From: Lampris incognitus
Lineage: Eukaryota; Chordata; Actinopteri; Lampriformes; Lampridae
Reading direction: 5' to 3'
Length of the DNA stretch: 64,000 nucleotides
Assembly: GCF_029633865.1 (NCBI RefSeq)
Contig: NC_079220.1
Location: forward strand, 60,132,077-60,196,076
A program made the position numbers and the translations under genes. This document shows positions 1 to 64,000 of this stretch, piece after piece. Each line of letters opens with the position of its first letter. The first letter of the stretch is position 1. The notes beneath the pieces were generated by a model, which was not told where the DNA came from, ran no database searches, and saw nothing but the letters and a program-made list of their open reading frames with translations.

Positions 1-101
1 AACCCTGGCCAAAAGATGTAGAAAGAGACCTCCATTAATTTTATCCAAAACTTTCATTTCGAGAAGCTCGGTACTTTCCATCAGAAATGCAATTTCCATC
101 A

Positions 102-782
102 AATTATGCAAACCTAATCCTAACCAAAAGATTCAGAAGACTACACTTTCAGCGGTCATTTCTGTCGTTCTTGGCTTGAAAAATGTTTCTAAGTGTGAGT
201 CCGCCACCCACGATGATGAGCTGCGGTGCTTCTTCCGGAGCATGAAGCAGGTACAGCGAAGTGATTTGATTACAAGCTCTGTGCTTTTGAGGCAGAGTGT
301 GCTCTGAGTGGTAAAAGAAAAAAATTGAGAAAGCCATCAATTACTTTTATTTTAAACCTAACTCTAAAAACATTAACCTGCAATAGCAGTGAATTTCAAT
401 TAAAAAAAAAAAATCACTTATGCTCCAAACACCATCAACAACTTTTCAAGTTTAAATCAGGATAAACGGTGGATAATCTCAAGCTGTGTGCTTTTGAGGC
501 AAGATGCATCCTCTGATTGGTAAAATGGAGAAATCTATCTATTTTATTGAAACATAACTCTAACAACAAACTGCCATAGCAGAGAACTTCAATTTAAAAA
601 AAAAAAAGGTTTATAATGCTCCAAACCTCACCAGCAATTTTTCAAGTTTAACACGGGATAAACTAATCAAAATACAGGACAGTGGCAGATCAGTTGTAAA
701 GAAGAAAAAATATCCAAATTGAACCCATCAATCTCTCCATAACTCTCATATTGGGGTATCGCTGAGCCAGTGCTTGGGCACT
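102..782 (+). repeat. B1 block, HOR-0
   Basis: Non-monomer sequence. Landmarks: GAAAAATGTTTCTAAGTGTG, GCCACCCACGATGATGAGC, TGAAGCAGGTACAG, an A-run, then TTTTCAAGTTTAA..CAGGATAAAC. A ~200-bp part is present twice in tandem (about 270-465 and 480-665): both halves run from CAAGCT.TGTGCTTTTGAGG through an A-run to TTTTTCAAGTTTAA. It is not followed by an inverted monomer, unlike B2-B5. Confidence 0.85.
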
Positions 783-2644
783 GTCCGCCTGAGCAGAAAC
801 ACTTGACACTAAACTCAAACACTGTCAACCGAAACATGTAGCAAGGACCATCCGTTGATTTATTTCCAAAACTTTTACTACGAGAAGCTTGGTTCTTTCC
901 TTCAGGAATGCAATTGGCGTGGTTAGCTTGGCTACTGCGAAGAGTTAGTCTCTATTGCTGTGGTATTCTCTGTGCGATTGTCTGCCTGAGCTGATAAAAC
1001 CCTTACACTAAGCGAAAGATATAGAAAGAGCTTTCAGTTAATTTTATCCAAGACTTTCACTGCGAGAAGCTTGGTACTTTCTGTCAGAAATGCCATTGCC
1101 GTGGTTACCTTGGCTACTGCGAAGAGTTAGTCTCGGTTGCTGTGGTATTCTCTGTGCGATTGTCTGCCTGAGCTGATAAAACCCTTAAACTAAGCGAAAC
1201 ATGGAAGGAGCCGTCCGTTAATTTTATCCAAGACTTTCACTCCGAGAAGCTTGGTACTTTCCATCAGAAATCCGATTGCCGTGGTTAGCCTGGCTACTGC
1301 GAAGAGTTAGTCTCTGTTGCTCTGAGATTGTTTGCCTGAGTAGATAAAACCCTTAACCAATCCCAAACCCTACGTCAACCAAAACATGAAGAAAGTCATC
1401 AGTTAATTTGATCCAAAATTGACTACGAGAATTCGGTACTTTATTTCAAAATTGTCATTTCTGTGTTTAGCTTGGCTACCGCGAAGTGGTAGTCTCTGTC
1501 GCTGTGGGATTGTCTGCCTGAGCAGGTAAAACACTGACCCTAACCCAACCCAAACATGTATGTAGAAAGAACCATCCGTTTATTTTACCCAAAACTATCG
1601 CTGCGACAAGCTCGCTGCTCTCCGTCAGAAATGCCATTGCCGTGGTTGGCTTGGCTACCACCAACACTGTCTGGTACTGTGGTACTTCTATGGGATTATC
1701 CGGCTGAGCAGATAAAACCCTTTCTCTTAAGTGAAACATGTAGAAAGAGTCATCTGTTAATTTCATCCGGAACTATCACTCCGAGAAGCTCGGTACTTTA
1801 CATCAGAAATGACTTTGTTGTGGTTAGTTTGGCTACTATGAAGAGTTAGACTCTGTTGCTGCGGTGTTCTCTGTTTGATTGTCTACCTGAGCTGATAAAA
1901 CACTTACCCTAAGCGAAACATGTAGAAGGAGCCGTCCATTAATTTTATCACAAGATTTTATTCTGAGCAGCTTGGTACATTCCATCTGAAATACCATTAC
2001 CGTGGTTAACTTGTCTATCGAAGTTATTCTCTGTTGCAGTGGTATTCTCTAAGATTTTCTGCTTTAGCAGGTGAAACCCTAACTCTATCCCAACCGAAAC
2101 ATCTAGAAAGAGCAATCCATTAATTTTATCTGAAACTATCACTCCATGTTCAGAAATGTTACTGCGAAGAGGTAGTCGCTGTTGATGTGGTATTGTCTGT
2201 TGTATTGTTTGCCTGAGCAGACAATACTCTTAGCCTAACTCATCCCTAAACGAAAGATGTAGAAAGGGCAATCTGTTAATTTTATCCAAACCTTTCAGTT
2301 GGAAAATCTCAGTATTTCCATCAGAAATGACTGTCATGGATAGCTTGGCTACTGCTAAGAGTTATTCTCTGTTGTCGTATTTTTTTGTGGGATTGTCTGA
2401 CTGAGCAGATAAGCCCTAACCCAAACCTTATCTCAAGTGAAACATGTAGAAAGCTCTCTTTGTTCATTTTATGCAAATCTTTTACTCTGAAAAGCTCAGT
2501 ACTTTCCATCAGAAATGCCATTGCCATGGTTAGCTTGGCTACTGCGACGAGTTGGTGTCTTCCTGTGGTATTCTCTGTAGGATTGTGTGCCAGAGCAGAT
2601 GAAACCCTTACCCTAACCCAAAGATATAGAGCCATCCGTTACGT

Positions 2645-3150
2645 TTAGCCAAACCTAATCCTATTTTCAGGGATAGGTTCTTTAGTTTTATCGTGAGAAA
2701 TGTTTTTCTAAAGTGAGTCCCGCCACCCACGACGATGAGCTGGGGTACTTCTTCCTGAGCGCTAAGCGGGTACAGAGACGTGGTCTGAATGGTAAAAAGG
2801 AAAAAAGTGCAGAAAATCATCAATTTGATCTAAACCTTAGTCTTAACTCTTAAAACATTAAATTGCAATTGCAGAAAAGTTCAATTAAAAAAAAAAACAC
2901 TTGCATTGTTTCAAACCCCACCAACAACTTTTCAAGTTTAAAACGGGATAAAGTAATCAAGATATAAGACAAAGGGAGATCAGTTATAACGAATAAACAC
3001 CCAATTTGCTCCTAGACTTAACCAATCTATCCATATCCCTAATCCTGGGTGTATTTTTAATCCAGCACTTGGGCATTGGCAGAGGTGCTCAGTTGACATG
3101 TGTTGGCTCTGGCATTCAATCCTAACCATAAAGTTAACCTAGTATTTTCA
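2645..3150 (+). repeat. B2 block, HOR-0 (about 85 bp shorter than in other copies)
   Basis: Starts after GAGCCATCCGTTACGTTTAG and ends near AGTTAACCTAGTATTTTC. The part holding GTCACAAGCTC through GGGGCATGTTC, present in the HOR-1 copy, is absent at the junction near 2,785. Confidence 0.85.
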
Positions 3151-3425
3151 ATCTGAAATGCTGTTGCTGTGGTTAGCTTGGCTACTGCCAAGAGTTGGTC
3201 TCTGTTGCTGAGGGGTTTTCTGTGGGATTTGCTGCCTGAGCAGATAAAACCTTTACCCTAATACAAACCCAACCCAAACGTGTTGAAAGAGCCGTCTGTT
3301 AGTTTTATCCAAATCTTGCATACCGAGAAGCTCTGTACTTTCCATCAGAAATGCTATTGTTGGCTTGGCAACCTCCAAGACAGTCTCTGTTGCTATGGTA
3401 TTATTTGTGGGATTAATTCTTAGCA

Positions 3426-3583
3426 GGAGCCAAGCTAACCACGGCAATGGTATTTCTGGTGGAATATTCTGAGTGTTTCGGAGCGTTTGGTTCAGATATA
3501 ATTAGCGGCTGGCTCTTTCTACATGTTTTTGTAAGGGTTGGGATAGGTTTAGTATAAGGGTTTTATCTGCTTAGGCAGACAGT
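3426..3583 (-). repeat. Inverted satellite monomer, HOR-0, after B2
   Basis: Reads GCCAAGCTAACCACGGCAAT, then GGCTCTTTCTACATG, then GGGTTTTATCTGCTTAGGCA: the reverse complement of the monomer. It lies between direct monomers. Confidence 0.9.
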
Positions 3584-6035
3584 CTCTATTGCTGTTGTAT
3601 TTCTGCGGGATTGTCTGCCTGAACAGATAAAACCCTTACCATAAGTGAAACATTTAGAAAGAGCCGTCCATTAATGTTATCCAAAACTGTCACTCCGAGA
3701 AGCTTGGTACTTTCCATCAGGAATGCCATTGCCGTAGTAAGCTTGGGTATGACAAAGAGTTAGTCTCTGTTGCTGTGGTGTTCTCTGTGTGATTGACTGC
3801 CTGAGCTGATAAAACCCTTTACTAACTGAAATATGTTGAGAGAGCCGTTCAGTAATTTTATTCAAAATTTTTACTACGAGTACCTCTAATTTCCATCCTA
3901 AATGCCATTGCTGTGGTTAGCTTGGCTACAATGAAGAGTTAGTCTCTGTTGCTATGGTATTCTCTGTGCGATTATCTGCTTAAACAGGTAACACACTTAC
4001 CCTAACCCAACCAAAACATCTAAGAGCCATCCGTTAATTTTGTCCAAAACTTTCACTCCAAGATGCTCGGTTTTTCCTTCAAAAATGCCATTGCCATGGT
4101 TACCTTGGCTACCACGAAGAGTTAAGTCTCTGTCGCTGTTCTATTTCTGAGGGATTGTCCGCCTAAACAGATAAACCCATTACTCTAAGCGAAACATATA
4201 GAAAGCACTCCGTTTATTTCATCCAAAATTTTTAGTCGAAGGTCGGTTCTTTCCTTCAGAAATGCCATTGCGGTGGTTAGCTTCGCTACTGCGAAGAGTT
4301 GGTCTCTGTTGCTGTGGTATTCTCTGTGCGATTGTCTGCCTGAGCAGATAATGCCCTTACAACTAAGCGAAATGTATAGAAAAAGCCGTCCGGTAATTTT
4401 ATCCAAAACTTTTGCTACGAGTAGCTTGGTACTTTCCATCAGAAATTCCATTTTCGTAGTTAAAATGGCTACAATGAAGAGTTAGTCTCTGTTGCTGTTG
4501 TATTTCTGCGATTGTCTGCTTACACAGGTAACATACTTGCCCTAACCCAACCAAAACATGTAGGAAGAGCCGTCCGTTAATTTTATGCAAAACATTCAGT
4601 CCAAGAAGCTCGGTTCTTTGCTTCAGAAATTCCATTGCCGTGGTTAGCTTGGCTACCACGAAGAGTTGGTCTCTGTTGCTGTTGTATTTCTGAGGGATTG
4701 TCCGCCTAAATGGATAAAACGCTTACACTAAGCGAAATATGTAAAAACGCCGGGCATTAATTTTACCCAAATCTTTCCCTCCAAAAAGCTTGGTACTTTC
4801 CATCAGAAATGCCATTGCTGTGGTTAGCTTGGCTACCACGAAGAGAGTTAGTCTCTGTTGTTGTTGTATTTCTGTGGGTTTGTCCGCCTGAACAGATAAA
4901 ACCCTTACCGTAAGTGAAACATGTAGAAAGAGCCGTCCATTAATTTTATCCAAAACTTAGACTCTGAGAAGCTTGGTACTTTCCATCAGTAATGCCATTG
5001 CTGTGTTGAGCTTGGCAACTACGAAGAGTTAGTCTCTGTTGCTGTGGTGTTCTCTGTGTAATTGTCTGCCTGAGCTGATATAACCCTTACACTAAGCGAA
5101 ATATGTGGAAAGAACTGTCCAGTAATTTTATCCAAAACTTTCACTCCGAGAATCTTGGTACCTTCCCTCAGTAATGACATTGCCTTGGTTTGCTTCGCTA
5201 CCATGAAGAGTTAGTCTCTGTTTCTATTGTGTTTCTGCGGGATTGTCCGACTGAATAGATAAAACCCTTACTATAAGTGAAATATGTAGAATAGCCTTTC
5301 ATTAATTGTATCCAAAACTTTCACTGCAAGAAACTTGGTACGTTCCATCAGGAATGCCATTGCTGTAGTTAGCTTGGCTACTACGAAGAGTTGGTCTCTG
5401 TTGCTGTGGTGTTCTCTGTGTGATTGACTGCCTGAGCTGATAAAACGCTAAGCGAAACATGGAGAAAGAGCCATCCGTTTATTTTACCCAAAACTATTGC
5501 TGCGAGAAGCTTGCTACTCTCCATCAGAAATGCCATTGCCATGGTTGACTTGGCTACCAGCAAGACTGTCTGTTGCTGTGGTATTTCTTTGGGATTATCT
5601 GGCTGAGCAGATAAAACCCTTACTCTTACGTGAAACATGTAGAAAGAGTCGTCTGTTAATTTCATCCGGAACTATCACTCCGAGAAGCTCGGTACTTTCC
5701 ATCAGACATGACTTTGCTGTGGTTTGGCTACTATGAAGAGTTTGTCTCTGTTGGTGTGGTATTTTCTTTGGGATTGTGTGGCTGAGCAGATAAAACCCTT
5801 AACCTAACCCAAATCCTACCTCAAGCGAAATATGTAGAAAGCACTGTCCGTTAATTTTATGCAAAGCTTTTACTCTGAGAAGCTCTCTACTTTCCATCAG
5901 AAATACCATTGCTGTGGTTGGCTTGGCTACTGCGACGAGTTGGTCTCTATTGCTGTGGTATTGTCTGCCAGAGCAGATAAAACTCTTACCCCAACGGTAA
6001 CCGAAAGATATGGAGCCATCCATTGAGTTTATCAA

Positions 6036-6645
6036 AATCTAATACTAAGTTCGGGGATAATTTCTTTAGTTTTTATCTTGAGAAATGTTTTTCTAAAGTG
6101 CGAGTCCCGCCACCCACCATGATGAGCTGGGGTGCTTCTTCCTGAGCGCTAAGCGGGTACAGAGAAGTTGTTTAATCACAAGCTCTGTGCTTTAGATGAC
6201 GTTCAATGTTCCTTTTATGGGAGCATCAAGAGAAGGGGCATGTTCTGAGTGGTAAAAAGGAAAAAAAGTGCAGAAATTCATCAATTTGATCTAACCCTAA
6301 ACCTTACTCTTAACTCTTAAAACATTAAATTGTAATTGCAGAAAAGTTCAATTTGAAAAAAAAACAAAACAAACAAACGACAAACACTTGTATTGTTCCA
6401 AACCCCACCAACAACCTTTCAAGTTTAAAACGGGATAAAGTAATCAAGATATAAGACTGGGAGATCAGTTGTAATGAATAAACACCCAAATTGCCCCCAG
6501 ACTTAACCAATCAAACTCTATCCATATCCCTAACCCGAATCCTGGGGGTATTTCTAATCCAGCACTTGGGCATTGGCGGAGGTGCTCAGTTGACATGTGT
6601 TGGCTCTGGCATTCAATCCTAACCATAAAGTTAACCTAGTATGTT
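6036..6645 (+). repeat. B3 block, HOR-0
   Basis: Full ~610-bp B block: GGGGATAATTTCTTTAG, GAGAAATGTTTTTCTAAAGT, CCCGCCACCCACCATGATGA, an A-run followed by CAAAACAAACAAACGAC, TTTAAAACGGGATAAAG, GGGCATTGGCGGAGGTGCTC and TGTTGGCTCTGGCATTC. Here it already carries several bases typical of B4, so it is a mosaic. Confidence 0.85.
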
Positions 6646-6927
6646 CAGTGTGAAATGCCGGAGCCGTGGTTAGCTTGGCTACCGCGAAGAGTTGGTCTCT
6701 TGCTGTGGGGTTTTCTGTGGGATTTGCTGCCTGAGCAGGTAGAACCTCTACCCTAATACAAACCCCAACCCAAACGTGTTGAAAGAGCCGTCTGTTAATT
6801 GTATCCAAATTTTGCATACCGAGAAGCTCTGTACTTCGCATCAGAAATGCCACTGCAGTGATTAGTTTGGCAACCGCCAAGACGGTCTCTGTTGCTATGG
6901 TATTATTTGTGGGATTAATTCTTAGCA

Positions 6928-7083
6928 GGAGCCAAGCTAACCACGGCAATGGTATTTCTGGTGGAAGATACGGAGTGTTTCGGAGCTTGTGGTTCGGATA
7001 TAATTGGCGGCTGGCTCTTTCTACATGTTTTTGTAAGGGTTGGGATAGGTTTAGTATAAGGGTTTTATCTGCTTAGGCAGACA
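6928..7083 (-). repeat. Inverted satellite monomer, HOR-0, after B3
   Basis: Reverse complement of a monomer starting ~890 bp after the B block start. Its end forms a long hairpin with the next direct monomer (7,059-7,138). Confidence 0.9.
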
Positions 7084-7138
7084 GTCTCTGTTGCTGTTGT
7101 ATTTCTGCGGGATTGTCCGCCTGAACAGATAAAACCCT
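7059..7138. repeat. Hairpin at the junction of an inverted and a direct monomer
   Basis: AGGGTTTTATCTGCTTAGGC on the left pairs with GCCTGAACAGATAAAACCCT on the right with two mismatches, leaving a loop of roughly 35-40 bases. The same structure recurs at the right end of the other inverted monomers after B2, B3 and B4, for example 20,659-20,738, and in weaker form after B5. Confidence 0.82.
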
Positions 7139-8766
7139 TACCATAAGTGAAACATGTAGAAAGACGCGTCCATTAATGTTAACCAAAACTTTCACTCCGA
7201 GAAGCTTGGTACTTTCCATCAGGAATGCCATTGCCGTAGTTAGCTTGGCTACTACAAAGAGTTTTTCTCTGTTGCTGTGGTATGTTCTGTGCAATTGACT
7301 GCCTGAGCTGATAAAACCCTTACAATTAAGCGAAATATGTAGACGGAGTCGTCCATTAATTTCATCCAAAACTATTACTCCATGGCTACTGCGAAGAGTT
7401 TGACTTTGTTGCTCTGGTATTCTCTGTGTGATTGTTTGGCTGATAAAACCCTTACAACTAAGCGAAAAATGTAGAAAGAGCCGTCCATTAATTTTATCTA
7501 AAACGTATACTCTGAGAGGTTTGGTACTTTCCATCAGAAATGCCATTGCCGTGGTTAGCTTGGCTACCACGAAGAGAGTTAGTCTCTGTTGTTGTTGTAT
7601 TTCTGTGGGTTTGTCCGCCTGAACAGATAAAACCCTTACCGTAAGTGAAACATGTAGAAAGAGCCGTCCATTAATTTTATCCAAAACTTAGACTCTGAGA
7701 AGCTTGGTACTTTCCATCAGTAATGCCATTGCTGTGTTGAGCTTGGCAACTACGAAGAGTTAGTCTCTGTTGCTGTGGTGTTCTCTGTGTAATTGTCTGC
7801 CTGAGCTGATATAACCCTTACACTAAGCGAAATATGTGGAAAGAACTGTCCAGTAATTTTATCCAAAACTTTCACTCCGAGAATCTTGGTACCTTCCCTC
7901 AGTAATGACATTGCCTTGGTTTGCTTCGCTACCATGAAGAGTTAGTCTCTGTTTCTATTGTGTTTCTGCGGGATTGTCCGACTGAATAGATAAAACCCTT
8001 ACTATAAGTGAAATATGTAGAATAGCCTTTCATTAATTGTATCCAAAACTTTCACTGCAAGAAACTTGGTACGTTCCATCAGGAATGCCATTGCCGTAGT
8101 TAGCTTGGCTACTACGAAGAGTTGGTCTCTGTTGCTGTGGTGTTCTCTGTGTGATTGACTGCCTGAGCTGATAAAACGCTAAGCGAAACATGTAGAAAGA
8201 GCCATCCGTTTATTTTACCCAAAACTATTGCTGCGAGAAGCTTGCTACTCTCCATCAGAAATGCCATTGCCATGGTTGACTTGGCTACCAGCAAGACTGT
8301 CTGTTGCTGTGGTATTTCTTTGGGATTATCTGGCTGAGCAGATAAAACCCTTACTCTTACGTGAAACATGTAGAAAGAGTCGTCTGTTAATTTCATCCGG
8401 AACTATCACTCCGAGAAGCTCGGTACTTTCCATCAGACATGACTTTGCTGTGGTTTGGCTACTATGAAGAGTTTGTCTCTGTTGGTGTGGTATTTTCTTT
8501 GGGATTGTGTGGCTGAGCAGATAAAACCCTTAACCTAACCCAAATCCTACCTCAAGCGAAATATGTAGAAAGCACTGTCCGTTAATTTTATGCAAAGCTT
8601 TTACTCTGAGAAGCTCTCTACTTTCCATCAGAAATACCATTGCTGTGGTTGGCTTGGCTACTGCGACGAGTTGGTCTCTATTGCTGTGGTATTGTCTGCC
8701 AGAGCAGATAAAACTCTTACCCCAACCGTAACCGAAAGATATGGAGCCATCCATTGAGTTTATCAA

Positions 8767-9376
8767 AATCTAATACTAAGTTCGGGGATAATTTCTTTAG
8801 TTTTTATCTTGAGAAATGTTTTTCTAAAGTGCGAGTCCCGCCACCCACCATGATGAGCTGGGGTGCTTCTTCCTGAGCGCTAAGCGGGTACAGAGAAGTT
8901 GTTTAATCACAAGCTCTGTGCTTTAGATGACGTTCAATGTTCCTTTTATGGGAGCATCAAGAGAAGGGGCATGTTCTGAGTGGTAAAAAGGAAAAAAAGT
9001 GCAGAAATTCATCAATTTGATCTAACCCTAAACCTTACTCTTAACTCTTAAAACATTAAATTGTAATTGCAGAAAAGTTCAATTTGAAAAAAAAACAAAA
9101 CAAACAAACGACAAACACTTGTATTGTTCCAAACCCCACCAACAACCTTTCAAGTTTAAAACGGGATAAAGTAATCAAGATATAAGACTGGGAGATCAGT
9201 TGTAATGAATAAACACCCAAATTGCCCCCAGACTTAACCAATCAAACTCTATCCATATCCCTAACCCGAATCCTGGGGGTATTTCTAATCCAGCACTTGG
9301 GCATTGGCGGAGGTGCTCAGTTGACATGTGTTGGCTCTGGCATTCAATCCTAACCATAAAGTTAACCTAGTATGTT
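8767..9376 (+). repeat. B4 block, HOR-0
   Basis: Essentially the same sequence as the B3 block 2,731 bp to the left, as part of the HOR-0 duplication. Confidence 0.85.
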
Positions 9377-9658
9377 CAGTGTGAAATGCCGGAGCCGTGG
9401 TTAGCTTGGCTACCGCGAAGAGTTGGTCTCTTGCTGTGGGGTTTTCTGTGGGATTTGCTGCCTGAGCAGGTAGAACCTCTACCCTAATACAAACCCCAAC
9501 CCAAACGTGTTGAAAGAGCCGTCTGTTAATTGTATCCAAATTTTGCATACCGAGAAGCTCTGTACTTCGCATCAGAAATGCCACTGCAGTGATTAGTTTG
9601 GCAACCGCCAAGACGGTCTCTGTTGCTATGGTATTATTTGTGGGATTAATTCTTAGCA

Positions 9659-9813
9659 GGAGCCAAGCTAACCACGGCAATGGTATTTCTGGTGGAAGAT
9701 ACGGAGTGTTTCGGAGCTTGTGGTTCGGATATAATTGGCGGCTGGCTCTTTCTACATGTTTTTGTAAGGGTTGGGATAGGTTTAGTATAAGGGTTTTATC
9801 TGCTTAGGCAGAC
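9659..9813 (-). repeat. Inverted satellite monomer, HOR-0, after B4
   Basis: Copy of the inverted monomer at 6,928 within the 2,731-bp duplication. Confidence 0.9.
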
Positions 9814-11671
9814 ACTCTGTTGCTGTTGTATTTCTGCGGGATTGTCCGCCTGAACAGATAAAACCCTTACCATAAGTGAAACATGTAGAAAGACGCGTCC
9901 ATTAATGTTAACCAAAACTTTCACTCCGAGAAGCTTGGTACTTTCCATCAGGAATGCCATTGCCGTAGTTAGCTTGGCTACTACAAAGAGTTTTTCTCTG
10001 TTGCTGTGGTATGTTCTGTGCAATTGACTGCCTGAGCTGATAAAACCCTTACAATTAAGCGAAATATGTAGACGGAGTCGTCCATTAATTTCATCCAAAA
10101 CTATTACTCCATGGCTACTGCGAAGAGTTTGACTTTGTTGCTCTGGTATTCTCTGTGTGATTGTTTGGCTGATAAAACCCTTACAACTAAGCGAAAAATG
10201 TAGAAAGAGCCGTCCATTAATTTTATCTAAAACGTATACTCTGAGAGGTTTGGTACTTTCCATCAGAAATGCCATTGCCGTGGTTAGCTTGGCTACCACG
10301 AAGAGTTGGTCTCTGTTGCTATTGTAATATCTGCGGGATTGTCCGCCTGAACAGATAAAATCCTTACTATAAATGAAACATTTAGAAAGAGCCGTCCATT
10401 AATGTTATCCAAAACTTTCACTCCGAGAAGCTTGGTAATTTCCATCAGTAATGCCATTTGCTGTAGTTAGCTTGGCTACTACGAAGAGTTAGTCTCTGTT
10501 GCTGTGGTATTCTCTGTGCGATTGTCTGCCTGAGTTGATAAAACCCTTACGCTAAGTGAAACATGTAGAAACAGCCTCCGTGACATTTTTTTCCGAAACT
10601 GTCAATCAGAAAGTCGGTACTTGAGAAGAGCAGTGCCATTGCTGTATTTAGCTTGGTTACGATGAAGTTAGTCTCTGTTGCTGTGGGATTGTCTGCCTGA
10701 GCAGGTAAAACACTTATGCTAACTAAAACGAAACGTTGTAGAAAGAGCTTGCGTCAGTAAGATCCAAAACTGTCACTCCGAGAAGCTGGGTACTTTCCAT
10801 CAGAAATGCCATTGCCGTGGCGAGCTTTGCTACTGCGAAGGGTTAGTCTCTGTTGCTGTGAGATAGTTTTCATGAGCTGATAAAACCCTCAACCAAAACA
10901 TGAAGAAAGTCAGTTAGTTTGATCTAAAATTTCGAGTACGAATAAGTCGGTACTTAATTTCTGAATTTTCCTTGCTGTGTTTAGCTTGGCTACCGTGAAG
11001 TGTTAGTCTTTGTTGCTTTGATATTCTGTGTGGGATTGTCTGCCTGAGCAGGTAAAACAATTACCCTAAACCAACCGAAACGTAGAAAGAGCCATCCGTT
11101 TATTTTACCCAAAACTATCGCTGCGAGAAGCTTGCTACTCTCCATCAGAAATGCCATTGCCATGGTTGGCTTGGCTACCACCAAGACTGTCTGTTGCTGT
11201 GGTATTTCTTTGGGATTATCTCGCTGAGCAGATAAAATCCTTACTCTTACGTGAAACATGTAGAAAGAGTCGTCTGTTAATTTCATCCGGAACTATCACT
11301 CCGAGAAGCTCGGTACTTTCCATCAGAAATGACTTTGCTGTGGTTAGTTAGGCTACTCTGAAGAGTTAGTCTCTGTTGGTGTGGTATTTTCTTTGGGTTT
11401 GTGTGGCTGAGCAGATAAAACCCTTAACCTAACCCAAATCCTACCTCAAGCAAACATGTAGAAAGCGCTGTCCGTTAATTTTATGCGAAACTTTTACTCT
11501 GAGAAGCTCTCTACTTTCCATCAGAAATACCATTGTCGTGGTTAGCTTGGCTCCTGCGACGAGTTGGTCTCTATTGCTGTGGTATTGTCTGTAGGATTGT
11601 CTGCCAGAGCATATAAAACTCTTACCCCAACCGTAACCGAAAGGTATAGAGCCATCCATTGAGTTTATCAA

Positions 11672-12256
11672 AACCCAACAGTAATTTCGGGGATAATTTC
11701 TTTAGTTTTTATCTTGAGAAATGTTTTTCTAAAGTGCGAGTCTCGCCACTCACCATGATGAGCCTGGGGTTCTTCTCCCTGACCGCGAAGCAGGTACAGA
11801 GCAGTGGTTTAATCACTCACTCTGGGCTTTTGGTGACCGTTCAGTGTTGCTTTTAAGGAGTTATCAAGAGGAAGGAGCCTGTTCGGTGTGGTAAAAAGGA
11901 GGGGCAAAATGTAGAAATTCATCAATTTTATCTAAACCTACCCCTAAAACTTAGTCCTAACCCTAAAAACATGACAATTGTAGAAGTGCAATTCAATAAA
12001 AGAAATCCACTTGTATTGCTGCAAACCCCACCAACAACTTTTCAAGTTTAAAACGGGATAAACTAATCAAGAGGGAAGACAATGGGGGATCAAGTGTAAA
12101 GAATAAACGACCTCCAAATAGATCCTATACTCAATCGATCAAACTCTCTCCAAATTCGTAACCCTAAACCTGGGGGTATCTGTAAGCCAGTATTTGGGCA
12201 TTGTTGAGGCGCCTGGTTGACATGTGTTGGCTCTGGCATTCAATTCTCTAACCCTT
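11672..12256 (+). repeat. B5 block, HOR-0
   Basis: Divergent B type: TCTCGCCACTCACCATGATG, GACCGCGAAGCAGGTACAG, TTTTGGTGACCGTTCAGTG, and a short mixed stretch (CAATAAAAGAAATCC) where the other blocks have a pure A-run. Confidence 0.85.
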
Positions 12257-12556
12257 ACCTTTCACTCGGAGAAGCCTAGTATTTCCCATCAAAAATGCCA
12301 TTGCCATGGTTGGCGTGGCTAACATGAAGAGTTAATCTCTGTTGCTGTGGGATTTTCTGGCTGAGCAGGTAAAACCTTTACCTTAACACAAACCCTACCC
12401 TTACGTGTTGAAAGAGCCGTATGTTGATTTTTATCCAAACCTTTCACACCGAGAAGCTCTGTACTTTCCATCAGAAATGCCATTGCAATGGTTAGCTTGG
12501 CAACCGCCAAGACAGTCTCTGTTGCTATGGTATTCTTTGTGGGATTAATTCTTAGC

Positions 12557-12708
12557 AGAAGTCAAGCTAACCACGGCAATGGTATTTGATGGAAAATAAT
12601 GTCACGGAGCTTAAGGTTTGGATATAATTAATGGATGGCTCTTTCTACATCTTTCTGTAAGGGTTGGGATAGGTTTAGTGTAAGAGTTTTATCTGCTCAG
12701 GCAGACAG
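12557..12708 (-). repeat. Inverted satellite monomer, HOR-0, after B5
   Basis: More divergent inverted monomer (GTCAAGCTAACCACGG.., ..TCTACATCTTTCTG..). It ends TTTTATCTGCTCAGGCAGAC, close to the HOR junction at 12,779. Confidence 0.88.
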
Positions 12709-12879
12709 TGTCTGCTGCTGTGGTATTCTCTGTGGAACTACTTTTGAGTAGGAAAAACCCTCATTGTAACCCTACGCCAACCCTGGCCAAAAGATGTAGA
12801 AAGAGACCTCCATTAATTTTATCCAAAACTTTCATTTCGAGAAGCTCGGTACTTTCCATCAGAAATGCAATTTCCATCA

Positions 12880-13560
12880 AATTATGCAAACCTAATCCTA
12901 ACCAAAAGATTCAGAAGACTACACTTTCAGCGGTCATTTCTGTCGTTCTTGGCTTGAAAAATGTTTCTAAGTGTGAGTCCGCCACCCACGATGATGCGCT
13001 GCGGTGCTTCTTCCTGAGCATGAAGCAGGTACAGCGAAGTGATTTGATTACAAGCTCTGTGCTTTTGAGGCAGAGTGTGCTCTGAGTGGTAAAAGAAAAA
13101 AATTGAGAAAGCCATCAATTACTTTTATTTTAAACCTAACTCTAAAAACATTAACCTGCAATAGCAGTGAATTTCAATTAAAAAAAAAATCACTTATGCT
13201 CCAAACCCCATCAAGAACTTTTCAAGTTTAAATCAGGATAAACGGTGGATAATCTCAAGCTGTGTGCTTTTGAGGCAAGATGCATCCTCTGATTGGTAAA
13301 ATGGAGAAATCTATCTATTTTATTGAAACATAACTCTAATAACAAACTGCCATAGCAGAGAACTTCAATTTTAAAAAAAAAAGGTTTATAATGCTCCAAA
13401 CCTCACCAGCAATTTTTCAAGTTTAACACGGGATAAACTAATCAAAATACAGGACAGTGGCAGATCAGTTGTAAAGAAGAAAAAAATATCCAAATTGAAC
13501 CCATCAATCTCTCCATAACTCTCATATTGGGGTATCGCTGAGCCAGTGCTTGGGCACTGT
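12880..13560 (+). repeat. B1 block, HOR-1
   Basis: As the HOR-0 copy, including the internal tandem duplication. It differs at a few bases (GATGATGCGCTGCGG near 12,990), and the A-runs are shorter. Confidence 0.88.
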
Positions 13561-13906
13561 CCGCCTGAGCAGAAACACTTGACACTAAACTCAAACACTA
13601 TGTCAACCGAAACATGTAGCAAGGACCATCCGTTGATTTATTTCCAAAACTTTTACTACGAGAAGCTTGGTTCTTTCCTTCAGGAATGCAATTGGCGTGG
13701 TTAGCTTGGCTACTGCGACGAGTTGGTCTCTATTGCTGTGGTATTCTCTGTGCGATTGTCTGCCTGAGCTGATAAAACTCTTACCATAAGTGAAACATGT
13801 AGAAAGAGCCTTCCATTAATTTTATCCAAAACTTTCACTCCGAGAAGCTTGGTACTTTCCATCAGAAATGCCATTGCTGTGGTTAGTTTGGCTACTGCGA
13901 AGATTT

Positions 13907-14086
13907 GGTCTCTGTTGCTGTGGTATTCTCTGTGCGATTGTCTGCCTGAGCTGATAAAACCCTTAAACTAAGCGAAACATGGAAGGAGCCGTCCGTTAAT
14001 TTTATCCAAGACTTTCACTCCGAGAAGCTTGGTACTTTCCATCAGAAATCCGATTGCCGTGGTTAGCCTGGCTACTGCGAAGAGTT
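13907..14086 (+). repeat. Representative 180-bp satellite monomer
   Basis: Exactly 180 bp separate the GGTCTCTG at 13,907 from the next AGTCTCTG at 14,087. Order of parts: a GT-rich head (TCTCTGTTGCTGTGGTATTC), the near-palindromic TGCCTGAGC followed by TGATAAAACCCTTA, a variable-length CCCTAA-like stretch, GAAACATG..GGAGCC, an AT-rich centre (TTAATTTTATCC), the HindIII-containing GAGAAGCTTGGTAC, then TTTCCATCAGAAAT and GTGGTTAGC.TGGCTAC. Most length variation between monomers lies in the CCCTAA-like part. Neighbouring monomers differ at many positions, whereas monomers one HOR apart are almost identical. Confidence 0.9.
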
Positions 14087-15424
14087 AGTCTCTGTTGCTC
14101 TGAGATTGTTTGCCTGAGTAGATAAAACCCTTAACCAATCCCAAACCCTACGTCAACCAAAACATGAAGAAAGTCATCAGTTAATTTGATCCAAAATTGA
14201 CTACGAGAATTCGGTACTTTATTTCAAAATTGTCATTTCTGTGTTTAGCTTGGCTACCGCGAAGTGGTAGTCTCTGTCGCTGTGGGATTGTCTGCCTGAG
14301 CAGGTAAAACACTGACCCTAACCCAACCCAAACATGTATGTAGAAAGAACCATCCGTTTATTTTACCCAAAACTATCGCAGCGACAAGCTCACTGCTCTC
14401 CGTCAGAAATGCCATTGCCGTGGTTGGCTTGGCTACCACGAACACTGTCTGGTACTGTGGTACTTCTATGGGATTATCCGGCTGAGCAGATAAAACCCTT
14501 TCTCTTAAGTGAAACATGTAGAAAGAGTCATCTGTTAATTTCATCCGGAACTATCACTCCGAGAAGCTCGGTACTTTACATCAGAAATGACATTGTTGTG
14601 GTTAGTTTGGCTACTATGAAGAGTTAGACTCTGTTGCTGTGGTGTTCTCTGTTTGATTGTCTACCTGAGCTGATAAAACACTTACCCTAAGCGAAACATG
14701 TAGAAGGAGCCGTCCATTAATTTTATTACAAGATTTTATTCTGAGCAGCTTGGTACATTCCATCTGAAATACCATTACCGTGGTTAGCTTGTCTATCGAA
14801 GTTATTCTCTGTTGCAGTGGTATTCTCTGTAAGATTTTCTGCTTTAGCAGGTGAAACCCTAACCCTATCCCAACCGAAACATCTAGAAAGAGCAATCCAT
14901 TAATTTTATCTGAAACTATCACTCCATGTTCAGAAATGTTACTGCGAAGAGGTAGTCGCTGTTGATGTGGTATTGTCTGTTGTATTGTTTGCCTGAGCAG
15001 ACAATACTCTTAGCCTAACTCATCCCTAAACGAAAGATGTAGAAAGGGCAATCTGTTAATTTTATCCAAACCTTTCAGTTGGAAAATCTCAGTATTTCCA
15101 TCAGAAATGACTGTCATGGATAGCTTGGCTACTGCTAAGAGTTATTCTCTGTTGTCGTATTTTTTTGTGGGATTGTCTGACTGAGCAGATAAGCCCTAAC
15201 CCAAACCTTATCTCAAGTGAAACATGTAGAAAGCTCTCTTTGTTCATTTTATGCAAATCTTTTACTCTGAAAAGCTCAGTACTTTCCATCAGAAATGCCA
15301 TTGCCATGGTTAGCTTGGCTACTGCGACGAGTTGGTGTCTTCCTGTGGTATTCTCTGTAGGATTGTGTGCCAGAGCAGATGAAACCCTTACCCTAACCCA
15401 AAGATATAGAGCCATGCGTTACGT

Positions 15425-16010
15425 TTAGCCAAACTTAATCCTATTTTCAGGGATAGGTTCTTTAGTTTTATCGTGAGAAATGTTTTTCTAAAGTGAGTCC
15501 TGCCACCCACGACGATGAGCTGGGGTACTTCTTCCTGAGCGCTAAGCGGGTACAGAGACGTGGTTTAGTCACAAGCTCTATGCTTTAGATGATGTTCAAT
15601 GTTCCTTTCATGGGAGCATCAAGAGAAGGGGCATGTTCTGAATGGTAAAACGGAAAAAAGTGCAGAAAATCATCAATTTGATCTAAACCTTAGTCTTAAC
15701 TCTTAAAACATTAAATTGCAATTGCAGAAAAGTTCAATTAAAAAAAAAAACAAACAAAAAACACTTGCATTGTTTCAAACCCCACCAACAACTTTTCAAG
15801 TTTAAAACGGGATAAAGTAATCAAGATATAAGACAAAGGGAGATCAGTTATAACGAATAAACACCCAATTTGCTCCTAGACTTAACCAATCTATCCATAT
15901 CCCTAATCCTGGGTGTATTTCTAATCCAGCACTTGGGCATTGGCAGAGGTGCTCAGTTGACATGTGTTGGCTCTGGCATTCAATCCTAACCATAAAGTTA
16001 ACCTAGTATT
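15425..16010 (+). repeat. B2 block, HOR-1 (complete)
   Basis: Complete form with GTCACAAGCTCTATGC and TTTCATGGGAGCATCAAG, an A-run with CAAACAAAAAACACTTGC, and the GGGCATTGGCAGAGGTGCTC end. Confidence 0.88.
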
Positions 16011-16289
16011 TTCAATCTGAAATGCTGTTGCTGTGGTTAGCTTGGCTACTGCCAAGAGTTGGTCTCTGTTGCTGAGGGGTTTTCTGTGGGATTTGCTGCC
16101 TGTGCAGATAAAACCTTTACCCTAATACAAACCCAACTCAAACGTGTTGAAAGAGCCGTCTGTTAGTTTTATCCAAATCTTGCATACCGAGAAGCTCTGT
16201 ACTTTCCATCAGAAATGCTATTGTTGGCTTGGCAACCTCCAAGACAGTCTCTGTTGCTATGGTATTATTTGTGGGATTAATTCTTAGCA

Positions 16290-16445
16290 GGAGCCAAGCT
16301 AACCACGGCAATGGTATTTCTGGTGGAATATTCTGAGTGTTTCGGAGCGTTTGGTTCAGATATAATTAGCGGCTGGCTCTTTCTACATGTTTTTGTAAGG
16401 GTTGGGATAGGTTTAGTATAAGGGTTTTATCTGCTTAGGCAGACA
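16290..16445 (-). repeat. Inverted satellite monomer, HOR-1, after B2
   Basis: Same position relative to B2 as in HOR-0 (about 865 bp after the block start). Confidence 0.9.
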
Positions 16446-19400
16446 GTCTCTATTGCTGTTGTATTTCTGCGGGATTGTCTGCCTGAACAGATAAAACCCT
16501 TACCATAAGTGAAACATTTAGAAAGAGCCGTCCATTAATGTTATCCAAAACTGTCACTCCGAGAAGCTTGGTACTTTCCATCAGGAATGCCATTGCCGTA
16601 GTTAGCTTGGGTACGACAAAGAGTTAGTCTCTGTTGCTGTGGTGTTCTCTGTGTGATTGACTGCCTGAGCTGATAAAACCCTTATACTAACTGAAATATG
16701 TTGAGAGAGCCGTTCAGTAATTTTATTCAAAATTTTTACTACGAGTACCTCTAATTTCCATCATAAATGCCATTGCTGTGGTTAGCTTGGCTACAATGAA
16801 GAGTTAGTCTCTGTTGCTATGGTATTCTCTGTGCGATTATCTGCTTAAACAGGTAACACACTTGCCCTAACCCAACCAAAACATCTAAGAGCCATCCGTT
16901 AATTTTGTCCAAAACTCTCACTCCAAGATGCTCGGTTTTTCCTTCAAAAATGCCATTGCCATGGTTACCTTGGCTACCACGAAGAGTTAAGTCTCTGTCG
17001 CTGTTCTATTTCTGAGGGATTGTCCGCCTAAACAGATAAACCCATTACTCTAAGCGAAACATATAGAAAGCACTCCGTTTATTTCATCCAAAATTTTCAG
17101 TCGAAGGTCGGTTCTTTCCTTAAGAAATGCCATTGCGGTGGTTAGCTTCGCTACTGCAAAGAGTTGGTCTCTGTTGCTGTGGTATTCTCTGTGCGATTGT
17201 CTGCCTGAGCAGATAATGCCCTTACAACTAAGCGAAATATATAGAAAAAGCCGTCCAGTAATTTTATCCAAAACTTTTACTACGAGTAGCTTGGTACTTT
17301 CCATCAGAAATTCCATTTTCGTAGTTAGCTTGGCTACAATGAAGAGTTAGTCTCTGTTGCTGTTGTATTTCTGCGATTGTCTGCTTACACAGGTAACATA
17401 CTTGACCTAACCCAACCAAAACATGTAGGAAGAGCCGTCCGTTAATTTTATGCAAAACATTCAGCCCAAGAAGCTCGGTTCTTTGCTTCAGAAATTCCAT
17501 TGCCGTGGTTAGCTTGGCTACCACGAAGAGTTGGTCTCTGTTGCTGTTGTATTTCTGAGGGATTGTCCGCCTAAATGGATAAAACGCTTACACTAAGCGA
17601 AATATGTAAAAACGCCGGGCATTAATTTTACCCAAATCTTTCCCTCCAAAAAGCTTGGTACTTTCCATCAGAAATGCCATTGCTGTGGTTAGCTTGGCTA
17701 CCACGAAGAGAGTTAGTCTCTGTTGTTGTTGTTGTATTTCTGTGGGTTTGTCCGCCTGAACAGATAAAACCCTTACCGTAAGTGAAACATGTAGAAAGAG
17801 CCGTCCATTAATGTTATACAAAACTTTCACTCCGAGAAGCTTGGTACTTTCCATCAGGAATGCCATTGCTGTAGTTAGCTTGGCTACTACGAAGAGTTAG
17901 TCTCTGTTGCTGTGGTGTTCTCTGTGCGATTGTCTGCCTGAGCTGATAAAAACCCTTATACTATGCGACACATGTAGAAAGAGCTGTCCAGTAATTTTAT
18001 CCAAAGCTTTCACTCCGAGAATCTTGGTACTTTTCTTCAGTAATGCCATTGTCCTGGATTGCTTGGCTACCACAAAGAGTTAGTCTCTGTTGCTGTTGTA
18101 TTTCTGCGCGATTGTCCGACTGAACAGATAAAACCCTTACCATAAGTGAAACATGAAGAAAGAGCCGTCCAATAATGTTATCCAAAACTTTCACTTCGAG
18201 AAGCTTGGTACTTCCCATCAGGAATGCCATTTCCGTAGTAAGCCTGGCTACTACGAAGATTTAGTCTCTGTTGCTGTGGTGTTCTCTGTGCGATTGACTG
18301 CCTGAGCTGATAAAACACGAATGCTAAGCGAAACATGTACAAAGAGCTGTCCATTGACGTTATCCAAAACTTTCACTCCGAGAAGCTTGGTACTTTCCAT
18401 CCGAAATGCCATTCCTATGGTTAGCTTGGCTACTGCGAAGAGTTGGTGTCTGTTGCTATGGTATTCTCTGTGCGATTGACTGCCTGAGCTGATGAAACCC
18501 TTACGCTAAGCGAAACATGTAGAAAGAGGCGTTCATTAATTTTATCCAAAACTTAGACTCTGAGAAGCTTGGTACTTTCCATCAGTAATGCCATTGCTGT
18601 GTTGAGCTTGGCAACTACGAAGAGTTAGTCTCTGTTGCTGTGGTGTTCTCTGTGTAATTGTCTGCCTAAGCTGATATAACCCTTACACTAAGCGAAATAT
18701 GTGGAAAGAACTGTCCAGTAATTTTATCCAAAACTTTCACTCCGAGAATCTTGGTACCTTCCCTCAGTAATGACATTGCCTTGGTTTGCTTCGCTACCAT
18801 GAAGAGTTAGTCTCTGTTTCTATTGTGTTTCTGCGGGATTGTCCGACTGAATAGATAAAACCCTTACTATAAGTGAAATATGTAGAATAGCCTTTCATTA
18901 ATTGTATCCAAAACTTTCACTGCAAGAAACTTGGTACGTTCCATCAGGAATGCCATTGCCGTAGTTAGCTTGGCTACTACGAAGAGTTAGTCTCTGTTGC
19001 TGTGGTGTTCTCTGTGTGATTGACTGCCTGAGCTGATAAAACGCTAAGCGAAACATGTAGAAAGAGCCATCCGTTTATTTTACCCAAAACTATTGCTGCG
19101 AGAAGCTTGCTACTCTCCATCAGAAATGCCATTGCCATGGTTGACTTGGCTACCAGCAAGACTGTCTGTTGCTGTGGTATTTCTTTGGGATTATCTGGCT
19201 GAGCAGATAAAACCCTTACTCTTACGTGAAACATGTAGAAAGAGTCGTCTGTTAATTTCATCCGGAACTATCACTCCGAGAAGCTCGGTACTTTCCATCA
19301 GACATGACTTTGCTGTGGTTAGTTTGGCTACTATGAAGAGTTTGTCTCTGTTGGTGTGGTATTTTCTTTGGGATTGTGTGGCTGAGCAGATAAAACCCTT

Positions 19401-19635
19401 AACCTAACCCAAATCCTACCTCAAGCGAAACATGTAGAAAGCACTGTCCGTTAATTTTATGCAAAGCTTTTACTCTGAGAAGCTCTCTACTTTCCATCAG
19501 AAATACCATTGCTGTGGTTGGCTTGGCTACTGCGACGAGTTGGTCTCTATTGCTGTGGTATTGTCTGCCAGAGCAGATAAAACTCTTACCCCAACCGTAA
19601 CCGAAAGATATGGAGCCATCCATTGAGTTTATCAA

Positions 19636-20245
19636 AATCTAATACTAAGTTCGGGGATAATTTCTTTAGTTTTCATCTTGAGAAATGTTTTTCTAAAGTG
19701 CGAGTCCCGCCACCCACCATGATGAGCTGGGGTGCTTCTTCCTGAGCGCTAAGCGGGTACAGAGAAGTTGTTTAATCACAAGCTCTGTGCTTTAGATGAC
19801 GTTCAATGTTCCTTTTATGGGAGCATCAAGAGAAGGGGCATGTTCTGAGTGGTAAAAAGGAAAAAAAGTGCAGAAATTCATCAATTTGATCTAACCCTAA
19901 ACCTTACTCTTAACTCTTAAAACATTAAATTGTAATTGCAGAAAAGTTCAATTTGAAAAAAAAACAAAACAAACAAACGACAAACACTTGTATTGTTCCA
20001 AACCCCACCAACAACCTTTCAAGTTTAAAACGGGATAAAGTAATCAAGATATAAGACTGGGAGATCAGTTGTAATGAATAAACACCCAAATTGCCCCCAG
20101 ACTTAACCAATCAAACTCTATCCATATCCCTAACCCGAATCCTGGGGGTATTTCTAATCCAGCACTTGGGCATTGGCGGAGGTGCTCAGTTGACATGTGT
20201 TGGCTCTGGCATTCAACCCTAACCATAAAGTTAACCTAGTATGTT
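19636..20245 (+). repeat. B3 block, HOR-1
   Basis: Reference B3. Bases that tell it from B4: AGTTTTCATCTTGAG near 19,670 and CATTCAACCCTAACC near 20,211. Confidence 0.88.
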
Positions 20246-20529
20246 CAGTGTGAAATGCCGGAGCCGTGGTTAGTTTGGCTACCGCGAAGAGTTGGTCTCT
20301 TGCTGTGGGGTTTTCTGTGGGATTTGCTGCCTGAGCAGGTAGAACCTCTACCCTAATACAAACCCCAACCCAAACGTGTTGAAAGAGCCGTCTGTTAATT
20401 TTATCCAAATTTTGCATTCCGAGAAGCTCTGTACTTCGCATCAGAAATGCCACTGCAGTGATTAGTTTGGCAACCGCCAAGACAGTCTCTGTTGCTATGG
20501 TATTATTTGTGGGATTAATTCTTAGCAGG

Positions 20530-20683
20530 AGCCAAGCTAACCACGGCAATGGTATTTCTGGTGGAAGATACGGAGTGTTTCGGAGCTTGTGGTTCGGATA
20601 TAATTGGCGGTTGGCTCTTTCTACATGTTTTTGTAAGGGTTGGGATAGGTTTAGTATAAGGGTTTTATCTGCTTAGGCAGACA
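20530..20683 (-). repeat. Inverted satellite monomer, HOR-1, after B3
   Basis: Starts 894 bp after the B3 start, the same offset as in the B4 cassette. Confidence 0.9.
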
Positions 20684-22510
20684 GTCTCTGTTGCTGTTGT
20701 ATTTCTGCGGGATTGTCCGCCTGAACAGATAAAACCCTTACCATAAGTGAAACATGTAGAAATCGCGTCCATTAATGTTAACCAAAACTTTCACTCCGAG
20801 AAGCTTGGTACTTTCCATCAGGAATGCCATTGCCGTAGTTAGCTTGGCTACTACAAAGAGTTTTTCTCTGTTGCTGTGGTATGTTCTGTGCAATTGACTG
20901 CCTGAGCTGATAAAACCCTTACAATTAAGCGAAATATGTAGACGGAGTCGTCCATTAATTTCATCCAAAACTATTACTCCATGGCTACTGCGAAGAGTTT
21001 GACTTTGTTGCTCTGGTATTCTCTGTGTGATTGTTTGGCTGATAAAACCCTTACAACTAAGCGAAAAATGTAGAAAGAGCCGTCCATTAATTTTATCTAA
21101 AACGTATACTCTGAGAGGTTTGGTACTTTCCATCAGAAATGCCATTGCCGTGGTTAGCTTGGCTACCACGAAGAGTTGGTCTCTGTTGCTGTTGTAATAT
21201 CTGCGGGATTGTCCGCCTGAACAGATAAAATCCTTACTATAAATGAAACATTTAGAAAGAGCCGTCCATTAATGTTATCCAAAACTTTCACTCCGAGAAG
21301 CTTGGTAATTTCCATCAGTAATGCCATTTGCTGTAGTTAGCTTGGCTACTACGAAGAGTTAGTCTCTGTTGCTGTGGTATTCTCTGTGCGATTGTTTGCC
21401 TGAGCTGATAAAACCCTTACGCTAAGTGAAACATGTAGAAACAGCCTCCGTGACATTTTTTTTCCGAAACTGTCACTCAAAAAGTCGGTACTTGAGAAGA
21501 GCAGTGCCATTGCTGTATTTAGCTTGGTTACGATGAAGTTAGTCTCTGTTGCTGTGGGATTGTCTGCCTGAGCGGGTAAAACACTTATGCTAACTAAAAC
21601 GAAACGTTGTAGAAAGAGCTTACGTCAGTAAGATCCAAAACTGTCACTCCGAGAAGCTGGGTACTTTCCATCAGAAATGCCATTGCCGTGGCGAGCTTTG
21701 CTACTACGAAGGGTTAGTCTCTGTTGCTGTGAGTTTTCCTGAGCTGATAAAACCCTCAACCAAAACATGAAGAAAGTCAGTTAGTTTGATCTAAAATTTC
21801 GAGTACGAATAAGTCGGTACTTAATTTCTGAATTTTCCTTGCTGTGTTTAGCTTGGCTACCGTGAAGTGTTAGTCTCTGTTGCTGTGCTATTTTGTGTGG
21901 GATTGTCTGCCTGAGCAGGTAAAGCACTTACACTAAACCAACTGAAACATGTAGAAAGAGCCATCCGTTTATTTTAACCAAAGCTATCGCTGTGAGAAGC
22001 TTGCTACTCTCCATCAGAAACGCCATTGGCTACCACCAAGACTGTCTGTTGCTGTGGTATTTTTTGGGGTTATCTGGCTGAGCAGATAAAACCCTTACTC
22101 TTACGTGAAACATGTAGAAAGAGTCGTCTGTTAATTTCATCCGGAACTATCACTCCGAGAAGCTCGGTACTTTCCATCAGACATGACTTTGCTGTGGTTT
22201 GGCTACTATGAAGAGTTTGTCTCTGTTGGTGTGGTATTTTCTTTGGGATTGTGTGGCTGAGCAGATAAAACCCTTAACCTAACCCAAATCCTACCTCAAG
22301 CGAAATATGTAGAAAGCACTGTCCGTTAATTTTATGCAAAGCTTTTACTCTGAGAAGCTCTCTACTTTCCATCAGAAATACCATTGCTGTGGTTGGCTTG
22401 GCTACTGCGACGAGTTGGTCTCTATTGCTGTGGTATTGTCTGCCAGAGCAGATAAAACTCTTACCCCAACGGTAACCGAAAGATATGGAGCCATCCATTG
22501 AGTTTATCAA

Positions 22511-23120
22511 AATCTAATACTAAGTTCGGGGATAATTTCTTTAGTTTTTATCTTGAGAAATGTTTTTCTAAAGTGCGAGTCCCGCCACCCACCATGATGA
22601 GCTGGGGTGCTTCTTCCTGAGCGCTAAGCGGGTACAGAGAAGTTGTTTAATCACAAGCTCTGTGCTTTAGATGACGTTCAATGTTCCTTTTATGGGAGCA
22701 TCAAGAGAAGGGGCATGTTCTGAGTGGTAAAAAGGAAAAAAAGTGCAGAAATTCATCAATTTGATCTAACCCTAAACCTTACTCTTAACTCTTAAAACAT
22801 TAAATTGTAATTGCAGAAAAGTTCAATTTGAAAAAAAAACAAAACAAACAAACGACAAACACTTGTATTGTTCCAAACCCCACCAACAACCTTTCAAGTT
22901 TAAAACGGGATAAAGTAATCAAGATATAAGACTGGGAGATCAGTTGTAATGAATAAACACCCAAATTGCCCCCAGACTTAACCAATCAAACTCTATCCAT
23001 ATCCCTAACCCGAATCCTGGGGGTATTTCTAATCCAGCACTTGGGCATTGGCGGAGGTGCTCAGTTGACATGTGTTGGCTCTGGCATTCAATCCTAACCA
23101 TAAAGTTAACCTAGTATGTT
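22511..23120 (+). repeat. B4 block, HOR-1
   Basis: Reference B4. It has AGTTTTTATCTTGAG and CATTCAATCCTAACC at the positions that mark B3. Confidence 0.88.
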
Positions 23121-23404
23121 CAGTGTGAAATGCCGGAGCCGTGGTTAGCTTGGCTACCGCGAAGAGTTGGTCTCTTGCTGTGGGGTTTTCTGTGGGATTT
23201 GCTGCCTGAGCAGGTAGAACCTCTACCCTAATACAAACCCCAACCCAAACGTGTTGAAAGAGCCGTCTGTTAATTGTATCCAAATTTTGCATACCGAGAA
23301 GCTCTGTACTTCGCATCAGAAATGCCACTGCAGTGATTAGTTTGGCAACCGCCAAGACGGTCTCTGTTGCTATGGTATTATTTGTGGGATTAATTCTTAG
23401 CAGG

Positions 23405-23557
23405 AGCCAAGCTAACCACGGCAATGGTATTTCTGGTGGAAGATACGGAGTGTTTCGGAGCTTGTGGTTCGGATATAATTGGCGGCTGGCTCTTTCTACA
23501 TGTTTTTGTAAGGGTTGGGATAGGTTTAGTATAAGGGTTTTATCTGCTTAGGCAGAC
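23405..23557 (-). repeat. Inverted satellite monomer, HOR-1, after B4
   Basis: Starts 894 bp after the B4 start. Its right end carries the 2-bp shorter GCAGACACTCTG junction. Confidence 0.9.
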
Positions 23558-25415
23558 ACTCTGTTGCTGTTGTATTTCTGCGGGATTGTCCGCCTGAACA
23601 GATAAAACCCTTACCATAAGTGAAACATGTAGAAAGACGCGTCCATTAATGTTAACCAAAACTTTCACTCCGAGAAGCTTGGTACTTTCCATCAGGAATG
23701 CCATTGCCGTAGTTAGCTTGGCTACTACAAAGAGTTTTTCTCTGTTGCTGTGGTATGTTCTGTGCAATTGACTGCCTGAGCTGATAAAACCCTTACAATT
23801 AAGCGAAATATGTAGACGGAGTCGTCCATTAATTTCATCCAAAACTATTACTCCATGGCTACTGCGAAGAGTTTGACTTTGTTGCTCTGGTATTCTCTGT
23901 GTGATTGTTTGGCTGATAAAACCCTTACAACTAAGCGAAAAATGTAGAAAGAGCCGTCCATTAATTTTATCTAAAACGTATACTCTGAGAGGTTTGGTAC
24001 TTTCCATCAGAAATGCCATTGCCGTGGTTAGCTTGGCTACCACGAAGAGTTGGTCTCTGTTGCTATTGTAATATCTGCGGGATTGTCCGCCTGAACAGAT
24101 AAAATCCTTACTATAAATGAAACATTTAGAAAGAGCCGTCCATTAATGTTATCCAAAACTTTCACTCCGAGAAGCTTGGTAATTTCCATCAGTAATGCCA
24201 TTTGCTGTAGTTAGCTTGGCTACTACGAAGAGTTAGTCTCTGTTGCTGTGGTATTCTCTGTGCGATTGTCTGCCTGAGTTGATAAAACCCTTACGCTAAG
24301 TGAAACATGTAGAAACAGCCTCCGTGACATTTTTTTCCGAAACTGTCAATCAGAAAGTCGGTACTTGAGAAGAGCAGTGCCATTGCTGTATTTAGCTTGG
24401 TTACGATGAAGTTAGTCTCTGTTGCTGTGGGATTGTCTGCCTGAGCAGGTAAAACACTTATGCTAACTAAAACGAAACGTTGTAGAAAGAGCTTGCGTCA
24501 GTAAGATCCAAAACTGTCACTCCGAGAAGCTGGGTACTTTCCATCAGAAATGCCATTGCCGTGGCGAGCTTTGCTACTGCGAAGGGTTAGTCTCTGTTGC
24601 TGTGAGATAGTTTTCATGAGCTGATAAAACCCTCAACCAAAACATGAAGAATGTCAGTTAGTTTGATCTAAAATTTCGAGTACGAATAAGTCGGTACTTA
24701 ATTTCTGAATTTTCCTTGCTGTGTTTAGCTTGGCTACCGTGAAGTGTTAGTCTCTGTTGCTTTGATATTCTGTGTGGGATTGTCTGCCTGAGCAGGTAAA
24801 ACAATTACCCTAAACCAACCGAAACGTAGAAAGAGCCATCCGTTTATTTTACCCAAAACTATCGCTGCGAGAAGCTTGCTACTCTCCATCAGAAATGCCA
24901 TTGCCATGGTTGGCTTGGCTACCACCAAGACTGTCTGTTGCTGTGGTATTTCTTTGGGATTATCTCGCTGAGCAGATAAAATCCTTACTCTTACGTGAAA
25001 CATGTAGAAAGAGTCGTCTGTTAATTTCATCCGGAACTATCACTCCGAGAAGCTCGGTACTTTCCATCAGAAATGACTTTGCTGTGGTTAGTTAGGCTAC
25101 TCTGAAGAGTTAGTCTCTGTTGGTGTGGTATTTTCTTTGGGTTTTTGTGGCTGAGCAGATAAAACCCTTAACCTAACCCAAATCCTACCTCAAGCAAACA
25201 TGTAGAAAGCGCTGTCCGTTAATTTTATGCGAAACTTTTACTCTGAGAAGCTCTCTACTTTCCATCAGAAATACCATTGTCGTGGTTAGCTTGGCTACTG
25301 CGACGAGTTGGTCTCTATTGCTGTGGTATTGTCTGTAGGATTGTCTGCCAGAGCATATAAAACTCTTACCCCAACCGTAACCGAAAGGTATAGAGCCATC
25401 CATTGAGTTTATCAA

Positions 25416-26000
25416 AACCCAACAGTAATTTCGGGGATAATTTCTTTAGTTTTTATCTTGAGAAATGTTTTTCTAAAGTGCGAGTCTCGCCACTCACCAT
25501 GATGAGCCTGGGGTTCTTCTCCCTGACCGCGAAGCAGGTACAGAGCAGTGGTTTAATCACTCACTCTGGGCTTTTGGTGACCGTTCAGTGTTGCTTTTAA
25601 GGAGTTATCAAGAGGAAGGAGCCTGTTCGGTGTGGTAAAAAGGAGGGGCAAAATGTAGAAATTCATCAATTTTATCTAAACCTACCCCTAAAACTTAGTC
25701 CTAACCCTAAAAACATGACAATTGTAGAAGTGCAATTCAATAAAAGAAATCCACTTGTATTGCTGCAAACCCCACCAACAACTTTTCAAGTTTAAAACGG
25801 GATAAACTAATCAAGAGGGAAGACAATGGGGGATCAAGTGTAAAGAATAAACGACCTCCAAATAGATCCTATACTCAATCGATCAAACTCTCTCCAAATT
25901 CGTAACCCTAAACCTGGGGGTATCTGTAAGCCAGTATTTGGGCATTGTTGAGGCGCCTGGTTGACATGTGTTGGCTCTGGCATTCAATTCTCTAACCCTT
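25416..26000 (+). repeat. B5 block, HOR-1
   Basis: Same divergent type as at 11,672. It ends at the CTCTAACCCTTACC stretch, where monomer sequence resumes with TTTCACTCGGAGAAGCC. Confidence 0.88.
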
Positions 26001-26298
26001 ACCTTTCACTCGGAGAAGCCTAGTATTTCCCATCAAAAATGCCATTGCCATGGTTGGCGTGGCTAACATGAAGAGTTAATCTCTGTTGCTGTGGGATTTT
26101 CTGCCTGAGCAGGTAAAACCTTTACCTTAACACAAACCCTACCCTTACGTGTTGAAAGAGCCGTATGTTGATTTTTATCCAAACCTTTCACACCGAGAAG
26201 CTCTGTACTTTCCATCAGAAATGCCATTGCAATGGTTAGCTTGGCACCGCCAAGACAGTCTCTGTTGCTATGGTATTCTTTGTGGGATTAATTCTTAG

Positions 26299-26451
26299 CA
26301 GAAGTCAAGCTAACCACGGCAATGGTATTTGATGGAAAATAATGTCACGGAGCTTAAGGTTTGGATATAATTAATGGATGGCTCTTTCTACATCTTTCTG
26401 TAAGGGTTGGGATAGGTTTAGTGTAAGAGTTTTATCTGCTCAGGCAGACAG
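26299..26451 (-). repeat. Inverted satellite monomer, HOR-1, after B5
   Basis: Starts 883 bp after the B5 start and lies just before the HOR boundary at 26,522. Confidence 0.9.
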
Positions 26452-26622
26452 TGTCTGCTGCTGTGGTATTCTCTGTGGAACTACTTTTGAGTAGGAAAAA
26501 CCCTCATTGTAACCCTACGCCAACCCTGGCCAAAAGATGTAGAAAGAGACCTCCATTAATTTTATCCAAAACTTTCATTTCGAGAAGCTCGGTACTTTCC
26601 ATCAGAAATGCAATTTCCATCA

Positions 26623-27303
26623 AATTATGCAAACCTAATCCTAACCAAAAGATTCAGAAGACTACACTTTCAGCGGTCATTTCTGTCGTTCTTGGCTTGA
26701 AAAATGTTTCTAAGTGTGAGTCCGCCACCCACGATGATGCGCTGCGGTGCTTCTTCCTGAGCATGAAGCAGGTACAGCGAAGTGATTTGATTACAAGCTC
26801 TGTGCTTTTGAGGCAGAGTGTGCTCTGAGTGGTAAAAGAAAAAAATTGAGAAAGCCATCAATTACTTTTATTTTAAACCTAACTCTAAAAACATTAACCT
26901 GCAATAGCAGTGAATTTCAATTAAAAAAAAAATCACTTATGCTCCAAACCCCATCAAGAACTTTTCAAGTTTAAATCAGGATAAACGGTGGATAATCTCA
27001 AGCTGTGTGCTTTTGAGGCAAGATGCATCCTCTGATTGGTAAAATGGAGAAATCTATCTATTTTATTGAAACATAACTCTAATAACAAACTGCCATAGCA
27101 GAGAACTTCAATTTTAAAAAAAAAAGGTTTATAATGCTCCAAACCTCACCAGCAATTTTTCAAGTTTAACACGGGATAAACTAATCAAAATACAGGACAG
27201 TGGCAGATCAGTTGTAAAGAAGAAAAAAATATCCAAATTGAACCCATCAATCTCTCCATAACTCTCATATTGGGGTATCGCTGAGCCAGTGCTTGGGCAC
27301 TGT
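26623..27303 (+). repeat. B1 block, HOR-2
   Basis: Offset of 13,743 bp from the HOR-1 copy. I saw no difference. Confidence 0.88.
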
Positions 27304-29167
27304 CCGCCTGAGCAGAAACACTTGACACTAAACTCAAACACTATGTCAACCGAAACATGTAGCAAGGACCATCCGTTGATTTATTTCCAAAACTTTTACT
27401 ACGAGAAGCTTGGTTCTTTCCTTCAGGAATGCAATTGGCGTGGTTAGCTTGGCTACTGCGACGAGTTGGTCTCTATTGCTGTGGTATTCTCTGTGCGATT
27501 GTCTGCCTGAGCTGATAAAACTCTTACCATAAGTGAAACATGTAGAAAGAGCCTTCCATTAATTTTATCCAAAACTTTCACTCCGAGAAGCTTGGTACTT
27601 TCCATCAGAAATGCCATTGCTGTGGTTAGTTTGGCTACTGCGAAGATTTGGTCTCTGTTGCTGTGGTATTCTCTGTGCGATTGTCTGCCTGAGCTGATAA
27701 AACCCTTAAACTAAGCGAAACATGGAAGGAGCCGTCCGTTAATTTTATCCAAGACTTTCACTCCGAGAAGCTTGGTACTTTCCATCAGAAATCCGATTGC
27801 CGTGGTTAGCCTGGCTACTGCGAAGAGTTAGTCTCTGTTGCTCTGAGATTGTTTGCCTGAGTAGATAAAACCCTTAACCAATCCCAAACCCTACGTCAAC
27901 CAAAACATGAAGAAAGTCATCAGTTAATTTGATCCAAAATTGACTACGAGAATTCGGTACTTTATTTCAAAATTGTCATTTCTGTGTTTAGCTTGGCTAC
28001 CGCGAAGTGGTAGTCTCTGTCGCTGTGGGATTGTCTGCCTGAGCAGGTAAAACACTGACCCTAACCCAACCCAAACATGTATGTAGAAAGAACCATCCGT
28101 TTATTTTACCCAAAACTATCGCAGCGACAAGCTCACTGCTCTCCGTCAGAAATGCCATTGCCGTGGTTGGCTTGGCTACCACGAACACTGTCTGGTACTG
28201 TGGTACTTCTATGGGATTATCCGGCTGAGCAGATAAAACCCTTTCTCTTAAGTGAAACATGTAGAAAGAGTCATCTGTTAATTTCATCCGGAACTATCAC
28301 TCCGAGAAGCTCGGTACTTTACATCAGAAATGACATTGTTGTGGTTAGTTTGGCTACTATGAAGAGTTAGACTCTGTTGCTGTGGTGTTCTCTGTTTGAT
28401 TGTCTACCTGAGCTGATAAAACACTTACCCTAAGCGAAACATGTAGAAGGAGCCGTCCATTAATTTTATTACAAGATTTTATTCTGAGCAGCTTGGTACA
28501 TTCCATCTGAAATACCATTACCGTGGTTAGCTTGTCTATCGAAGTTATTCTCTGTTGCAGTGGTATTCTCTGTAAGATTTTCTGCTTTAGCAGGTGAAAC
28601 CCTAACCCTATCCCAACCGAAACATCTAGAAAGAGCAATCCATTAATTTTATCTGAAACTATCACTCCATGTTCAGAAATGTTACTGCGAAGAGGTAGTC
28701 GCTGTTGATGTGGTATTGTCTGTTGTATTGTTTGCCTGAGCAGACAATACTCTTAGCCTAACTCATCCCTAAACGAAAGATGTAGAAAGGGCAATCTGTT
28801 AATTTTATCCAAACCTTTCAGTTGGAAAATCTCAGTATTTCCATCAGAAATGACTGTCATGGATAGCTTGGCTACTGCTAAGAGTTATTCTCTGTTGTCG
28901 TATTTTTTTGTGGGATTGTCTGACTGAGCAGATAAGCCCTAACCCAAACCTTATCTCAAGTGAAACATGTAGAAAGCTCTCTTTGTTCATTTTATGCAAA
29001 TCTTTTACTCTGAAAAGCTCAGTACTTTCCATCAGAAATGCCATTGCCATGGTTAGCTTGGCTACTGCGACGAGTTGGTGTCTTCCTGTGGTATTCTCTG
29101 TAGGATTGTGTGCCAGAGCAGATGAAACCCTTACCCTAACCCAAAGATATAGAGCCATGCGTTACGT

Positions 29168-29753
29168 TTAGCCAAACCTAATCCTATTTTCAGGGATAGG
29201 TTCTTTAGTTTTATCGTGAGAAATGTTTTTCTAAAGTGAGTCCTGCCACCCACGACGATGAGCTGGGGTACTTCTTCCTGAGCGCTAAGCGGGTACAGAG
29301 ACGTGGTTTAGTCACAAGCTCTATGCTTTAGATGATGTTCAATGTTCCTTTCATGGGAGCATCAAGAGAAGGGGCATGTTCTGAATGGTAAAACGGAAAA
29401 AAGTGCAGAAAATCATCAATTTGATCTAAACCTTAGTCTTAACTCTTAAAACATTAAATTGCAATTGCAGAAAAGTTCAATTAAAAAAAAAAACAAACAA
29501 AAAACACTTGCATTGTTTCAAACCCCACCAACAACTTTTCAAGTTTAAAACGGGATAAAGTAATCAAGATATAAGACAAAGGGAGATCAGTTATAACGAA
29601 TAAACACCCAATTTGCTCCTAGACTTAACCAATCTATCCATATCCCTAATCCTGGGTGTATTTCTAATCCAGCACTTGGGCATTGGCAGAGGTGCTCAGT
29701 TGACATGTGTTGGCTCTGGCATTCAATCCTAACCATAAAGTTAACCTAGTATT
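29168..29753 (+). repeat. B2 block, HOR-2
   Basis: Offset of 13,743 bp from the HOR-1 copy, with one base difference near its start (AACCTAATCC against AACTTAATCC). Confidence 0.88.
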
Positions 29754-30032
29754 TTCAATCTGAAATGCTGTTGCTGTGGTTAGCTTGGCTACTGCCAAGA
29801 GTTGGTCTCTGTTGCTGAGGGGTTTTCTGTGGGATTTGCTGCCTGAGCAGATAAAACCTTTACCCTAATACAAACCCAACTCAAACGTGTTGAAAGAGCC
29901 GTCTGTTAGTTTTATCCAAATCTTGCATACCGAGAAGCTCTGTACTTTCCATCAGAAATGCTATTGTTGGCTTGGCAACCTCCAAGACAGTCTCTGTTGC
30001 TATGGTATTATTTGTGGGATTAATTCTTAGCA

Positions 30033-30188
30033 GGAGCCAAGCTAACCACGGCAATGGTATTTCTGGTGGAATATTCTGAGTGTTTCGGAGCGTTTGGTTC
30101 AGATATAATTAGCGGCTGGCTCTTTCTACATGTTTTTGTAAGGGTTGGGATAGGTTTAGTATAAGGGTTTTATCTGCTTAGGCAGACA
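30033..30188 (-). repeat. Inverted satellite monomer, HOR-2, after B2
   Basis: Offset of 13,743 bp from the HOR-1 copy. Confidence 0.9.
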
Positions 30189-33100
30189 GTCTCTATTGCT
30201 GTTGTATTTCTGCGGGATTGTCTGCCTGAACAGATAAAACCCTTACCATAAGTGAAACATTTAGAAAGAGCCGTCCATTAATGTTATCCAAAACTGTCAC
30301 TCCGAGAAGCTTGGTACTTTCCATCAGGAATGCCATTGCCGTAGTTAGCTTGGGTACGACAAAGAGTTAGTCTCTGTTGCTGTGGTGTTCTCTGTGTGAT
30401 TGACTGCCTGAGCTGATAAAACCCTTATACTAACTGAAATATGTTGAGAGAGCCGTTCAGTAATTTTATTCAAAATTTTTACTACGAGTACCTCTAATTT
30501 CCATCATAAATGCCATTGCTGTGGTTAGCTTGGCTACAATGAAGAGTTAGTCTCTGTTGCTATGGTATTCTCTGTGCGATTATCTGCTTAAACAGGTAAC
30601 ACACTTGCCCTAACCCAACCAAAACATCTAAGAGCCATCCGTTAATTTTGTCCAAAACTCTCACTCCAAGATGCTCGGTTTTTCCTTCAAAAATGCCATT
30701 GCCATGGTTACCTTGGCTACCACGAAGAGTTAAGTCTCTGTCGCTGTTCTATTTCTGAGGGATTGTCCGCCTAAACAGATAAACCCATTACTCTAAGCGA
30801 AACATATAGAAAGCACTCCGTTTATTTCATCCAAAATTTTCAGTCGAAGGTCGGTTCTTTCCTTAAGAAATGCCATTGCGGTGGTTAGCTTCGCTACTGC
30901 AAAGAGTTGGTCTCTGTTGCTGTGGTATTCTCTGTGCGATTGTCTGCCTGAGCAGATAATGCCCTTACAACTAAGCGAAATATATAGAAAAAGCCGTCCA
31001 GTAATTTTATCCAAAACTTTTACTACGAGTAGCTTGGTACTTTCCATCAGAAATTCCATTTTCGTAGTTAGCTTGGCTACAATGAAGAGTTAGTCTCTGT
31101 TGCTGTTGTATTTCTGCGATTGTCTGCTTACACAGGTAACATACTTGACCTAACCCAACCAAAACATGTAGGAAGAGCCGTCCGTTAATTTTATGCAAAA
31201 CATTCAGCCCAAGAAGCTCGGTTCTTTGCTTCAGAAATTCCATTGCCGTGGTTAGCTTGGCTACCACGAAGAGTTGGTCTCTGTTGCTGTTGTATTTCTG
31301 AGGGATTGTCCGCCTAAATGGATAAAACGCTTACACTAAGCGAAATATGTAAAAACGCCGGGCATTAATTTTACCCAAATCTTTCCCTCCAAAAAGCTTG
31401 GTACTTTCCATCAGAAATGCCATTGCTGTGGTTAGCTTGGCTACCACGAAGAGAGTTAGTCTCTGTTGTTGTTGTTGTATTTCTGTGGGTTTGTCCGCCT
31501 GAACAGATAAAACCCTTACCGTAAGTGAAACATGTAGAAAGAGCCGTCCATTAATGTTATACAAAACTTTCACTCCGAGAAGCTTGGTACTTTCCATCAG
31601 GAATGCCATTGCTGTAGTTAGCTTGGCTACTACGAAGAGTTAGTCTCTGTTGCTGTGGTGTTCTCTGTGCGATTGTCTGCCTGAGCTGATAAAAACCCTT
31701 ATACTATGCGACACATGTAGAAAGAGCTGTCCAGTAATTTTATCCAAAGCTTTCACTCCGAGAATCTTGGTACTTTTCTTCAGTAATGCCATTGTCCTGG
31801 ATTGCTTGGCTACCACAAAGAGTTAGTCTCTGTTGCTGTTGTATTTCTGCGCGATTGTCCGACTGAACAGATAAAACCCTTACCATAAGTGAAACATGAA
31901 GAAAGAGCCGTCCAATAATGTTATCCAAAACTTTCACTTCGAGAAGCTTGGTACTTCCCATCAGGAATGCCATTTCCGTAGTAAGCCTGGCTACTACGAA
32001 GATTTAGTCTCTGTTGCTGTGGTGTTCTCTGTGCGATTGACTGCCTGAGCTGATAAAACACGAATGCTAAGCGAAACATGTACAAAGAGCTGTCCATTGA
32101 CGTTATCCAAAACTTTCACTCCGAGAAGCTTGGTACTTTCCATCCGAAATGCCATTCCTATGGTTAGCTTGGCTACTGCGAAGAGTTGGTGTCTGTTGCT
32201 ATGGTATTCTCTGTGCGATTGACTGCCTGAGCTGATGAAACCCTTACGCTAAGCGAAACATGTAGAAAGAGGCGTTCATTAATTTTATCCAAAACTTAGA
32301 CTCTGAGAAGCTTGGTACTTTCCATCAGTAATGCCATTGCTGTGTTGAGCTTGGCAACTACGAAGAGTTAGTCTCTGTTGCTGTGGTGTTCTCTGTGTAA
32401 TTGTCTGCCTAAGCTGATATAACCCTTACACTAAGCGAAATATGTGGAAAGAACTGTCCAGTAATTTTATCCAAAACTTTCACTCCGAGAATCTTGGTAC
32501 CTTCCCTCAGTAATGACATTGCCTTGGTTTGCTTCGCTACCATGAAGAGTTAGTCTCTGTTTCTATTGTGTTTCTGCGGGATTGTCCGACTGAATAGATA
32601 AAACCCTTACTATAAGTGAAATATGTAGAATAGCCTTTCATTAATTGTATCCAAAACTTTCACTGCAAGAAACTTGGTACGTTCCATCAGGAATGCCATT
32701 GCCGTAGTTAGCTTGGCTACTACGAAGAGTTAGTCTCTGTTGCTGTGGTGTTCTCTGTGTGATTGACTGCCTGAGCTGATAAAACGCTAAGCGAAACATG
32801 TAGAAAGAGCCATCCGTTTATTTTACCCAAAACTATTGCTGCGAGAAGCTTGCTACTCTCCATCAGAAATGCCATTGCCATGGTTGACTTGGCTACCAGC
32901 AAGACTGTCTGTTGCTGTGGTATTTCTTTGGGATTATCTGGCTGAGCAGATAAAACCCTTACTCTTACGTGAAACATGTAGAAAGAGTCGTCTGTTAATT
33001 TCATCCGGAACTATCACTCCGAGAAGCTCGGTACTTTCCATCAGACATGACTTTGCTGTGGTTAGTTTGGCTACTATGAAGAGTTTGTCTCTGTTGGTGT

Positions 33101-33378
33101 GGTATTTTCTTTGGGATTGTGTGGCTGAGCAGATAAAACCCTTAACCTAACCCAAATCCTACCTCAAGCGAAACATGTAGAAAGCACTGTCCGTTAATTT
33201 TATGCAAAGCTTTTACTCTGAGAAGCTCTCTACTTTCCATCAGAAATACCATTGCTGTGGTTGGCTTGGCTACTGCGACGAGTTGGTCTCTATTGCTGTG
33301 GTATTGTCTGCCAGAGCAGATAAAACTCTTACCCCAACCGTAACCGAAAGATATGGAGCCATCCATTGAGTTTATCAA

Positions 33379-33988
33379 AATCTAATACTAAGTTCGGGGA
33401 TAATTTCTTTAGTTTTCATCTTGAGAAATGTTTTTCTAAAGTGCGAGTCCCGCCACCCACCATGATGAGCTGGGGTGCTTCTTCCTGAGCGCTAAGCGGG
33501 TACAGAGAAGTTGTTTAATCACAAGCTCTGTGCTTTAGATGACGTTCAATGTTCCTTTTATGGGAGCATCAAGAGAAGGGGCATGTTCTGAGTGGTAAAA
33601 AGGAAAAAAAGTGCAGAAATTCATCAATTTGATCTAACCCTAAACCTTACTCTTAACTCTTAAAACATTAAATTGTAATTGCAGAAAAGTTCAATTTGAA
33701 AAAAAAACAAAACAAACAAACGACAAACACTTGTATTGTTCCAAACCCCACCAACAACCTTTCAAGTTTAAAACGGGATAAAGTAATCAAGATATAAGAC
33801 TGGGAGATCAGTTGTAATGAATAAACACCCAAATTGCCCCCAGACTTAACCAATCAAACTCTATCCATATCCCTAACCCGAATCCTGGGGGTATTTCTAA
33901 TCCAGCACTTGGGCATTGGCGGAGGTGCTCAGTTGACATGTGTTGGCTCTGGCATTCAACCCTAACCATAAAGTTAACCTAGTATGTT
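33379..33988 (+). repeat. B3 block, HOR-2
   Basis: Keeps both B3 marker bases (AGTTTTCATC and CATTCAACCC). Confidence 0.88.
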
Positions 33989-34272
33989 CAGTGTGAAATG
34001 CCGGAGCCGTGGTTAGTTTGGCTACCGCGAAGAGTTGGTCTCTTGCTGTGGGGTTTTCTGTGGGATTTGCTGCCTGAGCAGGTAGAACCTCTACCCTAAT
34101 ACAAACCCCAACCCAAACGTGTTGAAAGAGCCGTCTGTTAATTTTATCCAAATTTTGCATTCCGAGAAGCTCTGTACTTCGCATCAGAAATGCCACTGCA
34201 GTGATTAGTTTGGCAACCGCCAAGACAGTCTCTGTTGCTATGGTATTATTTGTGGGATTAATTCTTAGCAGG

Positions 34273-34426
34273 AGCCAAGCTAACCACGGCAATGGTATTT
34301 CTGGTGGAAGATACGGAGTGTTTCGGAGCTTGTGGTTCGGATATAATTGGCGGCTGGCTCTTTCTACATGTTTTTGTAAGGGTTGGGATAGGTTTAGTAT
34401 AAGGGTTTTATCTGCTTAGGCAGACA
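34273..34426 (-). repeat. Inverted satellite monomer, HOR-2, after B3
   Basis: Offset of 13,743 bp from the HOR-1 copy, with one difference (GGCGGCTGGC against GGCGGTTGGC). Confidence 0.9.
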
Positions 34427-36253
34427 GTCTCTGTTGCTGTTGTATTTCTGCGGGATTGTCCGCCTGAACAGATAAAACCCTTACCATAAGTGAAACATGT
34501 AGAAATCGCGTCCATTAATGTTAACCAAAACTTTCACTCCGAGAAGCTTGGTACTTTCCATCAGGAATGCCATTGCCGTAGTTAGCTTGGCTACTACAAA
34601 GAGTTTTTCTCTGTTGCTGTGGTATGTTCTGTGCAATTGACTGCCTGAGCTGATAAAACCCTTACAATTAAGCGAAATATGTAGACGGAGTCGTCCATTA
34701 ATTTCATCCAAAACTATTACTCCATGGCTACTGCGAAGAGTTTGACTTTGTTGCTCTGGTATTCTCTGTGTGATTGTTTGGCTGATAAAACCCTTACAAC
34801 TAAGCGAAAAATGTAGAAAGAGCCGTCCATTAATTTTATCTAAAACGTATACTCTGAGAGGTTTGGTACTTTCCATCAGAAATGCCATTGCCGTGGTTAG
34901 CTTGGCTACCACGAAGAGTTGGTCTCTGTTGCTGTTGTAATATCTGCGGGATTGTCCGCCTGAACAGATAAAATCCTTACTATAAATGAAACATTTAGAA
35001 AGAGCCGTCCATTAATGTTATCCAAAACTTTCACTCCGAGAAGCTTGGTAATTTCCATCAGTAATGCCATTTGCTGTAGTTAGCTTGGCTACTACGAAGA
35101 GTTAGTCTCTGTTGCTGTGGTATTCTCTGTGCGATTGTTTGCCTGAGCTGATAAAACCCTTACGCTAAGTGAAACATGTAGAAACAGCCTCCGTGACATT
35201 TTTTTTCCGAAACTGTCACTCAAAAAGTCGGTACTTGAGAAGAGCAGTGCCATTGCTGTATTTAGCTTGGTTACGATGAAGTTAGTCTCTGTTGCTGTGG
35301 GATTGTCTGCCTGAGCGGGTAAAACACTTATGCTAACTAAAACGAAACGTTGTAGAAAGAGCTTACGTCAGTAAGATCCAAAACTGTCACTCCGAGAAGC
35401 TGGGTACTTTCCATCAGAAATGCCATTGCCGTGGCGAGCTTTGCTACTACGAAGGGTTAGTCTCTGTTGCTGTGAGTTTTCCTGAGCTGATAAAACCCTC
35501 AACCAAAACATGAAGAAAGTCAGTTAGTTTGATCTAAAATTTCGAGTACGAATAAGTCGGTACTTAATTTCTGAATTTTCCTTGCTGTGTTTAGCTTGGC
35601 TACCGTGAAGTGTTAGTCTCTGTTTCTGTGCTATTTTGTGTGGGATTGTCTGCCTGAGCAGGTAAAGCACTTACACTAAACCAACTGAAACATGTAGAAA
35701 GAGCCATCCGTTTATTTTAACCAAAGCTATCGCTGTGAGAAGCTTGCTACTCTCCATCAGAAACGCCATTGGCTACCACCAAGACTGTCTGTTGCTGTGG
35801 TATTTTTTGGGGTTATCTGGCTGAGCAGATAAAACCCTTACTCTTACGTGAAACATGTAGAAAGAGTCGTCTGTTAATTTCATCCGGAACTATCACTCCG
35901 AGAAGCTCGGTACTTTCCATCAGACATGACTTTGCTGTGGTTTGGCTACTATGAAGAGTTTGTCTCTGTTGGTGTGGTATTTTCTTTGGGATTGTGTGGC
36001 TGAGCAGATAAAACCCTTAACCTAACCCAAATCCTACCTCAAGCGAAATATGTAGAAAGCACTGTCCGTTAATTTTATGCAAAGCTTTTACTCTGAGAAG
36101 CTCTCTACTTTCCATCAGAAATACCATTGCTGTGGTTGGCTTGGCTACTGCGACGAGTTGGTCTCTATTGCTGTGGTATTGTCTGCCAGAGCAGATAAAA
36201 CTCTTACCCCAACGGTAACCGAAAGATATGGAGCCATCCATTGAGTTTATCAA

Positions 36254-36863
36254 AATCTAATACTAAGTTCGGGGATAATTTCTTTAGTTTTTATCTTGAG
36301 AAATGTTTTTCTAAAGTGCGAGTCCCGCCACCCACCATGATGAGCTGGGGTGCTTCTTCCTGAGCGCTAAGCGGGTACAGAGAAGTTGTTTAATCACAAG
36401 CTCTGTGCTTTAGATGACGTTCAATGTTCCTTTTATGGGAGCATCAAGAGAAGGGGCATGTTCTGAGTGGTAAAAAGGAAAAAAAGTGCAGAAATTCATC
36501 AATTTGATCTAACCCTAAACCTTACTCTTAACTCTTAAAACATTAAATTGTAATTGCAGAAAAGTTCAATTTGAAAAAAAAACAAAACAAACAAACGACA
36601 AACACTTGTATTGTTCCAAACCCCACCAACAACCTTTCAAGTTTAAAACGGGATAAAGTAATCAAGATATAAGACTGGGAGATCAGTTGTAATGAATAAA
36701 CACCCAAATTGCCCCCAGACTTAACCAATCAAACTCTATCCATATCCCTAACCCGAATCCTGGGGGTATTTCTAATCCAGCACTTGGGCATTGGCGGAGG
36801 TGCTCAGTTGACATGTGTTGGCTCTGGCATTCAATCCTAACCATAAAGTTAACCTAGTATGTT
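36254..36863 (+). repeat. B4 block, HOR-2
   Basis: Matches the HOR-1 B4 block. I saw no difference. Confidence 0.88.
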
Positions 36864-37147
36864 CAGTGTGAAATGCCGGAGCCGTGGTTAGCTTGGCTAC
36901 CGCGAAGAGTTGGTCTCTTGCTGTGGGGTTTTCTGTGGGATTTGCTGCCTGAGCAGGTAGAACCTCTACCCTAATACAAACCCCAACCCAAACGTGTTGA
37001 AAGAGCCGTCTGTTAATTGTATCCAAATTTTGCATACCGAGAAGCTCTGTACTTCGCATCAGAAATGCCACTGCAGTGATTAGTTTGGCAACCGCCAAGA
37101 CGGTCTCTGTTGCTATGGTATTATTTGTGGGATTAATTCTTAGCAGG

Positions 37148-37300
37148 AGCCAAGCTAACCACGGCAATGGTATTTCTGGTGGAAGATACGGAGTGTTTCG
37201 GAGCTTGTGGTTCGGATATAATTGGCGGCTGGCTCTTTCTACATGTTTTTGTAAGGGTTGGGATAGGTTTAGTATAAGGGTTTTATCTGCTTAGGCAGAC
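37148..37300 (-). repeat. Inverted satellite monomer, HOR-2, after B4
   Basis: Offset of 13,743 bp from the HOR-1 copy. I saw no difference. Confidence 0.9.
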
Positions 37301-39158
37301 ACTCTGTTGCTGTTGTATTTCTGCGGGATTGTCCGCCTGAACAGATAAAACCCTTACCATAAGTGAAACATGTAGAAAGACGCGTCCATTAATGTTAACC
37401 AAAACTTTCACTCCGAGAAGCTTGGTACTTTCCATCAGGAATGCCATTGCCGTAGTTAGCTTGGCTACTACAAAGAGTTTTTCTCTGTTGCTGTGGTATG
37501 TTCTGTGCAATTGACTGCCTGAGCTGATAAAACCCTTACAATTAAGCGAAATATGTAGACGGAGTCGTCCATTAATTTCATCCAAAACTATTACTCCATG
37601 GCTACTGCGAAGAGTTTGACTTTGTTGCTCTGGTATTCTCTGTGTGATTGTTTGGCTGATAAAACCCTTACAACTAAGCGAAAAATGTAGAAAGAGCCGT
37701 CCATTAATTTTATCTAAAACGTATACTCTGAGAGGTTTGGTACTTTCCATCAGAAATGCCATTGCCGTGGTTAGCTTGGCTACCACGAAGAGTTGGTCTC
37801 TGTTGCTATTGTAATATCTGCGGGATTGTCCGCCTGAACAGATAAAATCCTTACTATAAATGAAACATTTAGAAAGAGCCGTCCATTAATGTTATCCAAA
37901 ACTTTCACTCCGAGAAGCTTGGTAATTTCCATCAGTAATGCCATTTGCTGTAGTTAGCTTGGCTACTACGAAGAGTTAGTCTCTGTTGCTGTGGTATTCT
38001 CTGTGCGATTGTCTGCCTGAGTTGATAAAACCCTTACGCTAAGTGAAACATGTAGAAACAGCCTCCGTGACATTTTTTTCCGAAACTGTCAATCAGAAAG
38101 TCGGTACTTGAGAAGAGCAGTGCCATTGCTGTATTTAGCTTGGTTACGATGAAGTTAGTCTCTGTTGCTGTGGGATTGTCTGCCTGAGCAGGTAAAACAC
38201 TTATGCTAACTAAAACGAAACGTTGTAGAAAGAGCTTGCGTCAGTAAGATCCAAAACTGTCACTCCGAGAAGCTGGGTACTTTCCATCAGAAATGCCATT
38301 GCCGTGGCGAGCTTTGCTACTGCGAAGGGTTAGTCTCTGTTGCTGTGAGATAGTTTTCATGAGCTGATAAAACCCTCAACCAAAACATGAAGAAAGTCAG
38401 TTAGTTTGATCTAAAATTTCGAGTACGAATAAGTCGGTACTTAATTTCTGAATTTTCCTTGCTGTGTTTAGCTTGGCTACCGTGAAGTGTTAGTCTCTGT
38501 TGCTTTGATATTCTGTGTGGGATTGTCTGCCTGAGCAGGTAAAACAATTACCCTAAACCAACCGAAACGTAGAAAGAGCCATCCGTTTATTTTACCCAAA
38601 ACTATCGCTGCGAGAAGCTTGCTACTCTCCATCAGAAATGCCATTGCCATGGTTGGCTTGGCTACCACCAAGACTGTCTGTTGCTGTGGTATTTCTTTGG
38701 GATTATCTCGCTGAGCAGATAAAATCCTTACTCTTACGTGAAACATGTAGAAAGAGTCGTCTGTTAATTTCATCCGGAACTATCACTCCGAGAAGCTCGG
38801 TACTTTCCATCAGAAATGACTTTGCTGTGGTTAGTTAGGCTACTCTGAAGAGTTAGTCTCTGTTGGTGTGGTATTTTCTTTGGGTTTTTGTGGCTGAGCA
38901 GATAAAACCCTTAACCTAACCCAAATCCTACCTCAAGCAAACATGTAGAAAGCGCTGTCCGTTAATTTTATGCGAAACTTTTACTCTGAGAAGCTCTCTA
39001 CTTTCCATCAGAAATACCATTGTCGTGGTTAGCTTGGCTACTGCGACGAGTTGGTCTCTATTGCTGTGGTATTGTCTGTAGGATTGTCTGCCAGAGCATA
39101 TAAAACTCTTACCCCAACCGTAACCGAAAGGTATAGAGCCATCCATTGAGTTTATCAA

Positions 39159-39743
39159 AACCCAACAGTAATTTCGGGGATAATTTCTTTAGTTTTTATC
39201 TTGAGAAATGTTTTTCTAAAGTGCGAGTCTCGCCACTCACCATGATGAGCCTGGGGTTCTTCTCCCTGACCGCGAAGCAGGTACAGAGCAGTGGTTTAAT
39301 CACTCACTCTGGGCTTTTGGTGACCGTTCAGTGTTGCTTTTAAGGAGTTATCAAGAGGAAGGAGCCTGTTCGGTGTGGTAAAAAGGAGGGGCAAAATGTA
39401 GAAATTCATCAATTTTATCTAAACCTACCCCTAAAACTTAGTCCTAACCCTAAAAACATGACAATTGTAGAAGTGCAATTCAATAAAAGAAATCCACTTG
39501 TATTGCTGCAAACCCCACCAACAACTTTTCAAGTTTAAAACGGGATAAACTAATCAAGAGGGAAGACAATGGGGGATCAAGTGTAAAGAATAAACGACCT
39601 CCAAATAGATCCTATACTCAATCGATCAAACTCTCTCCAAATTCGTAACCCTAAACCTGGGGGTATCTGTAAGCCAGTATTTGGGCATTGTTGAGGCGCC
39701 TGGTTGACATGTGTTGGCTCTGGCATTCAATTCTCTAACCCTT
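39159..39743 (+). repeat. B5 block, HOR-2
   Basis: Matches the HOR-1 B5 block. This is the copy whose middle corresponds to the right side of the HOR-3 deletion. Confidence 0.88.
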
Positions 39744-40041
39744 ACCTTTCACTCGGAGAAGCCTAGTATTTCCCATCAAAAATGCCATTGCCATGGTTGG
39801 CGTGGCTAACATGAAGAGTTAATCTCTGTTGCTGTGGGATTTTCTGCCTGAGCAGGTAAAACCTTTACCTTAACACAAACCCTACCCTTACGTGTTGAAA
39901 GAGCCGTATGTTGATTTTTATCCAAACCTTTCACACCGAGAAGCTCTGTACTTTCCATCAGAAATGCCATTGCAATGGTTAGCTTGGCACCGCCAAGACA
40001 GTCTCTGTTGCTATGGTATTCTTTGTGGGATTAATTCTTAG

Positions 40042-40194
40042 CAGAAGTCAAGCTAACCACGGCAATGGTATTTGATGGAAAATAATGTCACGGAGCTTAA
40101 GGTTTGGATATAATTAATGGATGGCTCTTTCTACATCTTTCTGTAAGGGTTGGGATAGGTTTAGTGTAAGAGTTTTATCTGCTCAGGCAGACAG
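40042..40194 (-). repeat. Inverted satellite monomer, HOR-2, after B5
   Basis: Offset of 13,743 bp from the HOR-1 copy, next to the HOR boundary at 40,265. Confidence 0.9.
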
Positions 40195-40365
40195 TGTCTG
40201 CTGCTGTGGTATTCTCTGTGGAACTACTTTTGAGTAGGAAAAACCCTCATTGTAACCCTACGCCAACCCTGGCCAAAAGATGTAGAAAGAGACCTCCATT
40301 AATTTTATCCAAAACTTTCATTTCGAGAAGCTCGGTACTTTCCATCAGAAATGCAATTTCCATCA

Positions 40366-41046
40366 AATTATGCAAACCTAATCCTAACCAAAAGATTCAG
40401 AAGACTACACTTTCAGCGGTCATTTCTGTCGTTCTTGGCTTGAAAAATGTTTCTAAGTGTGAGTCCGCCACCCACGATGATGCGCTGCGGTGCTTCTTCC
40501 TGAGCATGAAGCAGGTACAGCGAAGTGATTTGATTACAAGCTCTGTGCTTTTGAGGCAGAGTGTGCTCTGAGTGGTAAAAGAAAAAAATTGAGAAAGCCA
40601 TCAATTACTTTTATTTTAAACCTAACTCTAAAAACATTAACCTGCAATAGCAGTGAATTTCAATTAAAAAAAAAATCACTTATGCTCCAAACCCCATCAA
40701 GAACTTTTCAAGTTTAAATCAGGATAAACGGTGGATAATCTCAAGCTGTGTGCTTTTGAGGCAAGATGCATCCTCTGATTGGTAAAATGGAGAAATCTAT
40801 CTATTTTATTGAAACATAACTCTAATAACAAACTGCCATAGCAGAGAACTTCAATTTTAAAAAAAAAAGGTTTATAATGCTCCAAACCTCACCAGCAATT
40901 TTTCAAGTTTAACACGGGATAAACTAATCAAAATACAGGACAGTGGCAGATCAGTTGTAAAGAAGAAAAAAATATCCAAATTGAACCCATCAATCTCTCC
41001 ATAACTCTCATATTGGGGTATCGCTGAGCCAGTGCTTGGGCACTGT
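40366..41046 (+). repeat. B1 block, HOR-3
   Basis: Matches HOR-2, with the internal duplication present. Confidence 0.88.
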
Positions 41047-42910
41047 CCGCCTGAGCAGAAACACTTGACACTAAACTCAAACACTATGTCAACCGAAACA
41101 TGTAGCAAGGACCATCCGTTGATTTATTTCCAAAACTTTTACTACGAGAAGCTTGGTTCTTTCCTTCAGGAATGCAATTGGCGTGGTTAGCTTGGCTACT
41201 GCGACGAGTTGGTCTCTATTGCTGTGGTATTCTCTGTGCGATTGTCTGCCTGAGCTGATAAAACTCTTACCATAAGTGAAACATGTAGAAAGAGCCTTCC
41301 ATTAATTTTATCCAAAACTTTCACTCCGAGAAGCTTGGTACTTTCCATCAGAAATGCCATTGCTGTGGTTAGTTTGGCTACTGCGAAGATTTGGTCTCTG
41401 TTGCTGTGGTATTCTCTGTGCGATTGTCTGCCTGAGCTGATAAAACCCTTAAACTAAGCGAAACATGGAAGGAGCCGTCCGTTAATTTTATCCAAGACTT
41501 TCACTCCGAGAAGCTTGGTACTTTCCATCAGAAATCCGATTGCCGTGGTTAGCCTGGCTACTGCGAAGAGTTAGTCTCTGTTGCTCTGAGATTGTTTGCC
41601 TGAGTAGATAAAACCCTTAACCAATCCCAAACCCTACGTCAACCAAAACATGAAGAAAGTCATCAGTTAATTTGATCCAAAATTGACTACGAGAATTCGG
41701 TACTTTATTTCAAAATTGTCATTTCTGTGTTTAGCTTGGCTACCGCGAAGTGGTAGTCTCTGTCGCTGTGGGATTGTCTGCCTGAGCAGGTAAAACACTG
41801 ACCCTAACCCAACCCAAACATGTATGTAGAAAGAACCATCCGTTTATTTTACCCAAAACTATCGCAGCGACAAGCTCACTGCTCTCCGTCAGAAATGCCA
41901 TTGCCGTGGTTGGCTTGGCTACCACGAACACTGTCTGGTACTGTGGTACTTCTATGGGATTATCCGGCTGAGCAGATAAAACCCTTTCTCTTAAGTGAAA
42001 CATGTAGAAAGAGTCATCTGTTAATTTCATCCGGAACTATCACTCCGAGAAGCTCGGTACTTTACATCAGAAATGACATTGTTGTGGTTAGTTTGGCTAC
42101 TATGAAGAGTTAGACTCTGTTGCTGTGGTGTTCTCTGTTTGATTGTCTACCTGAGCTGATAAAACACTTACCCTAAGCGAAACATGTAGAAGGAGCCGTC
42201 CATTAATTTTATTACAAGATTTTATTCTGAGCAGCTTGGTACATTCCATCTGAAATACCATTACCGTGGTTAGCTTGTCTATCGAAGTTATTCTCTGTTG
42301 CAGTGGTATTCTCTGTAAGATTTTCTGCTTTAGCAGGTGAAACCCTAACCCTATCCCAACCGAAACATCTAGAAAGAGCAATCCATTAATTTTATCTGAA
42401 ACTATCACTCCATGTTCAGAAATGTTACTGCGAAGAGGTAGTCGCTGTTGATGTGGTATTGTCTGTTGTATTGTTTGCCTGAGCAGACAATACTCTTAGC
42501 CTAACTCATCCCTAAACGAAAGATGTAGAAAGGGCAATCTGTTAATTTTATCCAAACCTTTCAGTTGGAAAATCTCAGTATTTCCATCAGAAATGACTGT
42601 CATGGATAGCTTGGCTACTGCTAAGAGTTATTCTCTGTTGTCGTATTTTTTTGTGGGATTGTCTGACTGAGCAGATAAGCCCTAACCCAAACCTTATCTC
42701 AAGTGAAACATGTAGAAAGCTCTCTTTGTTCATTTTATGCAAATCTTTTACTCTGAAAAGCTCAGTACTTTCCATCAGAAATGCCATTGCCATGGTTAGC
42801 TTGGCTACTGCGACGAGTTGGTGTCTTCCTGTGGTATTCTCTGTAGGATTGTGTGCCAGAGCAGATGAAACCCTTACCCTAACCCAAAGATATAGAGCCA
42901 TGCGTTACGT

Positions 42911-43496
42911 TTAGCCAAACCTAATCCTATTATCAGGGATAGGTTCTTTAGTTTTATCGTGAGAAATGTTTTTCTAAAGTGAGTCCTGCCACCCACGACG
43001 ATGAGCTGGGGTACTTCTTCCTGAGCGCTAAGCGGGTACAGAGACGTGGTTTAGTCACAAGCTCTATGCTTTAGATGATGTTCAATGTTCCTTTCATGGG
43101 AGCATCAAGAGAAGGGGCATGTTCTGAATGGTAAAACGGAAAAAAGTGCAGAAAATCATCAATTTGATCTAAACCTTAGTCTTAACTCTTAAAACATTAA
43201 ATTGCAATTGCAGAAAAGTTCAATTAAAAAAAAAAACAAACAAAAAACACTTGCATTGTTTCAAACCCCACCAACAACTTTTCAAGTTTAAAACGGGATA
43301 AAGTAATCAAGATATAAGACAAAGGGAGATCAGTTATAACGAATAAACACCCAATTTGCTCCTAGACTTAACCAATCTATCCATATCCCTAATCCTGGGT
43401 GTATTTCTAATCCAGCACTTGGGCATTGGCAGAGGTGCTCAGTTGACATGTGTTGGCTCTGGCATTCAATCCTAACCATAAAGTTAACCTAGTATT
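42911..43496 (+). repeat. B2 block, HOR-3
   Basis: Matches HOR-2 except TATTATCAGGG for TATTTTCAGGG near 42,930. Confidence 0.88.
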
Positions 43497-43775
43497 TTCA
43501 ATCTGAAATGCTGTTGCTGTGGTTAGCTTGGCTACTGCCAAGAGTTGGTCTCTGTTGCTGAGGGGTTTTCTGTGGGATTTGCTGCCTGAGCAGATAAAAC
43601 CTTTACCCTAATACAAACCCAACTCAAACGTGTTGAAAGAGCCGTCTGTTAGTTTTATCCAAATCTTGCATACCGAGAAGCTCTGTACTTTCCATCAGAA
43701 ATGCTATTGTTGGCTTGGCAACCTCCAAGACAGTCTCTGTTGCTATGGTATTATTTGTGGGATTAATTCTTAGCA

Positions 43776-43931
43776 GGAGCCAAGCTAACCACGGCAATGG
43801 TATTTCTGGTGGAATATTCTGAGTGTTTCGGAGCGTTTGGTTCAGATATAATTAGCGGCTGGCTCTTTCTACATGTTTTTGTAAGGGTTGGGATAGGTTT
43901 AGTATAAGGGTTTTATCTGCTTAGGCAGACA
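43776..43931 (-). repeat. Inverted satellite monomer, HOR-3, after B2
   Basis: Matches the HOR-2 copy. Confidence 0.9.
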
Positions 43932-46900
43932 GTCTCTATTGCTGTTGTATTTCTGCGGGATTGTCTGCCTGAACAGATAAAACCCTTACCATAAGTGAAA
44001 CATTTAGAAAGAGCCGTCCATTAATGTTATCCAAAACTGTCACTCCGAGAAGCTTGGTACTTTCCATCAGGAATGCCATTGCCGTAGTTAGCTTGGGTAC
44101 GACAAAGAGTTAGTCTCTGTTGCTGTGGTGTTCTCTGTGTGATTGACTGCCTGAGCTGATAAAACCCTTATACTAACTGAAATATGTTGAGAGAGCCGTT
44201 CAGTAATTTTATTCAAAATTTTTACTACGAGTACCTCTAATTTCCATCATAAATGCCATTGCTGTGGTTAGCTTGGCTACAATGAAGAGTTAGTCTCTGT
44301 TGCTATGGTATTCTCTGTGCGATTATCTGCTTAAACAGGTAACACACTTGCCCTAACCCAACCAAAACATCTAAGAGCCATCCGTTAATTTTGTCCAAAA
44401 CTCTCACTCCAAGATGCTCGGTTTTTCCTTCAAAAATGCCATTGCCATGGTTACCTTGGCTACCACGAAGAGTTAAGTCTCTGTCGCTGTTCTATTTCTG
44501 AGGGATTGTCCGCCTAAACAGATAAACCCATTACTCTAAGCGAAACATATAGAAAGCACTCCGTTTATTTCATCCAAAATTTTCAGTCGAAGGTCGGTTC
44601 TTTCCTTAAGAAATGCCATTGCGGTGGTTAGCTTCGCTACTGCAAAGAGTTGGTCTCTGTTGCTGTGGTATTCTCTGTGCGATTGTCTGCCTGAGCAGAT
44701 AATGCCCTTACAACTAAGCGAAATATATAGAAAAAGCCGTCCAGTAATTTTATCCAAAACTTTTACTACGAGTAGCTTGGTACTTTCCATCAGAAATTCC
44801 ATTTTCGTAGTTAGCTTGGCTACAATGAAGAGTTAGTCTCTGTTGCTGTTGTATTTCTGCGATTGTCTGCTTACACAGGTAACATACTTGACCTAACCCA
44901 ACCAAAACATGTAGGAAGAGCCGTCCGTTAATTTTATGCAAAACATTCAGCCCAAGAAGCTCGGTTCTTTGCTTCAGAAATTCCATTGCCGTGGTTAGCT
45001 TGGCTACCACGAAGAGTTGGTCTCTGTTGCTGTTGTATTTCTGAGGGATTGTCCGCCTAAATGGATAAAACGCTTACACTAAGCGAAATATGTAAAAACG
45101 CCGGGCATTAATTTTACCCAAATCTTTCCCTCCAAAAAGCTTGGTACTTTCCATCAGAAATGCCATTGCTGTGGTTAGCTTGGCTACCACGAAGAGAGTT
45201 AGTCTCTGTTGTTGTTGTTGTATTTCTGTGGGTTTGTCCGCCTGAACAGATAAAACCCTTACCGTAAGTGAAACATGTAGAAAGAGCCGTCCATTAATGT
45301 TATACAAAACTTTCACTCCGAGAAGCTTGGTACTTTCCATCAGGAATGCCATTGCTGTAGTTAGCTTGGCTACTACGAAGAGTTAGTCTCTGTTGCTGTG
45401 GTGTTCTCTGTGCGATTGTCTGCCTGAGCTGATAAAAACCCTTATACTATGCGACACATGTAGAAAGAGCTGTCCAGTAATTTTATCCAAAGCTTTCACT
45501 CCGAGAATCTTGGTACTTTTCTTCAGTAATGCCATTGTCCTGGATTGCTTGGCTACCACAAAGAGTTAGTCTCTGTTGCTGTTGTATTTCTGCGCGATTG
45601 TCCGACTGAACAGATAAAACCCTTACCATAAGTGAAACATGAAGAAAGAGCCGTCCAATAATGTTATCCAAAACTTTCACTTCGAGAAGCTTGGTACTTC
45701 CCATCAGGAATGCCATTTCCGTAGTAAGCCTGGCTACTACGAAGATTTAGTCTCTGTTGCTGTGGTGTTCTCTGTGCGATTGACTGCCTGAGCTGATAAA
45801 ACACGAATGCTAAGCGAAACATGTACAAAGAGCTGTCCATTGACGTTATCCAAAACTTTCACTCCGAGAAGCTTGGTACTTTCCATCCGAAATGCCATTC
45901 CTATGGTTAGCTTGGCTACTGCGAAGAGTTGGTGTCTGTTGCTATGGTATTCTCTGTGCGATTGACTGCCTGAGCTGATGAAACCCTTACGCTAAGCGAA
46001 ACATGTAGAAAGAGGCGTTCATTAATTTTATCCAAAACTTAGACTCTGAGAAGCTTGGTACTTTCCATCAGTAATGCCATTGCTGTGTTGAGCTTGGCAA
46101 CTACGAAGAGTTAGTCTCTGTTGCTGTGGTGTTCTCTGTGTAATTGTCTGCCTAAGCTGATATAACCCTTACACTAAGCGAAATATGTGGAAAGAACTGT
46201 CCAGTAATTTTATCCAAAACTTTCACTCCGAGAATCTTGGTACCTTCCCTCAGTAATGACATTGCCTTGGTTTGCTTCGCTACCATGAAGAGTTAGTCTC
46301 TGTTTCTATTGTGTTTCTGCGGGATTGTCCGACTGAATAGATAAAACCCTTACTATAAGTGAAATATGTAGAATAGCCTTTCATTAATTGTATCCAAAAC
46401 TTTCACTGCAAGAAACTTGGTACGTTCCATCAGGAATGCCATTGCCGTAGTTAGCTTGGCTACTACGAAGAGTTAGTCTCTGTTGCTGTGGTGTTCTCTG
46501 TGTGATTGACTGCCTGAGCTGATAAAACGCTAAGCGAAACATGTAGAAAGAGCCATCCGTTTATTTTACCCAAAACTATTGCTGCGAGAAGCTTGCTACT
46601 CTCCATCAGAAATGCCATTGCCATGGTTGACTTGGCTACCAGCAAGACTGTCTGTTGCTGTGGTATTTCTTTGGGATTATCTGGCTGAGCAGATAAAACC
46701 CTTACTCTTACGTGAAACATGTAGAAAGAGTCGTCTGTTAATTTCATCCGGAACTATCACTCCGAGAAGCTCGGTACTTTCCATCAGACATGACTTTGCT
46801 GTGGTTAGTTTGGCTACTATGAAGAGTTTGTCTCTGTTGGTGTGGTATTTTCTTTGGGATTGTGTGGCTGAGCAGATAAAACCCTTAACCTAACCCAAAT

Positions 46901-47121
46901 CCTACCTCAAGCGAAACATGTAGAAAGCACTGTCCGTTAATTTTATGCAAAGCTTTTACTCTGAGAAGCTCTCTACTTTCCATCAGAAATACCATTGCTG
47001 TGGTTGGCTTGGCTACTGCGACGAGTTGGTCTCTATTGCTGTGGTATTGTCTGCCAGAGCAGATAAAACTCTTACCCCAACCGTAACCGAAAGATATGGA
47101 GCCATCCATTGAGTTTATCAA

Positions 47122-47731
47122 AATCTAATACTAAGTTCGGGGATAATTTCTTTAGTTTTTATCTTGAGAAATGTTTTTCTAAAGTGCGAGTCCCGCCACC
47201 CACCATGATGAGCTGGGGTGCTTCTTCCTGAGCGCTAAGCGGGTACAGAGAAGTTGTTTAATCACAAGCTCTGTGCTTTAGATGACGTTCAATGTTCCTT
47301 TTATGGGAGCATCAAGAGAAGGGGCATGTTCTGAGTGGTAAAAAGGAAAAAAAGTGCAGAAATTCATCAATTTGATCTAACCCTAAACCTTACTCTTAAC
47401 TCTTAAAACATTAAATTGTAATTGCAGAAAAGTTCAATTTGAAAAAAAAACAAAACAAACAAACGACAAACACTTGTATTGTTCCAAACCCCACCAACAA
47501 CCTTTCAAGTTTAAAACGGGATAAAGTAATCAAGATATAAGACTGGGAGATCAGTTGTAATGAATAAACACCCAAATTGCCCCCAGACTTAACCAATCAA
47601 ACTCTATCCATATCCCTAACCCGAATCCTGGGGGTATTTCTAATCCAGCACTTGGGCATTGGCGGAGGTGCTCAGTTGACATGTGTTGGCTCTGGCATTC
47701 AATCCTAACCATAAAGTTAACCTAGTATGTT
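47122..47731 (+). repeat. B3-position block, HOR-3, carrying B4-type bases
   Basis: Stands in the B3 position but has AGTTTTTATC near 47,155 and CATTCAATCC near 47,697, the B4 states. The markers just upstream (CCCCAACCGTAACC near 47,078) are B3. Confidence 0.85.
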
Positions 47732-48015
47732 CAGTGTGAAATGCCGGAGCCGTGGTTAGCTTGGCTACCGCGAAGAGTTGGTCTCTTGCTGTGGGGTTTT
47801 CTGTGGGATTTGCTGCCTGAGCAGGTAGAACCTCTACCCTAATACAAACCCCAACCCAAACGTGTTGAAAGAGCCGTCTGTTAATTGTATCCAAATTTTG
47901 CATACCGAGAAGCTCTGTACTTCGCATCAGAAATGCCACTGCAGTGATTAGTTTGGCAACCGCCAAGACGGTCTCTGTTGCTATGGTATTATTTGTGGGA
48001 TTAATTCTTAGCAGG

Positions 48016-48168
48016 AGCCAAGCTAACCACGGCAATGGTATTTCTGGTGGAAGATACGGAGTGTTTCGGAGCTTGTGGTTCGGATATAATTGGCGGCTGG
48101 CTCTTTCTACATGTTTTTGTAAGGGTTGGGATAGGTTTAGTATAAGGGTTTTATCTGCTTAGGCAGAC
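48016..48168 (-). repeat. Inverted satellite monomer, HOR-3, after the B3-position block
   Basis: Ends with the B4-type junction GCAGACACTCTG. It lies inside the suspected conversion tract. Confidence 0.9.
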
Positions 48169-49996
48169 ACTCTGTTGCTGTTGTATTTCTGCGGGATTGT
48201 CCGCCTGAACAGATAAAACCCTTACCATAAGTGAAACATGTAGAAAGACGCGTCCATTAATGTTAACCAAAACTTTCACTCCGAGAAGCTTGGTACTTTC
48301 CATCAGGAATGCCATTGCCGTAGTTAGCTTGGCTACTACAAAGAGTTTTTCTCTGTTGCTGTGGTATGTTCTGTGCAATTGACTGCCTGAGCTGATAAAA
48401 CCCTTACAATTAAGCGAAATATGTAGACGGAGTCGTCCATTAATTTCATCCAAAACTATTACTCCATGGCTACTGCGAAGAGTTTGACTTTGTTGCTCTG
48501 GTATTCTCTGTGTGATTGTTTGGCTGATAAAACCCTTACAACTAAGCGAAAAATGTAGAAAGAGCCGTCCATTAATTTTATCTAAAACGTATACTCTGAG
48601 AGGTTTGGTACTTTCCATCAGAAATGCCATTGCCGTGGTTAGCTTGGCTACCACGAAGAGTTGGTCTCTGTTGCTGTTGTAATATCTGCGGGATTGTCCG
48701 CCTGAACAGATAAAATCCTTACTATAAATGAAACATTTAGAAAGAGCCGTCCATTAATGTTATCCAAAACTTTCACTCCGAGAAGCTTGGTAATTTCCAT
48801 CAGTAATGCCATTTGCTGTAGTTAGCTTGGCTACTACGAAGAGTTAGTCTCTGTTGCTGTGGTATTCTCTGTGCGATTGTTTGCCTGAGCTGATAAAACC
48901 CTTACGCTAAGTGAAACATGTAGAAACAGCCTCCGTGACATTTTTTTTCCGAAACTGTCACTCAGAAAGTCGGTACTTGAGAAGAGCAGTGCCATTGCTG
49001 TATTTAGCTTGGTTACGATGAAGTTAGTCTCTGTTGCTGTGGGATTGTCTGCCTGAGCGGGTAAAACACTTATGCTAACTAAAACGAAACGTTGTAGAAA
49101 GAGCTTACGTCAGTAAGATCCAAAACTGTCACTCCGAGAAGCTGGGTACTTTCCATCAGAAATGCCATTGCCGTGGCGAGCTTTGCTACTACGAAGGGTT
49201 AGTCTCTGTTGCTGTGAGTTTTCCTGAGCTGATAAAACCCTCAACCAAAACATGAAGAAAGTCAGTTAGTTTGATCTAAAATTTCGAGTACGAATAAGTC
49301 GGTACTTAATTTCTGAATTTTCCTTGCTGTGTTTAGCTTGGCTACCGTGAAGTGTTAGTCTCTGTTGCTGTGCTATTTTGTGTGGGATTGTCTGCCTGAG
49401 CAGGTAAAGCACTTACACTAAACCAACTGAAACATGTAGAAAGAGCCATCCGTTTATTTTAGCCAAAGCTATCGCTGTGAGAAGCTTGCTACTCTCCATC
49501 AGAAATGCCATTGGCTACCACCAAGACTGTCTGTTGCTGTGGTATTTTTTGGGGTTATCTGGCTGAGCAGATAAAACCCTTACTCTTACGTGAAACATGT
49601 AGAAAGAGTCGTTTGTTAATTTCATCCGGAACTATCACTCCGAGAAGCTCGGTACTTAACATCAGAAATGACTTTGCTGTGGTTAGTTTGGCTACTATGA
49701 ACAGTTTGTCTCTGTTACTGTAGTGTTTTCTTTGGGATTGTGTGGCTAAGCAGATAAAACCCTTACCCTAACCCAAATCCTACCTCAAGCGAAATATATA
49801 GAAAGTGCTGTCCGTTAATTTTATGCAAAGCTTTTACTCTGAGAAGCTCTCTACTTTCCATCAGAAATACCATTGCCGTGGTTAGCTTGGCTACTGCGAC
49901 GAGTTGGTCTCTATTGCTGTGGTATTGTCTGCCAGAGCAGATAAAACTCTTACCCCAACCGTAACCGAAAGATATAGAGCCATCCATTGCGTTTAT

Positions 49997-51085
49997 CAAA
50001 GCCTAATACTAATTTCAGAGATAATTTCTTTAGTTTTTATCTTGAGAAATGTTTTTCTAAAGTGCGAGTCCCGCCACCCACCATGATGAGCTGGGGTGCT
50101 TCTTCCTGAGCGCTAAGCGGGTACAGAGAAGTTGTTTAATCACAAGCTCTGTGCTTTAGATGACATTCAATGTTCCTTTTATGGGAGCATCAAGAGAAGG
50201 GGCATGTTCTGAGTGGTAAAAAGGAAAAAAAGTGCAGAAATTCATCAATTTGATCTAACCCTAAACCTTACTCTTAACTCTTAAAACATTAAATTGTAAT
50301 TGCAGAAAAGTTCAATTTGGAAAAAGAAACAAAACAAACAAACGACAAACACTTGTATTGTTCCAAACCCCACCAACAACTTTTCAAGTTTAAAACGGGA
50401 TAAAGAAATCAAGATATAAGACTGGGAGGTCAGTTGTAATGAATAAACACCCAAATTGCCCCCAGACTTAACCAATCAAACTCTATCCATATCCCTAACC
50501 CGAATCCTGGGGGTATTTCTAATCCAGCACTTGGGCATTGGCGGAGGTGCTCAGTTGACATGTGTTGGCTCTGGCATTCAACCCTAACCATAAAGTTAAC
50601 CTAGTATGTTCAGTGTGAAATGCAGGTACAGAGAAGTGGTTTAATCACTCACTCTGTGCTTTTGGTGACCGTTCAGTGTTGCTTTTATGGAGTTATCAAG
50701 AGGAAGGAGCCTGTTCGGTGTGGTAAAAAGGAGGGGTAAAAATGTAGAAATTCATCAATTTTATTTAAACCTACCCCTAAAACTTAGTCCAAACCCTAAA
50801 AACATGACGATTGTAGAAGTGCAATCCAATAAAAGAAACCCACTTGTACTACTGCAAACCCCACCAACAACTTTTCAAGTTTAAAACGGGATAAACTAAT
50901 CAAGAGGGAAGACAATGGGGGATCAAGTGTAAAGAATAAACAACCTCCAAATAGATCCTATACCCAATCCATCAAACTCTCTCCAAATTCGTAACCCTAA
51001 ACCTGGGGGTATCTGTAAGCCAGTATTTGGGCATTGTTGAGGCGCCTGGTTGACATGTGTTGGCTCTGGCATTCAATTCTAACCC
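49997..51085 (+). repeat. B4/B5 hybrid block, HOR-3
   Basis: Starts as a B4 block through its whole length to GTTCAGTGTGAAATGC. It then continues as the middle and end of a B5 block (CAGGTACAGAGAAGTGG..TTTTGGTGACCGTTC) from 50,622, giving one block of ~1.09 kb. The ~2.4 kb normally between these points is absent. More substitutions than in other copies: it lies where homogenisation fades. Confidence 0.88.
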
Positions 51086-51387
51086 TTACCTTTCACTCGG
51101 AGAAGCCTAGTATCTCCCATCAAAAATGCCATTGCCATGGTTGGCGTGGCTAACATGAAGAGTTAAAATCTGTTGCTGTGGGATTTTCTGCCCGAGCAGG
51201 TAAAACCTTTACCTTAACACAAACCCTACCCTTACGTGTTGAAAGAGCCGTATGTTGATTTTTATCCAAACCTTTCACACCGAGAAGCTCTGTACTTTCC
51301 ATCAGAAATGCCATTGCAATGGTTAGCTTGGCAACTGCCAAGACAGTCTCTGTTGCTATGGTATTCTTTGTGGGATTAATTCTTAGC

Positions 51388-51539
51388 AGAAGTCAAGCTA
51401 ACCACGACAATGGTATTTGATGGAAAATAATGTCACGGAGCTTAAGGTTTGGATATAATTAACGGATGGCTCTTTCTACATCTTTCTGTAAGGGTTGGGA
51501 TAGGTTTAGTATAAGAGTTTTATCTGCTCAGGCAGACAG
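51388..51539 (-). repeat. Inverted satellite monomer, HOR-3, after the hybrid block
   Basis: B5-type inverted monomer kept on the right of the 2.4-kb deletion. It has several private substitutions (AACCACGACAATGG). Confidence 0.88.
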
Positions 51540-51654
51540 TGTCTGCTGCTGTGGTATTCTCTGTGGAACTACTTTTGAGTAGGAAAAACCCTCATTGTAA
51601 CCCTACGCCAACCCTGGCCAAAAGATGTAGGAAGAGACGGCCATTAATTTTATC

Positions 51655-52120
51655 CAAAAGATTCAGAAGACTACACTTTCAGCGGTCATTTCTGTCGTTC
51701 TTGGTTTGAAAAATGTTTAAGTGTGAGTCCACCACCCACGATGATGAGCTACGGTGCTTCTTCCTGAGCATGAAGCAGGTACAGAGAAGTGATTTGATTA
51801 CAAGCTCTGTCCTTTTTGAGGCAGAGAGCGTGCTCTGAGTGGTAAAAGAAAAAAATTGAGAAAGCCATCAATTACTTTTATTTTAAACCTAACCCTAAAA
51901 ACAAACCAATAGCAGTGAACTTCAACTAAAAAAAAAAATCACTTATAATGCTCCAAACCTCACCAGCAATTTTGCAAGTTTAACACGGGATAAACTAATC
52001 AAGATACAGGACAGTGGCAGATCAGTTGTAAAGAAGAAAAAAACATCCAAATTGAACCCATCAAGCTCTCCATAACTCTCATATTGGGGTATCGCTAAGC
52101 CAGCGGTTGGGCACTGTCCG
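51655..52120 (+). repeat. B1-like block in the degenerate edge, without the internal duplication
   Basis: Begins ATTCAGAAGACTACAC and ends at GGGGTATCGCTAAGCCAGCG like B1, but is only ~465 bp. It holds a single copy of the part that the HOR B1 blocks have twice. It is either the ancestral form or a secondary loss. Confidence 0.82.
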
Positions 52121-55100
52121 CCTGAGCAGAAAAACTTGACCCTAAACTCAAACACTACGTCAACCAAAACATGTAGCAAGGACCATCCGTTGATTTTTAT
52201 CTAAAACGTTTACTACGAGAAGCTTGGTTCTTTCCTTCAGGAATGCAATTGGCGTGGTTAGCTTGGCTACTGCGAAGACTTAGTCTCTGTTGCTGTGATA
52301 TTCTCTGTGCGATTGACTGCCTGAGCTGATAAAACCCTTATACTAAGTGAAATATGTTGAAAGAGCCGTTCGGTAATTTTATTCAAAATGTTTACTACGA
52401 GTACCTCTACTTTCCATCATAAATGCCATTAGCGTGGTTAGTTTGGCTACAATGAAGTTAGTCTCTGTTGCTATGGTATTCTCTGTGCGATTATCTGCTT
52501 AAACAGGTAACACACTTACCCTAACCATACCAAAACATGTAAGAAGAGCCATCTGTTAATTTTGTCCAAAACTTTCACTTCAAGATGCTCGGTTTTTCCT
52601 TCAAAAATGCCATTGCCGTGGTTACCTTGGCTACCACGAAGAGTTAGTCTCTGTCGCTGTTGTATTTCTGAGAGATTGTCCGCCTAAACAGATAAACCCC
52701 TTACTCTAAGTGAAACATTTAGAAAGCACTCCGTTAATTTCATCCAACATTTTCAGTCCGAGAAGCTCAGTTCTTTCCTTCAGAAATGCCATTGCCGTTG
52801 TTAGCTTCGCTACTGCGAAGAGTTAGTCTCTGTTGCTGTGGTATTCTCTGTGCGATTTGTCTGCATGAGCAGATAATGCCCTTACAACTAAGCTAAATAT
52901 ATAGCAAAAGCCGTCCAGTGATTTTATCCAAAACTTTTACGAGTAGCTTGGTACTTTCCATCAGAAATTCCATTTTCGTAGTTGGCTTGGCTACAATGAA
53001 GAGTTAGTCTTTGTTGCTGTGGTGTTCTCTGTGCGATTGACTGCCTGAGCTGATAAAACGCTAAGTGAAACATGTACAAAGAGCCGTCCATTAATTTTAT
53101 CCAAAACTTTCACTTTGAGAAGCTTCGTACTTTCAATCAGTAATACCATTGCCGTAGTTAGCTTGGCTACTACGAAGAGTTAGACTCTGTTGCTGTGATG
53201 TTCTGTGTGATTGTCTGCCTGAGCTGATAAAATCGTTACACTAAGCGAAATATGTAGAAATGGCTGTCCAGTAATTTTATCCAAAACTTGCACTCCGAGA
53301 AGCTTGGTACTTTCCATTAGAAATGCCGTTGCCGTAGTTAGCTTGGCTACTGCGAAGAGTTCGTCTCTGTTGCTGTGGTATTCTCTGTGCGATTGTCTGT
53401 CTGAGCCGATAAAACCCTTAGATCTAAGCGAAACATGTAGAAAGAGCCGTCCATTAATTTTATCCAAAACTTTCACTCCGAGAATCTTGGTACTTACCCT
53501 CAGTAATGACATTGCCCTGGTTTGCTTGGCTACCACGAAGAGTTAGTCTCTGTTGCTATTGTATTTCTGCGGGATTGTCTGACTGAACAGATAAAACCCT
53601 TACTATAAGTGAAATATGTAGAATAGCTGTCCATTAATTTTATCCAAAACTTTCACTGCAAGAAACTTGATACTTCCCATCAGGAATGCCATTGCTGTAG
53701 TTAGCTTGGCTACTATGAATAGTTGGTCTCTGTTGCTGTGGTATTTTCTGTGCGATTGTCTGCCTGATAAAACCCTTACACTAAGCGAAATATGTAGAAA
53801 GAGCTGTCCAGCAATTTTTTCCAAAACTTTAACTCCGAGAAGCTTGGTACATTCCATCAGGAATGCCATTGCCGTAGTTAGCTTGGCTACCATGAAGAGT
53901 CTCTCTGTTGCTGTTGTATTTTTGCGGGATTGTCCGACTGAACAGATGAAACCCTTACCATAAGTGAAACATGTAGACAGTGCCGTCCATTAATGTTATC
54001 CAAAACTTTCACTCCGAGAAGCTTGGTACTTTTCATCAGAAATGCCATTGCCGTAATGAGCTTGGCTACTGCGAAGAGTTAGTCTCTGTTGCTGTGGTAG
54101 TCTCTGTGCGATTGTGTGCCTGAGCTGATAAAACCCTTACCCTAAGTGAAACATGTAGAAACGGCCTCTGTCAATTTTTTGCCCCGAAAGTATCACTCAG
54201 AAGCTTGGTACTTGAGAAGAGCAGTGCCATTGCTGTGGTTAGCTTGTCTACGATGAAGTAATTCTCTGTTGCTGTGGGATTGTTTGCCTGAGCAGGTAAA
54301 TCCCTTGCGTCAACCAAACCGAAACATTGTAGAAAGTGCATACATTAATAAGAAAGAAAAACTGTCACTCCGAGAAGCTTGGTACTTTCCATCAGAAATG
54401 TCATGGCCATGGTGAGCTTTGCTACTGCGAAGAGTTAGCCTCTGTAGCTGTGAGATTGTCTGCCTGAGCAGGTAAAACCCTTACCCTATCCCAACCGAAA
54501 CATGTAGAAAGAGCAATCCATTAGTTTTATCTGAAACTATCGTTCCATGTTCAGAAATGCTACTGCGAAGAATTATTCTCTGTTGCTGTGGTATTGTGTG
54601 TTGGATTGTTTGCCCGAGCAGACAAAAATCTTAGCCTAACTCATCCCTAACCGAAAGATGTAGAAAGAGTCCTCCATTAATTTTATCCAAAACTTTCACT
54701 CTAAGAAGCTTGGTTCTTTCTTTCAGAAATGACTTTGCCATAGATAGCCTGGCTACTGCTAAGAGTTGTTTTCTGTTGTTGTGGTATTTGTTGTGAGATG
54801 GTGTGACTGAGTAGATGAGCCCAAACCCTACCTCAAGCAAAACATGTAGAAAGCGCTGTTCGTTAATTTTATGCAAACCTTTTACTTTGAAAAGCTGGTT
54901 CTTTCCTTCAGAAATGCAATTGCCGTGGTTAGCTTGGCTACTGCGAAGAGTTTGTCTCTATTGCTGTATTGTTCTTTGTAGGATCGTCTGCTAGAGCAGA
55001 TAAAACCCTTACAACTAAGACAAACATGTAGAAAAAGCCGTCCGTTAATTTTATCTGAAACTGTTCCTCCGAGAAGCTCGGTACTTTCCATCTGAAATGC

Positions 55101-56320
55101 CATTTACGTGGTTAGCTTGTCTAGCGAAGTTATTCTCTGTTGCGGTGGTATTCTCTGTAGGATTTTTGGCCTGAGCAGATAAATCCCATTACTCTTAAGT
55201 GAAACCTGTAGAAAGAGTTGTCCGTTAATTTTAACTGAAACTATCACTCCGAGAAGCTTGGTACTTTTCATCAGAAATGCCATTGCCGTGGTTAGCTTGG
55301 CTACCACGAAGAGTTGGTGTCTGTTGCTGTGGTATTTTCTGTGGGATCGATTTGCCTGAGCTGATAAAACCCTTACCTTAACCCTATCCCAAACCTAACC
55401 AAAAGATGTAGAAAGAGCCAACCCTTAATTTTATCCAAAAGTTTTACTCTGAGAAGCGCTGTACTTTTCCTCTGAAATGCCACTGCCATGGTTGGCTTAT
55501 GTATGCGAAGGTATTCTCTCTTGCATTGGTATTCTCTGTAGGATTTTCTGCCTGAACAGGTAAAACCCGTACCCTACCCCAACCCAAACATGTACAAAGA
55601 GCATATGTTAATTTTATCCGAAACTATCGCTCTGAGAAGCTCGGTACCTTCCGTCAGAAATGCCATTGCCGTGGTTAGCTTTGCTACTATGAAGAGTTAG
55701 TCTCTTTTGCTGTGGTATTCTCTGTGGGATTTTCTGCCTGAGTAAGTAAAACCCTCACCCTAACCAAACTGAAATGCGTAGAGAGAGCATACGTTATTGT
55801 TATCAGAAACTATCACTCCTAGAAGCTTGGCACTTTTCATCAGAAATGACATTGCTGTGCATAGCCTGGCTACTGCTTAGTTGGTCTCTGTGGTGTTCTG
55901 TGCGATTGTCTGCCTGAGCTGATAAACCCCTACCCTAAGCAAAACATGTCGAAAGAGCCATCCGTTAATTTTATTCTCTTTTCACTCCGTGAAGCTCAGT
56001 ACTTTCTGTCAGAAATGCCATTGTTGTGGTTGGTTTGGCTTTCGCAAAGAGTTGATCTCTGTTGCTGTGGTATTCTCTGTGGGATGGTCTGCCTGAACCG
56101 ATAAAACACTTACCCTAACCCAACCGAAACGTGTAGAAAGAGCCATCTGTTAATTTTATCCAAAACTATCACTCCATGAAGCTCTGTACTTTCCATCAGA
56201 AATGTCTTTGCCATGGTTAGTTTGGCAACTGTGAAGAGTTAGTCGATGTTGCTGAGGTATTGTCTGCCTGAGCAGATAAAACTCTTAGCCTAACTCATCC
56301 CTAACCGAAAGATGTAGAAA

Positions 56321-56560
56321 GAGCCATCTTTTTTTTCTTTTTTATGATTAAGAGTTTTTTTTTCACAATAATAAAACATATAAACAAGTATTTCAGTTTG
56401 AAATAACATGGACATTAAATCAGAATACGAACGAAACAAGCACAACCAGACCGAAAATAAATAAAAGATAGGAGAGACATCCTGAAATAATGAAAGAAGA
56501 AAAAAAAAAAGAGGAAAAAACAAACAAAGGAAGAAAAAACATGACTGTGAGCCATCTTTT
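56321..56560 (-). mobile_element. 216-bp retro-insertion with 12-bp target-site duplication inside a satellite monomer
   Basis: GAGCCATCTTTT stands at 56,321-56,332 and again at 56,549-56,560. The 216 bp between do not belong to the satellite, which resumes as AATTTTATCC. The insert starts on the plus strand with a T-rich tract, so it reads 5' to 3' on the minus strand and ends in an A-rich tail. The uninterrupted site would be CTTTT/AATTTT, which fits the TTTT/AA preference of L1-type endonuclease and target-primed reverse transcription. The insert body (a purine-rich 5' part and an AT-rich remainder) shows no protein similarity I recognise. It may be a 5'-truncated LINE 3' UTR, a SINE or a processed transcript. 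Confidence 0.8.
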
Positions 56561-56935
56561 AATTTTATCCAAACGTTTCACTCAGAAAAGGTCAGTACTT
56601 TCCCTCAGAAATGACTTTGTCATGGATAGCTTGGCTACTGTCAAGAGTTATTCTCTGTTGTATTTTTTTTGTGGGATTGTCTGACTGAGCAGATAATTCC
56701 TAACTCAAACCTACCTCAAGTGAAACATGTAGAAAGCGCTGTCTGTTAATTTTATGCAAAACTTTTACTCTGAAAAGCTCGGTTCTTTGCTTTAGAAATG
56801 CCATTGCCATGGATAGCTTGGCTATCGCGACGAGTTAGTCTGTATTGCTGTGGCTCTGTAGGATTGTCTGCCAGAGCAGATAGAACCCTTATCCCAACGC
56901 TAACTGAAAGATATAGAGCCACCCGTTACGTTTAT

Positions 56936-57272
56936 CTACACCTCATCCTAATTTCGGGGATAATTTCTTTAGTTTTCATATTGAGAAATGTTTTTCTAAA
57001 GTGTGAGTCCCGCCACCCACGATGATGAGCTGGGGTGCTTCTTCCTGAGTGCGAAGCAGGTACAGAGAAGTGGTTTAATCACAAGCTCTGTGCTTTTGGT
57101 GACCGTTCAGTGTTCCTTTTATGGGAGCATCAAGGGAAGGAGCATGTTCTGAGTGGTAAAAAGGGAAAAAAATGCAAGAATTCGTCAATTTTATCCAAAT
57201 CTAAACCTTAGTCCTAACCCTAAAAACATTAAATTGCAGAAAAGTACAATTAAAAAAAACAAAAAAAAACAC
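56936..57272 (+). repeat. Truncated B block at the array margin
   Basis: Combines B3/B4 features (TTTATGGGAGCATCAAG, GCATGTTCTGAGTGG) with B5 features (GCGAAGCAGGTACAG, TTTTGGTGACCGTTCAGTG), as expected from an early-branching copy. It breaks off in the A-run, where foreign sequence begins. Confidence 0.8.
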
Positions 57273-57588
57273 ACCCACTCATTAATTTTGTATATAAAAT
57301 GTGTTGCTATATAAAAATCCCAAAATCCAACCCAACAGGCTTGAAAACATAGGAATTGACACCAAGATCAATCAAGCCAAAAAACGACACAAAATATATA
57401 TATTAAAAAAAAAGCCATTTTTGGAGGCTAATTTGACAGCCATCTTGAAAAATGGCCATCTTGGATTTTCAAGTGGCCAATCGGACAGATTTGATTGGAA
57501 GCCTGTGGAGAAGAAATTCACCAAATTTCACGCTTGTATCATAATTTGCACAATTCCACTCGAGTTTGGCTTTTATCCGCTCCACTAT
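57273..57588. mobile_element. Unidentified foreign segment inserted at the array margin
   Basis: It replaces the continuation of a B block and is followed by half a monomer (CAACATATAGAAAGAGCC from about 57,610). The sequence is AT-rich and has two related phrases, GACAGCCATCTTGAAAAATG and GGCCATCTTGGATTTTCAAG, a style common in interspersed non-autonomous repeats of aquatic animals. I found no clear terminal repeats or target duplication, so its class is open. Confidence 0.45.
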
Positions 57589-57740
57589 AACCCAAAACAT
57601 ACCTCAACCGCAACATATAGAAAGAGCCATCTGTACACTTTATCCAAAACTGTCACTCCGAGAAGCTTGGTACTTCCCATCAGAAATGTCATTGCCATGG
57701 TTAGCTTAAGAGTTCGTCTTTGTTGTTGTGATATTTTACA
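57589..57740 (+). repeat. Last partial satellite monomer
   Basis: CAACATATAGAAAGAGCCAT, CACTCCGAGAAGCTTGGTAC and GTCATTGCCATGGTTAGC are monomer parts. After GTTCGTCTTTGTTGTTGTGATATT the similarity stops. This is the right end of the array. Confidence 0.8.
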
Positions 57741-57830
57741 GTATACCCACCAGCAACAAGCTCCCCTCACTACACATACCCAAATAGTGCCCAAACAAAT
57801 TTTAACAAAAATACTTTGGGGGGACATTTT

Positions 57831-58230
57831 GTCCCTGATTTAGTTTGTCTCGTCATAAAGACTGGTTTGTTTGTTCCTGGTTTAGTTTGTCAAGTCATAA
57901 AGACTGGATTATTATTTGTTCCTGATTTAGTTTCTCAAGTCATAAAGACTGGATTATTGTTTGTACTTGGTTTAGTTTGTCAGGTCATAAAGACTGGATT
58001 ATTTTCAGTTTTATTGTCATTAAAAACAATGTGCAAGCACATGTTCCTGAGTTAGGGTCTCAAGTCATGAAGACTGGGTTATTTGCTCCTGATTTAGTTT
58101 TGTCAAGTCATAAAGGCTGGATTATTTTTTTCCCCTGATTTAGTTTGTCAAGTCATAAATACTGGTTTATTGTTTGTTCCTGGTGAGTTTGTCAAGTGAA
58201 AGACTGGATTATTGTTTGAAGCCTGGTTTC
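57831..58230 (+). repeat. 45-bp minisatellite, about eight units
   Basis: The unit GTTTGTCAAGTCATAAAGAC plus TGGATTATT.TTTGTTCCTGATTTA recurs at 42, 45, 45, 80, 43, 45 and 45 bp (GTCATAAAG-type anchors at 57,852, 57,894, 57,939, 57,984, 58,064, 58,107, 58,152 and 58,197). The 80-bp step holds ~35 bp of unrelated sequence around 58,010-58,045. The unit is unrelated to the 180-bp satellite. Confidence 0.88.
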
Positions 58231-58348
58231 TGTCTGATTTATTTTTTTTCTGTACTTGGGTCCATACCAAACCAAGGTCCTAACAAAGATGTGCCCCCTT
58301 CTTTATTTAATAACTGTGTTCCCCAGCTGTGAGAGGAACTTGTATTGG

Positions 58349-58350
<2 letters not shown>

Positions 58351-58437
<87 letters not shown>

Positions 58438-58438
58438 C
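58351..58438 (+). repeat. (GT)40 microsatellite ending in (GC)4
   Basis: Pure GT from 58,351 to 58,430, then GCGCGCGC to 58,438. Alternating purine-pyrimidine DNA of this kind can form Z-DNA. The tract is probably length-polymorphic. Confidence 0.97.
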
Positions 58439-58465
58439 AACATGGTATTTGATAGATATAATAAA

Positions 58466-58620
58466 TAGAGTATAGAGCAGAGAACATAGAGTATAGAACA
58501 TAGTATAGATGTAATATAATCGTTAGATAGTATAGAGCAGAGAACATAGAGTATAGGACATAGTATAGTTAGATATAATCGATGGATATAATAGTATAGA
58601 GCAGAGAACATGGCAGAGAG
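58466..58620 (+). repeat. Short 60-bp minisatellite, about 2.6 units
   Basis: TATAGAGCAGAGAACATAGA starts at 58,471 and 58,531. A third unit (TATAGAGCAGAGAACATGGC) starts at 58,595. Between them lie related TATAG..ATATAATCG stretches. Confidence 0.85.
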
Positions 58621-58624
58621 AAGT

Positions 58625-59225
58625 TGATTTGATGATATGCTTTTTGGTAAATAATTTTATTAGCCACACGAGCAAAACCGGTGGAATTATTTTTTGCTAC
58701 TGTTTGATTCTGCAGCACAATATATACATGTACAACAACAGACACTCCACAAATCATGAACAATACAGTTACACAATAGCAGAAATAAACGTATCCGGTA
58801 TAACAGGTGAATGGTGGTATTTATGCCAATGGTGTGTGAGGATGGGACTATAGGGAGGAATTCAGAGTCTTGATGGATAGGGAGAAAAAAACTGTTTGCA
58901 AAGCGTGTAGTCTTAGTTGACAGTGACCTGTAGCACTTCCCTGAGAGAAGGAGCTGGAAGAAGTGATGAGCAGGATGTGAGGGGTCGCAGGTGATCTTTG
59001 CTCGCTTTACAGTCCAGTTAGTATGTAGAGATTCAACTGAGGGGAATGGGTTGCCTATGATTTTGGATGCCTTGTTGATAATCCGCTGCAGTTTTTTCGT
59101 GTTTGACTGTCTGTGCTGCTGTACCATACGGTAATACTGTAATAGAAGATGTTATGATGGACTCGGGTAATGGCTGAGTAAAATGACGAGCAGTAGATGT
59201 TTGATCCGGTACTTTTTTCACAAAT
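58625..59225 (-). mobile_element. LINE fragment, C-terminal end of the reverse-transcriptase ORF
   Basis: The frame 59,127 to 58,687 has KKLQRIINKASKIIG and then DPSHPAHHFFQLLLSGK followed by CYRSLSTKTTRFANSFF. This order is familiar from the C-terminal end of fish non-LTR retrotransposon ORF2 proteins (usually ..DPSHPGH.LFQLLPSGRRYRS..). Only this last part of ORF2 is present, so the copy is 5'-truncated. The remaining ~60 residues of the frame (to 58,687) look like 3' UTR read through. The exact LINE clade is uncertain. Confidence 0.75.
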
Positions 59226-59284
59226 GTTATTTATTGAAATTTTACAATCAAAATGTTATACAGACATATATAAGTCAGTTTATT

Positions 59285-59780
59285 GGTCCACTTCATTCAA
59301 ACATGAAACCTACCGCTAAAATTTGGTGTCATCTTTGACCAGTGTCTTTTGATCACCATGTTACTAAGGTTGTCCAATCCTGTTTCCTTCAGCTACAAAA
59401 TATTGCAAAAATCCCTTTTAAAGACATCGAAAAATTAATTCACACTTTCTCCCTTCTAGATTAATGTAACTTTCTCTACTCTGGCCTCAACTATGCTACT
59501 TTAAATCATCTACAGTTGGTTCAAAATGCAGTTGCTAAACTAACTAGAACTAGTTGTAGGTCCCATATTACCCCTATTCTTGCATCTCTTTATTGGCCTC
59601 CTGTGAAGTTCAGAATAATCTTGAGTTTATTGATTACATTTAAAGCACTGCATGATCTTGCCCCCAGTTATATTTGCGATCTTCTCATTTCACTTTCAGA
59701 CCACTCTGATCCTCAAACCTCAGTTATATTTCCCTCAAAGCACAGACACAAGTGGCTTTCTCGCTACTGGTTTATTTGAA
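59285..59780 (+). mobile_element. LINE fragment of CR1/L2 type, thumb and C-terminal part of reverse transcriptase
   Basis: Residues LNHLQLVQNAVAKL, then HITPILASLYWPPVKFRI and TFKALHDLAPSYICDLL are the standard run in CR1/L2-type LINEs of fish (HLQLVQNAAARLLT.., HITPVLASLHWLPVKFRI). Upstream, VIFDQ and AKIPFKDIEKLIHTF also fit, with an in-frame stop at 59,462-59,464. The similarity ends after the KHRHKW region, before the usual ..LWNSLP motif, so both ends are missing. The copy is dead. It lies head to head with the LINE piece at 58,625-59,225. Confidence 0.82.
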
Positions 59781-61640
59781 AGTTGTATTCGCCTCCAAAT
59801 CCACCATGAAAACTGACAGTATTAATGACCCATGAAGACCATAATAGCTTCACATGGAAAAAATGGTATACGCTCCATGTTGCGTAACATATATTGAAGT
59901 AACATACAGACAAAGAAAATGCCTATGACCCAGAAAATGGGTTAGAAGGCAAACTGGGCTAAATCTAAAATAGGTTTGGCTAAGGAGGCATTGGAAAAGA
60001 ATATTATTCAGACCAACAATATTATAAAAGAGAAACGGCCGGCATTTATTAAACATATTAATAACAACATAAGTGCACTTTGAATGGTCAATAAGGAAAA
60101 GAATAAGGGTCAAACCCCTTTTGGTTTGTCTGTAATGTCTTTTCAGTGTGTAGACTCAGAGCTCTGGTCAAAAAGAGAAAATATGAAAAGATAAAAGTCT
60201 GAAGCTACCTGGGTAGTGTGTGTAGTGTTCATTCACAAAAATGGAGATCTCCAAAACGGTCTTGTCTGTCTCTCCTGGTCGTCCTCAATGGAGAAGCAAG
60301 ACGCCACTCTTCCACGTGCTGTCTACGCCTCGTGGGTCACAGGGCTTGCTGCTCCCTTCTCTTGGGGAAGGAATCCAGTACACAAAAAAACCAACCTGCA
60401 TACCGCAGGGTAGAAAATAAGTGTCTGCTCTCTAAAGCACCAGTTCTAGAATATTTGAATCAATCTTTCACATTCCCAAATAATGGAATTAGGAAACAAA
60501 ACGAAGGTAGTGAAGGTCCTTGCAGCTAACAAGTACAAATCACAGCGGAATTGTATAAATTTCACATTCATATTAAGCTATAGGATATGGGCTATCTGAA
60601 AATCCTCTGATTGGTTCTTGTAATGAAATGTTCTAGGTTCTCTTCAGTTCTAGGCCTAACAGGCCTACACATTATAAGACCACTACTATGCTACTACAGT
60701 GCATGGATAGAAAAAAGACAAACATGGCTAAACTAGCACATGGTTAGCTAGTGTAGAAACTCACTGAAGAATCCGGGCAAATAAAGAACCGGTTTCCAAG
60801 CAAGCATTCCTCTGCAATCCAAACGGGATTAATTAATTTAAACTGGTAAACTTAAATGAGTAAGGGTAACAAAGGCATACATTTTATATCTCTGTTCCAG
60901 CTTCTGCGAGTTGGACTTTGGTTCATTCGTCTGCAGCTCAAGAAAGGTCTGCAGTCAATCTTTTACTTTCGTTCTGATCTGACAAGGCCTGGTAATTTTC
61001 CATTTGGACAGGCTGCTAGCGCCCTCCACAGGGGACTGCATGGACATGCATTAACTCTTTCTAGGGCAGCTAAAATCAGGGGGGTTACACCTCGTTGGCT
61101 GCATGCTACGACAGGGAAGTCGTCAAATCTTGTTTGTAAATATTAACTTCTCAAAGTTCGCTATATACGACAAACTTTCATTACACATGAAGTCTTGTTA
61201 GTTGCTTGCTTGCGGAGATCTTCCCTTCATCTAACTTATGTGAAAGAAACCCAACAGGATTTGCCCCTCAACATTAAAATCGGCTGTCGAAATAAGTCTC
61301 AATACAAATCATAGTTGCATGTAATACAATAATTGCTTGCCGGTACTGCTTAAGTCTTCCTGATGTATACGTATGTGTACATAACCTTAAGCTGAGACTT
61401 CAAAATTATAGTACTATTACTTGTAATAAATGAAATGATATATACATAACATGCAGTTCAAATGAACTCTCAATCACAACATTGGTCTTGGAAAAGGTAG
61501 ACGAATATTACAAATTATTTAAACATGATGGCATCAGTCTTTTATCTATTGCTTATTCCAACTGCAAAACAAAATATGACTTTTTAATGGATTCCCACGT
61601 TTGACTTCTGTTTTGTTTTTTTTAGCTTGGTCTGTTACTA
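59781..61640. other. Unassigned flank, no recognisable gene
   Basis: About 1.9 kb without satellite, clear repeats or recognisable protein similarity. It holds two overlapping short open frames at 60,216-60,529 and one of 96 codons at 60,856-61,146 (begins MSKGNKGIHF, has a basic middle, no motif I know). Neither shows enough to be called a gene. The stretch lies between a LINE body without its 3' end and a LINE-like 3' end at 61,735, so it may be one or more later insertions. Confidence 0.4.
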
Positions 61641-61644
61641 CCGG

Positions 61645-61647
<3 letters not shown>

Positions 61648-61699
<52 letters not shown>
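61648..61699. repeat. (TA)n microsatellite, about 26 units
   Basis: Uninterrupted TA from 61,648 to 61,699, flanked by CCGGTTC and TTAAAAAAG. Confidence 0.96.
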
Positions 61700-61704
<5 letters not shown>

Positions 61705-61734
61705 AGATTTCATTCACTTTATGTATTTGTTCGC

Positions 61735-61815
61735 ATTTTGTGTATGTAATGTAAAGCACTTTGTAACGGTGTTTAACAGTGATATAAATCAAATGATGTA
61801 AATAAAATTTTGCTT
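61735..61815 (+). mobile_element. LINE/SINE-like 3' end
   Basis: GTAATGTAAAGCACTTTGTA followed by ATATAAATCAAATGATG and TAAATAAAATTTTGCTTGC resembles the common fish LINE (L2/CR1-like) tail with TGTAAAGCACTTTG..ATATAAATAAA and a short simple-repeat end (TTGCTTGC). No coding part is attached. It could belong to the LINE piece at 59,285-59,780. Confidence 0.5.
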
Positions 61816-61819
61816 GCTT

Positions 61820-62170
61820 CAAACTAATGGGACTGTGTCCAGATAGATGGGGTTTCCTCAGTTTTAGGTAGTAATTGTCGTCTTTATGCTTTCCACAGAT
61901 ACTGTTCTCTGGCCATGACAATTGCACTCCTTGTCGGCCGGTTTAATGATCCGTCTGTTATCGAGGAGTTCTGATAAGGCTCTGTCTTTTGTACTATTAG
62001 GTTTTACTACATGCTGTATGCGGAAGAATTTGTCGAAATAATTCAAATTGGCCACTGAGGGTCGCGAGTTCCGCCAGCAGCGTGCTGTTAGGAGTCTATT
62101 CCGACTTGGGAGTGAATGGCAGGGGCTCCGCATCTGTGCTGTCCTTGTAATACACTGCTAGTTTCAGTCT
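61820..62170 (-). mobile_element. Penelope-like retroelement fragment, N-terminal part of reverse transcriptase
   Basis: The minus strand shows ALSELLDNRRIIKPADKE. The IKPADKG-type motif preceded by an LxxLxxNxxIIIKPADK context is characteristic of Penelope-like element reverse transcriptases. The sequence upstream of it (towards 62,170) also has the flavour of the N-terminal segment of these proteins. The copy is broken and incomplete, and the catalytic and GIY-YIG parts are not seen. It probably forms one element with the SGNH-like ORF at 62,533-62,793. Confidence 0.55.
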
Positions 62171-63840
62171 TCTGTGGCATTGTTGAATGTCCCTTCTGAT
62201 CTGTTCCATGATGCTTTTTGTTACTTAGTTGGAATGAATTTTATTCCTCTGTTCAGTAGGGTTAATTGTGGGGAAGTTAGGAGAAAGTTTTTCGCTAGTA
62301 CTACATTTTCATTCCCGTCCTGTATCGGCAGGCTTGTGGGGACTTTTAAATACTTCGACCAGTATTGTCAGTAATTATATTGCCGTCTGTGGAGTCCAGT
62401 GCACGTTGTCCTTCTATAAGTCTCGAAGAGAGTCCTATTTAGTGGTGGCATGGTTGGAGTTGCCTTTGATGTATTCATTCAGTTTTTGTAGGTTTGTTTG
62501 TTCCCCCAGCAGGAGGCTTATGGAGTAGTTAATCATGGGTATCTGCACATTGGCCCGTAGGAATTTGCTTTTTGCTGCTCTGATGCCCCCTGAAGCTGCT
62601 TGATGGTGGTCTTTTTCAGTTTTTGTGATCTATTACTTCGCCTAAAGGACACAATCACCTCTTTTATTGTGTTGGAGTGGGTGGCTTTGTTGGTTGTGCT
62701 CTCCGCATGTCTGAATGTGGCTCCCGGATAACTGTCAATTTGTAGGTTAGTCAAGTCGAAAGGTGGGAATTTGGCAGCATTTGAGTCTCCCATTATCAGT
62801 ATAGTTTTGCTTGTGCTTATGTTAAACCTCTAGTCTTGGCATTTGTTTTGTTTGTTTGCCAGATAGTCTGGGGTATAGTGGTCAGGTTTATTTTTCGTCC
62901 GGCGTCCACTTCCAGACAGCTCTGTTTAGCTGTTGTGTGATTTGGTGTGAGGGTCAGACCAGTCAGGCTTGGTGAGTTGTTGTTGTTGTTGTTGTTGGGA
63001 CGGTCCCGCCTCGTCCTGTAGGAGTGTTTATTTGGTCTGGATTCCCATATGGATCAGTCTGTTGGGTGGGTATTCCAGTGTGGTTCCTTCCCTGTCTCTG
63101 TTCTTTTGGGGATGGTGCCTGCAGTGGTGGTGTGGGGGAGTATAGTCCTGCTTTTCAGCTGACCAGTCTCCCCTGATCTCCGCGGCCTCGCTGGTCCTCA
63201 GTTGCAGCTGTGGGGCCGTAGACGGCTGTGGGCGATCACTCATTGTTTGCGTGGGGGAGGTTGTTTGCTGTTTTCTGCCCCCGTGATGCGATTCGGCGGC
63301 ACATGGACTTGGGTGACCACAAGCTTCGTTGTACCAGATGGCCCCGCCATTGGTGACTGACTTGGGCGTTTGGTGGCTTCGATTGGCTGTCCTCAGCCTC
63401 GAAGTCTGTCAATTTGGAGATGAATATTGTCTGTCGTCAATCGTCTCCTCCTGCAAGTGGCAGCCCAGGCCTTTCCTTGCTGAGGATGAGGCTACCTGGA
63501 ACGGGCCATCCTAGTCCCGTGTGGATAGGTTGGTGAATTTATCCATTTCTCCTTTTATCAAGTTTTTGTAGTGTTGCTGTACTATTCTCATAGTTGTGGC
63601 AGCCCAGTTTTTTTGCAATGTCCTCAATCTTTCTCCGTGTCTTCGTTCAGGACTGCTGGTTTAATGGTGGTAGTCAAATTGTTGGCCAGACTAACTGGTT
63701 GGTTGGGGGCTGCTGTGAGGCCGATGCAGTTTTCGAGTGATGGTTTGCTGTGAGCGGTTTATGAAAATTCGCCGTCTTTAAGCCGAAGTCTGTCATCAGA
63801 CCGTTGTCTTTAATTTCATTTAGCTCTATTTGTTGTTGTA
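62171..63840 (-). mobile_element. Rest of the broken minus-strand retroelement
   Basis: The interval around the SGNH-like and reverse-transcriptase-like pieces has several discontinuous frames on the minus strand and no other recognisable gene. It includes a short GTT repeat at 62,976-62,997. Treating it as one degraded element is inference from the common orientation and the lack of anything else. Confidence 0.35.
62533..62793 (-). mobile_element. SGNH/GDSL-like domain fragment of a retroelement ORF
   Basis: The 86-residue frame starts MGDSNAAKFPPFDL and continues NLQIDSYPGATFRHAE. GDSN is block I of SGNH hydrolases. This GDSN..PPF....IQIDSYPGA.F pattern is one I associate with repetitive ORFs in fish genomes, and esterase-type ORFs accompany several retroelement groups. 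Later blocks with the catalytic Asp-His pair are not visible. Upstream on the same strand (63,243-63,028) is a low-complexity, Pro/Arg/His-rich frame (MSDRPQPSTAPQ..) that may be the N-terminal part of the same element. Confidence 0.5.
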
Positions 63841-63844
63841 GAGG

Positions 63845-64000
63845 GCCTTAAAGGAGCAGCAGCCCCTGGTGAATCTACCCTCAAATGTGTATCACCACAG
63901 TGGCATAGAAAGGGACTTTGTCTGTAAGCAGCTACTCCGTGAAAAGAATGTCACCCTGGAATTGGCGATAAGCACCTGTGTGCTTCATGTACAGTCAGAA
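63845..64000 (+). mobile_element. Ty3/Gypsy-like LTR retrotransposon fossil (Gag part), cut by the window end
   Basis: The plus strand near the edge reads ERDFVCKQLLREKNVTLELA followed by an ISTC segment, which resembles the ..RDrivcGi....RkrLLre.nLtLekai.iC.. stretch of Gypsy-type Gag proteins. Only this piece is in view. It looks like an old, incomplete copy and may continue beyond the window. Confidence 0.4.

Follow-up and report, generated by a model that had tools for sequence, protein, structure and literature searches.

A 64,000-bp stretch of Lampris incognitus DNA on the right arm of contig C13 (the window; features in Table 1) is largely occupied by tandem repeats nested at several levels, which raises the question of what kind of satellite this is and how so composite an array arose. 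A sequence-only reading had described it as a higher-order repeat (HOR) of 180-bp monomers, cassettes and 13,743-bp units. The evidence below makes it highly probable that it is a subtelomeric composite satellite, comprising a U3-bearing cassette and an inversion, that has spread between chromosome ends, with the 13.7-kb unit as the latest, local round.

Units, monomers and cassettes

The phase marker AACCCTGGCCAAAAGATG was found on the + strand only, at positions 1, 12,779, 26,522, 40,265 and 51,610, and the top autocorrelation lag in the window was 13,743 bp (0.588), followed by 27,486 bp (0.434). Both results bear out the marker positions and the two consecutive 13,743-bp intervals first reported. 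The five differences between unit copies 2 and 3 are all substitutions. Copy 4 carries 44 mismatches, and its tail differs; at the four comparable sites it has the state of copy 3 three times and that of copy 2 once. Near-full monomers, 37 per unit, had a mean pairwise identity of 79.6% within the unit, whereas in-register monomer pairs between units were 99.4-100% identical (37/37 pairs), the pattern of divergent monomers in near-identical units that defines an HOR. Homogenization of one unit over many array copies was not found, because there are two full units and the 13,743-bp spacing recurs at no other end among the scored markers. The HOR is real in the window but consists of just two full-length near-identical copies.

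Nor does 13,743 bp serve as a general period. Genome-wide searches scored the best candidates (40 of 979 for the marker and 63 of 8,272 for U3), so that lower-scoring interior copies may be missed. Among the 40 scored markers, this spacing occurred twice at C13 right and at no other chromosome end. Across the scored copies the same marker was spaced at 3.8-30.9 kb, with repeated markers at other spacings on C27, C6, C9 and C14. Given this variable spacing at other ends, the 13,743-bp unit, as assembled, is probably a local and recent tandem duplication. An assembly artefact, in which collapsed or duplicated reads made an exact tandem of a single real unit, would also account for the 5 differences in 13,743 sites and for the lack of the same spacing at any other end with a scored marker. 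It is nonetheless unlikely, since five substitutions and a distinct fourth unit sharing states with both neighbours fit stepwise duplication, and phase markers do repeat, at other spacings, on the four contigs named above.

In the monomer HMM map, the commonest start spacing of the 173 full forward monomers was 182 bp (32 intervals), followed by 183 bp (23), so the monomer is real although its commonest spacing is not the 180 bp proposed. Monomer starts at 19,052, 21,946 and 24,824 match the cassette restarts earlier placed at 19,051, 21,945 and 24,822, and the three cassettes gave long offset alignments at 81-89% identity. Inverted units were likewise confirmed: 35 long inverted monomer pieces were present in the 230 kb searched at both C13 ends (N stretches included), 31 of which begin at model position 1 or 9 and end at 117 or 118. 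The composite architecture is accordingly genuine: monomers, cassettes that include a second sequence class, units in inverted orientation and the 13.7-kb unit.

The arrays of 182-bp monomers are broken about every 1.2-4.6 kb by an element of ~600 bp that has a degenerate U3 copy near its start, then an A-rich stretch and, further on, another. Often the U3 copy is followed, ~630-660 bp further on, by one inverted monomer segment with constant breakpoints. The U3 head, the two A-rich stretches and the single family that makes up 53 of the 55 spacers would suit a SINE-like retrotransposon that inserted repeatedly into the satellite. We consider this improbable, however: the 42 matches listed for the 602-bp element (best 40 of 713 candidates scored) all lie near contig ends, and 19 of the 32 U3 copies at C13 right have the same downstream inversion, which fits a single insertion followed by copying.

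Table 1. Features mapped in the window (positions in bp; scores are for Rfam model RF00012)
Feature	Position	Strand	Basis or remark
Subtelomeric satellite domain, right arm of C13	1..57736	+	monomer HMM map; at least 40 kb more upstream of window
Distal array part, 182-bp monomers outside 13.7-kb units	52168..57736	+	monomer HMM map
Distal subtelomeric duplicon	57737..64000	+	tested stretch 58640-59840 common to 24 chromosome ends
Unit copy 1	1..12778	+	partial, rearranged, older; main in-order pieces 93-98% identical to copy 2
Unit copy 2	12779..26521	+	13,743 bp
Unit copy 3	26522..40264	+	13,743 bp; 5 differences from copy 2 in 13,743 sites
Unit copy 4	40265..51609	+	truncated; 99.5% to copy 2 over 10,361 aligned columns
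U3 pseudogene, internally deleted type	137..312	+	61.6 bits
U3 pseudogene	6036..6253	+	95.7 bits
U3 pseudogene	8767..8984	+	95.7 bits
U3 pseudogene	11677..11892	+	68.0 bits
U3 pseudogene, internally deleted type, start AAGACTACAC	12915..13090	+	60.8 bits
U3 pseudogene	15435..15646	+	77.0 bits
U3 pseudogene	19636..19853	+	93.4 bits
U3 pseudogene	22511..22728	+	95.7 bits
U3 pseudogene	25421..25636	+	68.0 bits
U3 pseudogene, internally deleted type	26658..26833	+	60.8 bits
U3 pseudogene	29178..29389	+	75.9 bits
U3 pseudogene	33379..33596	+	93.4 bits
U3 pseudogene	36254..36471	+	95.7 bits
U3 pseudogene	39164..39379	+	68.0 bits
U3 pseudogene, internally deleted type	40401..40576	+	60.8 bits
U3 pseudogene	42921..43132	+	73.1 bits
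U3 pseudogene	47122..47339	+	95.7 bits
U3 pseudogene	49999..50217	+	90.0 bits
U3 pseudogene, internally deleted type	51667..51843	+	66.8 bits
Terminal U3 pseudogene, highest score in the window	56943..57157	+	112.5 bits
Inverted monomer segment of cassette	3411..3586	-	monomer HMM map
Inverted monomer segment of cassette	6913..7088	-	monomer HMM map
Inverted monomer segment of cassette	9644..9817	-	monomer HMM map
Inverted monomer segment of cassette	12542..12709	-	monomer HMM map
Inverted monomer segment of cassette	16275..16450	-	monomer HMM map
Inverted monomer segment of cassette	20513..20688	-	monomer HMM map
Inverted monomer segment of cassette	23388..23561	-	monomer HMM map
Inverted monomer segment of cassette	26285..26452	-	monomer HMM map
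Inverted monomer segment of cassette	30018..30193	-	monomer HMM map
Inverted monomer segment of cassette	34256..34431	-	monomer HMM map
Inverted monomer segment of cassette	37131..37304	-	monomer HMM map
Inverted monomer segment of cassette	40028..40195	-	monomer HMM map
Inverted monomer segment of cassette	43761..43936	-	monomer HMM map
Inverted monomer segment of cassette	47999..48172	-	monomer HMM map
Inverted monomer segment of cassette	51373..51540	-	monomer HMM map

U3-derived sequence in the spacers

The second sequence class noted earlier is present in the cassettes but is no new satellite sequence, being derived from the U3 snoRNA. Twenty Rfam U3 (RF00012) matches lie in 20 of the 22 spacers of the window, and 23 more were obtained from 14 of 19 stretches (4.5-10 kb each) taken from the C13 ends. 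Every one of them covers positions 1-219 of the model and has the same strand as the array, and those in the window score 60.8-112.5 bits against a gathering score of 34 bits. Other chromosome ends have copies similar to the terminal U3 pseudogene next to the distal flank that they have in common. Of the 25 listed open frames, 5 were compared with Pfam and matched no family there, and no tRNA was found. A COX1 profile had no match in the assembly.

Ten interior U3 copies outside the satellite, scoring 146-166 bits (among the best 63 of 8,272 candidates), are probably the true U3 genes. The motif TGATGA, at the site that we take to be box C, is kept in all 10 of these genes and in none of the 43 satellite copies, a count that took in every copy and every gene. 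Divergence from the nearest gene is 16.6-24.5% for the 25 unique full-length copies in the satellite; one further comparison covered 20 of these 25 and 9 of the 10 genes. Aligned by eye, seven satellite copies apparently lack upstream similarity to the five genes compared, and hence probably a gene-like promoter region. Downstream, the satellite copies end in an A-rich tail (17 nt averaging 64% A over 33 unique copies), as against 12-29% A after the 10 genes. Similarity confined to the transcript together with an A-rich 3' tail is characteristic of retroposed snoRNA pseudogenes. Compared with 100 shuffles, the upstream flank matched the monomer better in 24 of the 33 copies and the downstream flank in 8; in 4 of 33 both flanks did so and overlapped by 8 or more monomer positions, making target-site duplication a weak signal. 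Such duplications looked good by eye and weak under the shuffle test. The divergence, tail and target-site tests omit one of the 43 copies, L013:202-327 (37.6 bits).

Mean p-distance was 0.101 in the U3 part versus 0.169 in the tail, a difference that could reflect constraint. Along 20 copies, no step in diversity was seen at the U3 3' end, and selection on the U3 part is therefore not claimed. This lower divergence and scores well above the gathering threshold would be expected if the satellite copies were working genes in a subtelomeric gene array. That reading is rejected as extremely unlikely, with box C lost, gene-like upstream sequence absent from the aligned copies and the ten interior copies scoring higher. 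On sequence grounds, the satellite copies resemble retroposed pseudogenes that were amplified along with the satellite, and no RNA function is inferred for them. Noncoding RNA annotation in genomes of this kind may include numerous spurious U3 genes.

Position at the chromosome end

The array does not stop at 51,609, as first proposed, but reaches ~57.7 kb, and on the upstream side it continues past the window for 40 kb or more. Contig C13 is 60.2 Mb long, ends 24.5 kb beyond the window and terminates in (TTAGGG)n of at least 8.5 kb; the mapped array lies ~31-128 kb from this end. The main pieces of the distal duplicon align in the same order at the C13 left end, with 98.2-98.6% identity, and LINE-like remnants at 58.7-59.8 kb have what we take to be a fish-like look.

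The stretch 58640-59840 matches 24 ends on 16 chromosome-sized contigs, in one piece at 22 of them and split in two at both C17 right and C11 left, in mirror orientation (+ at 12/12 right ends, - at 12/12 left ends). Two further matches fall on C2 and C42, and in the other 12 of the 40 match rows the similarity, at 86-88% identity, is confined to parts of query positions 9-579. All 40 scored phase markers (best of 979 candidates) lie within ~212 kb of a contig end, with 16/16 on the + strand at right ends and 19/19 on the - strand at left ends; three more of these copies are on unplaced C42 and two on C2. C2 bears the block in the wrong orientation and is left out of the 24/24 and 35/35 orientation counts. 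Common to nonhomologous ends and fixed in orientation to the telomere (24/24 ends, 35/35 markers), the block has the properties of a subtelomeric duplicon. Recent transfer between chromosome ends is indicated by 2 kb of C27 left, 99.2-99.3% identical to the window, and 2 kb of C6 right, at 92%.

The monomers follow the same polarity, near-full copies on C13 being + in 345/345 cases on the right and - in 170/170 on the left. CCCTAA motifs in the monomer linkers, which run counter to the TTAGGG strand of the terminus, number 151 versus 0 in the reverse sense on the right arm and 0 versus 90 on the left. For CCCTAA/TTAGGG this polarity has no exceptions, whereas on the right arm other rotations of the hexamer occur in both senses (CTAACC 144 versus GGTTAG 169; AACCCT 322 versus AGGGTT 52).

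A centromeric higher-order satellite, the setting implied by the CENP-A test that accompanied the sequence-only reading, would suit the near-nucleosome length of the monomer and the true HOR pattern, but is rejected on location as almost negligible in probability, with the array so close to the (TTAGGG)n contig end and the listed monomer, U3-element and marker matches near contig ends on end-specific strands. The mirror-oriented distal flank at 24 ends instead indicates a subtelomeric satellite or duplicon, for which CENP-A ChIP is the wrong test.

Proposed origin and comparison with known systems

The array may have arisen when a U3 transcript was reverse-transcribed into, or beside, a monomer and a neighbouring monomer was inverted once. 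Unequal crossing-over, gene conversion or break-induced replication would then have copied the resulting cassette along and between ends, the newest local round being the 13.7-kb unit. In this way a chromosome-end satellite can combine components of different origin (a monomer of nucleosome size, a retroposed copy of the U3 snoRNA and an inversion that happened once), and its cassette spreads over many ends, each amplifying its own local unit. A more speculative idea, to which we give little credence, is that the U3-bearing satellite is used and not merely carried: U3-like transcripts could take ends to the nucleolus, and the oriented linker CCCTAA motifs could partner telomere strand invasion, aiding end-to-end exchange.

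In primate alpha-satellite HORs, monomers are divergent within the unit and units are near identical in register. The present array shares this pattern but differs in location, in its composite cassettes and in having only two full near-identical units. Among the literature matches listed, titles and abstract openings disclosed nothing similar to a U3-bearing satellite, and three exact monomer strings were not found in the literature searched.

As outlined in PMC2323237, human subtelomeric duplicons are blocks common to many ends with internal TTAGGG-like tracts. The present block resembles them in these features and in copies that vary in divergence and layout, but differs in that much of it is a long composite satellite of 182-bp monomers with U3 pseudogenes. 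Tandem satellites confined to or clustered at chromosome ends also include khipu of Phaseolus (PMC3797529) and CharSat01-52, amplified in Characidium gomesi (PMC8210747), where, according to the opening of that report, CharSat arrays can be interspersed or inverted. Unlike either, the unit here is multi-level, and the opening parts of both reports mention no snoRNA-derived component. Reptile SINE-derived satellites (PMC10702118, as summarized there) likewise tie tandem repeats to a retroposed RNA-derived element; in the present array, by contrast, the source is the U3 snoRNA, which lies inside an existing satellite and is not the monomer itself.

Repeat unit and monomer array

The 13,743-bp period claimed in the sequence-only reading was the dominant lag by autocorrelation, and the phase-marker positions that it had named were all recovered exactly. 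The two full units, copy 2 (12779-26521) and copy 3 (26522-40264), differ at 5 of 13,743 sites. Copy 4 (40265-51609) is truncated, with 99.5% identity across 10,361 aligned columns; checked at four of the five sites that distinguish copies 2 and 3, it carries the copy 3 state at three and the copy 2 state at one. Copy 1 (1-12778) is rearranged, its main in-order pieces being 93-98% identical. In register between units, all 37 monomer pairs are 99.4-100% identical; inside one unit, mean pairwise identity is 79.6% among 37 near-full monomers.

According to a map made with an HMM of the monomer, the array extends to ∼57.7 kb and reaches upstream beyond the window by at least 40 kb, the commonest start-to-start distances being 182 and 183 bp. 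The sequence read at the C13 ends contains 55 spacers of >150 bp between monomer matches, 22 of them inside the window, and 53 of the 55 belong to a single sequence family. In 31 of 35 long inverted pieces, the match to the model has common limits, starting at 1 or 9 and stopping at 117 or 118, and at the right end of C13 such a piece lies 628-660 bp downstream of U3 in 19 of 32 U3 copies. The simplest reading would be a single inversion event, subsequently copied along with the cassette.

The search for the phase marker (12779-13610) scored the best 40 of 979 first-look candidates, so copies of lower score may be missed. All 40 are full-length and lie within ∼212 kb of contig ends, with one scored copy each at nine ends (C3 right, C5, C11 right, C12, C13 left, C17, C21, C25 left, and C26). 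Given that no 13,743-bp spacing occurs elsewhere among these 40, the period is private to the C13 right end among scored copies.

Spacing between scored phase-marker copies
Contig or end	Spacing (bp)
C13 right	23,851, 12,778, 13,743, 13,743
C27 left	10,784, 18,216
C3 left	30,897
C6 right	17,273
C9 left	3,956-5,524
C14 left	10,340, 3,965
C25 right	20,735
C14 right	11,697
C10 right	3,778
C42	3,969, 10,321
C2	12,440

U3 snoRNA copies in the spacers

The second sequence class described in the sequence-only reading is real, and can be specified further: U3 snoRNA matches occupy 20 of the 22 window spacers. All are on the + strand and span positions 1-219 of the Rfam model, with scores of 60.8-112.5 bits (gathering score, 34); no U3 match was returned by Rfam for the two spacers at 2617-3114 and 56294-56548. 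Scanning 14 of the 19 stretches fetched, 140 kb from both C13 ends, gave a further 23 matches, all on the strand of the array.

The genome-wide search scored 63 of 8,272 U3 candidates. Subtelomeric blocks account for 49 (44 on oriented ends, two on C42, three on C2), with the expected orientation in 44/44 on oriented ends; one copy is on unplaced C527. Ten copies in the interior of C6 and C26, scoring 146-166 bits among these best 63, are probably U3 genes, the likely sites being C26:28.519-28.531 Mb, C26:10.473-10.494 Mb, and C6:3.559 Mb. Other interior copies scored 113.9, 119.6, and 53.6 bits. Near the 3′ end, where box D lies, the eight aligned C26 copies read CAGAGTGGT instead of CTGAGTGGT, unlike the C6 gene.

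When seven satellite copies and five genes were aligned, the two groups shared no similarity 5′ of the U3 start, and only the satellite copies were followed by an A-rich tail on the 3′ side. The initial 17 nt past the 3′ end average 64% A in the satellite (33 unique copies), as opposed to 12-29% after the 10 genes. TGATGA at box C is present in 10/10 genes and 0/43 satellite copies, with the same outcome in a subset of 20 copies and nine genes. Counted over all 43 copies and 10 genes, box C and the tail strengthen the pseudogene reading. Divergence from the nearest gene is 16.6-24.5% in 25 unique full-length satellite copies, and six of eight unique shortened copies start with AAGACTACAC. A target-site duplication is hinted at by eye but, under shuffling, holds in only 4 of 33 copies. 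From these sequence features, we conclude that the satellite copies most likely represent a retroposed U3 pseudogene, dead and carried by the satellite.

Position at chromosome ends

The window occupies C13:60,132,077-60,196,076 in an assembly of 1.48 Gb. C13 measures 60,220,590 bp, and its terminal 8.5 kb at least is (TTAGGG)n. The distal flank of the array (58640-59840) matched 24 ends of 16 chromosome-sized contigs, + at 12/12 right ends and − at 12/12 left ends, in two pieces at two of the 24 (C17 right and C11 left), and also matched unplaced C42 and C2. The remaining 12 of 40 matches are confined to the query interval 9-579, with 86-88% identity, and look like a dispersed repeat. At 58687-59840 of the window there are presumably LINE-like remnants, judged by resemblance; the initial ∼570 bases of the query have further matches in the interior of contigs (86-88%). 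Pure (GT) and (TA) microsatellites of 40.5 and 25.5 units lie at 58351-58431 and 61648-61698, respectively.

Lengths were obtained for 17 chromosome-sized contigs. Telomere repeats terminate 6 of 14 right ends sampled (C3, C6, C9, C10, C12, and C13) and 2 of 17 left ends (C21 and C25), and three left ends (C6, C13, and C27) read N, indicating that many ends of the assembly are incomplete. Both C13 ends hold N stretches of exactly 10,000 bases.

Within the C13 satellite domain, CCCTAA:TTAGGG counts are 151:0 on the right arm (∼39 and 15 expected under a first-order Markov model) and 0:90 on the left, so that at both ends the motif and the terminal TTAGGG point in opposite directions. Other hexamer rotations are less polar on the right arm (e.g. 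CTAACC, 144, versus GGTTAG, 169).

Several end structures were also observed. At the C13 left end (41086-52471), there is a tandem repeat with a unit of 1,147 bp (9.9 copies, 99%), and farther out several CCCTAA tracts lie in duplicated segments 4.3-20.5 kb apart. At about 189-252 kb, near the left end of the 152-Mb contig C2, the satellite occurs in right-end orientation together with the distal flank and a short tract of TTAGGG, reflecting either a scaffold piece placed backwards or a genuine inversion or fusion. Interstitial TTAGGG tracts precede the C1 right end (154.94-154.99 Mb), the initial three starting 7.1 and 7.2 kb apart and later ones ∼14 and ∼16 kb apart among the matches listed, a spacing hinting at another subtelomeric unit.

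Probable exchange between ends and relation to known satellites

A 2-kb piece of the C27 left end is 99.2-99.3% identical to the window, and a 2-kb piece of the C6 right end is 92% identical; the main distal pieces of the two C13 ends mirror-match at 98.2-98.6%. These identities support exchange between chromosome ends, which may have proceeded by unequal crossing-over or break-induced replication.

Among the matches listed from the open-access literature, no satellite with a U3 pseudogene in most spacers was found, nor did an exact-string search of that literature return one. Taken singly, subtelomeric satellites, higher-order repeats, duplicons, and retroposed snoRNA pseudogenes all have precedents. 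Within the literature searched, what appears new is their combination, a satellite whose spacers mostly carry a U3 pseudogene.
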